NCBI GenBank assembly: GCA_023213315.1
Contig: JAKCPI010021922.1
Coordinates: forward strand, 1 to 64,000
Source of the DNA: Euborellia annulipes
Lineage: Eukaryota; Arthropoda; Insecta; Dermaptera; Anisolabididae
Length of the DNA stretch: 64,000 nt
Direction: 5' to 3'
Part shown: piece after piece, positions 1 through 64,000 of the stretch
How the letters are laid out: each line of letters opens with the position of its first letter
How positions within the stretch are numbered: position 1 is the first letter of the stretch
Translations under genes and position numbers: made by a program
Notes under the pieces: generated by a model
The model's database searches: none
Told to the model about the DNA's origin: nothing
What the model saw: only the letters and a program-made list of their open reading frames with translations

Positions 1-75
1 TTATGCGATTGAAATTTCTATTCTTTTTGAGACAAGTTTATGGACTCTACTATCTTGTTAAAATCTGCAAGATAA
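1..75 (-). pseudogene. Fossil B-type exon head
   Basis: The minus strand carries an acceptor-like ATCTTGCAG followed by codons resembling DFNKIVESINLSQ and then a stop. It is homologous to the head of exon B32 (DSMKIFESMTLSQNAH). The rest of the exon is missing. Confidence 0.6.
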
Positions 76-338
76 AAATAGTACAATAAATTACTTTAAT
101 TTCTTTCTTTTAGTTTTATATATTAAAAAAAAAATTTGCATGTTTTGCAAGTATGTGCCATATATGGAAGAATGAAAATTGTACTGACATGTAATTGGTT
201 TACATAATTGTATGGTTCCCGTAGAGTCAGTTCATTTAGTAAAGTTTCCACTCTAAAATATATCTGAACCTGTGTAGCCTATATATAATATTCCTGAGGA
301 AAAAAGTCTAAAAGATATAACCGATTAGATATTATATT

Positions 339-664
339 TTAATTTTTATTACGATGTTGTGTTGAAATATGTGTTTTCAAAGATGACTTATGTTTCGTCC
401 GATACGGGCAAATTGCACATTGAAATTTAGGCTCAACTCCACACTCGTATCGTAGATGTCGAATTAGATGCCTTTGGTGTTTGTAACTTCGATCACATTG
501 CGCACACTGAAAGTTTTTCTTGCGACTCAAGTGCACTTTAAAGATGTGTCTATTTATGGTTTTTTTATAAACACTTGATAAACTACAATGGGGGCAAAAG
601 AATTGTTCCCGAAGGGGGTTGTTCTGATTGGTCGACCGATCCAGATAGAATTGATTAAACGAAA
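339..664 (-). CDS. lola: A-class alternative 3' exon A1 (lola-like, 3 zinc fingers)
   Basis: This is the most distal exon of the array. It begins after a long T-tract and TTTCTAG, in phase 1 (G|TT), and reads VSFNQFYLDRS before the fingers. Finger a is C2H2 with helix YKKTINR. Finger b is C2HC (RHLRYEC) with helix HQRHLIR. A Gly-Val-Glu-Pro linker leads to finger c, C2H2, helix HKSSLKT. A CVYK cysteine common in other A exons is Ser here. The product would be the DNA-binding C-terminus of a BTB transcription factor in the nucleus. The family call follows from the C2HC-linker-C2H2 pair; the upstream exons are not visible. Confidence 0.85.
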
Positions 665-837
665 CTAGAAACAAAAAAAAAAAAAAAAAAAGATTAATTT
701 CTTTTGCAGAAATAATGGAAATGTGATTTGTAATTTAAAAAAACCCAAAATGTTGTTTATAATCAAATGAACAATATCCTTACCACCCCGTTGCCGAGAG
801 ATAAAAGGTGTTGACAAATATTAATATTGATAATCTT

Positions 838-960
838 AAAGGGGCGCGGGTTCGGAGCCCAGGAAAAACTATGAATATGACTTTTAATTTAAATTATTTG
901 GATACCAAATGGTATAAATAAATGTCTCCCTATCAAGCTAAATAATGAGTGTCTCTAGAA
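838..960 (+). repeat. Ancient SINE S relic carried by the A units
   Basis: GCGGGTTCGGAGCCCAGGA, then ATTTGGATACCAAATGGTAT and AAATAAATGTCTCCC: a decayed SINE S middle part. Matching relics occupy the same place relative to the exon in other A units (about 3000 to 3115, 9140 to 9260, 10255 to 10400, 12015 to 12160, 13590 to 13690, 15120 to 15195), so it was duplicated with the unit. Confidence 0.7.
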
Positions 961-1012
961 TGATTAAAATATAAGGAATATAAAAAAAAAAATATATCGA
1001 TTTTTACGTTAA

Positions 1013-1689
1013 TCCAGTCAATATCCACTTTTTACTGGAAAGTATTCGGAAGGTAATGACATTTTGCAGGTTATTTGGGGGGATGTCTATCCTAGGTTTT
1101 CGAGCTCGAGAACTCTGTGCAAACTTGGAGAAGTGGAGGGGGCCCCCTCCTAGGGAGGATGGGGGTAAAAACCTAAAAAACTAAGCTTTTTTCAGATTTT
1201 CGCTTAATATACAGCTGTATCTCGTATAGGCCTATATCATAGCATATTTTGTGAAACAGCACAATACAAAGTTGTAGAGCTTAAAATTTGCTAAAATTTG
1301 GTTGATAAAACGAATTTGAAGACACAACATTAATTGTGATACGGCTAATAAAAATTAGACAAAGTTTCTCGAAATGTATAAATTAGAAATGAAGTCTACA
1401 AATTCGTTTTATCAAGCAGATTTTAGCAAATTTCATACTTATCAAATTTGTATATTGCACTGATCCACAAAATATGCTTACTTTGCGAGATACAATAAGC
1501 GAAAAACTGAAAAAGGCCAAAAATTTTGAGGTTTTAGCCCTCCCTCCCCCTTCTGCAAGTTAGTACAGGGTCCTCGAGCTCAAAAACCTAGGATTAGACT
1601 TCCTAGAGTATCTCCAAATAACCTGCAAAAATTTAATTAATATCGGATACTTTCCAATTACTCCCCTATTTTTCATTATATCAACTGGA
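1013..1689. mobile_element. Palindromic foldback MITE, ~0.68 kb
   Basis: The two ends are imperfect inverted copies over most of the length: TCCAGTCAATATCC with GGAAAGTATTCGGA and TTGCAGGTTATTTGG at the left, and their complements at the right. Inner arms include CTAGGTTTTCGAGCTCGAG / CTCGAGCTCAAAAACCTAG and AAAACGAATTTG / CAAATTCGTTTT. There is no open frame. It is a non-autonomous element in the spacer between A1 and A2. Confidence 0.8.
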
Positions 1690-1774
1690 CTACTTGGGAA
1701 ATCAGAATTTTATTTCTATACGATATGTATACATTTTTATTTTTTAGTTTTTTTTATTTTGCAGAGCTTCCCAA

Positions 1775-1895
1775 ATAATTTTGACAATTTACAGGATTTA
1801 TATTTTGTTTTAAATACCTTCATCACATTGAAATTTCATTTCATTTTGAGCGTTTTGAGACAAGGTCATGAAGTCAACTACCTTGATAGAATCTG
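1775..1895 (-). pseudogene. Fossil B-type exon head with finger 1 remnant
   Basis: After ATATTGCAG the minus strand reads DSIKVVDFMTLSQNAQ then NEMKFQC, continuing with sequence alignable to the LKQHIKFNK part of B32 finger 1 but with deletions and a stop. It shows that a B-like exon once stood between A1 and A2. It is the best preserved of the series. Confidence 0.7.
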
Positions 1896-2476
1896 CAATA
1901 TAAAAATATTACAATTAACTTATTTTAATTTCTTTCTTTTACTATTATATATTTAAAATAATTTTGCATAAGTATAGAAATAAAAATTTTAAATCAAATA
2001 TGAACAATGGAAAGCAAAAATTAATGGAAAAATAAAAAAGTGTATGTGTACCGAATGTGGCATGCCAGTGAATATTTTGCTTTCATGAGATAGTTTATAT
2101 TTAAAAAAAGGTGCTATCAATATGACTGATTAATAATCAGAAACCATTATCTTAAGAACTCGACTTTTTTCACTCAATGATCAATTAATTTTTTGAAACA
2201 ACATACTATGTATTTGTTGTAAGAATGCAAAATCTTGTAAGATTTTTTTGTTTTTATATCCGAGCCTAGGTATATATAATATTCTAGAGTCCTATAAATG
2301 AATACTTCAAAACATGAAAATAATTTGTTTGTCAACAATTTTTTTTACTAAAAACGAGCGTTATTTCAGGTCTTTTTTGTTTTTAACTGAATAATTTTTA
2401 AGTCAATTTAAAATAGAGGTGTGATCTCTCCACATTTTTAGATTACTTTAAAAGATATCACATATTATCACATATA

Positions 2477-2820
2477 TTATATATCAGCACTTCTATTAGA
2501 ATGTTTTTTCATTAAATGTGTTTTCAAATTTGATTTTAGTTTCGTCCGATGTGGGCAGATGGGACATTGAAATTGAGGCTCAACTCCACACTCGTATCGT
2601 AGATGTCGAACCAGTTGATCTTTGTTTTTGTATCTTCGACCGCATTTCCAACACTGAAAGGTTTTGATAGCATCTTTCGGTGTCATGTGCACGTTACAGA
2701 TATGTCTTCGTATGCTGTGTTTATAAACACATGAAAAGCTACAATGCGGACAAAAGTATCGTTCAGGGACGGAGATAGACTGATTGGTCGAACGATCCAG
2801 ATAGTATTGAGTAAACGAAA
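2477..2820 (-). CDS. lola: A-class alternative 3' exon A2
   Basis: The acceptor GATTTCTAG is followed by VSFTQYYLDRS. The frame is open from the acceptor although the first internal Met comes only after finger a, so a Met-based gene call would lose finger a. Helices: a YKHSIRR, b NKDQLVR, c LKSNLKT. Finger b shares its helix with A3 and A4, so these three probably differ in specificity only through fingers a and c. The stop follows the finger c histidine by about 10 residues. Confidence 0.85.
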
Positions 2821-3138
2821 CTAGAAATCAAAAAAAGAAAAAAAAAATGAGATTAATTCCTTCTGCAGAAATAGTCGAAAGGTTGTGATTTGTAATAAAA
2901 GACAAACTCGAAATGTTGTTTATAATCAAATGAATATCTTCACTATCCCGCAGCCGAGAATTTAAAGGTGTTGACAAATGTCAATATTGATAGTCTTAGA
3001 GCCATGGGGGCGGGTTCAGAGCACAGGAAGATCAATGAATATTAATTTAAATTATTTGGATACCAAAGGGTATAAATAAATATGCCTCATATATATATTA
3101 TGTTTAAATAAGGTGTATTGTTAAATTCTAAATGGCTA

Positions 3139-3300
3139 TTTTTTTTTTTTTTTTTTAACATTCACACTTTTTCTCATTCACACTCACACTCACACACACA
3201 TTCACACAGTCTTTTCGGCAACTCAGGCCATTTAAGACTTTGACGATAACCGTTGTAAGTAATATATATATATATATAATGGGGGTTCAGGCATTTCTCT
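3139..3300 (-). mobile_element. SINE family S, 5'-truncated
   Basis: Starts with a T-run, then AACATTCACACTTTTTCTCA, GTCTTTTCGGCAACTCAGG and GGTTCAGGCATTTCT, the 3' two thirds of the family. The tRNA-like head is missing. Confidence 0.75.
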
Positions 3301-3474
3301 AAATGCCTATTAAACTAACAGAAACTGAAGAGTTTTATGACGCAGATTCAAAATATTAGTATAATAATAATTATAATTATTTATTTATTCCTATAATAAT
3401 AAACAGGAAGAAGCGCTTAAGTCTTAAATGATAGGTCGGTATTTTAAATAAATAGAACTGCTTAAAGGCCACAA

Positions 3475-3600
3475 TTCCCAGGATTTATTTTTTGTTTGAA
3501 GTACAATTATGACATTAATTAATTAAACATTTCTTTATGTGCGTTTTGAGATAAGTACATGGACCAAATATCTTGTTAGAATCTGGAATTTAAAATTAGT
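3475..3600 (-). pseudogene. Fossil B-type exon head
   Basis: Same arrangement between A2 and A3: a GAT-TCT-AAC-AAG-like start, a TTGGTCCATG segment and GCACATAAAG in place of QNAHNG. The acceptor has decayed and stops are present. Confidence 0.55.
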
Positions 3601-4217
3601 ACAATTGTTACAACTTAATTACTTTCTTTTACTATTATCTATTTACAATAATTTGCACAAGTATAGAAACTAAAATTTTAAAACCAATATGAACAATAAA
3701 AAACAAAAGAAAAAATTGAAAAAAAAAAAAAAAAAACACGTATAATCGGTTTTTTGTGTGCGCGTGTATGTATGGGAAAAAGTGTGAGTGTTAAAAAAAA
3801 AAAAAAAATTACGCAGTTAATTTATTTAGTAACAAAAAAAGTGTTATCAATATAACTGGTTTATAATCAGGAACCATTATCATGAGAACTCGTCGTTTTT
3901 TTCACTCATTGATCAATCCTCAATTTATTGAAACAACATAGTAGGGCTATGCATAATTGTTGTTAGAATTTTTAAAATCTTTTTATATCTGAACCTTTGT
4001 CTATATAATATTATAGTCCTGAAAAAGGAAGATTTCTAAACTTCGAAGTAATTTGTTTTGCCTGAATTTTTTACTAAAAACGAGCGTTGTTTCATTAAAA
4101 TTTCATTTTTTGTTTTTAAGTGAATAATTTTTGAGAAAATTTATAATCGTGGTGTGCTCTCTCCAAATTTTTTTTGATTATTTTAAAAGATATCATCGAT
4201 TATCAAATATATAGATA

Positions 4218-4561
4218 TTATATTTCAACAGTTCTATTAGGATGTTTATTCACTAAATGTTTTTTCAAATTTGACTTTAGTTTAGACCGATGAGGGCAAA
4301 TTGGACATTGGAATTGAGGCTCAACTCCACACTCGTATCGTAGATGTCGAACTAGTTGATCTTTGTTTTTATATCTTCGATTGCATTGCCAACACTGAAA
4401 GGTTTTGATGGCGTCTTTTGGAGTCAAATGCAAGTTATGGATGTGTCTTCGGATGCTCTTTTTATAAACACATGAAAAACTACAATGCGGGCAAAAGTAT
4501 CGTTCAGAGAAGTAGGTGTTCTGATTAGTCGACCGATCCAAATAGTAATGAGTAAACGAAA
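4218..4561 (-). CDS. lola: A-class alternative 3' exon A3
   Basis: Acceptor GATTTCTAG, phase 1, then VSFTHYYLDRS. Helices: a YKKSIRR, b NKDQLVR, c LKSNLKK. It is closest to A2 in coding sequence and in the opening residues. The upstream spacer carries two SINE copies in opposite orientation, and the coding frame is undamaged. Confidence 0.87.
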
Positions 4562-4664
4562 CTAGAAATCAAAAATGAAAAAAAAAAGATTAATTTCCTC
4601 TGCAGCAACAGTTAGTCGAAGTTTTGAAGTGTAATAGAAAACAAGAGATTAAAGGTGTTCACGA

Positions 4665-4911
4665 ATGGCCGTAGTGTAGTTCATAGCGTGCTGGCTTTCC
4701 ATACCAAGGGTCGCGGGTTGGGATCCCAGGCAGTCTGATGATTTTATTTAAGCCATTTGGATGGATATTAAATGGCTTAAATAAATATGCCTGGACCCCA
4801 ATAGATATATTGATAACGGTTATCGTAAAAAGTCTTATATGGCCAAGTTCCTGAAAAGACTGTGAGTATGAGTGTGTGAGTGGGCGAAAAAGTGTGTGTT
4901 AAAAAAAAAAA
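4665..4911 (+). mobile_element. SINE family S, near full length
   Basis: A degenerate tRNA-like head (TAGTTCATAGCGTGCTGG A-box region; GTCGCGGGTTGGGATCCC B-box region) precedes CAGGCAGTCTGATGATTTTA, the ATTTAAGCCATTTGG / CCAAATGGCTTAAAT-type hairpin, a (GT)n-rich tail and poly-A at 4901. Confidence 0.8.
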
Positions 4912-4946
4912 TTAAACTCATAGAATCAGAGGTCTCTCTGGAATAG

Positions 4947-5215
4947 TTTTTTTTTTTTTTTTTTTAAACATTCACACTTTTTCTCATTCACACTCACACT
5001 CACACACACATTCACACAGTCTTTTCGGCAACTTAGGCCATATAAGACTTTGACGATAACCGTTGTAATTAATATATCAATTTGGGGTTCAGGCATTTCT
5101 ATTTAAGCCATCTGGTATCTAAATGGCTTAAATAAAATCATCGGACTGCCTGGGTCCGAACCCGCGACGTTTGGTATAGGAGGTAGGCACGCTACCACTA
5201 CGCCAGACCCGGGGG
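4947..5215 (-). mobile_element. SINE family S, full length with 11-bp target duplication
   Basis: Flanked by CTCTGGAATAG at 4936 to 4946 and 5216 to 5226. The minus strand runs from a head with TAGTGGTAGCGTGCCTACC and GGTTCGGACCC (Pol III A and B boxes) through the body to a T-run on the plus strand (poly-A tail). It lies head to tail-opposed with the copy at 4665. Confidence 0.85.
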
Positions 5216-5490
5216 CTCTGGAATAGTTAAAAACAATGCAGATTCGAATATTTATTTTAATAATATCTCATACATCCATTGAAAAAGAAATAAAATGGAT
5301 AATGAGAAAAAAAATTTTGTTGTTTTTTTCTTATATTTATTACAATGTCTAAATTAAAAACATTTATTTTTGAACAGAGAGATGCTAACAAATAAAAAAT
5401 TCCTCTGACCTCCGAACAGAAATTACAGTCAGAGAACATCTGTCTTAAAATTTAAAACTATATGAAATATTAGTATAATAATAATTGTAT

Positions 5491-5803
5491 TGAAGTTAGG
5501 AAAAAAAACACGACAGTTGCAGCCAAATATTTTTTTATTTAAATTCACGGCTGACGTTCCAGGCCTTTTTCAAAGCCGGCTGGCAATAATCAAAAAGTGT
5601 GGATATTTGCAAAAACATTTTTCTTTGAGCGGACCCCATGCTGAATGTTGTCGCTGTTTTTGCAAATATCCACACTTTATTGATTAATGCCAGCCGGCTC
5701 TGAAGATGGCTTAGACCTCGGAGCGAAACGTCAGCCGTGAGGGCGAGAATTTAAATAAAAGAATATTTGGCTGCAATCGTCTTGTTTTTTTTACCTGACT
5801 TCA
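5491..5803. mobile_element. Foldback element with GAAGATGG...CGAAACGTC core
   Basis: The outer arms TGAAGTTAGG...ACGACAGTTGCAGCCAAATA and their complements enclose a second palindrome, AAGTGTGGATATTTGCAAAAAC / GTTTTTGCAAATATCCACACTT. One inner half contains CTGAAGATGGCTTAGACCTC and GGAGCGAAACGTCAGC. Confidence 0.75.
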
Positions 5804-5944
5804 TCACCATTAAGACTACAGCCACAAAACTTCATCAATATAATAATAATTATAATGATTTTTTATTTTCATAATAAAAAACAGGTGGAGCCGCTTAAAT
5901 CTAAATGATCGGTCGGTATATTAAATAAGTATTATTACTTAAAG

Positions 5945-6010
5945 GCCACAATTGCCAGGATTTATATTTTGTTTTAAGGACATTTATGACATTAAATTTC
6001 ATTTAAGAAT
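5945..6010 (-). pseudogene. Fossil B-type exon fragment, cut by a SINE
   Basis: Only the finger 1 remnant (GACATTAAATTTCATTT and CCAGGATTTATATTTTG) is left. The head and acceptor side have been replaced by the tRNA-headed SINE at 6015 to 6177. Confidence 0.5.
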
Positions 6011-6014
6011 TTTA

Positions 6015-6177
6015 AAAACGCAAAAAAAGAACCTAAAATTGGTTTGGCAAACCTAAAATAAGTGTTCCATATGTGGCATTTCAGTGAAAAATTTGCTGGC
6101 AAGTGGGATTTGAACCCGAGTTGTATAGCAACTCTAGATTAGTAATCCCTAGCTTATCCGATTAGCCACGAGCCTCT
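6015..6177 (-). mobile_element. tRNA-headed SINE, family R
   Basis: The minus strand starts GGCTCGTGGCTAATCGGATA (A-box region, resembling tRNA-Arg GTGGCNNAATGGATAA) and has GGGTTCAAATCCC (B box). The body continues to about 6015. The anticodon arm is degenerate, so this is not a working tRNA gene. Confidence 0.65.
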
Positions 6178-6426
6178 TCTATCTCCTCTTATCTGTATGA
6201 ATTGTTAATAATCAGAAATCATTATTTTGAGAACATGAATTTTTTTTAACTCAGTGATCAATCAATTTGTTGAAACTGCAATCAATTATAACAATGAATA
6301 ATCGTGTTGGAATTTTTTTTTCTTTAAATATTTGAACCAATATAAAGAATATACAATATTTAGACACCTGAAGAAAGAAAACTTTAAAAGATATCACCTA
6401 TCAATATCACATATACAATATAAATA

Positions 6427-6770
6427 TTATATTTCAACGTTTATATTAGGATGTTTTGCCATTACATGGATTTTCAAATTTGACTTTCGTTTCGATCGAT
6501 GCGAGCAAATTGGACATTGGAATTGAGGCTCAACTCCACACTCGTATCGTAGATGTCGAACCAGTTGATCTTTGTTCTTGTATCTCCGACCGCATTGCGA
6601 ACACTGAAAGTTGTTGATGGCGTCCTTAGGGATCAAGTGCACGTTATGAATGTGTCTTCTTATGTTTTGATTATAAACACATGAAAACCTACAATGCGGG
6701 CAAAAGTATCGTTCAGGGAGGGAGGTGTTCTGATTGGTCGAACGATCCAGATAGAATTGATTAAACGAAA
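6427..6770 (-). CDS. lola: A-class alternative 3' exon A4
   Basis: A T-rich tract and TTTCTAG precede VSFNQFYLDRS. Helices: a YNQNIRR, b NKDQLVR, c RKSNLKI. Its last finger and 3' flank (repeated TATCACCTATC and ATACAATATAAATATT) match A7 at 9538 almost exactly, while its middle finger matches A2 and A3. This suggests exchange between units. Confidence 0.87.
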
Positions 6771-6812
6771 CTAGAAACAAAAAAAAAAAAATAGATTAAT
6801 TTTTTTCTGTTG
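6771..6812 (-). promoter_or_regulatory. A-class 3' splice-site segment (representative copy)
   Basis: A-class acceptors consist of a long T-tract followed by GTTTCTAG, preceded about 30 to 45 bases upstream by TTTCTGCAGAAG or a variant of it. The T-tract length varies between units. The upstream CTGCAG is itself a possible acceptor in the same phase. The architecture is clearly different from that of B-class acceptors. Confidence 0.6.
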
Positions 6813-7274
6813 AAATAGTTAATCGAAAGGTTGAAAAAATGTACAATATTTAAATTAATTTTTAAAATTATTTATTCAAATTTGATTTCTTTATAAGACA
6901 AGATCATGAAAAAGAATCTATAATCGGTTTGAAATAACATCTAAAAAATCTAATGTATGTGTGTCATATGTGGCATTGGCATTACAGTGAAACTTTTGCT
7001 GGCAGGTAAACTATTTACATAATCTTATAGAGTTAGTTTAATTAGTAACAAAGAACAGATCAATATAAATGGTTGATAATCAGAAACCATCCTCTTGAGA
7101 GATTTTATCTCACACATCGATAAATCAATTTCTTGAAACGACTTAGTAAGTATAATTCTTTTAAGAATGCAAAATCATGTAGGAATTTTTTTTCCTATAA
7201 ATATTTGAACACATAGAGTATATACAATATTTAGACACCTGAGGAAAGAAGACTCGGTCAATATCACATAGATA

Positions 7275-7618
7275 TTATATTTCAACTTTTATTTTAGGAT
7301 GTTTTGCCAATAAATGGGCTTTTAAATTTGCCTTTCGTTTCGACCGATGCGAGCAAATTGGACATTGGAATTGAGGCTCAACTCCACACTCGTATCGTAG
7401 ATGTCGAATCAGATGATCTTTATACTTGTATTTCCGATGGCATTGCGCACATTCAGAGATGCTGACGAGGTCCTTTGGAGTCAAGTGCATATTACTGATG
7501 TGTCTTTGCATGCTGTTTTTATAAACACATGAAAAACTACAATGCGGGCAAAAGTATCTTTCAGGGAGGGAGGTGTTCTGATTGGTCGAACGATCCAGAT
7601 AGAATTGATTAAACGAAA
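7275..7618 (-). CDS. lola: A-class alternative 3' exon A5
   Basis: The exon lies about 0.85 kb from A4, the shortest unit length in the A block. The acceptor is TTTCTAG after a T-tract. Helices: a YKNSMQR, b YKDHLIR, c RKANLKA. Its finger a plus linker HISNMHLTP is shared with A7, whose remaining half resembles A4. The inter-finger segment contains LVSISE where other copies have AI(K/N)xFQ. Confidence 0.87.
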
Positions 7619-8404
7619 CTAGAAACAAAACAAAAAAAAAAAAAAAAAAAATTAAAAATAGATTAATTTTGTATGCAGAAAATAGTTAATCTAAAGGTTG
7701 GTGGAATGAACAATATTTAAATTACTTATTGAACTCACAGAAATCGAAGACTCTCCTGAATAAAAACAACCTGGACTCGAATATTTATTTTAATATTATC
7801 TCATACTTACATTCAAAAAGAAATAAATGGGAAAATAAAAAAAAAATTTGCTATTTTTTTTATATTTATTGCAATGTCTAAATTAAAAACATTTATAATT
7901 GAACAGAGAGAGGTGCTAACAAATAAAAAATTCCTCTGCCCTCCAAACAAAAATGAAATTCAGAGAACATCTACCACAAAATCTAGTAATATACATAAGA
8001 TAAAAGAATAATAATAATCATAATTATTTTACATCATTATAAGTAAATAATAAACAGTTAAAGGTGCTTAACTCTTAAATGATAGGTCAGTGTTTCGAAT
8101 AAATATAAGTACATTATATCAAAATGAATGAAAAAACTCTCCTTGGAAAAGAAGAGAATATTATTCCACCAATTTTCAAAATTCGTGCTACTAACTAAAC
8201 TAAAGATATGAACCTGTCCAATGTATGATATTTTTTTTATATTCTTTTTGTGTTAGTTAGTATAGGATAGCATGCTAACGAGTATCTTTAAATTAAAATA
8301 TATGGAATGACATAAAAGTATATTGTTTTATACGTAAGAAATCAGAGAATTTTATTTCTTTATTTATACATTTTTATATCTTTTTTTTTCAGAAGGAAAA
8401 TCTT

Positions 8405-8560
8405 TGGGGAACTTCCCAAATAATTTTGAGAATTGCCAGGATTTATATATTGTTTTAAATAAATTCATGACATTAAAATTTCATTTCTTTATGAGCGTTT
8501 TGAAACAAGTTCATGGTCTCAAATATCATGTTAGAATCGGGAATATAAAAATACTACAAG
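8405..8560 (-). pseudogene. Fossil B-type exon head with finger 1 remnant
   Basis: Between A6 and A7, from a degenerate ATATTCCCG (former acceptor) the minus strand reads DSNMIFETMNLFQNAHKEMKF. The open chain on the opposite strand is only a shadow of this. Confidence 0.65.
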
Positions 8561-8662
8561 TGTTTCACTTGAATTTCTTCCTTTTAGAATTTATTTACAA
8601 TATTTACTTTAAAAGATATGAGAAGTCAATTATCAAATATATAGATGTTATATTTCAACTTT

Positions 8663-8988
8663 TCAAAGAGGATGTTGTCCCATTATATGTGTTTTCAAAG
8701 TTGAATTATGTTTCGTCCGAAACGGACAAATTGGACATTTGAACTTAGGCTCAACTCCACACTCGTATCGTAGATGTCGAACCAGTTGATCTTTGTGCTT
8801 ATATCTTCGATCGCATTGCGTACACTGAAAGGTTTTGGTGTCCTTCGTAGTCAAATGCACGTTATGGATGTGTCTTTCTATGCTCTTTTTATAAACACAT
8901 GAAAAACTACAATGTGGACAAAAGTATCGTTCAGGGTCGGAGGTGTTCTGAATGGTCGACCAATCCAGAGAGAATTCATTAATCGAAA
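8663..8988 (-). CDS. lola: A-class alternative 3' exon A6
   Basis: Acceptor TTTCTAG, then VSINEFSLDWS, a diverged opening. Helices: a YKKSIER, b HKDQLVR, c HNSTLKT. The C-terminus stops two residues after the last histidine (GQHPL), about nine residues shorter than the other A exons. A fossil B-type exon head lies just 3' of it, at 8405 to 8560. Confidence 0.85.
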
Positions 8989-9537
8989 CTAGAAACAAAA
9001 ATAGAAAAAAAAAGAGATTAATTCCTTCTATAGAATTAGTAGAAAGGTGTTGAATTGTAATAAAAATGTTATTTACAATAAGATGAACAATATCTCACGC
9101 CTTCCCTGGCTGAGAGATATAGTTGACAATAGTCAATATTGATAATCTTAAAGCCAAGGGATCCCAGGCAGATGAATATTTATTATTTATTTAAATAATT
9201 TGGATACCAAATGGTATATGGTAAATAAAAAAGCCTTACATTTATATCATACTTAAATAATAACTGTCTCTAAAATGATTAAAATATATGGAAGGATATA
9301 AAAACACACCGAAGAATACTTGGGAAATCAGAGAATTATATTTAATAATATTATTTTTATACGATATGTCTACATTTTTATATCGTTTACCTTTTTGTTT
9401 TGGTACTTTTCGAATAATTTTGCCAATTTACAGGAATTATATTGTTTTAAATTGTACATATGACAATTTCTTCAAATTTTTTTTTTTGAATACTTTAAAA
9501 GATATCACCTATCAATATCACATATACAATATAAATA

Positions 9538-9881
9538 TTATATTTCAACTTTTATATTAGGATGTTTTGCCATTACATGGATTTTCAAATTTGACTTTCG
9601 TTTCGATCGATGTGGGCAAATTGGACATTGGAATTTAGGCTCAATTCCACACACGTATCGTAAATGTTCAATTAGATTCTGTTTGCTCTTGTATCTTCGA
9701 TTGCATTGCGTACACTGATAGGGGTTGATGGCGTTCTCCGGAGTCAAGTGCATATTACTGATATGTCTTTGCATGTTGTTTTTATAAACACATGAAAAAC
9801 TACAATGCGGGCAAAAGTATCGTTCAGGGAAGGAGGTGTTGTGATTGGGCGAACGATCCAGATAGAATTGATTAAACGAAA
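9538..9881 (-). CDS. lola: A-class alternative 3' exon A7 (mosaic)
   Basis: The open frame runs far upstream of the acceptor through the T-tract, but the exon itself starts after TTTCTAG at 9881. Helices: a YKNNMQR, b SKQNLIE, c RKSNLKI. Finger b ends in RYVC rather than RYEC and the linker is Gly-Ile-Glu-Pro, both unique in the block. The 5' half is like A5. The 3' half and downstream flank are like A4, so the exon looks like a product of gene conversion or unequal exchange. Confidence 0.85.
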
Positions 9882-10039
9882 CTAGAAACAAAAACAAAAA
9901 AAAAAAAAAAAAAAAAAATAGATTAATTTCGTCTGCAGAAATAGTTAATCGAAAGGTTCTGAATTGGAATAAAACTCGAGAATGTTGTTTACAATCAAAT
10001 GAAGAATGTCTCCTCCACCTCGTGCCCGAGAGGTTAAAG

Positions 10040-10237
10040 GTGTCAAAAAAATTTTTTTTGTTTTTTAATTTTCCCATCTCAAACAAAGAAAACTCCAATT
10101 ACAGAGAGACCGAGGAGACCTTGGAAATGTTTGAAAATTTTCAGGGGGGATTTGTTTCAGTGGGATTTGAACCCGAGTTGTATAGCAACTCTAGATTCGT
10201 AATCCGCAGCTTATCCGATTAGCCACGAGCCTTGTCC
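10040..10237 (-). mobile_element. tRNA-headed SINE, family R
   Basis: Same head as at 6177 with a better arm (GCTGCGGATTACGAATCTAG) and GGGTTCAAATCCC, followed by about 100 bases of body. It splits the conserved A-unit phrase AAAGGTGT...CAAATGTCAATATTG. Confidence 0.65.
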
Positions 10238-11572
10238 AAATGTCAATATTGATACTCTTAGAGCCAAGGGGAGGAGTTCGGAGCCCAGGAATATCCAATG
10301 TTAATTTATATTATTTCGAATACCAAATGGTATAAATAAATATGTCTCACATATATATCGTATTTAAATAATGAGTATCGTTTAAGTCTATATGGCCTAA
10401 GATGCCGAAGATTTAAAAAAAAACGAAGAATATTTAAATTACTTTTTAAACTCATAGAAACAGAAGTCTCTCATGAATAGTTAAAAAAACGCATAATCGA
10501 ATATTTATTTTAATATTATTCTCATACATAGATTAAAAAAATATATATATATATATATATAATAAATAAATGAGAAAATGAGAAAAAAAATTTTGTTCTT
10601 TTTTTTATACGTATTTATTGCAATGTCTAAATTAAAAACATTTGTCTTTGAACAGAGAGGTTCTCATAAGAGAAGGTGCTAATAAATAAAAAATCCCTCT
10701 GCCCTCCAAACAAAACTGAACTTCAAGGAACATTTATCTTAAAATTTAATATTATATAAAAAAATATAATAATTATTTATTCTTATAATTATAAACAGAT
10801 GGAAGTGCTTAACTCTTAAATGATAGGACAATGTTTCAAATAAATGAAAGTACAATATATTATAGCAAAATGAATGAAAAAAAAAAACTACTTAGAAAAC
10901 AATAGAATTTGAATTCAACAATTTTCAAAATTAGTTACTAAGTTCGCTAAAAAATCGTGCTGTTAACAAAACTTAACGATATAAACATGTCGAATGTATA
11001 TGATTTTTGATTTTATTATGTCATGCATGAAGAAACCAAGCGCCATTAACCTAAATCTGAGATAGGGAGCATTTCAATTGCACATTTGTAAACCAAACCA
11101 ATGACAATGACTTTTTTTCTAGTTTTATACAAAAAACTGCACAGAGTAATGTGTGATTTATTAATAAATAAAGAGGTAGGTCTTTTTCTCTACAAGATAG
11201 CGGTCTTTTCTCAATTTCGATAATAATGGCGCTTGGTTCCTTTATACATAACATCGTCCAACTATCTTGTTAGAATATGCAATATAAAAATGATACAATT
11301 ATTTCAATTGAATTTTCTTTTATTATTAGATATTTACAATAATATTGTCTAAATATAGAAACAAAAATTTTTAATCAACAATCAATCATCACTAAAGACG
11401 GACAAAAAGCTTAAAAATATGGAAAAAAGTGCTTAAAAAAGCATAAAAAATCTTGAATAAAAACTTGTTAAATAAGCATAAATTTTGAAAAAAAAAAAAA
11501 AAAAAAGCATCTCATAAGCACTTTCAACTCATACTAATGGCGGAACAAAGGGTGGGGGGGGGGGGCGTAATA

Positions 11573-11916
11573 TTATAATTCAACTTTTCTATTAGGATGT
11601 CGTTTCAATAAATGGGCTTTCAAATTTGAATTTCGTTTCGACCGGAATGGGCAATGTGGACATTTGAATTTAGGTTCAACTCCACACTCGTATCGTAGAT
11701 GTCGCAATAAAAGTCCTTTGTGCTTGTAACTTCGATCGCAATTATCACACAGAAATGAATTGATGGCGTCTTTTGAAGTCGTGTGCAAACTATTGATGTG
11801 TCTTTGTAAGTTGTATTTATTAAAACAGGAATAACTACATTGATGACAAAAGAATCGCTCCCGGGGGGTAGTGTTCTTATTGGTCGACGGTTCCAGAGCG
11901 AATTGTTTAACCGAAA
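11573..11916 (-). CDS. lola: A-class alternative 3' exon A8
   Basis: The T-tract runs straight into TTTTAG. The frame is open from the acceptor (VSVKQFALEPS), although the first Met lies beyond finger a. Finger a is a different subtype, with CFNK in place of CVYK (helix NKYNLQR), shared with A9 and A10. Finger b helix HKGLLLR, finger c helix RNSNLKA. A run of G/C bases sits immediately downstream of the stop. Confidence 0.84.
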
Positions 11917-13076
11917 CTAAAAAAAAAAAAAAAAAAAAAAAAAAGATTAATTTCTTCTGCAGAAATTGTGAATTGTAATAATCAAAGGAGCAATACCCCC
12001 CCCCCCTCCCGTTAATCTTAAAGCCAATAGGCCCGGGATCCCATGAATATTAATTTAAATTATTTGGATACTAAATGATATAAATAAATATCCCTCACAT
12101 ATTTGTATATCGCATTTAAATAGTGAGTAACGTTAAATGGCCTAAGATGCCGATAAGACTTGAAAAAAAAAATGAAAAATATTTAAATTACTTTTTAAAC
12201 AAACCGAAGTCTGAATAGCTTAAAACAACACGGATTCGAATATTTATTTTTAAATTATTTGATGAATCGTACATTAAAAAAAAAAGATGGAGAAATGAGA
12301 AAAAAAAATTTTTTGTTGTTTTTTCTTAAATTTATTAAAAGTCATAAGTTACATATCTTTGACAGAGCCTCTCAAGGAGAGGTGCTAACAAAAAAAAAAA
12401 AATTCCTCACCCTTCAAACAAAACTGAAATTAAAAATTTTAGAAAAACTCATGCAATTTACTAATATACAAAAAATACCCTGTTATGATATTAGCTAATA
12501 GAATAATATAATTATATTTATTTTTTTATTCTTATACTAAATAATATTATATTAATAATACTGTAGAAGAAAAAAACATGAAATAAGACAAGAGAATCAG
12601 TTGCAATAATCTACAGGAAGAAAAGAGAATTCAAATCTTTTCAAGTGGAATGCGAAAATACAATAATTTAAAAGACTGAAACATTACAGCAAAACGAATG
12701 AAAAAAAATGCAAACTTGGAAAACAAGTGAATTTCATCACACCAATTTTCAAAATTAGTTACTAGGTACGCCAATAGATGGTGCTGCTAAAAAAGTGAAA
12801 TATATGTAAAATGTGTATTTATTTATTTTTTTTTTATTTTATTTTTTTTTTTTTTTTTTGCAAAGCATAACATACTATACTTAACAAGTGTTCATAAAAA
12901 GACTAACACATTTGGAAAAGATTAAAATAAAGGATGGATATCAAAAATATACCGAAGTTTAGATAGATATTAGGAAAGGTTTTTTTTTTTTTCAACAGCG
13001 CTATCTTTTGGTAAAATTCTCTATTTTTTTAAAAAATTTCAGGTATATTTTTTATTTTAACTGAATAATTTTCAAG

Positions 13077-13426
13077 TTAATTTAGAATCGAGGGGTTTAT
13101 ATTTGGATGCTGTCTCAAAAAATGTGTTTTCAAATTAGACTTTTTTTTCGTCCGATGCGGACAGACTGGACATTGGAATTTAGGCTCAACTCCACATTCG
13201 TCTCGTAAATGTTCAAGTAGATGGCGTTTGAACTTGTATCTTCGAAAGCATTTCTCACACTGATGGGTGTTGCTCGCCTTTTTCGCAGTCAAGTGTACGC
13301 TACTGATGTGTCTTCGTAGGTTGTATTTATTAAAACATGAATAATTACAAGAGGGGCAAAAGAAACGTTCAGTGAGTGAAATGTTCTGATTGGTCGATTG
13401 ATCCAGATAGAATTGATTAAACGAAA
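13077..13426 (-). CDS. lola: A-class alternative 3' exon A9
   Basis: TTTCTAG then VSFNQFYLDQS. Finger a is of the CFNK subtype (helix NKYNLRR). Finger b has helix FKRHLLE and ends EHLRDEC, the Asp resembling B-class fingers. Finger c helix is KKSNLKT. The tail NINPSILN is longer than the usual NRxVEI, because the frame runs a few codons past the usual stop position. Confidence 0.86.
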
Positions 13427-13751
13427 CTAGAAACAAACAAAAAAAAGGAAAAAAAAGAGATTAATTTATATTGCAGAAATAGTGAGTCGAAAGGTTGTGA
13501 ATTCTATTAAAAAACAAACTCTAAATGAACAATACTCCCACCACCCCAAGCCGAGATATTAGTTGACAAAAGTCAATATTGATAATCTTAAAGGCAGTCA
13601 GATGAATATATATTAAATTCATTTGGATGTCAAATGGTATAAATAAATATGCCTCACATTTATATGATATTTAAATAATGATTAGTGTCCCTGATTTCAG
13701 TGGAATATAAGGAAGGATATAAAAATATCCCGAAATCAGAGAATTTTATAT

Positions 13752-13860
13752 ACGGTACTAGTCGCAAAGCCCGCCTCTGGGGGCTTTCCGACTAGCTAGG
13801 GGCTGCGCGCATTTGGCGGCCAAGTTTGCTGGCAATTTAGAATAGTTCTTGTTGCAATGC
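13752..13860. other. GC-rich island of unknown origin
   Basis: GCAAAGCCCGCCTCTGGGGG, GCTGCGCGCATTTGGCGG: a short GC-rich stretch in AT-rich spacer, with GCGAAGCCCGGCCCACAATC nearby at 14014. Probably the remains of a transposon. No frame or ends recognised. Confidence 0.35.
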
Positions 13861-14334
13861 AAAATTAAAAAAAAAATTTATTTTTAAATATCTGATTTAT
13901 TAAATCGTACATTTCTTCTTTCTTGAATATAATTACCAACTCTTACAGTGAGAGAATGCTGGATATATTTAGTTTAGTTAAAAATTGCAATACGTGCTCT
14001 ATTCTGTTTTTGCGAAGCCCGGCCCACAATCCTATTGAATACCTACAAAGCTGGTCACAGAGCTACTAAATGCCTCTCTAATTTCCAAGTCAATTTGTAG
14101 ATTTGTTGTTCCCATAATGAAAAAATTTGATTATAATTAATTTTCCACAAAATTTAAGAGAATCAGTTTATTACTAAATTACTCCCAAATCCATGTACTA
14201 AATGTGTACTTGATTTGAATTAGATTTATTGAAAATTATGGATTTTATACATATAAATATATTGTACATACATAAATACATTTTTCCCATTTCATTTTTA
14301 TATATATTGATATATACAATTATAGCATTATTCG

Positions 14335-14470
14335 TAAATAATTTTGACAATTTACAAGATATTTATTTTGTTTAAATACGACAATTTATGACATTGAAAT
14401 TTCATTTCTGTATGAGCTTGGCCATGGACTCATCTAGAGAGAATCGTAATATAAAAATAGTACAATTATT
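14335..14470 (-). pseudogene. Fossil B-type exon head
   Basis: Alignable head (GAGTCCATG, AATGTCATAAATTG) between A9 and A10, with several deletions, and the acceptor changed to TATTACG. Confidence 0.5.
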
Positions 14471-14637
14471 TCACTTTAATTTATTTCTTTTATTAATTTA
14501 TATATATTGATATTGTTTTATTTTTTTCGTTGAGTTATTTTTGAGACAATTTAGAATCAAGGGGTGATCTCTCCAAATTTTTTTTGGTTAATTTAAAAGA
14601 TATCTGGGAACAATATTCACATGTCAATACATAGATA

Positions 14638-14981
14638 TTATATTTCAACTCTTCTATTAGGATGTTGTTTCAATAAATGTTTTTTCAAAGTTGACTTATG
14701 TTTAATCCGTAAGGAGCAAATTGGACATTGGAATTGAGGGTCCACTCCACACTCGTATCGTAGATGTCGAATCAGTTGATCTTTGTTCTTGTATCTTCGA
14801 TCGCATTGCGTACACTGAAAGGTTTTGTTGGCATCCTTCGGAGTCAAGTGCACGTTTTGGATGTGTCTTCGTAGATTGTATTTATTAATACATGAATATT
14901 TACAACGTGAGCAAAAGTATCGTTCCGGAATAAAAGAGTTTTGATTGGTTGAATGATCCAGAGAGAATTGATTAAACGAAA
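14638..14981 (-). CDS. lola: A-class alternative 3' exon A10
   Basis: The exon starts after TTTTTAG at 14981. The frame upstream of it also happens to be open through an in-frame EEINL segment. Finger a is CINK with helix NKYNLRR, finger b NKDQLIR, finger c HKSTLKK with the linker Gly-Val-Asp-Pro. Coding sequence is intact. Confidence 0.86.
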
Positions 14982-15334
14982 CTAAAAACCAAAAAAGAAA
15001 AAAAATGAGATTAATTTCTTCTCCAGAATTAATAGCTTGTGAATTGTAATAATTAAATAAGCAATATCGCCCTCCCCCTCCCCAGTGGCCGTCAAATTGA
15101 CATATGGCATTGCCATTATTGAATCTTAAAGCCAAGGTATCCCAGGCAGTTCGATGAATATTTATTTAAATTATTTGGATACCAAATGGTATGCAATTTG
15201 TGTAACAATTATTCATTTGCTTATACTTACATTATTTTTTCATTGACACTTGTAAGATTTTATTTTATTTATTTTTTTTTTTTTCAAAATTAGCAAAAAT
15301 TGTCTTTTTTCTCTGATGATTGTTTCAAAAACTA

Positions 15335-15665
15335 TTGTTTTCGAAAAAATGTCAAAGAATAAAAACTTTTACGCTAATATGGCCTTGGCAGTCGAAGCGC
15401 CCTTGACTAACAAAAACTTTTTAAAGCAAATGGGCCAGGCACGAAGATCCTCACGCTTTTTCTTCAACAACGAATATAATTTAATATAGAGGCAGAAAGA
15501 AAGACAGAATTCTCTAGAGCCAGTGGGCTTCCTTGGCGAGGCCAGGCAACCCCCCCCTCCCCTTCGGCTAACCTCGCGCTTTTCCCCGCCGCACTCGGGC
15601 GGTGTAACGCTTTTTTGTTAGGTGACGTTTTCCGCCAATTCACCCTACCGTAAGCAGAGTAAAAG
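15335..15665. other. GC-rich insertion of unknown origin
   Basis: GGCAGTCGAAGCGCCCTTG, CCTTGGCGAGGCCAGGCAAC, CCTCGCGCTTTTCCCCGCCG and CGGGCGGTGTAACGC stand out from the local composition. The edges are unclear and no target duplication is seen. Confidence 0.35.
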
Positions 15666-16430
15666 AACTTGGTTCCAAAAATGTATTTTAATTAATTTTG
15701 AACAGTAATATAAAAATATGAAATAAAAAACGCATTTTAAAATAAATTATTCTAATAGAGTAGGTTCAGCCCAGCCAAATAAAAAGCATAAATATGTTTC
15801 TTGATTTAGGAAATGTTTCGAGATATATATATTGTCTCAACAAATCAGTCACAATAATTATTATAATTATTTTTTTTATTCTTATTAAAAGATAAATCAA
15901 GGAATGATAAAATAAGATACTCTGAGAGGAATTGAAATGCTTTGGCAAGACGCGTTAATCTACAGGAAGAAAATTCGATTAGGTGGACCCATTTAACTCT
16001 TAAATGATAGATCAGTGTTACAGTTAATACAAGTACTTAAAGGACTGACACATTATTGTTAAATGACTGAAAAAATGGAAATAATTTACTTAGAAAACAA
16101 GAGAATTTCATTCCACCAATTTTCAAAATTAGATTCTATGTATGCCAACAGATGGTGCTGCTAAAAATTAAACGATATGTAAAATGTGTATTTTTGTCAT
16201 TTTTTGGTACGTGTGTTAGCATAACATAACATACTGTGCGTATCGAGTGTCTCTGAAATGACTAATATATTTACAAAAAATATTTAAAAAAAAAAAAAAT
16301 GGCGGGCATACTATATATAAAAATATCTGAATAAAATTTTAGAGTCAATTAAGAACCGAAGAGTGATATGTCCAGAAATTTTAAGTTACTTTGCCCCAGT
16401 CAATTATCACATAGGTTATATAATATGGAT

Positions 16431-16618
16431 ATTATATTTTAACATTTCTATTAGGATGCTTTCACAATAAATGTGTTTTCAAAGATGACTTATGTTTCGT
16501 GGGAAACGAGCATATTGGACAATGGAATTTAGACTCTACTCCACATTTGTATCGTAACTGTCGAAACAGTTGATCTTTGTTCTTGTATCTTCGATCACAT
16601 TGAACACACTGAAAAGTG
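16431..16618 (-). pseudogene. A-class pseudo-exon (fingers b and c only)
   Basis: Reading the minus strand from about 16618 gives FQCVQCDRRYKNKDQLFRQ, then KCGVESKFHC and a final finger. The usual RHLRYEC is RQLRYKC, so the zinc-ligand histidine is lost, the linker is Gly-Val-Glu-Ser, and a TGA interrupts the last finger just before its final histidine. No finger a and no acceptor are found 5' of it: the sequence jumps to unrelated spacer. This is a dead copy. Confidence 0.8.
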
Positions 16619-16741
16619 TAAATGAGTAGTGTCCATAAAATGATTAAAATATAAGGAAGGATATAAAAATATACCGAATTTTATTTGGAAAATCAGTAAA
16701 TTTTATTTCTATACGATATGTAGACTATACATTTTTATATC

Positions 16742-16786
<45 letters not shown>

Positions 16787-16789
16787 TGA

Positions 16790-16915
16790 ACTTCTCAAAT
16801 TGACAGGATTTATATCCTGTTTTATATTTTAAATATGAAAATGAAATTTCATTTCTTTATGAGCATTTTAAGACAATGTCAACTATTTTGATAAAATCTA
16901 CAATATAAAAATAGT
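16790..16915 (-). pseudogene. Fossil B-type exon head
   Basis: Between A10 and A11, near the A-class pseudo-exon. Minus strand after ATATTGTAG: DFIKIVDIVLKCS-like, followed by the remnant CCTGTCAATTTGAG. A shorter piece of the same fossil lies at 11248 to 11300 and another at 9415 to 9475. Confidence 0.5.
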
Positions 16916-17145
16916 ACTATAGTAATATAATATTCGACTTCTGAGGAAAGAAGTCTTCGAATCGTCGAAATAATTTGGTTGGCCTGAATTTTTTCCGAAA
17001 AACGAGCGTAATATTTCTTTAAAATTTCAGGTCTTTTTGTATTTAACTGAATAATTTTTGAGTCAATTTAGAATCCAGATGTGACCTTTCCAAAATTTTT
17101 TCATTACTTTAAATTATATCATTGGTCAATTATCACATAGATATT

Positions 17146-17730
17146 AGGGGTATTCATGATCTTGCGTTTTGTCGTAAATTTCCAAAATCGTAAACAGTTT
17201 AGCACAAAAGTTAACGAACGGACCAAAAATAAATTTGTCCTTTGTCGTATTTGATGACTATCGTTGAGATCGAACAACATTCATAACCTACTAAAAGTCT
17301 TTTTCTTTTTAAAATTGTATCACATATCTCATTCATTTTTATTTTTAAATAAATAAATAAGAGAAACAAACAAAACAACACACTAAACACTTGAAAACAA
17401 AACACAAACACTTTTTAGGTTAGAAAAACTTTGACATTTCTAATGGCGGAAATTGGTTTACAACATACGACACCGATATAACAGACCTGTGGCCGTCGTA
17501 TGTACTATTTAGCAATACGAGAGGTAAATGTCGTATATCGTATACTCAAATAAGACATAGGAGACTTTTAAGACGATAGGACGTCGTATATACAAGATGA
17601 TGAATACCCCTACTGTAACATTTGGTCACCAATACACCCTGGGTAAATTAGACGCCAAGAATTTTAGTCTTCTTAGACTTTTAAGACGATAGGACGTCGT
17701 ATAGGCCTATACAAGATCATGAATACCCCT
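17146..17730. mobile_element. TIR DNA element (585 bp) in the stop codon of exon A11
   Basis: The ends are perfect 19-bp inverted repeats AGGGGTATTCATGATCTTG / CAAGATCATGAATACCCCT, flanked by ATT at 17143 to 17145 and 17731 to 17733. Removing the element and one ATT restores the CATAGATATTATATTTCAAC seen at the same place in other A units, giving a clean empty site. The right end is partly duplicated inside (17564 to 17611 and 17676 to 17730). No transposase is encoded. Confidence 0.85.
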
Positions 17731-17731
17731 A

Positions 17732-18069
17732 TTATATTTCAACACTTCTATTAGGATGTTTAAACAATAGATGGGTTTTCAAAGTTGACTTTTGTTTCGA
17801 CCTATACGGACAAAATGGACAATGGAATCTTGGCTCAACTCCACACTCGTATCGTAGATGTCGATTCAGATTCGCTTGAGTCTTATATCTTCGATTGCAT
17901 TGCGTACACTTATAGATGCCGTGTTTCGAAGTCATGTGCTTTTTACGAAGGTGTCTTTGTAGGGTATTTTTATAAATACATGAAAAACCACAATGGGGGC
18001 AAAAGACTCGTTCTGGAAGGCAAGAGTTCTCATTTGTCGAAAGATCCAGAGAGGCCTGATTAAACGAAA
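17732..18069 (-). CDS. lola: A-class alternative 3' exon A11, stop codon at a transposon boundary
   Basis: Acceptor TTTTCAG, phase 1, VSFNQASLDLS. The frame is open from the acceptor through finger a (YKNTLQR), finger b (TQANLNR) and finger c (QKSTLKT). The first Met is internal, so a Met-based call would lose finger a. The TAA stop overlaps the ATT target duplication of the 585-bp TIR element at 17146 to 17730. The exon therefore ends at the transposon and all its 3' flank is transposon sequence. It is the A exon nearest the B block. Confidence 0.85.
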
Positions 18070-19664
18070 CTGAAAACCAAAAAAGAAAAAGAAAAAAACA
18101 ATTAATATCTTGAAAATATTCTTTATTTTCGCACGTGTATCTTTTAAAGACTGAATGAGTGAAAAAATGCCGCTCCCAAAATTCCCATTAAGCTAACGAG
18201 TACACCCATTAGATTTTAATTATGAAAATTTAGAATGAATGCTACATATTTTTTTTTTAATAGCGAAAGTGAACACACTTGCTAAAGTAACTTTAAACAG
18301 AAGTAGACTTTTACAGGATACACCAATGGGTTAGTACCTTCGGAAATAATTATTTTCTCAAGTGCAATTTAATAATTATTTATTATTGGTAGAATAATTA
18401 AGAGAAAGCAGCTAAAGTTTTTTTACTTTATATTTATCTCACGCTGGGCTTGCGCGAGAAAAAATGTAATCTGCTCCCACTTAATTACCTCTGCCAATAA
18501 TATTCTGCACACAACATTAAAACTCAGAATTAAAAATTAAAAAGCTAATATGTTTCAATATATTATTTAAAAACATCACCTTGTATTTCAGCATTGGTTT
18601 GTCATCTTCACAAATGATACGAATATACCTGGTAAACTGAGTAGTGTTTTTATACCAATAAATAATATAATGAAACATATCAGCTTGTGTTTTTTTGTTT
18701 TGTTTTAATTTACATAACTGTAAAAAAAAAAAAAAAATGTATTTTTTGTATTCTACTCGTACTCGTAGTACAAACTAGGGAATTACATCCTATCGATTTT
18801 CAAAATTAGTTGCTGTACATGTTCATGCCATGAACCAGTGGTGTATGTGTGTGTTGATCATTTGGAAAATTGGAATAAAATTCTCTGCTTGAACGAAACA
18901 TTTTTAATCGTATTTTGATGTGTCAGTCCTTTACACTAGGGAAATATATGCCGTTTAAGAAGAACAAAAAAAAAAAACATTCGTTTGCAATTCACCACTT
19001 AAAATCTTACAATATAGAAATAGGAATTCATAGAGTATGCTTAAAAAAATTTTTTTTTCTTTGGATTTAATGAGCCATATCTAATGAAATAAATCAAATT
19101 TCAAAATACGGTATATATTTAAAAAAATTGCTACAGGAAATACAGTATATTACAATAATTTAGATGATTAGAAAGATTCAACTAATCTACTGATAAAATT
19201 AGTGATACTAAACCTTTTTAATAAAATATAATACAATTGCAAAATTGCTAACGTAATTTATTCTAGAGCTTAAATAATGGCTTGGATTACATGGGAGGTG
19301 TTTGAACCCCCAAAAAACGCTCGTGGCAGGCCTTTAGTACAAATTATAATTAATTGGAAAATATATTAATAATATATTTTATAGTTATTTATTTAAATAA
19401 ATATAGGATATACATAGTGATTGATTTTCGTTAGGTTCACTTAGTGTCATAGAGAAAGTAAAAAAAAAAAATATTTATGTACTTTCTTTTACCTTATTAT
19501 TGCAATAAATAGAAATGGAAATTAGGAAAGAAAAAGAAAGTATGTACAAATATTTTTATTATTAAAAAAAAAGAGATTAACAATTATAATAACGTAGTAG
19601 CCACAAACCCGTCGAAACGTTGTACAGTATTTACATTTTGATAATAAATAATTAATACAAATAA
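18070..19664. other. Boundary spacer between A and B blocks
   Basis: AT-rich, with only a short match to A-unit spacers (GATTTTCAAAATTAGTTGCT near 18797). It has no exon, no SINE and no convincing palindrome. It separates two exon classes with different acceptors. Confidence 0.6.
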
Positions 19665-20086
19665 TTAAAAATTTCCATAATAAGAATGTTTACGTTGAAT
19701 ATGCCCTTTGAGGCTTGATTTCTGTTTACAGCGATAAGGGCAAAAATTACAATGAAATTTAGGCTCAACGCCGCATTCATCATTTAAATGACGATTCAAA
19801 TCACTTTTATATTTATAATTCCTATTACATTTATGACAACAAAATAATTGTGATCTTAAATGTGTATTCCTGATATGACGTTTCGCATATGTAATATGAG
19901 TGAAACGAGCAGGACACTGTGGACAGCCATAGGGCTTCGACAGGTAACCATCACATTTATTAAATTTTATATGTTGTTTTAAATTTGAGTGTAACGTGAA
20001 TAGTTGCAAACATTTGTGACATTGAAATTTTAATCCATTATGAGCGTTTTGAGACAAGGTCATGGACTCAAATATCTTCATAGAAT
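19665..20086 (-). CDS. lola: B-class alternative 3' exon B32 (lola-like, 4 zinc fingers)
   Basis: Most distal B exon. The acceptor is TTTTGCAG rather than the usual TTTTACAG. The head reads DSMKIFESMTLSQNAH, unlike the TENRREE head of other B exons but very like the fossil heads in the A block, so it may be close to the ancestor of both. Finger 1 is C2HC (LHSNLKQ helix), finger 2 HITYAKR, finger 3 C2HC YKSDLNR, finger 4 C2H2 QKSSLKG. Confidence 0.87.
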
Positions 20087-20194
20087 CTGCAAAATACAAA
20101 CAGGATAATTATTACAGATTCTTTCTTTTATTATTACATATTTACAATAATTATAGAAATAAAGATTTTAAATCAAATTTGTTTTTAATATAGT

Positions 20195-20580
20195 CACGGG
20201 CGTATATAAAATTTTTCGGGGGGGGGGGGACTCATTTTTATATAACCCCCTCCTCCATGTACAAAAATATTTCAAAATACCGGATGTACCTGAGCCCCGA
20301 GACAAAAGTTTTATTAAACAAAATGCTATATTACATATTTTTTACTACTTTTAATTTTTATTTTAATTCATCCTGTTTTCTAATAAATTTATCCAGCTAT
20401 AAATCTACCTTTCTCTACTTTTAATTATGCGACGCACTTTTTCAAACAAAAATGTAGATATTGGCCATAAAAATATAGATTTTGGCCAAATGCCCGTATT
20501 TATGTATATAGATTTAAAAAATTTCAGAGGCGTGGGCTCAGGCCCACTCGCCCCCCCCCCCCCCCTTATATACGCCCCTG
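20195..20580. mobile_element. hAT-like non-autonomous element, 386 bp
   Basis: Ends CACGGGCGTATATAAAA and TTATATACGCCCCTG are inverted, with G- and C-runs just inside. The 8-bp flanks AATATAGT and AGTATAGT match at seven of eight bases, the duplication length typical of hAT elements. Confidence 0.75.
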
Positions 20581-21005
20581 AGTATAGTAGTAATGAAGCA
20601 GAGTGTTTGTTAAAAACCTAAATTCGGGTTGGCGAACCTAGGGCATTTGTGGGCATGCTGAGTTCAAATCAAAAAATCTGGGGTTCGAATCCCGGAGGAA
20701 CCTAATTTTTTTACGGCCGTTTATGTACATATAGGAATTATAATTTCTTATTTGGATTGAAAATATCAGATATTTTCATTTATGTAATTTATTATTATTT
20801 ATTTAAATAAATAAAGCATATACAGAGTGATTGATTTTCGTTATGTTCACTTATGTTGGTTGGTGTAATAGACAAAGTAAAAAAAAAAAAATCAATTAGA
20901 AATGGAAGCTAGGAAAAAAAAAGAAAAAGTATTTACAAATATGTTTATTTAAAAAAAAAAAAAAAAATACAATTACAAACAAAAGTTATATAATAATAAA
21001 AACAT

Positions 21006-21415
21006 TTAATATGAATGTTTACGTTGGATATGCCCTTTGAGGCTTGATTTCTGTTTACACCGATAAGGGCAAAAATTACAATGAAATTTAGGCTCAACGC
21101 CGCATTCATCTTTTAAATGTCTTGTCAAATGATTTTTATATTTATAATTTCTATTACATTTAGGACAACAAAATAATTTTAGAAACGTGCTGGTATGAAT
21201 ATTTCGGATATGACGTTTCATGTGTTGAATACGAAGGAAACGCGAAGGGCAATGCGGACAGGCAAAGGGCTTATCCGAAGGGGTATTACATTTTAAAAAT
21301 ATATGTTGTCTTAAAAGAGCAGATGATGTGAATTGTAGTTTACATTTAGGACAGTAAAATATTCCTTCACGTCGATTTTCAGAGATGGTCATAAATTCAT
21401 ATACCCTGATAGAAT
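21006..21415 (-). CDS. lola: B-class alternative 3' exon B31
   Basis: Begins DSIRVYEFMTISENRRE after TTTTACAG. All four fingers are intact; helices for fingers 2 to 4: RIQHMKR, YKNHLTR, QKSSLKG. The finger 2 to 3 linker reads IRNIHTSTFLKLF, diverged from the INSIHNDSIQEIF that is nearly fixed in the rest of the block. Finger 4 is identical to that of B32. Confidence 0.88.
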
Positions 21416-21534
21416 CTGTAAAATACAAATATTATAAGATTATTTTATTTTGATTTATTCTTTAAAAAAAATTGAATATCTTAATTTTGCATCCAATTAT
21501 CATGCACATAGAAATGAAAATCGTAAAATAGTGG

Positions 21535-21785
21535 ATGGATTTTATGAGGCATCGCTCCTTCCCAGAACCCCGGCCCACATTTCTCGGCTGGTCTCGGATT
21601 AATCAAGTCAGAGTCACCCTCCCGGCCACCTCAAATTGGGCCCTTTGTGTCTGCAGGGTGCGATTTTCTACCCTTGACTACCGCAATGTTGAATTATTTG
21701 CGGCAAACTGAACTTGAACACGAGTTGTTTTGAAATTTCAGATCCGTAATCCGCAGCTTAACCAGCTTAGCGAGTTGCCTCCTCA
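21535..21785 (-). mobile_element. tRNA-headed SINE, family C
   Basis: The minus strand from 21785 has a tRNA-like head (GCTAAGCTGGTTAAGCTGCG), a body with TTTGCCGCAAATAATTCAAC and AAAGGGCCCAATTTGAGGTG, and ends GC-rich near 21540. The body recurs at 62590 to 62765. Confidence 0.6.
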
Positions 21786-22204
21786 ATAATAGTTTTGTCA
21801 TCACAGCAAGTGAATGAATAGAAAGTCACTTCTATTTGCTTCCTTTATTTTATTAATTTGTATAAAAAATACATATTCAAACACCTTTTTTTTAAATTAA
21901 AATAACGATGGTTACACAATCAAATACAAGCAAATATGAATATTATTGTAACATTTTTAAATTAAACTTTAACATTATAAATAGAAGAGTAATATAAAAA
22001 TAAAAATAACGCCACTTTTAAAACAGAAACATGCAAATTCAAACATGAATTGTGAATCGACAAAATTAATGTATTTGTTAATTCAATCATGTGACTAAAA
22101 AATAAGTTAACTTTGTAAAAATACAAAATTTTTTTAAGGCATTTAATAACCCTGTTATTATTTTTTTAATATAATTTAGAAAGAGAATTTCATTGCTCGG
22201 GTCG

Positions 22205-22620
22205 CAAACAACTTTCTTTTACCAAAGGTATTCTGTACTAGTTACACCAGATTTTTTGTGTCGAGATCAGTGGCGGATCCAGAGGTGTTTCTCGGGGGGC
22301 GGGGGGGGGGTAATATGGAGTGACTTGTCGCACGGCACATAATTTTTTCTTAATTTCAGTAATTTAAAGGCGCATTCTGTACTTGTTTGCCAGAATATAA
22401 TACAAATCAAATTTTCAAGTACTAAATTTTACACTAAAAATACATTTTTTTTTTTCGAAAAAAAGTATTTTTTTTTTAAATCTCAGGGGATTTGTATCCG
22501 CCGATATATTAGAATTCAAGATGTAAAATTTATAAACATTGAAAAATATTTATATATTGTTTCCATGGTAACCATTTCTCCTATCCGCTCCTATCTTTCC
22601 TATGAAGTAGAAGGCTATAG
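22205..22620 (+). mobile_element. MITE family X, interrupted by a GC-tract insertion
   Basis: Contains the family phrases ACACCAGATTTTTTGTGTCG, GCCGATATATTAGAATTC and AACCATTTCTCCTATC. Between GTCGAGAT and GCCGATAT lies about 200 bp starting CAGTGGCGGATCCAGAGG with a G-run, which looks like a hAT end, though no clear duplication is visible. Confidence 0.6.
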
Positions 22621-22732
22621 TGTGCTTTAAAATATTTGAAGGGCAAAATGAGAATATACATTTTAAAGAGATTCTAAAAAATAATTGATATTTTATATTT
22701 TAATCAAAATCGTTGGAGCGAATTTTAAATAC

Positions 22733-23142
22733 TTATTTGGAATGTTTACGTTTGATATGCGCTGTGAGGCATGATTTTTGTTTACATCGATAAGGGCAAA
22801 AATTGCAATGAAATTTAGGCTCAACGCCGCATTCATCCTTTAGATGTTGATTCAAACTATATTTATATTTATAATCTCTATTACATTTAGGACAACGAAA
22901 GATTTCCTGTATTGAATCGTTATGAATATGACTGATATGGCGTTTCAGGTGATGTTTCTCAATGAAACGCAAAGGACAATGTGGACAGGGGTAGGGCCTA
23001 GTGAAATCACATTTTAAAACTATATGTTCGCTTAAATCAATAGATGATGTGAATTGGAGTCTACATTTAGGACAACGAAATTGCATTTCTTCAGGTCGAT
23101 TTTCCGTGAAGGACATTAATTCATCATAAATCGCGAGAGGAT
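22733..23142 (-). CDS. lola: B-class alternative 3' exon B30
   Basis: Head DPLAIYDELMSFTENRPEE. Four intact fingers; helices 2 to 4: EKHHLKR, YKYSLNQ, QKSCLTA. Finger 2 and the linker HISHIHNDS match B28 (27448), a separate subfamily from the INSIHNDS copies. Acceptor TTTTACAG in phase 1. Confidence 0.88.
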
Positions 23143-23638
23143 CTGTAAAATACAAATAAGAGACTTAATTTAATAACTTATTTAGCATTTTGAGATATAT
23201 AATTTAACTAAAAATTTAGTTATTTTAAATAAATAAATTAATATTTGTTAATTTGCCAGTGGCTCTAAAGAATGAAAAAATCCAAGAAGAGAAAGAACTC
23301 AAATAATAAAATTGTAACGTACATGCTGAAGATGGATGACGATTGATCACCGAAACATCGTGGACAAAGTGGAAATAACGAATTTTGGTCCAAAATCTTT
23401 CTTGCTATAATGTTCATTTCATAAAGAATTTGTTTAAATAAAATTTAAGAAAAGATTGGAAAAAGGTATAATAATTTTTTTTTATTTGGTAACCAAACCA
23501 TGAAACTATAAGAGACTCAATATGTACTCAAATGCTGAAAAAATATCTTAAACAAATAAAAAAAAAAAGTAAAAACTTCTTTGTATTTTGTTTAATGGAA
23601 GTCAATGCGCCACTGATTTAGTACAAAAAATTAAATAC

Positions 23639-24051
23639 TTAATTGGAATGTTTACGTTTGATATGCGCTGTTAGGCTTGCTTTCTGTTTACAGCGATAAG
23701 GGCAAAAATTACAATGAAATTTTGGCTCGACACCGCATTCATCTCTTAAATGTTGAATCAAATTACGTTTATATTTATAATCTTTATTACATTTGTGACA
23801 ACGAAAAATTTCCTGTATGGAGTCGTTATGAATAGAATTGATATGGCGTTTCACGCAGTGTTTCTCAGTGAAACGCGTAGGGCAATAAGGGCAGGCAAAG
23901 GGCTTATCCGAAGGGGTACATTTTGAAAGCATATGTTCTCTTAAATCAGTAGGTGTAGTGAATTCTAGTCGACATTTAGGACAATGTAATTTAATTTCTT
24001 CAAGTCGATTTTCAGGCATGGTCATTAGGTCATCAAAAACCCCGTGAGGAT
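23639..24051 (-). CDS. lola: B-class alternative 3' exon B29
   Basis: Head DPHGVFDDLMTMPENRLEE after the canonical TATATTTGTATTTTACAG. Four intact fingers, helices 2 to 4: EKHCVKR, YKRNLIQ, QKASLTA. A solo MITE and a LINE separate it from the next unit. Confidence 0.88.
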
Positions 24052-24083
24052 CTGTAAAATACAAATATAGACTAGATTTAATT
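24051..24083 (-). promoter_or_regulatory. Conserved B-class 3' splice-site segment (representative copy)
   Basis: On the minus strand AAATCTAGTCTATATTTGTATTTTACAG precedes exon base 1 in almost every B unit with only single changes (for example at 28800, 30180, 36950, 40153, 41186, 46156, 48793, 50339, 53709, 56906). The CTAGTCTATATT part fits a branch-point region and TATTTTACAG the acceptor. The following AT keeps phase 1. Such uniform acceptors suit a choice made by something other than splice-site strength. Confidence 0.7.
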
Positions 24084-24120
24084 TAAAAACTTATTTAGGC
24101 TGTTTAGAAATAAAAAAAAT

Positions 24121-25262
24121 CTGGTGTGCTGACGCACAGCACACAACTTTCTCTTACCTTCGGTAATCGAAAGTTGTGTTCTGTGCTTGTCCCACCAGAT
24201 TTTTTGTGTCGAGATATATTTAGTTTCCAATGGACAACATAATACTTCCGAGTATGTTATACGGCAGTGAAATTTTCGGGACCGGAAACATAGAGAAAAT
24301 AGAAAGAGTACAGAATAGATATATTAAGATGAGCGAAGGCCTAGAGAAAAACACACCAAATTATAAGAATGGAGACCGGAAGAAACAAAATAAACATAAC
24401 GGCGGTCCAAAAAATATTTAAATATATTTTAACAATTATGAAAATGGAAGAAGGAAGATGGCCCAAGATATGTCTCAAAGAAATATTTAGAGGGATAAAA
24501 AACCAAACACCAACAAGATGGGGAAATCTTCTGATGAAAACAGCTCAAGACGCAGGACGACCGGACCTTATACAGAAAATAGAAGAAAACAGCGAAGACA
24601 CTATGAAGACTATGACGGATATTTTATCGAGAATCGAAGAACAAGACATACAGAATTATTGGAAAGACAGACAGATCAACGTACTGTGAATACTACAAAG
24701 ACATAAAGAACAGACCTGTTAGAGAAGCTTACTTGGACAGGACAGACATTAAAAAACAGGAAAGGACAACATGGGCTAAAATGAGATGTGGCAACGGGGG
24801 CTGGAGAGACTGTAGACTATGTAATAAGGGAAAAGAAAATGTACTCCATATATTAGTGTACTGGACTAAAGAAGAGACTTACAGACAAGGAAAGGAGGTG
24901 GACAGACGAACTACTGCTACAAGACAAGTGGAAAAAATTATTAAGACAAGGACCAGTGAAGAATATGTGTGAACTTTGGACTAAATGGGAAAGAGTGATG
25001 AAAGACGAACTCTCTATTTCAGTCAAGTGAGATATTTGTAAATTGGTTTTTGTGTCTACTTAAAAAAAAAAAAAAAAAAAATTGTAATTAAATTGTATAT
25101 AGCTGACCCTAAACCCGAGAAGGGAAGGGTACGAATTCAATAAATAAATAAAATATATTTAGTTTCCGACAGTAATTTCAAGATGTGAAATTTATAAGTA
25201 TGGGAAAATATTTATATTTTTTTACCCTAGCAACCATTTCTCCTATCTCTCCTATGAAGTAC
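24121..25262 (+). mobile_element. MITE family X, split by a LINE
   Basis: The left part (24121 to 24228) forms a strong hairpin from CTGGTGTGCTGACGCACAGC to GTGCTTGTCCCACCAG. The right part resumes at 25168 with GACAGTAATTTCAAGATGTG and AACCATTTCTCCTATCTC. Other copies lie at 39190 to 39385, 46320 to 46520 and 60850 to 61050 on the opposite strand, with pieces at 55165 to 55225 and 56983 to 57030. Confidence 0.7.
24229..25152 (+). mobile_element. 5'-truncated LINE (non-LTR retrotransposon), frameshifted
   Basis: Flanked by a perfect 15-bp duplication, ATATATTTAGTTTCC (24214 to 24228, 25153 to 25167). It encodes the C-terminal end of a reverse transcriptase polyprotein in three frames: LPSMLYGSEIFGTG (end of the RT thumb region), then QKIFKYILTIMKMEEGRWP and RTTWAKMRCGN, then a zinc-binding CRLCNKG...NVLHILVYW motif. 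It ends in AATAAATAAATAAA. The element is dead on arrival: no RT catalytic domain, and broken frames. Confidence 0.85.
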
Positions 25263-25685
25263 AAGAGAAAAGTGATCGTCAGAAGATTTCAATAGCAAAA
25301 TGAGAATATGCATTTAAAAGAGTACCTAAAAAATAATTGATTTTTGAATTTTAATCAAAAACGTTGGAGCTAATTTTGAGAAAATCGAAAAAAAAAAAAC
25401 AGAAAAAGTAGATCAGTAAAGTACTAGTACTTTTTTGCCGATTTTGATCAAAAGGTTATTTTCACGCCCTAGGTGGGTGTCCTGCTTAAATATAAAATTT
25501 CAACCTCCTGGATCAATTCCTTCATGACATGTCGCGAAAACCATGTTTTTGGATTCAGGGGGCCTAAAAACGTATATCCATCAAAATCTCACATTGAATT
25601 TTTGATATGAATACAATACTTTCTATATATGTATATTAACATTGAGGTAAGAGAATGTAAAAAAATTTAAAAATTTAGTTATTGC

Positions 25686-26187
25686 AAATAAAAATAATAT
25701 AAAAAAAATTTAAAAACAACGCTTTTATAAATGTACTAAAAAGAGAAAATAATTATATATATAATAATTTCTTTAAAATTATATTAAAAATTAATATATG
25801 TTACTAAAACTAAAAGCGTTGGGCGCGGGATTTGCAAATTTTAATTGTATAAATAGGCCTATTATATGTTTTATGAATACATTTTAATACCATAGACTTG
25901 GCGGGTAGTTAGGCAAAACAGTTTGAAGTGACTCAAATGTTTTAGTTAGATTATTTTATTTTATTTTTATTTTTTGATTCAAGTATGGGGTGAATTAAGG
26001 TTAGTTGATCCTCTGCAATGCAAATTGCAAGAGATTGTTAATTTGCGCGCCCAACGCTTTTAGTTTTAGTAACATATATTAATTTTTAATATAATTTTAA
26101 AGAAATTATTATATATATAATTATTTTCTCTTTTTAGTACATTTATAAAAGCGTTGTTTTTAAATTTTTTTTTATATTATTTTATTT
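25686..26187. mobile_element. Near-perfect palindromic element with 142-bp arms
   Basis: Arms 25686 to 25827 and 26046 to 26187 are almost exact inverted copies (AACAACGCTTTTATAAATGT, AGAAAATAATTATATATATA, AAAAGCGTTGGGCGCG). The 218-bp centre is unique and AT-rich. The arms would fold into a very stable hairpin. Their near-identity indicates a young or actively homogenised element. Confidence 0.85.
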
Positions 26188-26276
26188 AACTCTTTTTAGT
26201 TTTTGTAATAAAATATTAATACGTATGAGTTATATACATATACACGATACAATAAGACAATTTGTATTTTAAAAGA

Positions 26277-26790
26277 AGAGAAATTTTTGATTATAAATTT
26301 CACCCCTCTTTTTGTGATAGGCCGAAATTAATTGACCTACAAAGATGAGACACATCAAATATTGCATTGTCACGGGAGTTACATATGTGTATAAAATTTC
26401 AAAGTTCTAGATTAACTAGAACTGGTCGTAATTTCAATCGCTAACTTTGTCGGACCGAACAATGGAAATGTGATTAATTGGCCGCTAATCTCAATTTAAT
26501 TAATTTTTAATTATTTTGAATAGCACATTTTGTAGAGTAAAGTCTATTTAACACCTCTGTCAATGCTCAAAACTCTAAATTAATTATAAATAGGAGAAAT
26601 TTTGATTATAAAGTTTTACCCCCACTTTTTTAATCGGCCGCCATTTTGTAATTAATTCACCTACAAAGATGAGACACATCAAATATTGCATTGTCACGGG
26701 AGTTACATACGTGTATAAAATTTCAAAGCTCTAGCTTAAGTAGAAATGGTCGAAATTTCGATTTGCAAATTTGTCGGAAAAACAGGAAAG
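26277..26790 (+). repeat. Two-copy direct repeat, ~317-bp period
   Basis: GAGAAATTTTTGATTATAAA, GACCTACAAAGATGAGACAC and ATATTGCATTGTCACGGGAG at 26277 to 26470 recur at 26594 to 26786 with few changes. AAAAGCGTTGTAATAAA at 26814 repeats the end of the neighbouring palindrome, so both may be parts of one larger composite element. Confidence 0.75.
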
Positions 26791-26938
26791 CAAGTTAATA
26801 AAAGCGTTGTAATAAAAAATAATTAATTTTCCAGTCGCTTTAAAGAAAAATAACTCATATAATTTCTTTTAAATAAATTCTTCCTGGCTGCATGTGACCA
26901 CTGGTCATTATAGGTCTTCGGACTTTATGCACCCATTC

Positions 26939-26969
<31 letters not shown>

Positions 26970-27447
26970 ATAATAATAATAATAGTAATAATAGTTGTGA
27001 CATACATGCTGAAGGTCGGTGAAGATTGATCCTTAATAAGATGAAAATAACGAATTTTGATCCGAAATCTTTATTATTAATAATTTCATTTCATTAACAA
27101 CTTTAGTTTAAATAAAATTTCAAGATTACAAATTTTTTATTGATGGCAAAATATCAAATAACACAGCAAGTAAATGGAAAGTCTCAATACCTATTTGCAT
27201 TCTATGTACTTTAAACATAAAAAAAAAATACATATTAGAACATCGTTCTTTTTTTTTTAAATTAAAATTACACACTTGACATATAAACAAATAAAATATA
27301 AATATTATACTAATTATTTGATAATATTTCAATTCAAATTCTTATAAATAGAAAATTAATACGATACTTTTCGTTCTTTTTCAGAGAGTTTTGGCCAGGG
27401 TTGGCCAACTATTCAGAGATCACAAACAGACATAATGAGTTTATAGT

Positions 27448-27842
27448 TTACAGGAAGGAAGTATGTTTCCGTATGGTATGCTTTTGGAGGCTTGCTTTCT
27501 GTTTAGTTCGATAAGGGCAAAAATCACAATGAAATTTTGGGTCAACGCCGCATTCATCATTTACATGTCGTGTCAAATGATGTTTATATTTATAATCTTT
27601 ATTACATTTGTGACAACGAAAGATTTCCTGTATTGAATCGTTATGAATATGACTGATATGGCGTTTCAGGTGATGTTTTTCAATGAAACGCAAAGAGCAA
27701 TGGGGACAGGCGTGAGGCCTGGATGGATCGCATTTTAAAACACTATGTTCGCTTAAATCAGTAGATGATGTGAATTGTTGTCTACAATTAGGACAATGAA
27801 ATTTCATTTCTTCAGGTCGATTTTCATAAATCCCGAGGGGAT
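27448..27842 (-). CDS. lola: B-class alternative 3' exon B28
   Basis: The head is shortened (DPLGIYENRPEE, lacking the DELMTIT segment). Finger 1 is intact. Helices 2 to 4: EKHHLKR, YKHHLTR, QKASLQK, with linker Gly-Val-Asp-Pro. About 3.4 kb of transposon-rich spacer separates it from B29, the largest gap between open exons in the array. Confidence 0.87.
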
Positions 27843-28137
27843 CTGTAAAATACAAATAGGGACTAATTTAATAACTTATTTAAAATTTTAAGATAAATAA
27901 TATAATCTTAGTTAATTTTCCAGGGGTTTTAAAGAATGAAAACATTCAAGAGAAAGAACTCAAATAATAAAATTGTAAGGTATATCTTAACAAATTTGTT
28001 TGAGGCATCTGAGAACATTTAATGATGTCTTTATTTTTTAAATAGAATTTAGAAAAACAATTTCATTACTCGGGTTGAGAAACGATATTTAAAACTTTTC
28101 CATTCGGTAACCAAACCAGGAAACTCCCCACACAGCT

Positions 28138-28256
28138 TGGGATATTGCAGCAATGTTGGGAATATTGGCAATATATACAATATTCGCAATATTTCTGGAA
28201 TATTCCTGCAATATTCCAAGCAGTCCTACAATATTCCAAGCTGGATATATAAGAGA
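28138..28256 (+). repeat. GCAATATTCC-type minisatellite
   Basis: About ten degenerate copies of a 9 to 12-bp (G)CAATATTCC motif in both orientations, bounded by CAGCTTGGGATATT and ATATTCCAAGCTGGATAT, which are inverted copies of each other. It lies between B28 and B27. Confidence 0.7.
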
Positions 28257-28392
28257 CTCAATATGTTCTTAGATACCGAAAAAAAACATGTATAAAAAAA
28301 AAAAATAAAAATTCTTCATATTTTGTTTATTAGAATACAAGGCTCCACTGATTCAGTGATTTTACAAAGCTGCTTAAAATCGAAAATACTAC

Positions 28393-28799
28393 TTATTTGG
28401 AATGTTTACGAATGATATGCACTTTGAGGCTTGATTTATGTTTAGAGCGATAAGGACAAAAATTACAATGAAATTTTGGTTCAACGCCGCATTCATCCTT
28501 TAAATGTTGAGATAAATTACGTTTGTATTTATAATCTTTATTACATTTGTGACAACGAAAGATTTCCTGTATCGAGTCGTTATGAAGAGAATTAATATGA
28601 CATTTCATCCATTGTTTCTCAGTGAAACGCTTAGGGCAATGGGGACAGGCAAAGGGCTTATTCGAAGAGACACATTTTAAAAGAATATGTTCTCTTAAAT
28701 GAGTAGGTGTAGTGAATTGTAGTCTACATTTAGGACAGTGAGATTTCATTTCTTCCAGTCGATTTTCAGGCATTAACTCATCAAAAACCGCGTGAGGAT
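28393..28799 (-). CDS. lola: B-class alternative 3' exon B27
   Basis: Head DPHAVFDELMPENRLEE. Four intact fingers, helices 2 to 4: EKQWMKC, YKRNLSQ, HKSSLKV. Fingers 2 and 3 are the same as in B17 (40773), including the rare helix end KC and INSLHNDS, but finger 4 differs. This is an example of finger-level mosaicism. Confidence 0.88.
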
Positions 28800-29042
28800 C
28801 TGTAAAATACAAATATAGATTAGATTTAATTAAAAAACTTATTTAGGGTGTTTAGAAATAAAAAAAAAATTTAAAAATTTAGTTATGGATAATAAATAAA
28901 AAAAATAATTAATTTTCCAGTCGCTTTAGAGAGAAAGAATTCATACATGCGGAAGGTGGGTGAAGATTGATCATTGATAAGATGGAAATAACGAATTTTG
29001 ATCCAGAATCATTATTATTAATAATTTCATTTCATAAAGAAT

Positions 29043-29254
29043 TTTTTTTTTTAACACTCACACTTTTTTTTCCATTCACACTCACATTCACACAGTCTTT
29101 TCGGCAACTTAGACCATATCAACTTTAACGATAACCATTATAATAATATATATATATTTGGGATCCAGGCATTCTTATTTAAGTCATTTGGTATCCAAAT
29201 GGCTTAAATAAAATCATCAGACTGCCTGGGATCCGAACCCGCAACCCTTGGTAT
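29043..29254 (-). mobile_element. SINE family S, head truncated
   Basis: The body and B-box region (GCAGTCTGATGATTTTATTT and GGGTTCGGATCCC) are present, but the element stops before the A-box. It interrupts the conserved spacer phrase CATAAAGAATTTT/AAACAATTTTAG of the B unit. Confidence 0.75.
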
Positions 29255-29760
29255 AAACAATTTTAGCTTTAATAAAATTTCAAGATTACAAATATTTTAT
29301 TAAGACAAAATTTCAAACAGCAAATAAATGGAAAGTCAATTAATTCTATTTGCTTCCTATATTTTATATAGGCTATAAAAAAGACATTTTACAACATGGT
29401 CTTTTTTTTATTAAAATAAACACACATGACGATTACACAAATGAACAAATAAAATATAAATATTATAGGTACTAATTATTTGATAATATTTCGGATTCAA
29501 AATTCTTATAAATAGAAGAATGATATAAATATCACGATACTTTTCGTTCTTCTTCAGAGAGTTTGGCCAGGGATGGCCACCTATGAGATCACAAACAAAA
29601 GACATAATGATCAAATAGTGGAGTAAGAGAAGCTTTGAGGTTAAAAAAAATTTGGGATACCGAAAAAATATCTTAATAAAAATTCTTCATATTTTGTTTA
29701 AAAGAATACAAGCCGCTACTGAATCAGTGATTTCATAAACCTGCAGAAAATCGAAAGTAC

Positions 29761-30179
29761 CTATGTGGAATGTTTGCGCAAGATATGCGCTGTGAGGCTT
29801 GATTTCTGTTTACAGCGATAAGGACAAAAATTACAATGAAATTTTGGCTCAACGCCGCATTCATCCTTTAAATGTTGAGACAAATTGCGTTTGTATTTAT
29901 AATCTTTATTACATTTGTGACAACGAAAGATTTCCTGTATCGAGTCGTTATGAATAGAATTGATATGACTTTTCATCCATTGTTTCTCAGTGAAACGTGT
30001 AGGGCAGTGGGGACAGGCAAAGGGCTTATCTCGAGTGGTACATTTTGAAAATATATTAATATCTTCTCTTAAATGAGTAGATGATGTGAGTTGTAGTCTA
30101 GATTTAGGAGAGTGGAATTTCATTTCTTCACGTCGATTTTCTGTGATGTTCATTAACTCATCATAAATCCCGTGAGGTT
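29761..30179 (-). CDS. lola: B-class alternative 3' exon B26, finger 1 destroyed
   Basis: The frame is open but finger 1 has both cysteines replaced by Ser (FHSPKSRLQL) and its histidine by Asp, and it carries an INIF insertion. It cannot bind zinc as a classical finger. Fingers 2 to 4 are intact: EKQWMKS, YKRNLSQ, QKSSLTA. It illustrates loss of constraint on finger 1 alone. Confidence 0.85.
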
Positions 30180-30261
30180 CTGTAAAATACAAATATAAAC
30201 TAGATTTAATTGAAAAATTTATTTAAGGTTTAAAACGGAGAGAAGACGAGATTAAATCTAT

Positions 30262-30505
30262 TTTAAGTGGTTACTCGTCGATAGTATTCACAAGATTGTC
30301 AGAAATTTAACGAAATTTATGATATTTTGATTTTTATTATTTTTATATTGATTGACAGGCTCTAAAGATGATTAATGCCTAACCTGACTATGTATATACA
30401 CAGTTGACTTCAATAAAAATAAATATAATTCAACTTCAACGTTGGTTTTAATTCTTATCCATCTTAAAAAAAAAAAGTAATAGGATCGACGAGTAACTAT
30501 CTAAA
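30262..30505. mobile_element. Short TIR/foldback element (weak)
   Basis: AGTGGTTACTCGTCGAT at 30276 and ATCGACGAGTAACTATCT near 30485 are inverted copies about 210 bp apart. No other support. Confidence 0.4.
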
Positions 30506-31134
30506 AAAGAAAAAACATATCGAAGCTCTCAGTAGAAAAGTGTCTAACTCCACTTTCATTTTCTTGTATTTTATGTTGAAAAATATCATTCTCCTTATGC
30601 CCTGAACTGGGTAAGAGCGTAATTCAGCTTTTTCAGTTCGAAAAGTATTTTACAGTGGCTCTAATAATGACAATGAAATGTTTTTTGACTCTCCTGAAAA
30701 AAAAAAACAAAAATGAAGTTAGGCACTTTACTAATTAGAATGTCGATATATAAGGTGTCTAGAAATAATACAATGTAAAAATTTAGTAATAAAACAAAAT
30801 TTATTTATCTTTTAAATAAAAATAATTAATTTACCGGCGCTTTATAGAATAAGAAAATACAAAAAGGGAAATAATTCATATAGTAAAATAACACAAGCGA
30901 AAGGAAAATCACTATTATTTGCTTCATATATTTTATTAATGTAATTATTAATATATAAAAAATACGTATTAGAACATGGTTCTTTTTTTTTAATTAAAAA
31001 TTCACACCTATGATTAGACATAAATATAAATATTATTTGATATTTTCTTTTAGTTCTTCTTCAGTGGTATGATATAAAAAATTGATTGATTCAGTTATGT
31101 CACAAACCTGTACAAAAAAAAAAAAAAAAAAAAT

Positions 31135-31549
31135 TTAAATGGAATGTTTACGTTTGATATGTACCGTTAGGCTTGATTTTTGTTTACTGCGAAAAGGGCA
31201 AAAATTGCATTGATATTTAGGCTCAACGCCACATCCATCCTTTAGATGTTGAGTCAAATTATATTTATATTTATAATCTCTATTACACTTGTGACAACGA
31301 AAGATTTCTTGTATGGAGTCGTTATGAATAGATTTGATATGCCGTTTTACGCAGTGTTTCTCAGTGAAACGCGTAGGGCAAAGGGGACAGGCAAAGGGCT
31401 TATTATCCAGAGGGGTACATTTTACAAACGTATGCTCTCTGAAAAGAATAGGTGTAGCGAATTGTAGTTGACATATAGGACAATGAAATTTCATTTCTTC
31501 AAGTCGATTTTCAGGATGGTCATTAGGTCATCTAAAACCCCCTGAGGAT
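31135..31549 (-). pseudogene. B-class exon B25 with a one-base deletion in the head
   Basis: The acceptor has drifted to TTTTATAG. Reading from it in phase 1, DPQGVLDDLMTI is followed by a shift: the expected ACCATGCCTGAA reads ACCATCCTGAA near 31514, and TGA follows eight codons later. Downstream of the shift all four fingers remain open (2 to 4: EKHCVKR, YKYNLTQ, QKSSLTV). It is a very recent loss, or a sequencing error worth checking. Confidence 0.75.
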
Positions 31550-32155
31550 CTATAAAATACAAGAGTAAACTTATAGATGTTCAGAAGATTTCAGGGGATC
31601 GCAAATTATGAAAATATAAAATTTTAAAGTGAATCTAAATAAATAAAATTAGATTTATTGAATTTTAAATAAAAATCAAATCAATTTGTCGCTTTAAAGA
31701 TTGAGAAAATACAAGGAAAAAATTGAAATAAGTACATCAGTAAAGTACTAGTACTCTTGGGTGGGACGATTGATCTTCGCTAAGGTAAAAATAACCAATT
31801 TTGGTCCTTATTATAGATATTTTAATTTCAAAAATAAATATTTTAATTTTATAACACAATTCCTTAGTTTTAATAAAATTTTCAAGAAAAGCTAAGAAAA
31901 AGAAAAAAATTATTTACAAATATTTTATCATGACAAAATATCAAATAACAGAAATGAAAGGAAAATCACTAATATTTGCTTCTTATATTTTATTAATGTA
32001 TATAAAAAATACATATTAAAACATGGTTCCTTTTTTAAATTAAAAATTCACAGACATACATGAAGGTTAGACATGAAGTATAAATATTATTTGATATTTT
32101 CTTTTAGTTCTTCTTCAGTGGATTGATATAAAAACCTGTACAAAAAATAAAATAC

Positions 32156-32567
32156 TTAAATGGAATGTTTACGTTTAATATGCGCTGTTAGGCTTGATTT
32201 TTGTTTACTGCGAAAAGGGCAAAAATTGCATTGATATTTAGGCTCAAGGCCACATTCATACTTTAGATGTTGAGTCAAACCATATTTATATTTATAATCT
32301 CTATTACACTTGTGACAACGAAAGATTTCTTGTATGGAGTCGTTATGAATAGATTTGATATGCCGTTTTACGTATTGTTTCTCAGTGAAACGCGTAGGGC
32401 AAAAGGGACAGGCAAAGGGCTTATTATCCAGAGGGGTACATTTTAAAAACGTATGCTCTCTGAAATGAGTAGGTGTAGCGAATTGTAGTTGATAAGGACA
32501 AGAAATTTCATTTCTTCAAGTCGATTTTCAGGCATGGTCATTAGGTCATCTAAAACCCCGTGAGGAT
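32156..32567 (-). pseudogene. B-class exon B24, frameshifted in finger 1
   Basis: The canonical TTTTACAG acceptor and head DPHGVLDDLMTMPENRLEEMKF are intact. Small deletions around 32492 to 32502 then remove the finger 1 CxxC and shift the frame, with a stop about 20 codons on. The second half would still encode fingers EKQYVKR, YKYGLTQ, QKSSLTA and the linker Gly-Leu-Glu-Pro. It is one of the near-identical units of the 31 to 35 kb burst. Confidence 0.8.
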
Positions 32568-33162
32568 CTGTAAAATACAAATATATACTAGATTTAGTTC
32601 AAAAACTTATTTAGGGTGTTTAGAAATTATAAAAATCTAAAATTTTAGTTATTCTAAATAAATAAAATTAAATTTATTTATCTTTTAAATAAAAAATAAT
32701 CAATTTACTGTCGCTTTAAAGAATGAGAAAATACAAGGGAAAGAATTCATATAATAATTGTGACATTCATGCTGTAGGTGGGAGACAATTGATCCTCGCT
32801 AAGGTGAAAATAACCAATTTTGGTCCTTATTATAAATGTTTTAATTTCAAAATAAATATTTTATTTTATAAACAATTTTAGTTTTAATAAAATTTTCAAG
32901 AAAAGCTAAGAAAAAGAAAAAATTATTTACAAATATTTTTCATGCAAATCAAATAACATAAATGAAAGGAAAATCACTAATATTTGCTTCTTATATTTTA
33001 TTAATGTATATAAAAAATACATATTAAAACATGGTTCTTTTTTTAAATTAAAAATTCACACCTACATGAAGGTTAGACATAAGTATAAATATTATTTGAT
33101 ATTTTCTTTTAGTTCTTCTTCAGTGGTTTGATATAAAAACCTGTACAAAAAAAATAAAATAT

Positions 33163-33569
33163 TTAAATGGAATGTTTACGTTTAATATGCGCTGTTAGGC
33201 TTGATTTTTGTTTACTGCGAAAAGGGCAAAAATTGCATTGATATTTAGGCTCAACGCCACATTCATCCTTTAGATGTTGATTCAAACCATATTTATATTT
33301 ATAATCTCTATTACACTTGTGACAACGAAAGATTTCTTGTATGGAGTCGTTATGAATAGATTTGATATGTCGTTTTACGTATTGTTTCTCAGTGAAACGC
33401 GTAGGGCAATAAGGACAGGCAAAGGGCTTATGCCAGAGGGTACATTTTAAAAGCGTATGTTCTCTTAAATGAGGTAGCGTTGTAGTTGACATTTAGGACT
33501 AGTGAAATTTCATTTCTTCAAGTCGATTTTCAGGCATGGTCATTAGGTCATCTAAAACCCCGTGAGGAT
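33163..33569 (-). pseudogene. B-class exon B23, in-frame TAG and frameshift in finger 1
   Basis: Head DPHGVLDDLMTMPENRLEEMKFH is followed at once by TAG, from an inserted A where TGT (the first finger 1 Cys) is expected. A compensating deletion restores frame before LREH. The rest (EKQYVKR, YKYGLNQ, QKSSLTA) is open. Splicing to this acceptor would give a BTB protein with a 22-residue tail and no fingers. Confidence 0.8.
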
Positions 33570-34165
33570 CTGTAAAATACAAATATATACTAGATTTAGT
33601 TCAAAAACTTATTTAGGGTGTTTAGAAATTATAAAAATCTAAAATTTTAGTTATTCTAAATAAATAAAATTAAATTTATTTATCTTTTAAATAAAAAATA
33701 ATTAATTTACTGTCGCTTTAAAGAATGAGAAAATACAAGGGAAAGAATTCATATAATAATTGTGACATACATGCTGAAGATGGGAGACGATTGATCCTCG
33801 ATAAGGTGGAAATAACGAATTTTGGTCCTTATTATAAATTTGAATTTCAAATAAATATTTTAATTTCATAAACAATTTTAGTTTTAATAAAATTTTCAAG
33901 AAAAGCTAAGAAAAAGAAAAAATTATTTACAAATATTTTATATGACAAAATATCAAATAACATAAATGAAAGGAAAATCACTAATATTTGCTTCTTATAT
34001 TTTATTAATGTATATAAAAAATACATATTAAAACATGGTTCTTTTTTTAAATTAAAAATTCACACACACATGAAGGTTAGACATAAGTATAAATATTATT
34101 TGATATTTTCTTTTAGTTCTTCTTCAGTGGATGTGATATAAAAACCTGTACAAAAAATAAAATAC

Positions 34166-34557
34166 TTAAATGGAATGTTTACGTTTAATATGCGCTGTTA
34201 GGCTTGATTTATGTTTACTGCGAAAAGGGCAAAAATTGCATTGATATTTAGGCTCAAGGCCACATTCATACTTTAGATGTTGATTCAAACCATATTTATA
34301 TTTATAATCTCTATTACACTTGTGACAACGAAAGATTTCTTGTATGGAGTCGTTATGAATAGATTTGATATGTCGTTTCACGTATTGTTTCTCAGTGAAA
34401 CGCGTAGGGCAATAAGGACAGGCAAAGGGCTTATGCGGGGTACATTTTGAAAGCATATGTTCTCTTAAATGAGTAGGTGTAGTGAATTGTAGTAATTTCA
34501 TTTCTTCAAGTCGATTTTCAGGCATGGTCATTAGGTCATCTAAAACCCCGTGAGGAT
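34166..34557 (-). CDS. lola: B-class alternative 3' exon B22, finger 1 CxxC deleted
   Basis: Open throughout, but the codons for HCPKCR are missing, so MKLLQFTTPTHLREH lacks the first two zinc ligands. Fingers 2 to 4: EKQYVKR, YKYGLNQ, HKSSLTA, linker Gly-Leu-Glu-Pro. It differs from B23 and B24 by only a few residues. It is the open member of a burst in which the neighbouring units are broken at the same finger. Confidence 0.85.
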
Positions 34558-35112
34558 CTGTAAAATACAAATATATACTAGATTTAATTCAAAAACTTAT
34601 TTAGGGTGTTTAGAAATTATAAAAATCTAAAATTTTAGTTATTCTAAATAAATAAAATTAAATTTATTTATTTTTTAAATAAAAAATAATTAATTTACCG
34701 TCGCTTTAAAAAATGAGAAAATACAAGGGAAAGAATTTATATAATAATTGTGACATACATGCTGAAGATGGGAGACAATTGATCCTCGATAAGGTGGAAA
34801 TAACGAATTTTGGTCCTTATTATAAATGTTTTAATTTCATAAACAATTATAGTTTTAATAAATTTTTAAGAAAAGCTAAGAAAAAGAAAAAATTATTTAC
34901 AAATATTAAATAACATAAATGAAAGGAAAATCACTAATATTTGCTTCTTATATTTTATTTATGTATATAAAAAATACATATTAAATCATGGTTCTTTTTT
35001 TAAAGTAAAAATTCACACACATGAAGATTAGACATAAGTATAAATATTATTTGATATTTTCTTTTAGTTCTTCAGTGGTGTGATATAAAAACCTTTACAA
35101 AAAATAAAATAT

Positions 35113-35522
35113 TTAAATGGAATGTTTACGTTTAATATGCGATGTGAGGCTTGATTTTTGTTTACTGCGAAAAGGGCAAAAATTGCATTGATATTTAGGC
35201 TCAACGCCACATTCATCCTTTAGATGTTGATTCAAACCATATTTATATTTATAATCTCTATTACATTTGTGACAACGAAAGATTTCCTGTATGGAGTCGT
35301 TATGAATTGAATTAATATGACGTTTTATGTTTTTTTTATCAGCAAAACGCGAAGGGCAGTGAGGACAGACGTAGGGCCTGGAGATATCACATTTAAAAAC
35401 TCCTTGTTCTTTTAAATGAGTAGTTGTTGAGAATTCTAGATTACATTTAGAACTAGGAAATTTCACTTCTTCACGTCGATTTTCAGGGATGGTCATAAAC
35501 TCATCAAAAATCCAGAGTGGAT
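35113..35522 (-). CDS. lola: B-class alternative 3' exon B21
   Basis: Head DPLWIFDEFMTIPENRREE. Finger 1 is crippled (PSSKC replaces CPKC; HLKEQ replaces the ligand His). Fingers 2 to 4: DKKNIKR, YKYGLNQ, QKSSLTS. Its 5' half is almost the same as B18 (39743), including RVFKCDISRPYVC-type residues, while its 3' half belongs to the burst units, so this is a mosaic. Confidence 0.86.
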
Positions 35523-36536
35523 CTGTAAAATACAAATATAGAATAGATTTAATTCAAAAACTTATTTAGGGTGTTTAGAAATTATAAAAATCTAAAATTT
35601 TAGTTATTCTAAATAAATAAAACAAAATTTATTTATCTTTTAAATAAAAAATAATTAATTTGCCAGTCGCTTTAAAGAAGGAGAAAATACGAGAGAAAAT
35701 AATTGTGACATAATTGCTAAGTTAAGTGACGATTTCATCCTCGATAAGGTGGAAATAACGTATTTTTCTCCTAAATTTGAATTATAAATATTTTCATTTC
35801 ATAAAAAATTTTAGTTTAAATGAAATTTTCATGAAAAGCTATGAAAAAGAAAAAATTAAAAATATTTTATTATGGTAAAAATCAAATAACACAGCAAATG
35901 AATAGACAGTCATTCCTATTTGCTTCCTATATTTTATATAATATACAAAAATACATATGGTTCTTTTTTTTTAATTAAAATTTCAAACACATGAAGATTA
36001 CACATATAATTATAAAAAAAAATATATATCTACATATTATACTATTTATTTGATATTTTAAATTCAAATTGTTATAAATAAGGAAAAGTAATATAAAAAG
36101 CACGCGACTTTTCGTTTTTCAGTGATATGATATAAAAAATTCTAGAATGTGAAAATATTGCAAAAAAAAAAAATATAAAGCAGTTATTACATTATGAAGA
36201 AACCTACAAATACAAACGTGAATTGTGAACCGGGAAAATTAATGTATTTGTTAATTCACTCATGTTTTTAAGCGTCTGAGAACATTTAATCATGTCTTTA
36301 TTTTTTTTTAATATAATTTAGAAAAAAAATTTCATTGCTCGAGTTAAAAAGCGAAATTTAAAACTTTTATTTTTTTTTTTATTAGGGAATCAAAACAGGA
36401 AACTATAAGATACTCAATATGATCTCAGATACCGAAATACAAATAATAAAAAATTCTTTATATTTTGTTTAAAAAAATATGTTACAAGGCGCCACTAATT
36501 AAGTGATAACACGAATCTGCACGAAAAATAAAATTC

Positions 36537-36949
36537 TTAATGGGAATGTTTACGTTTGATATGCGTTGTGAGGTGTGATTTCTGTTTAAACCGAACAGGG
36601 CAAAAAATGCATTGAAATTTAGGCTGAACGCCACATTCATCCTTTAAATGTCGTGTCAAATCAGTTCTATATTTATAATCTCTATTACATTTGGGACATC
36701 GAAAGATTTCCCTTATCGAGTCGTTATGAATAGAATTGATATGACGTTTCACGCAGTATTTGTCAGTGAAACGTGTAGGGCAAAAGGGACAAGCAAAGGG
36801 CTTATCCGAAGGGGAACATTTTAAAAGCATATGCTCTTTTAAAAGAGTAGGTGTAGTGAAATGTAGTCGACATTTGGGACAGTGAAATTTCATTTCTTCA
36901 CGTCGATTTTCAGTGATGGTCATAAACTCATCATAAACCCCGAGAGGAT
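36537..36949 (-). CDS. lola: B-class alternative 3' exon B20
   Basis: All four fingers are intact. Helices 2 to 4: DKYCVKR, YRTDLTR, QKSHLTT, linker Gly-Val-Gln-Pro (Glu replaced). Finger 4 is CIFCPVRF, lacking the extra Cys of CPYRC. The post-stop motif reads TTCGTGCAG|ATTCGTGTTA, one of the few without an early stop in phase 1. Confidence 0.88.
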
Positions 36950-37380
36950 CTGTAAAATACAAATAGAGACTAGATTTAATAACTTATTTAGGGTGTGTAG
37001 AAATAATAAAGAACTAAAAATTTTGTTATTCTAAATAAATAAAATAACATTCATTTTCCTTTTAAATAAAAAATAATTTGCTGGTCTCTTTAAAGAATGA
37101 GAAAATCAAAGGGAAACAATTGTGAAATAATTTTGATCCTCGCTTGATAAGGAGTAAATATCGAATTTTGTTCCGAAACCTTTATTATTAATATTTTCAT
37201 TTTATAAACAATATTAGATTCAATAAAATTTCAAGATTACAAATATTTTATTATGGCAAAATATCAAACAAATAACACGGAACATGAATGAATGTATTTG
37301 CTTTCTATACATAGTTCTTTTTTTAATTTAAAATTTCACACACATGAAGATTACACATATAGCCTAATTATAGAAAAAAA

Positions 37381-37953
37381 TTCAAAACACCACCATGACG
37401 CTGTCTTTTCAGCAAGGATATAGAGTGGATAAACAAAAACAAGATTTTTTATTTTTCCTCAATTGAGTTTTAATCCTAATATTTCAAAGGTACAAAGGCT
37501 CTTCATCTACAGAGGAAACTGAAAAAATCATAATGTTAACAAAAAATATTTGTAATAGTTTACAATTTCAACATTAGGGTAAAAACATTGTTGTACCTCA
37601 TATTACACTCCGTTACCATTACAATTACAGCCAAGGTTTTTTTGCATCAAGAAAGCCATTTGACCTCGATAACTTTAGAGAGCATTCTAATTGATACCTA
37701 CCATGGCTGTAATTGTAATGTTACTGAGTGTAATATGAGATACAACAATGTTTTTACCCTAATGTTGAAATTGTAAACTATTACAAATATTTTTTTGTTA
37801 ACATTATTATTTTTTCAGTTTCCCCTGAAGAAGAGCCTTTGTGCCTTTGAAATATTAGGAATAAAAATCAATTGAGGAAAAATAAAAAATCTTGTTTTTG
37901 ATTTCCCTCCCTACAGCCTTGCCGAAAAGAGAGCGACATAGTGGTGTTTTGAA
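37381..37953. mobile_element. Palindromic foldback MITE, ~573 bp
   Basis: Ends TTCAAAACACCACCATGACG and CATAGTGGTGTTTTGAA are inverted. Arms extend over GAGGAAAATAAAAAATCTTG, AATATTTGTAATAGTTTACA and TGTAATATGAGGTACAAC-like segments. The interior contains CTCTTCATCTACAGAGG / CCTGAAGAAGAGCC. Confidence 0.8.
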
Positions 37954-38552
37954 TTATATGTTTCTCGGCATCACTCCTTAATCAACCAATTTAAAAAAAA
38001 TCATACATATTATATTAAATATATGAAATTTTAAATTCAAATTGTTATAAATAGAAGAGTAATATAAAAATAACGCTACTTTTCGCTCTTCTTCAGTGAT
38101 ATGATATAAAAAATGTTTTAATGAGAAATTATTGCAAAAAAATATAAAGCAGTTATTTCATTATGTAGAAATCTATAAATACAAACGTGAATTGTTAATA
38201 GGGAAAAATAATGTATTTCACTCATGCGTCAAAAAATAGAGTTAAGCTCGTAGAAATAAACAAATTTGTTTTATAAGGATCTAACAAGATTATTTAATCA
38301 TGACGTTAATTTTTAATATAACTAAAAAAAAAACAATTTCATTGCTTAGGTTGGAAAACAAAATTTAAAACTTAATTTTTTTTATTCAGTAACTAAACCA
38401 GGAAATTATATAAGAGTTTCAATAAGACCGCAGATGCTGAAAATAGATCTTGAACAAATTAAAAAAAAAATCTTCATATTTTCTTTAAAAAAATATGGTA
38501 AAAGGCGTCAGTGAATCAGTGATGTTACAAACCTACACAAAAAATAAAATTT

Positions 38553-38965
38553 TTAATTGGAATGTTTACGTTTTATATGCCCTGTGAGGTGTGCTTTCTG
38601 TTTACAGCGATAAGAGCAAAAACTGCATTGATATTTAGGTTCAACGCCGCATTCATTATTTAAATGACGATTCAAATCTTTTTTATATTTATAATCTCTA
38701 TTACATTTGGGACAACGAAAGATTTCCTGTATCGAGTCGTTATGAATAGAGTTGATATGACGTTTCACGCATTGTTTCTCAGTGAAACGCGTAGGGCAAA
38801 GGGGACAGGCAAAGGGCTTATTCGAAGGGGTACATTTTGAAAGCATATGTTCTCTTAAAAGAGTAGGTGTAGTGAATTGTAGTCTACATTTGGGACAGTG
38901 AGATTTCATTTCTTCACGTCGATTTTCAGTGAAGGCCATTAATTCATAATTAAACCCGATAGAAT
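38553..38965 (-). CDS. lola: B-class alternative 3' exon B19
   Basis: Head DSIGFNYELMAFTENRREE. Four intact fingers, helices 2 to 4: EKQCVKR, YKKDLNR, QKAHLTG; finger 3 ends LNNEC. The post-stop motif is TTGTGTAG|GTTTGTAACATCACTG, changed in sequence but still an AG followed by a stop in phase 1. Confidence 0.88.
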
Positions 38966-39742
38966 CTGTAAAATACAATATAAACTAGATTCAATTTAAA
39001 AACTTAATTTGGGTGTCTAGAAATAAAAAAAAAATTAATTTGCTACTGGCTTTAAGCAATGAGAAAACGAAGAGAAAAAAAAATAAAAAAAATAGGGATA
39101 AGCCACAGTGAAAGAAGAAGAAAACGAAGAAGAGAAAGAACCCATCTAATAGTTGTAACAAACAAGCTGTAGATGGGCACTTTACTCTTGAGGAAAGATA
39201 GAAGAAATAGTTGCCATTTAAAAAAAAAAATATAAATATTTTCTCGTGTTTATAAATTTTACATCTTGAATTCTAATATATCGGCGGAAACTAAATATAA
39301 AAAAAACCAGTTACAAGAACAAATCACAACTTTCAATTACCGAAGGTAAGAGAAAATTGTGTCCGGGGCGATCAGTCACACCAAATTTTTAAATAACAAA
39401 CAGAAATGGAAGCGTAAGAAAAAAAAAAAGAAAAATATTTACAAATATTTTTATTTAAAAAAAATTAACAATTAAGGTGGTATTGACAACTCATTTTTTT
39501 TTTTTTAATGTTTAAAGGAGTGTTTACATTTCAAGAGATGCAATAACTTGCAAATTCAAAACCGCCATCTTGTAGAAATAAGTCAAGAAATATTTATTTT
39601 CAATAAATTCAATATAATTTTGAAAAACAATTCCCATTGCTCGGGTTAAAATAAAAGACTCAATATGACGGCAAATCTTGAACAAAGTAAAAAAAAAAAA
39701 AATTCTTCATAGTGTCACAAACCTGTACAAAAAATAAAAATC

Positions 39743-40152
39743 TTAATTAGAATGTTTAAGGTTTATATGCACTGCGAGGTTTGCTTTCTGTTTACAGCGA
39801 TAAGGGCAAAAATCGCATTGGAATTTAGGCTCAACGCCACATCCATCCTTTAGATGTTGAGTCAAATTATATTTATATTTATAATCTCTATTACATTTGT
39901 GACAACGAAAGATTTCCTGTATCGAGTCGTTATGAATTGAATTAATATGACGTTTTATGTTTTTTTTATCAGTAAAACGCGAAGGGCAGTGAGGACAGAC
40001 GTAAGGCCTGGAGATATCACATTTAAAAACTCTATGTTCTTTTAAATGAGTAGTTGTTGAGAATTCTAGATTACATTTAGAACTAGGAAATTTCACTTCT
40101 CCACGTCGATTTTCAGTGATGGTCATTAACTCATCAAAAACCCCGTGAGGAT
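39743..40152 (-). CDS. lola: B-class alternative 3' exon B18
   Basis: Finger 1 has lost its first Cys (FPSSKC) but keeps His and the last Cys. Fingers 2 to 4: DKKNIKR, YKYNLTQ, QKANLAV; finger 3 ends KDGC instead of KDEC, as in B25. Front half like B21, middle like B25, last finger its own. Confidence 0.87.
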
Positions 40153-40726
40153 CTGTAAAATACAAATATAGACTAGATTTTATAAAAAAATATCAATATT
40201 ATAGTAATTATTTGATAGTATTTTAAATTTAAATTCTTATAAATAAAAGAGTAATATATAAATAACACGACCTTTCGTTCTTCTTCAGAGATATGACATA
40301 AAAAATTATAGAATGAGAAATTATTGCAAAAAAATATAAAGTAATTATTATATTGAGCAAAAGCGTACAAATACTAGCGTGAATTGTGAATCGGATAAAA
40401 TTATGTATTCACTCATGTGTCTAAAAATGGAGTTAATGCTTGTAGAAATAAACAAAGTATCTGAGAACATTTAATCATGTCTTTATTTTTTCAATACAAT
40501 TTAGAAAAACAATTTCATTGCTCAGATTGCAGAGCGAAATTTAAAACTTTATTTGTTTTATCACAAATGTGATAATTAAAGCTTTTGTGGTTTGATTATT
40601 AAGGAAATTTATTTTTTTATTAGGTAACAAAAGCAGGAAATTATAAGAGACTCAATATGACCTCAGATGTAGAAAAAATATTTTTAACGAATTAAAAAAT
40701 AATTCTTCATAAAAATGTTACAAGGC

Positions 40727-40772
40727 GCCACTGATTCAGTGATGTCACAAACCTACACAAAAAATAAAATTC
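40727..40772 (-). promoter_or_regulatory. Conserved post-stop motif with AG and palindrome (representative copy)
   Basis: Directly after the stop codon the minus strand reads ATTTTATTTTTTGTGTAG, then GTTTGTGACATCACTGAATC and AGTGG. Variants recur after many B exons (e.g. 31098, 38515, 39712, 43225, 54355, 56465, 58000, 58930, 60090, 63520). It could be a second acceptor (pyrimidine tract, YAG) or a cleavage/polyadenylation site (UGUA, CA, GU-rich GGUUUGUG). The function is not known. Confidence 0.5.
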
Positions 40773-41185
40773 TTAATTTGAATGTTTACGTTTTAAATGC
40801 CCTGTGAGGTGCGATTTCTTTTTACAGCGATAAGGACAAAAATTGCATTGAAATTTAGGTTCAACGCCGCATTCATCCTTTAAATGTTGAGACAAATTAC
40901 GTTTGTATTTATAATCTTTATTACATTTGTGACAACGAAAGATTTCCTGTATGGAATCGTTATGAAGAGAATTAATATGACATTTCATCCATTGTTTCTC
41001 AGTGAAACGCTTAGGGCAATAGGGACAGGCAAAGGGCTTATCCGAAGGGGTACATTTTAAAAGCATATGTTCTCTTAAAAGAGTAGGTGTAGTGAATTGT
41101 AGTCTACATTTAGGACAGTGAGATTTCATTTCTTCACGTCGATTTTCAGGCATGGTCATTAACTCATCATAAACCCCGTGAGGAT
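40773..41185 (-). CDS. lola: B-class alternative 3' exon B17
   Basis: Head DPHGVYDELMTMPENRREE. Four intact fingers, helices 2 to 4: EKQWMKC, YKRNLSQ, KKSHLTG. Fingers 2 and 3 are shared with B27, 12 kb away. The clearest copy of the post-stop motif lies just downstream, at 40727 to 40772. Confidence 0.88.
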
Positions 41186-41440
41186 CTGTAAAATACAAAT
41201 ATAGACTAGATTTAAATCAAAAACTTGTTTAGAATTAAAAAAAAAAAAATATAAAAATTTAGTTATTCTAAATAAATAAAATATAATTTTATTTTCTTTT
41301 AAATAAAAATAATTAATTTGTCAGTGGATTTAAAGAATGAGAAAATCCAAAGGAAAGAACTTTTAATAATTGTAACATACATGCTAAAGATGGGTGACAA
41401 TTGATGCACGATAAGGTGGAAATAACGAATTTTGATCCGA

Positions 41441-41668
41441 AATTAGAAAAGACGGGAGCCTTCTCGGAAACAGCAGCCAGCTGAAATAACAAGCTTTATA
41501 TTTTGTTGCCGACGTTTCGGGTGCTAGTCGCACTCATACTCAGGGCAATTTGGCAATTTTGTTTGTCCTGAGGACGAGTGCGACTAGCACCCGAAAAGTC
41601 GGCAACAAAATATAAAACTTTTTATTTTACCTGAATGATGTTCCCGGGAAGGCTCCTTTCTTATAATT
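41441..41668. mobile_element. Foldback element with CGAAACG-type core
   Basis: Outer arms AATTAGAAAAGACGGGAGCC / GGCTCCTTTCTTATAATT. Inner arms TATATTTTGTTGCCGACGTT and CGGGTGCTAGTCGCAC with complements. The centre contains CTGAGGACGAGTGCG, as in the GAAGATG/CGAAACG elements elsewhere in the window. Confidence 0.75.
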
Positions 41669-42064
41669 GAATATCTACAACCATTCAACTCAAAAAATTT
41701 TATTATTTCATTTCATTTTTAGTTTAAATAAAATTTCATGATTACAAATATTTTATCATCTACATCAAACAACAGCAAGTGAATGGAAAGTCTGTTCTAT
41801 TTGCTTTCTATATTTTTTATATATAAAAAAATACATATTAGAACATGTTTTTTTTAATTAAAATTAAACAGACATGACGATTACACATAAATAAAAAACA
41901 TAAATATTATAATAATTATTTGAGAATATTTTTAACTCAAACTTTTTTTTTTAATAGAAGAGTAAAATAAAAATCACGCTACTTTTTGTTTTTATTCAGA
42001 GTTTTGCCAGGGATGGCCAACTATTCAGTGAGATCACAAACTAAAGACATAACGATCAAATAGT

Positions 42065-42483
42065 TTACTGATAGTAAGAATGTTTCCGTTTAATATGCCC
42101 TTGGAGGCTTGCTTTCTGTTTACATCGATAAGGACAAAAATTACAATGAAATTTTGGGTCAACGCCGCATTCATCATTTAAATGTCGTGTCAAATGATGT
42201 TTATATTTATAATCTCTATTACATTTGTGACAACGAAAGATTTCCTGTATCGAGTCGTTATGAATAGAATTGATATGACGTTTCATGCTTTTTTTACAAG
42301 AGAAACGCGAATGGCAATGGGGACATCCAAAGGGCTTATCCGAAGGGGCACATTTTAAAACTAAATGTTCTTCTAAATGAGTAGGTGATGTGAATTGTAG
42401 TCTACATTGAGGGCAATGAAATTTCACTTCTTCACGTTGATTTTCAGTGATGGTCATTAACTCATCATAAACCCCGAGAGGAT
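42065..42483 (-). CDS. lola: B-class alternative 3' exon B16
   Basis: The open frame continues upstream of the acceptor by chance. The exon begins DPLGVYDELMTITENQREE at 42483. Four intact fingers, helices 2 to 4: CKKSMKR, YKHHLTR, QKASLQG. It founds a subfamily with B14 and B12 marked by S(R/K)FSCK in finger 2. The stop is preceded by KHSYYQ and the 3' flank lacks the AG-containing post-stop motif. Confidence 0.87.
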
Positions 42484-43257
42484 CTGTAAAATACAAATAT
42501 GGACTAGATTTAATTGAAAATTTTAGGGGGTCTAAAATAAAAAAAAAAAAAAAAACTATGAATTTAGTTATTTTAAATACAAAATAATTAATTTGCAACT
42601 AGCTTTAAAGAATGAATAAATTCTAAAGAATAGTTGTAACATAAATTCTGACGTTGTGTACATAAACGTTTTCAAAATGCGAAGCGAACGTTGTACAGTA
42701 TTTATATTTTTAATAAATAATTAATACAAAAATATGGTCTATAAATAAAAATTTCCCTAATAATGACGCATCTTCTTTTTTAATATTATTGCTCTATATT
42801 TATATCCAACCCCCTTATCGAATGAAAATTTGCGCCCCATTTGACCCAGACAGCAAAAACGTGAATATGTAAACAGCAAGAAACAAAATAAAATTCTATT
42901 TCTAATTTCATTGTATTACTTTTATTTGACCTGTGGTATAACAGGCCCATAGCTACGATTTTTTTCAGGGGGACAGGGGGGGGCTTAGAAATCGTTCTGG
43001 TAGAGAAGCGAATGAAGCGTACACCTGCGTACACTCTACCTCTGTTTTAGAAGAAAATTAAACCAAAAAAAATTGCTATTTTTCTTTATATGGTAATTAA
43101 ATCAAGAAGTGACTTTCAATATATATAAAAGACGTTAAACAAATTAAAAAATAAAAATTTTTCGTCATAATTTAAGATAAAGTGATTTGGTTAAAGAAAA
43201 CAATGGAATAATTCGATGCGCCAGTGAGGTCACAAATCTGTACAAAAAATAATATAC

Positions 43258-43661
43258 TTAAATGGAATGTTTACGTTGAATATGAGATTTTAGGGCTGAT
43301 TTCTGTTTACATCGATAAGTGCAAAAATTGCAATTTAATTTTGGCTCAACGCCGCATTCAACCTTTAGATGTTGATTCAAATTAAATTTATATTTATAAT
43401 CTTTATTACATTTGTGACAACGAAAGATTTCTTGTATCGAATCATTATGAATAGAATTGATATGGCCTTTCAGATGATGTTTCCTATTGAAACGCAAAGG
43501 GCAGTGAGGACAGGCGTAGGGTCTAGGGGTATCACATTTTAAAACTGTATGTTCTTTTAAATGAGTAGTTGTTGGGAATTCTAGTTTAGGACTACGAAAT
43601 TTCATTTCTTCAGGTCGATTTTCAATGATGGTCTTTAGCCCATCATAAACCCCGAGAGGAT
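43258..43661 (-). CDS. lola: B-class alternative 3' exon B15, finger 1 CxxC lost
   Basis: FRSPKLEFPTTTHLKEH lacks both finger 1 cysteines, while the partner His and Cys remain. Fingers 2 to 4: RKHHLKG, YKFNLNQ, QKSALKS. Finger 4 and its 3' flank reappear in B2 (61491), 18 kb away, joined to a different front half. Confidence 0.86.
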
Positions 43662-44051
43662 CTGTAAAATACAAATATAGACAAGATTTAATTTAAAAAC
43701 TTATTTGGGTGAGTATAAATTAAAAAAAAAAAAAATCGGGAATGACAAGTAGTCTTTTGAAAATTGACCAATTCCAGACATAGACAAAGTAAAAATACTT
43801 ATTTTTAAATATCGAACTGAAATGAAAGATAGGAAAAACAAAAAAAATATTATAATTACAAATGTTTTTATTATTAAAGAAATTAACAATTGTGATAATA
43901 TTCAGAGATCATATTTTATAAATAATTTTAATGCATTGAGGGGTGTTTACATATCAAGAATTCCAGCAGCCTGCAAATTCAAACGCGCAAATAAAATAAA
44001 ATTATTCCTGGTGCCAGTCAATCATCAAGCGATGTACAAAAAATAAAATAC

Positions 44052-44467
44052 TTAATTGGAATGTTTACGTTTGATATGCGCTGTGAGGCTTGATTTCTGT
44101 TTGCACCGATAAGGGCAAAATTTGCATTGATATTTAGGCTCAACGCCACATTCATCCTTTAGATGTTGAATCAAACTACATTTATATTTATAATCTCTAT
44201 TACACTTGTGACAGCGAAAGATTTCCAAAATCGAATCGTTATGAATATGACTGATATGACGTTTCATGCTTCTTTTACAAGAGAAACGTGAAGGGCAAAG
44301 GGGACATACAAAGGGCTTATCTGAAGGGGTACATTTGGCTTTTACAAAATGTTCGCTTAAATGAGTAGGTGATGTGAATTGTAGCCCACATTGAGGGCAA
44401 TGAAATTTCCTTTCTTCACGTCGATTTTCAGTGATGGTCATTAAATCATCATAAACCTCGAGAGAAT
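44052..44467 (-). CDS. lola: B-class alternative 3' exon B14
   Basis: Head DSLEVYDDLMTITENRREE. Finger 1 is complete with one extra residue before its last Cys (HFVKAKC). Fingers 2 to 4: CKRSMKR, YKCSLIQ, QKSSLTA. The linker reads HISHIHNDSILEIF. The AG of the post-stop motif is lost (GTACATCG). Confidence 0.87.
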
Positions 44468-44629
44468 CTGTAAAATACAAATATGGACTAGATTTAATTA
44501 AAAAACTCAATTAGGATGTTTTAGAAATAAAAAAAACTACAAATTTAGTTATTTTAAATAAAATAATAATTTATTTGCTACTGGCTTTTAAGGATGAGAA
44601 AAAACTAGAAGACATATAATCCCACGAAA

Positions 44630-45381
44630 AATCAACAGACTTGTAAACCTCACTATCTCAGATTTCCATAAAATTTGGATCATAAGTACAGTCTAGAGCA
44701 GTGGTTTACAAACTTTATGTTATCACGCCTCCCCTCTCCCCCCTTGTATAAAATAATATTGTACAAATACAAAAATTTTTATTGCAAAAAATTATTAATA
44801 CAAACTATTATAGGGTATTTATTATTTTATTTATAAGGCTTTAGCAATCACATAGAAAATTGCTCACTGTGGCTAATATTCACGTTTCCCTTTAGACTAG
44901 TCCGCGCTTCCCTAGGGTGGCGCGCCTCACAGTTTGAAAAACGCTGGTCTAGACTATACAGTATGTAGAGTAAGAAAAAGCCCCAATTTTAACTTGAAAT
45001 CATAAATCGTTTATAAAGTAAGTTAAAGTTGTCCAAAATGGCAAAAAATTATCTTATTCACATCTATTTAAATTTCTAAAAAATCTTTCAGAAGTGAAAT
45101 AGGAAGATGAGTGAGGGTCATTTTACAGCTCCTTAGATGCCGATGTTGTATTTATATGTGGAGTTTCATTGAGGTGAAAATACAATCTCAGTTTAAAATG
45201 TTTCACCTAAAACCCACATCTCAATCTTTAGATGCCCTTTTCAAAAACATAAAACGAACAAAACAACGAGTTGAGATATCAAGTTGAAATTGAGGCCTTT
45301 TCTTAGTCTCTATAGGCTCTAGCTATAATCCAAATTTCATAGAGATCGGAGGTGGCAAGGTTTAAATGAAGTCTGTTGATT
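44630..45381. mobile_element. Foldback element ~0.75 kb hosting a nested hAT MITE
   Basis: ATCAACAGACTTGTAAACCT, CATAAAATTTGGATCATAAG and GTAAGAAAAAGCCCCAATTT on the left are mirrored by AAATTGAGGCCTTTTCTTAG, ATAATCCAAATTTCATAGAG and GGTTTAAATGAAGTCTGTTGAT on the right. Confidence 0.75.
44699..44946. mobile_element. hAT-like MITE, 248 bp, with 8-bp target duplication
   Basis: Ends CAGTGGTTTACAAACT and AGTTTGAAAAACGCTG are inverted. The flanks GTCTAGAG and GTCTAGAC match at seven of eight bases. It lies inside the foldback element at 44630 to 45381 and is therefore younger. Confidence 0.82.
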
Positions 45382-45742
45382 TGAACTGGAATGACTCAGT
45401 TGTAAAATTCATGTTTGGTCACCAAAATATCCTGGGCAAAGAGGATATAAATAATTTTAGTCCGAAAAAAGTGGTACCGTTATTTAATCTTGCATTAGAA
45501 ATTATTGAAAAACTTTAAATGATTTTATAAAAAGTGGCCAAAAAAATTAATAAATAAAACATAACATAGCTAATTTTTGATGGCTCAGTTGAACCATACA
45601 TCGGCATATTTTTAAATATCGAACTAAAGTGGAAGCAAGGAAAAAAAGAAAAATAATTAGAAATATTTTTATTATTAATACAAGGTAGTATTTATTCAAA
45701 GCTCATGTTATATTACAAACATGTACAAAAAAAATAAAATAC

Positions 45743-46155
45743 CTAATATGAATGTTTACGTTTGATATGCGCTGTGAGAGTTGCTTTCTGTTTAAACCGA
45801 AAAGGGCAAAAATTGCATTGAAATTTAGGCTCAACGCCGCATTCATCAATTAAATGTCTAGTCAAATTAAATTTATATTTATAATCTTTATTACATTTGT
45901 GACAACGAAAGATTTCCTGTAACGAATCATTATGAATAGAATTGATATGACGTTTCACGCAGAATTTCTCAGTGAAACGCGCAGGGCAATGGGGACATGC
46001 AAAGGGCTTATCCGATGGGGTACATTTTAAAAGCATATGTTCTCTTAAAAGAGTAGGCGTAGTGAATTGTAGTCGACATTTAGGACAGTAAAATTTCACT
46101 TCTTCACGTCGATTTTCAGGGATGGTCATAAACTCATCATAAACCCCGAAAGGAT
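45743..46155 (-). CDS. lola: B-class alternative 3' exon B13
   Basis: Four intact fingers, helices 2 to 4: EKFCVKR, YKFNLTR, QKATLTA. Finger 4 is CPFRF without the extra Cys. The linker carries Leu for Ile (NDSLQEIF). The post-stop motif has lost AG (GTACATGTTTG). Confidence 0.88.
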
Positions 46156-46985
46156 CTGTAAAATACAAATATAAACTAGATTTAAATAAAAAAAACTTAT
46201 TTAGGGTGTCTAGAAATAAAAAATAATTAATTTGCTGCTAGATTTAGCATGAGAAAACGAAGGAGAGAAAGAACCCATCTTATAGTTGTAACATACATGC
46301 TGAAGATGGGCACTTTACTCTTATTCTTCATAGGAAAGATAGGAGAAATGGTTGTCATGGGAACAAAATATAAATATTATCAAAAATTTATAAATTTTAC
46401 ACCTATCAGAAACTAAATATATGTCGACACAAAAAATCTGGGGTGACCAGAACAGAGCACAACTCAGTTTTACCAAAGGTAAGAGAAAGCGGTATGTTGT
46501 ACGACCAGGCGCATCGGTATTTTTAAAAATCGAACTGAAATGGAAGCAAGGAAAAAAAAAAGAAAAATAATTACAAATATTCTTCACAGCTCATGTTTTA
46601 TTAAATAATTTTAATGCATAGAGGAGTGTTTACAAATCAATAGATGCAGTAAGATGCAAATTCAAACGTGAAATCTTGCAAAAAAGTCAAGATAATTTAA
46701 TATCGTTGCTATTTACTGTAAATTAATTCAACATAATATAGAAAAACATCTTTCTGGTTGAGGGAATGCAAAGAATACTTTCACAAGAGGCGAGATCCCT
46801 AATAGTATGTTACATCTCAAAGGCAAGAAAATTAAATTTTAAAATTTGCTATATTTTATTTTCTTTATTTGGAAACCATACCAACAAGTGACTTTTAATA
46901 TGACCTCCAATACCAAAAAAAGACGTTAAAAAATATAAAATTATTCGAGGCACCAGGCGTGACGTAACAAAAAATAAAATATTTA

Positions 46986-47395
46986 TTAAGAATGTTTACG
47001 TTTGATATGCGCTGTGAGGCATGCTTTTTGTTTACATCGATAAGTGCAAAAATTGCAATGAAATTTAGGCTCAACGCCGCATTCATCAATTAAATGTCGT
47101 GCCAAATGATTTTTATATTTATAATCTCTATTACATTTGTGACAACGAAAGATTTCCTGTATCGAGTCGTTATGAATATTCTTGATATGATGTTGCATGC
47201 TTCTTTTAGAAGAGAAACGCGAAGGGCAATGGGGACAGCCAAAGGGCTTCTCCTGAGGGGTACATTTTGAAACTAAATGATCTTTTAAATTAGTAGGTGA
47301 TGTGAATTGTAGTCTACATTTAGGGCAATGAAATTTCACTTCTTCACGTCGATTTTCACGAATGGTCATTAACTCCTCATTAACCGAGATAGAAT
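46986..47395 (-). CDS. lola: B-class alternative 3' exon B12
   Basis: Head DSISVNEELMTIRENRREE. Four intact fingers, helices 2 to 4: SKRSMQH, YKNHLAR, QKACLTA. The finger 2 to 3 linker begins IKNIHNDS. A FSSKRSM finger 2 groups it with B14 and B16. Confidence 0.87.
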
Positions 47396-48385
47396 CTGTA
47401 AAATACAAATATAGAGCCTAGATTTAATTTATAAACTAATTTAGGGGAACTAAAAATTAAAAAAAAAATAAATTTAGCTATTTGAAATAAACAACAATTA
47501 AATTGCTACTGGTATTAAAGAATGAGATAATCTAAGAAGAGAAAGAACTCATTAATATTAATAGTTTTTTACACACGGGCTTAAGATGGGCGACGTTTGG
47601 TCCCCGAAACATCCTGGACAAGATGGAAATAACGAATTGTGGTCGGAAAGAAGTTTTGTCTTTATTTCAAAAACAATTAAATAAAATTTTAAAATCGCCA
47701 AGCATCAGTAAAGAAGTTATGAAAAAGAAAAAATTATTTTATTTTAACAACATAGCAAATGAAAGTCGCTTTTATTTAATTAACATTTCATATAATTATT
47801 GATTATATAGATATTTGTTTACATCATTGGGCCCAAAATTTCATTTAAATTATGTAAAAAATTACATCGATCTATTATTAGAGCAGGAGAAGATGCAAAA
47901 ACGGCCAAAAATATATATAAAATTTTCTCAAAACTTCTCGTTAAATTTGTGAAAATCAAAGGTTTATATTTTTGGTGATTTCTGCTTCTTTTCCTTTTGT
48001 ATAACAACAGCCACTGATTTCAGTGATTCAAATAAAAAATAAACTATCATAATAAAAATTTTATCAAATTTTAAAATTAAAATCTTATAAATAGAAGAGA
48101 AAAATAAAAATAACTCCAGTTTTAGTTCTTATTCAAATCTAGAATATAAGCTTACAATTTGTGTTCACTCAATGTTTTGGCCAAGGGTGGCCAACTTTTT
48201 TGAAAGCATGATGCAAATATTAATTTAAAAAAATATATAATAATTGGCACCAGTGATTCAGTGACATCACAACTGATAGCGTGTAGTTTTTAAAATCAAT
48301 GAAATTTTAATTTCATTAGTATAATAGGAGGATGCGAGATGTTGTGCTTATTGGGCCAGTGCCCTATGCCATAATGATCAAATAG

Positions 48386-48792
48386 TTAGTAAGAATGCTT
48401 CCGTTTGATATGCCCTTGGAGGCCTGCTTTCTGTTTACAGCGATAAGGGCAAAAATTGCAATGAAATTTTGGCTCAACGCCGCATTCAATCTTTAGATGT
48501 TGAATCAAATTATGTTTATATTTATAATCTCTATTACATTTCTCACAACGAAAGAATTCCTGTACAGAATCGTTATGAATTGAATTTATATGGCGTTTCA
48601 TGTGTTGTTTATCAGCGAAACGTAAAGAGCAATGGGGACAGACAAAGCGCTTATAGGTACATTTTAAAAATTTATGATGTCTTAACTGAGTAGGTGATGT
48701 GAATTGGAGTTTACATTTAGGACAACGAAATTTCATTTCTTGACGTCGATTTTCAGGGGTGGTCATTAACTCACCATGAATCCAGATAGGAT
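48386..48792 (-). CDS. lola: B-class alternative 3' exon B11
   Basis: Head DPIWIHGELMTTPENRRQE. Four intact fingers, helices 2 to 4: DKQHMKR, YKHNLIQ, QKAGLQG. Finger 3 starts CEKC and the linker is NDSVQEFF. It forms a subfamily with B10 and B9 (the PTQLxHHxxLKC finger 1), and their spacers share tRNA-like and hAT-end relics. Confidence 0.88.
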
Positions 48793-49140
48793 CTGTAAAA
48801 TACAAATATAGACTAGATTTAATTGAAAATCACATTTAGGTTGTCTAGAGAAAAAAAAAAATTAATTTGCTACTGCCTTTAAAGAATGAAAAAATCCAAG
48901 AAGAGAAAAAAACCCATCTAATAGTTGTTACATACATGCTGAAGATGGGCGACGTTTGGTTCCCAAAACAACCTGGACAAAGTGGAAATAATAATTTTGG
49001 CCGGAAATAATTTTTATCTTTTTTCATTTAATAAACAATTTTAGCTTAAATAAAATTTTAAAATGAATCAGAAAAAAAAGTATTTTATTGTAACAAAACA
49101 GGAAAAGTGTTTATTAAAGCTTTTGTGGTTTGAAATATTA

Positions 49141-49230
49141 TTATTATGGGAATTTTTAATTATAGACCAGATTTTTGTATTAAATATTTCATACAAAAAT
49201 GTGGTCTATAATTAAAAATTTCCCTAATAA
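49141..49230. repeat. 90-bp near-perfect hairpin
   Basis: The 40-bp arms 49141 to 49180 and 49191 to 49230 (GGGAATTTTTAATTATAGAC / GTCTATAATTAAAAATTTCC) flank a 10-base loop. One arm alone recurs near 42749 to 42775. Probably a tiny foldback MITE. Confidence 0.75.
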
Positions 49231-49925
49231 CAAAACAGCAAAAGAATGGAAAGTCGCTTCTATTAAATCAAAATTTCATTTAATTATTGATATTATAGAT
49301 ATAAATAAATCGTTTCTATTTGTTTACATCATTTGGGCAACAAATTTCATTTAAATTATGTAAAAAAATTTTATTACAGCAGGAGAAGGTGCAGGAGCGG
49401 CCAAAAATATAAACTAGGTAGAATTTTCTTTGAAAAAAGATAAATTTTTTTCAATCAACGCTCAAATAGACAGTAAATAAGTCAGTCATTTAAAATAACA
49501 AATTTGCGAAATGAGTTTGTGTTTGATTGGGCAAATCTTGGAGTCGAACCAGGACATTCAGGATTTCGCGAAACACTCGTTAATTTTGTGAAAATCGAAG
49601 CTGCTCCTGCTCCTTTTCCTGATGTATAAACAAACAGGGGCTGACTTCAGTGATTCAAATAAAAAGGATAACATACTAATAATTTTATCACTAAAATTAA
49701 AATCTTATAAAGAGAAGAGAAAAATAAAAATAACCCAACTTTTCGTTTTTCTTCAGATCTAGAATATAAGCTTACAATGTGTGTTCATTCAAAGTTTTGG
49801 CCAGGGGTGGCCAACTTTTTTGGAAGGATGGTGCAAATATTAATAAAAAAAAATATATATATATAATAATTCAAGGAACCAGTGATTGAGTGACATTACA
49901 AACAAAAGTCATAATGATCAAATAG

Positions 49926-50338
49926 TTAGTAAGAATGTTTCCCTTTGATATGCCTTTGGAGACTTGCTTTATGTTTACACCGATAAGGGCAAAAATTGCA
50001 ATGAAATTTTGGCTCAACGCCACATTCAACCTTTAGATGTTTATTCAAATTATGTTTATATTTATAATCTCTATTACATTTGTGACAACGAAAGAATTCT
50101 TGTATCGAGTCGTTATGAATATTACTGATATGGCGTTTCAGGTGTGGTTTATCAGTGAAACTTGAAGGGCAATGGGGACAGGCAAAACGCTTATCCCGTC
50201 GGGTACATTTTAAAATTTGATGATGATTTAACTGAGTAGGTGATCTGAATGGGAGACTACATTTAGGACAACGAAATTGCCCTTCTTCACGTCGATTTTC
50301 AGGAGTGGTCATTAACTCATCATGAATCCCGATAGAAT
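49926..50338 (-). CDS. lola: B-class alternative 3' exon B10
   Basis: Head DSIGIHDELMTTPENRREE. Four intact fingers, helices 2 to 4: DKPHLKR, YKHNLNK, HKASLQR; the last His pair reads HIKGKH. A full-length SINE sits within the next spacer upstream. Confidence 0.88.
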
Positions 50339-50640
50339 CTGTAAAATACAAATATAGACTAGATTTAATTAAAAAAACTTATTTAGGTTGTCTAGAGAAA
50401 AAGAAAAAATTAATTTGCTACGGACTTTAAAGAATGAAATAATCCAAGAAGAGGGTTTTGGTCCCCAAAACATCCTGGAAATAATAATTTTGGCCGGAAA
50501 TAATTATCTTCATTTCATAAACAATTTTAGTTAAAATAAAATTTTAAAAAGGATCAGAAAAAAGTTATGAAAAAAAAAAATATTTTATTATAACAAAACA
50601 ACAAAAGAATTGAAAGTCGCTTCTATTTAATTAACATTTC

Positions 50641-50908
50641 GCCCCCGGGATTGGAGTAGTTGGTAACGTGCCTACCTTCTATACCGAACGCCGCGGGTTC
50701 GGACCCCAGGCAGTCCGATGATTTTATTTAAGGCATTTGTATACCAAATGGCTTAAATAGAAATGCCTGGACCCACAATAGATTTATTAAACCATACGAG
50801 TATCGTTAAATGTCTTAAATGGCCTAAGTTGCTGAAAAGACTGTGTGAATGTGAGTGTGACTGAGAAAAAAGTGTGAATGTTTAAAAAAAAAAAAAAAAA
50901 AAAAAAAA
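50641..50908 (+). mobile_element. SINE family S, full length with target duplication
   Basis: Flanked by ATTAACATTTC at 50630 to 50640 and 50909 to 50919. Head GGAGTAGTTGGTAACGTGCC with GCGGGTTCGGACCCC, the standard body, and a long A-tail. It is among the best-preserved copies. Confidence 0.87.
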
Positions 50909-51124
50909 ATTAACATTTCATTTAATTATTGGTAATATAGATATAAATCGCTTCTATTTGCTTACATCGTTTGGGGACCAAATTTCATTTAAATTATGTA
51001 AAAAATTACATCGTTCTTTTATTAGAGCAGGAGCGGCTTAAAATTTAAACTAAGTAAAGCTTTCTTTGAAAAAAGATTCAAATTTTTCCATGCTTTCAAG
51101 GAGAATAATAAAATTTTCCCGAAC

Positions 51125-51397
51125 GGGAGCTTACAAGTATTACGTAACGAAATTTTTTAAGATTTTTGACCCCCCCCCCTCCTCCATGTAATTTCTGGAC
51201 CCTCTCTAGACGTTATGTAACGCTCAAGTGGCCATTTTTATCTAAGTCACAATTATTTTGGGCAAAGTATCGGAAAGTCGCTAAAATACCAGTTGCGTAA
51301 CGCGATGTTCAACCCCTCTCCCCCCTTGTAACGCATGGTAACGTTTTACGAGACCCCCTTCCCCCCAAATTGCGTTACGTAATACTTGTACGCTCCC
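51125..51397. mobile_element. TIR element with GTATTACGTAACG ends, 273 bp
   Basis: Ends GGGAGCTTACAAGTATTACG and CGTAATACTTGTACGCTCCC are inverted, with C-runs and further ACGTAACG-like words inside. It has no coding capacity and is compositionally different from its AT-rich surroundings. Confidence 0.75.
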
Positions 51398-51737
51398 AAA
51401 CGACTCGCTAAATTTGTGAAAATTTCAGGTTATATTTTCAGCTGCTCCTGTTCCATTTGTATCAACAAACAGCCACTTACTAAAGTGATTCAAATAAAAA
51501 GTAGACTATATCATACTAATAATTTTCTCAAATTTTAAAATTAAAATCTTTTAAATAGAAGAGAAAAAGAAAAATAACGCAATGTTTCGTTCTTCTTTGA
51601 CCTAAAATATAAGCTTACAATTTGTGTTCACTCAAAGATTGGGCCAAGGGTGGTCAACTTTTTTGGAAAATATAATAATACAAGGCACCAGTGATTCAGT
51701 GACATTACAAACAAAAATCATAATGATCAAATAGTTA

Positions 51738-52051
51738 CTAAGAATGTTTACGTTTGATATGCGATATGAGGCCTCCTTTCTGTTTACACCGATAAGGGCA
51801 AAAATTGCAATGAAATTTTGGCTCAACGCCGCATACCCACTTTATATGTTGAGCCAAATATTGTTTATATTTAAAGAATTTTTTACATTTGTAACAAAAG
51901 AGCTTATTACGAGGGGTACATTTTAAAAATTTATGTTGATTCATCTGAGTAGGTGATCTGAATGGGAGATTACATTTAGGGCAAGGAAATTGCCCTTCTT
52001 CACGTCGATTTTCAGGGGTGGTCATTAACTCACCAAGAATTCCAATAGGAT
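51738..52051 (-). CDS. lola: B-class alternative 3' exon B9, finger 2 deleted
   Basis: Only three fingers: finger 1 is intact (CPKCNLPF), then KCTPRNKLF joins directly to finger 3 (YKQYLAQ, ending IKWVC) and finger 4 (QKGGLIS). About 33 residues covering finger 2 and the NDSIQEIF linker are missing in frame. It is the only B exon that lost finger 2, and it keeps the C2HC-linker-C2H2 pair. Confidence 0.86.
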
Positions 52052-52743
52052 CTGTAAAATACAAATATAGACTAGATTTAATCTAAAAACTTATTTAGGT
52101 TGTCTAGAGAAAAAAAAAATTAATTTGCTACTGGCTTTAAAGAATGAAAAAATCCGAGAAAAGAAAGAACCCATCTAATAGTTGTTCTAATGTTGTAAGA
52201 TACATGCTGAAGATGGGCGACGTTTGGTCCCCGAAACATCCTGGACAAAGTGGAAATAATAATTTTGGCTGGAAATAATTTTTATCTTTATTTCAAAGGG
52301 GGGGGGAGGGGTTTAAACAATTTTAGTTTAAATGAAAATTTTAAAAGGATCAGAAAAAAGTTTTGAAAAAAAAAAAATATTTTATTATAACAAAACAACA
52401 AAAGAATTGAAAGTCGCTTCTATTTAATTAAATTTTTATCAAATCATTGATAAAGATATAGATCGATTCTATTTGGTTGCATCATTTGGACCTCAAATTT
52501 CAATTTATACAAAAAATTACATTTTTTTTAAACAAAAAAAATAACAGAAAATTACAGAACCACATGTAAACAAATATAAAGTACAGCAGGAAAAGGAGCA
52601 CGAGCAGCCAAAAATATAAACTAGGTAGAGTTTTGTTTGAAAATAGATGGAATTTTTTTCAATCAACACTCACTCAAAAAGGCTGTAAAGAAGCCAGTCA
52701 ATATATCGTTCAAGACTACAAATTTGCGAGATAAGTTTGTGTT

Positions 52744-52815
52744 TGATTGGTCACCTGGAATCGAACCAGGACGTCCCCGCTTTCGCATCGGGCACCCTGA
52801 TTCGACTCCAGGAGC
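52744..52815. other. tRNA-like relic with two opposed T-arm motifs
   Basis: CCTGGAATCGAACCAGG (T-arm of a minus-strand tRNA) and CCTGATTCGACTCCAGG (T-arm on the plus strand) face each other around CCGCTTTCGCATCGGG. No complete acceptor stem forms. A related half copy (GGAGTCGAACCAGGAC) is at 49540 to 49556 in the homologous spacer. Confidence 0.45.
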
Positions 52816-52854
52816 TTAACTTTTGCCCAATTATAAAGTCCGCGATTTTCATAA

Positions 52855-53025
52855 AATTAATGAGACGTTTCGGGAAAATTTTATTATCTATTGTTTCAGT
52901 GAGAATGATCATTCTCGTACAAATACTGGTATGGATGATTATACCAAAATGACTAACTCCGGGACAGTAACAATCTTGAAAAACTGAAGATGGGATAAAA
53001 GATTCTCCGAAATGTCTCATTTTTT
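52855..53025. mobile_element. Foldback element, GAAGATGGG/CGAAATG type
   Basis: TGAGACGTTTCGGGAAAATT and ATTGTTTCAGTGAG at the left are mirrored by TTGAAAAACTGAAGATGGGA and TTCTCCGAAATGTCTCA at the right. Confidence 0.55.
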
Positions 53026-53295
53026 GTGAAACGTATGCTTTTTTGGCTGTTCATGGTTCTTTTCCTGTTGTATAGACAAACAGCCACCGACTTCAGTGAT
53101 TCAAATATAAAGTATATCATAATAATAATTTTATTAAATTTCAAAATTAAATTCTTATAAATATAAGAGAAAATTGAAAATAACGCCAATTTTTTTGGAA
53201 GCATGGTAAAAATTTTAATTAAAAAAATAAATATAATAATTCAAGGCACCAGTGATTCGGTAACATCACAAACAAAAGCCGTAATGATCAAATAG

Positions 53296-53708
53296 TTAGT
53301 AAGGATGTTTCCGTTTAATATGCCCTAGGAGGCTTGCTTTCTGTTTAGTCCGATAAGGGCAAAAATTGCAATGAAATTTTGGATCAACTCCACATTCATC
53401 CTTTAAATGTTGAGACAAATTACGTTTATATTTATAATCTTTATTACATTTGGGACATCGAAAGATTTCCTGTATGGAATCGTTATGAATAGCATTGATA
53501 TGACGTTTCATGTATTGTTTCTCAGTGAAACTCATAGGGCAATGGGGACATGCAAAGGGCTTATCCGTAGGGGTACATTTTAAATGCCTATGTTCTCTTA
53601 AATGGCCACGTGTAGTGAATTGTAGACCACATTTAGGACAATCAAATTTCCTTTCTTCACGTCGATTTTCAGTGATGGTCATTAACTCATCATAAACCCC
53701 GATAGAAT
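53296..53708 (-). CDS. lola: B-class alternative 3' exon B8
   Basis: Head DSIGVYDELMTITENRREE. Four intact fingers, helices 2 to 4: EKQYMKR, YKRNLSQ, QKASLLG, with a distinctive CGLQFTTRGHLREHRHLKC finger 1 and PMSF in finger 2. The first two thirds are nearly identical to B2 (61491). Finger 4 and the 3' flank differ. Confidence 0.88.
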
Positions 53709-54601
53709 CTGTAAAATACAAATATAAACTAGATTTAATTTAAAAACTTATTTAGGCTTTCTAGAGAAATTAATTTGCTATTGGCTGTAAAGAATGAGAA
53801 AATCTAAGAAGAGATTTAATATTTGTAACATACGTGCTGAAGATGGGAGCCGTTTTGTCCCCGAATCATCCTTGACAAAGAGGATATAACGAATTTTGAT
53901 TTTAAAAAATTTTTATCTTTATTTCAGAAACAATTTTACTTCAACTAACATTTTAAGAACATCAAGAAACAGAAAACATTTTTTATTACGGATAAATTTC
54001 AAACAACAACGAAAAAGAAAGAAAACTCGTTTCTAATGGCTTGGATCATTTGGGCCCATTTAATTATTTGAAAAATTACATCCAACTTTTTTTTTTAATT
54101 ACAATAATGGATATTACAGAATCATATATAAATAATTATACAGCTTATTAGAGCAATAATTTAATCCAAAGTTTAAAGTTAAATTCTTATAAATAGAGAA
54201 ACGAAAAAAGTTCTTCTGAGATAGGAAATAAAAACAAATCAAAGTAAAAAAAAAAGTGGTCAAAGAAATTAATAAATAGCACATTTCATAGAGAGATACT
54301 CATTTTGGTTTTACAATTTTCAATTTTTGTTAAAAAAAAATTCAATACGCCAGAGATTCAGTGATGTCACAAACCTGTACAAAAAAAAAAAAATACTTAA
54401 TCGGAATTAACTTTAAACTGTTAACCGTTGGCTTTAGTTGTAACATTATTACAGGAGAATAAAAAAAAGTATATAACTCATTTCTGATGATGACACTTGT
54501 ATCGAAATGCGTATAAAGTGTTAATGTTAAATAAATAAATCATTGAAACAAAAAACCTTGCGTATCATACTTAGATTTAATTCAAATTCTCCTATTAAAA
54601 C

Positions 54602-55002
54602 TTAATTGGAATGTTTACGTTTGATATGCGCTAGGAGGTTTGAGTTCTTTTTAAACTTATAATTGCAAAAATTGCATTGAAATTTAGGTTCAACGCCACA
54701 TTCATTATTTAAATGACGATTCAAATCACTTTTATATTTATAATCTTTATCACATTTGGGACAGCGAAAGAATTCCAGTATCGAATCGTTATGAATAGAA
54801 TTGACATGGCGTTTCAAGTGATGTTTCTCAATGAAACGAAAAGGACAATGGGGACAGGCGTATGGTCTACATTTTAAAAGCATATGTTCTCTTAAATGAG
54901 TAGATGATGCGAATTGTAGACTACAATTAGGACAAGGAAATTTCATTTCTTCACGTCGATTTTCAGGAATGGTCATTAACTCATCATAAACCCATAGAGA
55001 AT
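54602..55002 (-). CDS. lola: B-class alternative 3' exon B7
   Basis: Head DSLWVYDELMTIPENRREE; finger 1 CPNC intact. Fingers 2 to 4: EKHHLKR, YKSDLNR, KNSNLLA. Finger 4 is CNFCNYKFKKN, shared only with B5. Finger 3 matches B32. About 200 bp of extra sequence separates the stop from the post-stop motif at 54350 to 54390. Confidence 0.87.
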
Positions 55003-55262
55003 CTGTAAAACACAAATATAGACTAGATTTAATTTAAAAACATATTTAGGATTTCTAGAAATAAAAAAAAAATAGTTTCCTATTGGCATTAATGAATGAA
55101 GAAAATTGAAAAAGAGAAAGAACCCATCGAATAGTTGTAACATGCAGAAGATGGATACTTGTCTTTTGTATTTCATACGAAAGATAAGAAAAATTATTGT
55201 CATGGGAACAAAATATAAATATTTTTGTCCGAAATAATTTTTATCTAATTTTAAAGTCAAGG

Positions 55263-55585
55263 AGTCCACGGGCTTGGTGTATGGGTTAGCGTGCTAACCT
55301 CGTATACCAAAAGTCGCGGGTTTGGCTTCCCAGGCAGTCCGATGATTTTATTTAAGTCATTTGGATACCAAATGGCTTAAATAAGAATTAATTATTTCAA
55401 GATAAGGAAAAATAAAAATAAAAACTGTTCCCCTTCTAATTAGTTTAAATAAGAATGCCTGGACCCCAAATATGTATATTAATCAATAACGGTCTTTTAT
55501 GGCCTGAGTTGTCGAAAAGACTGTGTGAATATGTGAGTGAGTGTGAATGAGAAAAAAGTGAGTGTTTTTTTGTAAAAAAAAAAAG
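55263..55585 (+). mobile_element. SINE family S with a ~62-bp internal insertion
   Basis: AAGTCAAGG flanks both sides (55254 to 55262, 55586 to 55594). After TGGCTTAAATAAGAATT about 62 extra AT-rich bases end in a second TTTAAATAAGAATG, then the body resumes with CCTGGACCCC. The duplicated TTAAATAAGAAT suggests template slippage or a secondary insertion. Confidence 0.8.
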
Positions 55586-55812
55586 AAGTCAAGGGACAGA
55601 AAAAATTTTTATTAAGAATAAACATTAATACAGAAAATGAAAAGCTTCTTGGCTTGTATCATTTCGGGGTCAAAATTTCATTTATATAAAAAATTACAAG
55701 ATTCTTTTTTTTACAATTACAATAATGCAGATTTCAGAATCATACTGGGTGTATAAACAAATATAGGCCTACAGAATATTATTATAAGGTAGTTTGCTGG
55801 GTAAATGAGATT

Positions 55813-56070
55813 GGAGTCGGCAGGAATAAGAATCGAACAGCTTTACACTTTATTCGAGACAAACGTTTCGGCAACCATAACAGCCACCATCTTCAGTGCC
55901 AATGAAACTTTCTTAGAGTGTCCCTGTTCTATTATTATATATGACAGGGGCAACTTAAAAAACTTACATTAGCATTGAATATGGCGGCTGTTATGGTTGC
56001 CGAAACGTTTGCCTCGAATAAAGTGTCAAGGTGTTCGATTCATTTCGTTGGTCTTATTCCTCCCGGCTCC
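55813..56070. mobile_element. Foldback element with CGAAACGTTTG core, ~258 bp
   Basis: GGAGTCGGCAGGAATAAG / CTTATTCCTCCCGGCTCC at the ends; ATTCGAGACAAACGTTTCGG and GCCGAAACGTTTGCCTCGAA, plus CATAACAGCCACCATCTTCA / GGCGGCTGTTATG, inside. Confidence 0.8.
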
Positions 56071-56498
56071 TATACAGTATATTAAAGTCTTCTAATAATT
56101 TAATCAAAGTTAAAAGTTAAATCTTTTAAATACCAGTAGAAGAAAAAAATAAAAATAATACGACTTTTTCTTGAGAGCTATATGACCCTTTATCAATGGT
56201 GTGTAAAAAAAAAAATTAAAAAATGTTAAGGAAATTTTTTAATTATTAAATTTTTTTAAAAATTAAAAAAATTTTTTTTAAAAAAAAAAATTATAAAAAA
56301 AAAAAAAAAAAAAAATATAATAAAATAAAATCAGAGAAAAGGATTAAAAAAAAGGTGTTAAATTAAATTTTGTATTACAATTTTCAATTTTTGTTCACTC
56401 AGGTATGGTTAAGTGTGGTGTAAGGTTTGTTAAAAAAAAAAAAAATAGAATAATTCAATGGGCCGAAGTCACAAACCTGCACAAAAATATAAAAAAAC

Positions 56499-56905
56499 TT
56501 AATTGGAATGTTTTCGTTTGATATGCGTTGTGAGGTTTGATTTCTGTTTAAACCGAATAGAGCAAAAATTGCATTGAAATTTAGGCTCAACGCCACATTC
56601 ATCATTTAAATGACGTTTCAAATCACATTTATATTTATAATCTCTTTTACATTTGTGACAGAAAAAGATTTCCTGTATAGAGTCGTTATGAATATGACTG
56701 ATATGGCGGGATAGGTGATGTTTCAAAATGAAACGCAAAGGGCAATGAGGACAGGCGTAGGGCCTAGAGGTATCACATTTTAAAATTACATGTTCGCTTA
56801 AATCAGTAGATGATGTGAATTGTAGTCTACATTTAGGACGAAATTTCACTTCTTCACGTCGATTTTCAGGGAAGGTCATTAACTCATCATAAACCCCGAA
56901 AGGAT
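56499..56905 (-). CDS. lola: B-class alternative 3' exon B6, finger 1 lacks a Cys
   Basis: KFRPKCRLQF lacks the first finger 1 cysteine. Fingers 2 to 4: LKHHLSR, YKCDLKR, QKSNLTT; finger 3 is CHKCKRDY preceded by IFFC. Linker HISHIHNDS as in B28 and B30. A very T/A-rich, low-complexity stretch lies downstream. Confidence 0.87.
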
Positions 56906-57155
56906 CTGTAAAATACAAATATAGACTAGATTTAATTTAGAAACATATTTAGGATGTCAGATAATTGAATTTAAATAAAATAATCTGGTGTGACTGTTGG
57001 TACAGCATACAACTTTCCCTTACCTTTGGTACCTTTGGGGAGTTAACTTAAATATAAAATTTCAACCTCTTACAAGGAACACGTTCCAAGGTGCCAACGC
57101 CAATTTGGTTTTCTTGAGCTTATTTGAGTCAGTTTCGATTAGTTATTAGTCATTT

Positions 57156-57458
57156 TAATAGTCATATCCGTGCAAATTTAGATAGGGACTCAAATATTAC
57201 CAAAAAAATTGAACGTTTGCAATTTACCAAAATTCACAAGTTTAAACAGAAATTTGACCTATCTGGAAATTATTAAAGTGAAACTTTATTTCTTTAAAAT
57301 TTGTGCATAAATTGAGCAAAGTGCCCTTGATGACATGGCATAGGTCAAATTTCTGTTTAAACTTTAGAATTTTGGTAAATTGCAAAAGTTCAATTTTTTG
57401 GTAATATTTGAGGCCCTCTAAATAAGTGAAATCTAAATTTGCACGGATATGACTATTA
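57156..57458. mobile_element. Palindromic element, ~303 bp
   Basis: TAATAGTCATATCCGTGCAA, AATATTACCAAAAAAATTGA and TTTAAACAGAAATTTGACCT on the left are mirrored at the right end, leaving an approximately 80-bp centre. The 104-codon minus frame across it is not a gene. Confidence 0.75.
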
Positions 57459-58034
57459 AATCCAAACCCAAAAATCCCTACACCTGTGTATTTTTCTGCC
57501 AACATCCCAGCTGTGGGTGTAACATGCATGCTGAAGGAATGATGTTTGTTCCCCAAAATATCTTTTCAAGTATCTGAGACCATTTAAACCTGTCATTTAT
57601 TTAAAACCCGAACAGTCATTTATTTTTAAATACTGTATAATTTAGAAAAAAAAAAAAAATTCTCTGGTTGAGAAGCGAGCACATGCACAAGAGGCTAGAG
57701 CGCAGGCAAGTCAAATTTAAAAGTATATTTTTTATTTGGTAACCAAATCAGACAATTGCAAGCAGTATCGGCGGCTGAATGTCTCGTCTAATTAATAATG
57801 AAAGGATCAAGGCAGCCAAAGTAAAATAAAGAATTATTTTTTTTTTGCTTTATTGAAGGACAATATAATCCATCTTTTAGAAACTTTCAATAAGTCAAAT
57901 GTTTAAAAAAATCTCAAATGTTTAAAAAAATGATCTTGTTAAAATTTTTTTTTTTTTTAATTGTTAAAAAAATAAGATAATTCAAAGAGCCACTGATTCA
58001 GTGATGTGACAAATCTGTATGCAAAAAAAAATAC

Positions 58035-58426
58035 TTAATTGGAATGTTTGCGTATAATATGCTCTTTGAGGTTTGATTTCTTTTTATACCTATAATTGCA
58101 AAAATTGCACTGAAATTTAGGTTCAACGCCACATTTCTCCCTTAGATGTTGATTCAAATTATGTTTATATTTATAATCTCTATTACATTTGTGACAACGA
58201 AATATTTCCTGTATTGAGTCGTTATGAATAGAATTGACATGGCGTTTCATGTGTTGTTTCTCAGTAAAACGCAAAGGGCAATGGGGACAGACAAAGGGCT
58301 TTTCATGGGAGGTGCATTTTGAAAATGTATGTTCTCTTAAATAAGTAGGTGTAGTGAACTCTAATTTCATTTCTTCACGTCGATTTTCAGGGATGGTCAT
58401 TAACTCATCATAAATTCCGATAGGAT
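58035..58426 (-). CDS. lola: B-class alternative 3' exon B5, finger 1 CxxC lost
   Basis: The head runs straight into MKLEFTTPTYLREH, so finger 1 lacks its first two ligands. Fingers 2 to 4: EKQHMKR, YKHNLNQ, KKSNLKE; finger 3 ends REKC rather than KDEC. Post-stop motif ATACAG|ATTTGTCACATCACTG followed by a palindromic GAATCAGTGG. Confidence 0.86.
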
Positions 58427-58780
58427 CTGTAAAATACAAATATAAAGTAGATGTAATTTAAAAACTTATTTAGGGTATCTAGAAATAAATTCAAAATAAT
58501 AAAAAAATTAATTGTAATTAAATATTTAAAATAAAAATAATAAAAAATTAATAAATAAAACATAACATCGTTGTTTTTAGAAATTCCAATTTTTATTTGA
58601 ACCGGACAGAGTAAAGACGTTAAACAAAGTAAAAAACAATATTATTTGTATGATCTTAGATTAAGTGAAGTATTGTAAATAAGTTAAGTGTAAGTATTGT
58701 TAAAGAAAAAAATGGAATAATTCGAGGCACCAGTCATCCAGTGAGGTCTCAAACAAAAATAATACTAGTATACTTATTTG

Positions 58781-58810
58781 GTATGTTTACGCTGGATATG
58801 AGATCTTTAT
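58781..58810 (-). pseudogene. B-class exon fragment (last ~9 codons)
   Basis: ACTTATTTGGTATGTTTACG followed by CTGGATATGAGATC matches the extreme 3' end of the B2/B15-type exon, then breaks into the spacer sequence that also lies next to B18 (39590 to 39700). A deletion fused two units here. Confidence 0.6.
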
Positions 58811-58958
58811 TTATTTTTAATAAATTCAATATAACTTTGAAAAACAATTCCCATTGCTCGGGTTAAAATAAGAGACTCAATATGACGGCAAATCTTGAAC
58901 AAAGTAAAAAAAAAAAAATTATTCATAGTGTCACAAACCTGTACAAAAAATTAAATTC

Positions 58959-59296
58959 TTAATTAGAATGTTTACGGTTTATATGCCCTGCGAGGTTTGC
59001 TTTCTGTTTACAACGATATGTGCAAAAATTGCAATGAAATTTCGGCTCGACGCCACATTCATCCTTTAGATGTTGATTCAAATTATATTTATATTTATAA
59101 TCTTTATTACATTTGGGACAACGAAAGAATTCCTGTATCGAGTCGTTATGAATACAATTGATATGACGTTTCATCCAATATTTACTTAAGAAACGCGTAG
59201 GACAATGTGGACAGGCGTAGGGTCGACTATGAATTTTAATTTCTTCAGGTCGATTTTCAGGGATGGTCATTAACTCATCAAAAACCCCAAAAGAAT
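58959..59296 (-). CDS. lola: B-class alternative 3' exon B4, finger 1 absent
   Basis: DSFGVFDELMTIPENRPEEIKIHSRPYAC: the whole of finger 1 has been deleted in frame, leaving three fingers (SKYWMKR, YKYNLNQ, QKANLAG), the same domain number as an A-class exon. Its 3' flank is like B18, with the post-stop motif GTACAG|GTTTGTGACAC. Confidence 0.87.
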
Positions 59297-60119
59297 CTGT
59301 AAAATACAAATATAGATTTGATTTAATTTAAAAACTTATTTGTAGGATTTGGTGAGAAAAATGGAAGAAAACAAGTTGAAAGAATAAATTTACAGGGAGC
59401 CAAAGTAATAAATTTATTATCGTCCCGATTAGAGGCACCAACCCTCGGTGGCTAGGTCCAAACAAACACAGTGAAAGAAAAAAAAATGTTCCTACATTTC
59501 CATTTATAGAAAAAAATTATCAAAAATCGCTCAAGTAACGAGGCCAAGATTAAACATTATATGTCTGATATTGGATAAAAAGTGGTCAAAAAAATGAGAT
59601 GGATGGTTTTAGAAATTCTAATCTTAATTTAAACCAGACATAGAGTAAAAAACATTTATTTTTGAATATCGAACAGAAATGCAAGTTAAGAAAAAGAGAA
59701 AAATAATTACAAGTGTTTTTTAATTATTAAAACTAAGGTAATATTCACAGCCCATGTCTTGTAAACAAATTTTTTTTAAATGACTGCATCTAAATAAATT
59801 CAATATAAGTTTATTTTAGAAAAACATTTGAGAAGCGAACTTGCAAAAGAGGCGTGATTCCTACCTCTGTGTTACATCTCAGAAATTAAATTTAAAAATT
59901 TGATATAGTGTTTTATTTTTTTTTTATTTGCTAACTAAACCAAGTTGTTACTTTAAATATGACGCTTCAGATGCCAAAAAAACGTTAATCAAATTAAAAA
60001 CTAAGATTTTTAATCGTAACCTACAATAAAGTGATTTTGTTTGAGAAAAAAAAAATGGAATAATTCGAGGCGCCAATCACAGTCGGTGAGGTCACAAACC
60101 TTTACAAAAAAAAATTTAC

Positions 60120-60523
60120 TTATTTGAAATGTTTACGTTTTATATGCCCTTGGAGACCTGCTTTCTGTTTACTGCGAAAAGAACAAAAATTGCATTCAAA
60201 TTTAGGTTCAACACCGCATTCATCCTTTAGATGTCGATTCAAAGCAGTTTTATATTTATAATATTTATTACATTTGTGACAGCGAAAGAATTCTTGTATC
60301 GAGTCGTTATGAATAGAATTGATATGACTTTTCAGGTGATGTTTCAAAATGAAACGCACAGGGCAGTGAGGGCAGGCGAAGGGCCTAGGGGTATCACATT
60401 TTAAAACGCTATGTTCTGTTAAAAGAGTACTTGTTGAGAATTCCAGTTTAGGACTAGGAAATTTCATTTCTTCAGGTCGATTTTCAGGGATGGTCATTAA
60501 TTCATCATAAACACCGATAAAAT
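60120..60523 (-). CDS. lola: B-class alternative 3' exon B3, finger 1 CxxC lost
   Basis: FPSPKLEFSTSTLLTEH has no finger 1 cysteines. Fingers 2 to 4: LKHHLKS, YKTALNR, QKAGLQG. Finger 3 is CNKYYKYK and its helix is shared with B1. The downstream motif reads GTAAAG|GTTTGTGACCTCAC. Confidence 0.86.
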
Positions 60524-61490
60524 CTGTAAAATACAAATATAAACTAGATTTAATTTAAAAACTTATTTAGGGTGTCTATAAATAAAAAAAAAAAATTCGC
60601 CACTATCTTAAAAGAATGAGAAAACGAAGAAAGAGAAAGAATTCATCTAATAGTTGTAACATAGAGTACATTGAGCGCCAAATTTAGGTCCCACCCATGC
60701 GTTTTCTACTTGTGATTATTTCATTGTTTTTATTTAAAAAAAAAAAAAAAAAAAATGAAAATCTTTATTGGAAATTTTCTAGGTTTGAACCATTAAAGTT
60801 TCCATTCAAAAATATATAATATTTTTTTAAAAATTTTACTCATGTACTTCATAGGAAAGTTAGGAGAAATGGTGGCAATGGTAACAAAATATAGATATTT
60901 TCCCATATTTATAAATTTTACATCTTCATGAATTCTAATTTATTGGCGGGAGCTAAATACAAAAAATCTGGTGTGACAAGCAAAGAACACAACTTTCAAC
61001 TACCAAAAGGTAAAAAAAGTGGTGTGCTGTGCTACCAGTCACATCGGATTTTTAAATATCAAACTGAAATAGAAGTTAGAAAAAAAGGAGAAAAATAATT
61101 ATAAATGTTTTTATTATTAAAAACAAACTAACAAGGTAAAAATCACAGCTCAAGTTTTATTAACAAATTTTTTAAATGTCTTTACCATGCAACTCAATAT
61201 AAATTTAATTTAGATAAACAATAGAGAAACAAGAGGCAAAATTTCTCCCATACCTCTATGCTATATCTCAGCAACAAGAACATTAAATTTAAAAATTTGC
61301 TAAAATGGTTTATTATTTGTTTTATTTGGTAACCAAATCAAGTTGTGACTTAAATATGACTATTGAAATGCCAAAAAAAAAACGTTAAACAAATTTAAAT
61401 AAAAAAAAAATGTAAGCATTGTTAAAGAAAAAAATGAAATAATTCGAGATGCCAGTCAGACTTCCCAGTGAGGTGGAAAAAGTAATATAC

Positions 61491-61903
61491 TTATTTGGTA
61501 TGTTTACGTTGGATATGAGATTTTAGGGCTGCTTTCTGTTTACAACGATAAGTGCAAAAATTGCAATGAAATTTTGGATCAACGCCGCATTCATCATTTA
61601 AATGTTGAGTCAAATTACGTTTATATTTATAATCTTTATTACATTTGGGACATCGAAAGATTTCTTGTATGGAATCGTTATGAATAGCATTGATATGACG
61701 TTTCATGTTTTGTTTCTCAGTGAAACTCATAGGGCAATGGGGACATGTAAAGGGCTTACCCGTAGGGGTACATTTTAAATGCCTATGTTCTCTTAAATGG
61801 CCACGTGTAGTGAATTGTAGACCACATTTAGGACAATCAAATTTCCTTTCTTCACGTCGCTTTTCAGTGATGGTCATTAACTCATCATAAACCCCGATAG
61901 AAT
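61491..61903 (-). CDS. lola: B-class alternative 3' exon B2 (mosaic)
   Basis: Head, fingers 1 and 2 are as in B8 (TTRGHLREHRHLKC, PMSFTEKQ). Fingers 2 to 4: EKQNMKR, YKRNLTQ, QKAALKS. Finger 4 plus the first 3' flanking bases resemble B15 instead (ALKSHIQRKH; tail HTK). Four fingers intact. The switch falls between finger 3 and finger 4. Confidence 0.88.
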
Positions 61904-62215
61904 CTGTAAAATACAAATATAAACTAGATTTAATTTAAATTTTTTAACTTATTTATGGTTTCTAGAGAAATTAATTTGCTATTGGCTGTAAAGAATGACA
62001 ACAAGTAAGAAGAGAAAGAACTCATTTAATATTTGTAACATACTGAAGATGGGAGTAGCATGCTGAAGATGGGAGTCGTTTGGTCCCCGAAACATCTTTG
62101 ACAAAGAGGATTTAACGAATTTTGGTTTTAAAGAATTTTTATCTTTATTTTTGAAACAATTTTACTTTAACATTTTAAGAAGGTCAACGAACAGAAAACA
62201 TTTTTTATTATTAGG

Positions 62216-62305
62216 GAAACGCGTAGGACAATGTGGACAGGCGTAGAGGTATCACATTAAAACTCTATGTTCTGTTAAATTAGTAGTTGATGAAAATTGT
62301 AATTT
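62216..62305 (-). pseudogene. B-class exon fragment (finger 1 to 2 boundary)
   Basis: Matches, on the minus strand, the coding stretch for an STTxLTEHxVLKC...PYACPHCPTRF-like segment, with deletions and no surrounding exon. It is flanked by unrelated repeat on both sides. This is a relic of a former unit between B2 and B1. Confidence 0.6.
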
Positions 62306-62309
62306 TTTT

Positions 62310-62765
62310 CGTTTTTGCCTGAGTCCCGGGGCCTCTCAAAGAAAAATTTCCAATAATTTTTTTTTATCTAAATTTTTCCGTTTTGCCTGAGCCCTGAGGG
62401 CCTCGGGGCCTCTCAAAGTCAAATATTTGGGGGCCTATGGGGTGGACTGCCCCCACCCCCTTGGTACTCCTCTGTTTCACAGAGCCCCAATACTTTTTTT
62501 CGCTCACATGAACCAGTTATAGGTCGTCTTCGACCCATTCTAGAAAAGAAAAAAACCTCATCTAATGATTGTAACACAATCATTTCAATACCAACCACCA
62601 GTCCACAAATCGTGGCAGATCCCGGGCTAACAAGGTAAATTTTCAAGGCACTTAGGCCACTTAAAATTGGGCCCTCTGTATTTGGGGATGAGATTTTATA
62701 CAACTTTCTTATCCTAAGAGGAGACTTTGGCAATGTTGAATTGTTTGCTGCAAACTGGAGGAGGA
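62310..62765 (-). mobile_element. SINE family C body next to GC-rich repeat
   Basis: The stretch 62590 to 62765 shares TTTGCAGCAAACAATTCAAC and GAGGGCCCAATTTTAAGTGG with 21535 to 21785. The 62310 to 62480 part contains two copies of GGGGCCTCTCAAAG in direct orientation. A 104-codon open frame here is repeat-derived and has no recognisable domain. Confidence 0.5.
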
Positions 62766-63298
62766 ATGAAAGTAGTAAATTGTAGATAGATACTTCCTAC
62801 TTCATAAATATGATATGTATAGGGATTAATTGGCCAAAAAAAATAAATAAATAAAACATATCATAGTTGGTTTTAGAAATTCCAATTTTTATTTAAGCCA
62901 GATAGACAGAGAAAAAAACATTTATTTTTGAATATCGAATAGAAATGGAAGATAAAAAAAAAATAAAAAATAAAAATAATTACAAATTTTGTTCTAATTA
63001 TTAAAACTAAGGTAATATGTATGATGACTTTAACAGGCATTCGTCTAAATAAATTCAATAAATTTAGAAAAGCAATCGAGAAGGGAACAATTGCAAAAGA
63101 GGAGAGATCCCTGCCTCTGTGCTACATCTCAGGAACAAGAAAATTAAATTTAAAAATTTGCTATTGTGATTTATTATTATTTTTTTTATTTGATAACAAA
63201 ACCAAGTTGTGATTTTAAATATTTATTTTTACTGTTCGTCGAAAAAAACACGTTAAACAAATACTAAGATTTTTCCTCATAATATAAAGTGATTTACG

Positions 63299-63409
63299 GA
63301 GAATAAAACCAGCACATAATGGACTCAATTTAATTCGTAGATATCACGCCTGGTCATCATCTACGAATTAAATTAATGTCGCGTCCATTGTATGCTGGTT
63401 TTATTCTCC
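63299..63409. mobile_element. Short palindrome, 111 bp
   Basis: GGAGAATAAAACCAGCA...TGCTGGTTTTATTCTCC with inner arms TTTAATTCGTAGAT / ATCTACGAATTAAA. The centre reads ATCACGCCTGGTC. Confidence 0.7.
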
Positions 63410-63546
63410 AGTTCCTTCTATATGTGTATAATTCAGCGAAAAATTCTAATCCTAATCTAAAGGAATGTTGTTAAAGAAAAAAAAAATGGGATGATTCGAG
63501 GCGCCAGTAAGACATCCAGTGATGTCACAAATCTGAACAAAAAGAC

Positions 63547-63953
63547 TTAAATGGAATGTAAACAATGGATATGACGTAATAGAGCTGATTTATGTTTAGA
63601 GCGATAAGGGCAAAAAGTGCATTGAAATCTAGGCTCAACACCACATTCATTCCTTAAATGTCGATTCAAAGCAGTTTTATATTTATAATCTTTATTACAT
63701 TTGTGACAACGAAAGATTTCCTGTATCGAATCGTTATGAATTGATTTGATATGGCGTTTTATGTATTGTTTACTAGAGGAACGAAAAGAGCAATGGGGAC
63801 AGGCAAAAGTCTTATCCCGAGGGGTACATTTTGAAACTGAATGTTCTTTTAAAGGAGTAGTTGTTGAGAATTCTAGTTTAGGATTACGAGTGTTCAATTC
63901 TTCACGTCGATTTTCAGGGATGGTCTTTAACCCAACATAAACCCCGATAGAAT
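63547..63953 (-). CDS. lola: B-class alternative 3' exon B1, finger 1 CxxC lost
   Basis: This is the first array exon met by a polymerase entering from beyond 64000. Head DSIGVYVGLKTIPENRREE; NTRNPKLEF replaces the finger 1 cysteines. Fingers 2 to 4: SKQYIKR, YKTALNR, HKSALLR. Acceptor TTTTACAG with the usual upstream TGTATTTG. Whether it is the first of the whole array cannot be seen. Confidence 0.86.
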
Positions 63954-64000
63954 CTGTAAAATACAAATACATAGTCTATACTTAGTATATATAATTTAGA

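Follow-up and report, generated by a model that had tools for sequence, protein, structure and literature searches.

The window analysed here, a stretch of 64,000 nucleotides from the earwig Euborellia annulipes, is very probably (about 0.88) part of the variable region of the earwig lola gene, where alternative last exons are stored. It carries 44 copies of a lola-type zinc-finger 3' exon, every one on the minus strand and 40 of them open, which bears out the array proposed in a preliminary description of the same DNA. The claim made there that each exon opens after an AG in phase 1 and ends with its own stop was confirmed in 40/40 open copies. When both strands of the window were scanned for C2H2-like motifs, the minus strand gave 149 and the plus strand 2, each of these two interrupted by in-frame stops. 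The array is not due to chance: the exon copies score high in an HMM search, and the signature pattern has 203 matches genome-wide versus 0 for the reversed control. Pfam scans of three of the 40 open exons (6427..6770, which matched zf-C2H2, 44052..44467 and 51738..52051) returned C2H2-type families, and the window contains no Rfam family and no tRNA found by ARAGORN.

Two exon families lie one after the other with a median spacing of 1373 bp, type A with 12 copies (339-18069) and type B with 32 (19665-63953). The 11 open A exons, at 339..664, 2477..2820, 4218..4561, 6427..6770, 7275..7618, 8663..8988, 9538..9881, 11573..11916, 13077..13426, 14638..14981 and 17732..18069, all have three fingers by motif. 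By the same measure 18 of the 29 open B exons have four fingers and 11 have three, finger 1 being damaged or lost in ten of these 11. It is degenerate at 29761..30179, 34166..34557 (a mosaic exon), 35113..35522, 39743..40152, 43258..43661, 56499..56905, 58035..58426, 60120..60523 and 63547..63953, and lost at 58959..59296; the exon at 51738..52051 has one finger fewer. The other open B exons are found at 19665..20086, 21006..21415, 22733..23142, 23639..24051, 27448..27842, 28393..28799, 36537..36949, 38553..38965, 40773..41185, 42065..42483, 44052..44467, 45743..46155, 46986..47395, 48386..48792, 49926..50338, 53296..53708, 54602..55002 and 61491..61903. Four of the 44 copies are broken: an A fragment that keeps only the last two fingers (open frame 16462..16680) and three B copies with stops or a frameshift, one broken near the 5' end of its frame (open frame 31135..31527), one broken in its 5' part (open frame 32156..32515) and one that keeps its acceptor and has in-frame stops in finger 1 (33163..33569). 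If the assembly is of the nanopore kind, the three B lesions may be base errors. Of the 41 exon copies examined, 40 have AATAAA or ATTAAA in the 600 bp that follow them downstream, which says little at 30% GC.

The genome has a single lola hub exon, a 44-residue exon with one match in 903 Mb, and it lies on contig C3230, at 62154-62285, not on the window's contig. Its donor reads CAA G|gtaag, in phase 1 with G as the last base, a phase and base compatible with every open exon of the window. Because the hub ends in this way, the A exons start with V and the B exons with D or E: with the preceding G counted as base 1 of the split codon, all 11 open A exons begin with V, and of the 29 open B exons 28 begin with D and one with E. 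The end of the hub reads HRDPQ here versus HRDSQ in relatives. A search for lola relatives found 3440, of which 120 were listed and 99 were usable (an HRDSQ end and a tail of more than 40 aa); in 99/99 of these, which include many isoforms of the same species and do not amount to 99 independent cases, the hub is followed by G, D, E, A or V, residues whose codons all have the form GNN. A hymenopteran source was rejected on mitochondrial COI, for which the five named proteins with the highest scores come from earwigs (87-90%), Labidura and Euborellia among the genera; the lola search agrees, with no named Hymenoptera among the 120 relatives listed of 3440. The BTB exons (Pfam PF00651) are also on C3230 and are 76 and 79% identical to fly lola, and most annotated lola proteins among the matches listed share 51-60% identity over 93-99% with the joined common region. 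Each of the 40 open exons, A and B alike, has a match in a lola tail from another insect (E <= 1e-5). The sequence CGx[EDQ]P is carried by 54/99 lola tails, and the CG-x-E-P-x-F-x-C finger type is found in window exons as well. A single B exon searched against a protein collection had no homologue there; full-length lola proteins probably fall outside the length limits of that collection.

The array was said to run off the window, and at the high end this proved correct, with B copies up to the last bases of the contig (C17336, 87,065 bp). The opposite, low end of the contig is 339 bp away from the first exon. Across the assembly (903.5 Mb in 25,949 contigs) there are 224 exon signatures, at least 185 of them on eight long contigs, and the A and B families go on in the fetched parts of C17336, C3661 and C11. 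These results support a lola-type repertoire that is strongly expanded and larger than the window, with the size counted as DNA signatures and not as transcripts. By that count the genome has well over 100 putative alternative 3' exons for one hub, spaced about 1.4 kb apart in the window.

The preliminary description had regarded the lack of a BTB exon on the same scaffold as evidence against a lola locus, and none of the 61 BTB matches is indeed on C17336. The observation stands, but it says little, because the contig is only 87 kb long and both its ends are inside or adjoining exon copies. Lola-type signatures do lie downstream of the hub on C3230, at 128-170 kb, and the window's array is on C17336, the two contigs being unjoined. 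No such exon occurs in the final 8.4 kb of C3661, at the end of the contig that should face the hub. Thus, linkage in cis is unproven. A version that overlaps with the preferred reading would place the array elsewhere, or give it transcription units of its own, with its exons joined to hub transcripts in trans. The separate contigs and the empty far end of C3661 fit this version, as does C25119, on which a 3-4 kb piece matches a portion of the array almost exactly (98.6 and 96.5%); the 30 longest alignments of the 30 kb fetched from C25119 include no further long match to C17336 of such near identity. There is also precedent in Drosophila, where trans-splicing is known for lola (PMC4667647) and for mod(mdg4). 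However, breaks between contigs are expected for a repeat array in a fragmented assembly, and exons on the opposite strand were not seen in the window. I consider joining in trans possible but, on balance, doubtful.

Whichever way its exons are joined, the array has the marks of local duplication. Neighbouring copies resemble each other more than they would if the order were random (permutation p 1e-4), and between 30886 and 36016 a unit of about 1 kb is repeated in tandem. Recombination has mixed copies. In a comparison of 52 B exons, the upstream sequence is conserved for roughly its last 45 bases, with an acceptor that hardly varies; the exons are 0.78 alike, yet at a distance of 150-300 bp the flanks are no more alike than shuffled sequence. 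Variation within the fingers is concentrated on the DNA-contact residues. For B, pN is 0.368 at contacts versus 0.198 at the remaining sites of the fingers and 0.051 at zinc or hydrophobic sites (permutation p 0.001, n=48); for A, the values are 0.342 versus 0.212 and 0.039 (permutation p 0.017, n=19). All 40 open exons have different sets of contact residues. Contact dN/dS is 1.43 for B (column bootstrap 0.97-2.05) and 1.12 for A (0.71-1.68), ranges that leave strict positive selection unproven, and the zinc and hydrophobic sites stand at 0.15 and 0.10, respectively. Finger 1 departs from the pattern, its contacts being no more variable than other sites (B 0.278 vs 0.285, A 0.224 vs 0.261). 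Helix positions 1 and 5 are usually not contacts; in B they are fairly variable too (pN 0.251).

It is very unlikely that the copies are a decaying relic, a burst of duplicates without function. The four broken copies, and the 11 of 29 open B exons that are one finger short by motif (ten through damage to or loss of finger 1), agree with decay, but 40 of 44 copies are open, the low dN/dS at the zinc and hydrophobic sites is not that of a relic, and the exons have stayed alike next to flanks that have not. The least probable reading is that each copy is a short zinc-finger gene in its own right, similar to a lola exon but transcribed and translated alone. It could appeal to a window contig without the hub exon and to the B exons, 28 of 29 of which have an in-frame Met ahead of finger 1 and which taken by themselves would thus allow independent starts, but it is rejected as the main reading since a Met before the first finger occurs in 0/11 A exons and all 40 AG acceptors are in the sole phase that fits the lola hub, and upstream conservation ends after those 45 bases or so.

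I therefore return to the array as a lola variable region, and infer that it is transcribed. The hub exon at the end of the common BTB part on C3230 would be spliced, in cis or in trans, to one of about 200 last exons, each of which has an acceptor and a stop to itself and presumably a separate 3' end as well. Every transcript would then encode the same BTB protein-interaction part and a different set of C2H2 fingers. A and B are two tandem families adjoining a set of more diverged single exons, families that probably grew through local duplication, in one place as units of about 1 kb, and whose copies were then mixed via recombination. Under relaxed or positive selection the DNA-contact residues would have diverged while the zinc-binding frame was kept, and the likely outcome would be a repertoire of differing DNA specificities on one common scaffold, presumably put to some biological use.

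The suggestion that this is an undescribed diversity-generating system does not hold, for giant lola arrays have been published for Nasonia and Apis (PMC5000498). In Nasonia vitripennis a single hub exon serves more than 180 alternative 3' ends of lola, spread along 350 kb at about one per 1400 bases; Apis mellifera lola has 58 (PMC5000498). The likeness is that one hub exon leads to very many alternative 3' coding ends, and the Nasonia median of one end per 1400 bases is close to the 1373 bp of the earwig window, in a genome where eight long contigs together carry at least 185 signatures. The difference is that those hosts are Hymenoptera and their ends are known with transcripts, whereas the earwig belongs to the Dermaptera and its array is known from DNA alone. 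As no comparable expansion was seen in the non-hymenopteran insects examined in that 2016 source (PMC5000498), the earwig array looks like an independent case. Diversification of contact residues and recombination, tested here in the earwig, are not reported in section 15 of PMC5000498; what the present analysis adds is the concentration of variation on DNA contacts, the 40 distinct contact sets and the recombinant copies.

Two Drosophila loci share the general design. Drosophila melanogaster lola also joins a common BTB part to alternative zinc-finger last exons, but has 20 of them, 17 with fingers (PMC10551640), about ten times fewer than the earwig. Drosophila mod(mdg4) likewise has a BTB hub and about 30 variable 3' exons (PMC4667647, PMC11426971), but its tails are FLYWCH and not classical C2H2, and some of its variable exons lie on the opposite strand. 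FLYWCH was absent from the Pfam matches listed for the three of 40 open earwig exons scanned.

The contact-focused variation leads to a testable claim: that the copies differ in DNA specificity and that the array is evolving as a repertoire for recognition. Clusters of KRAB and ZAD zinc-finger genes have likewise been amplified in tandem, and there too the variation centres on the residues that contact DNA; they are many separate genes, whereas the earwig has one scaffold gene with alternative last exons. I offer only tentatively the broader idea that earwigs, independently of wasps and bees, arrived at a splicing-based library of about 200 DNA readers from one BTB gene, with contacts under diversifying selection and copies reshuffled by recombination, a single-gene counterpart of the KRAB clusters that might serve against transposons or to give many cells identities of their own. 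In PDB sequence searches the matches were zinc-finger proteins of a generic kind, CTCF and PRDM9 among them. With one hub and at least 185 tail signatures on long contigs, the earwig suggests that the same design has evolved more than once, and it is another system in which to ask how one hub picks among many last exons.

Stop-to-stop frames of at least 90 aa, a C2H2 motif scan on both strands and a model for each copy recovered 44 lola-type zinc-finger exon copies on the minus strand of the 64-kb window, 12 of type A at its low end and 32 of type B above them. Forty of the 44 (11 A and 29 B) are open, and all 40 are preceded by an AG and read in phase 1. The broken copies, also on the minus strand, are a type A fragment at 16462-16680 and three type B copies near 31135, 32156 and 33163. 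These results bear out the copy counts and coordinates of the preliminary description. Type A exons encode three fingers, whereas open type B exons encode four (18 of 29) or three (11 of 29).

A sequence search of the earwig assembly (903 Mb, 25,949 contigs) matched the window to C17336:1-64000. This contig spans 87,065 bp, with exon copies or pieces up to its far end; the array does continue past the window, as had been proposed. Over the 60 kb examined of each of two other contigs (1-60 kb), C3661 holds the B family at about 1-25 kb followed by more diverged single exons at 28-57 kb, and C11 holds the A family at about 8-23 kb followed by single exons from 24 kb onward. The examined parts yielded no BTB frame.

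The lola-type finger, searched as the DNA pattern CG-[V,I,L,M,F]-[E,D,Q]-P-x-[F,Y]-x-C, matched 203 places in the assembly, and a second pattern with K in third place added 21; the reversed controls gave 0 in both cases. Eight contigs together hold at least 185 of these 224 signatures: C17336 (49), C7684 (30), C17546 (26), C14438 (26), C3661 (17), C23515 (at least 16), C11 (15) and C3230 (6). The figure of 185 counts signatures, with the three broken B copies contributing theirs, and contig placement covers 214 of the 224. The first pattern undercounts, finding 48, 17 and 11 places in the examined DNA of C17336, C3661 and C11, where HMMs give more. Overlap within the 185 was checked in the fetched parts of two pairs, C3661/C17336 and C11/C17336, whose 12 longest alignments include one above 90% identity, a 533-bp repeat. 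Among the matches listed, the remaining signatures are spread over further contigs, for example C187, C11328, C12548, C23171, C22746, C3976, C3977 and C25119. Stretches of 1.2 kb from C187, C11328 and C23171 are 98.8-99.9% alike over 0.8-1.2 kb and thus probably allelic, and such contigs were therefore kept out of the 185. C3976, C3977 and C22746 carry lola-like finger matches with equal scores and an identical signature, and probably represent alleles, either from elsewhere in the locus or from a paralogue. On C25119, 3-4 kb at 78131-82033 with three B copies is near-identical (98.6 and 96.5%) to C17336:73392-76598, and elsewhere in the examined 30 kb of C25119 no further long stretch is near-identical to C17336; the piece may stem from a second haplotype, from dispersal of a copy or from an assembly error.

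A fly lola BTB sequence gave 61 matches in the assembly, and the two of highest identity (76 and 79%) are adjacent exons at C3230:60107-60310 and 61224-61412. These lead into the common region and, after a small intron, a final 44-codon exon with the donor CAA G|gtaag, hereafter the hub, which has a single match in the whole assembly. Among the best 120 relatives, the joined common exons are mostly 51-60% identical to proteins annotated as longitudinals lacking in Orthoptera, phasmids, cockroaches, termites and beetles; ranked first are two others, an Aedes protein with its BTB part doubled (70% identity, 47% query coverage) and a 268-aa protein on a 2763-base contig (93% identity, 69% coverage). 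In 99 of these 120, many of them isoforms of one species, HRDSQ closes the common part and is followed by a tail of more than 40 aa, whose first residue is G (38), D (25), E (19), A (13) or V (4), a GNN codon in all. The window's open exons begin with V (11), D (28) or E (1), and eight A exons of C11 with A or V. The GNN rule is a window-independent test that these exons fit the lola hub. On the other strand of C3230, at 51632-52165, a second BTB gene is separated from the lola BTB exons by about 8 kb, much as pipsqueak adjoins lola in flies.

Most likely, the hub donor would pair with one among many downstream acceptors and the transcript would end at the chosen terminal exon, with cis splicing as the default reading. 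Joining by trans splicing is a possible alternative because hub and array lie on separate contigs and the far end of C3661, as examined, has no exon; PMC4667647 describes trans splicing for fly lola.

C2H2 fingers usually contact DNA through helix positions -1, 2, 3 and 6. In the 29 open B exons of the window, contacts have a pN of 0.351, against 0.193 for the remaining finger sites and 0.042 for zinc/hydrophobic sites (permutation p 0.002); the 11 open A exons give 0.331, 0.229 and 0.039 (p 0.05). Extending the set to 48 B exons (each at least 128 aa, from C17336 and C3661) and 19 A exons (11 from the window, eight from C11) gives p 0.001 and p 0.017, respectively. There, contact dN/dS is 1.43 for B (bootstrap 0.97-2.05) and 1.12 for A (0.71-1.68), and zinc/hydrophobic dN/dS is 0.15 and 0.10. 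All of these counts were made pair by pair, with no correction for recombination. All contact strings are distinct, both in the window (29/29 B, 11/11 A) and in the larger set (48/48, 19/19). Three features speak against a simple account: among window exons of both families, finger 1 contacts are not more variable than the remaining sites; 10 of the 29 open B copies have a damaged or missing finger 1; and in B, fairly high variability extends to helix positions 1 and 5 (0.251). On balance, the zinc-finger frame is conserved and most contact positions can vary freely, and strict positive selection on B contacts is likely, not proven.

When the 56 B copies from C17336 and C3661 are set in an assumed contig order, neighbours are more alike than in random order (0.823 vs 0.794, permutation p 1e-4), and a unit of about 1 kb is tandemly repeated over 30886-36016 of the window. 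Among 52 B copies, similarity is 0.78 in the exon, 0.65 in the 150 bp upstream and 0.55-0.57 in the 150 bp downstream, falling to 0.50-0.52 in flanks at 150-300 bp (shuffled 0.51); it is mainly limited to the exon and roughly the last 45 intron bases. The PHI test for recombination is significant, with p at the floor set by 300 shuffles (0.0033). The two halves of a copy share their nearest relative in 5 of 48 cases, whereas its odd and even codons do so in 21 of 48; three copies are clear mosaics by thresholds set in this analysis.

This is the same kind of system already described in Hymenoptera: PMC5000498 counts more than 180 lola alternates for Nasonia, 58 for Apis, and no expansion of similar size in the non-hymenopteran insects it examined. 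In a search aimed at earwigs (best 15 of 33, with supplements and most subscription papers outside its scope), none of the earwig papers mentions lola. A termite protein among the best 120 relatives of the common exons is labelled isoform X47, which suggests that other Polyneoptera carry dozens of isoforms. The earwig array is thus a further case of a known expansion, new and apparently independent; my guess is that contact-residue diversification of lola exons is not in print.

The host was placed by the mitochondrial COI found in this assembly, translated with code 5. Among the best 120 of 7997 protein matches, the top one is 92% identical, and the five top-scoring named ones are Labidura japonica (90%), Apachyus feae (87%), Euborellia arcanum (90%), Haplodiplatys aotouensis (89%) and Doru luteipes (87%), with beetles, alderflies and bush crickets ranking after earwigs at 86% or less. 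The Labidura and Euborellia lineages were confirmed as earwigs, and Apachyus, Haplodiplatys and Doru are likewise earwig genera. On the mitochondrial contig (L037, about 2850-2970), COX1 is flanked by a GC-rich repeated hairpin-like sequence of a kind that seems unusual in insect mitochondria.

Between the exons of the window, two plus-strand open frames at 24345-24972 look like the 3' part of a retrotransposon frame, although a Pfam scan found nothing significant in them. Large inverted repeats lie at 25686-26187, 37379-37955 and 55830-56041, with arms 84-96% complementary, and further repeats are common to distant places of the window; these inverted and dispersed repeats are MITE-like in appearance.
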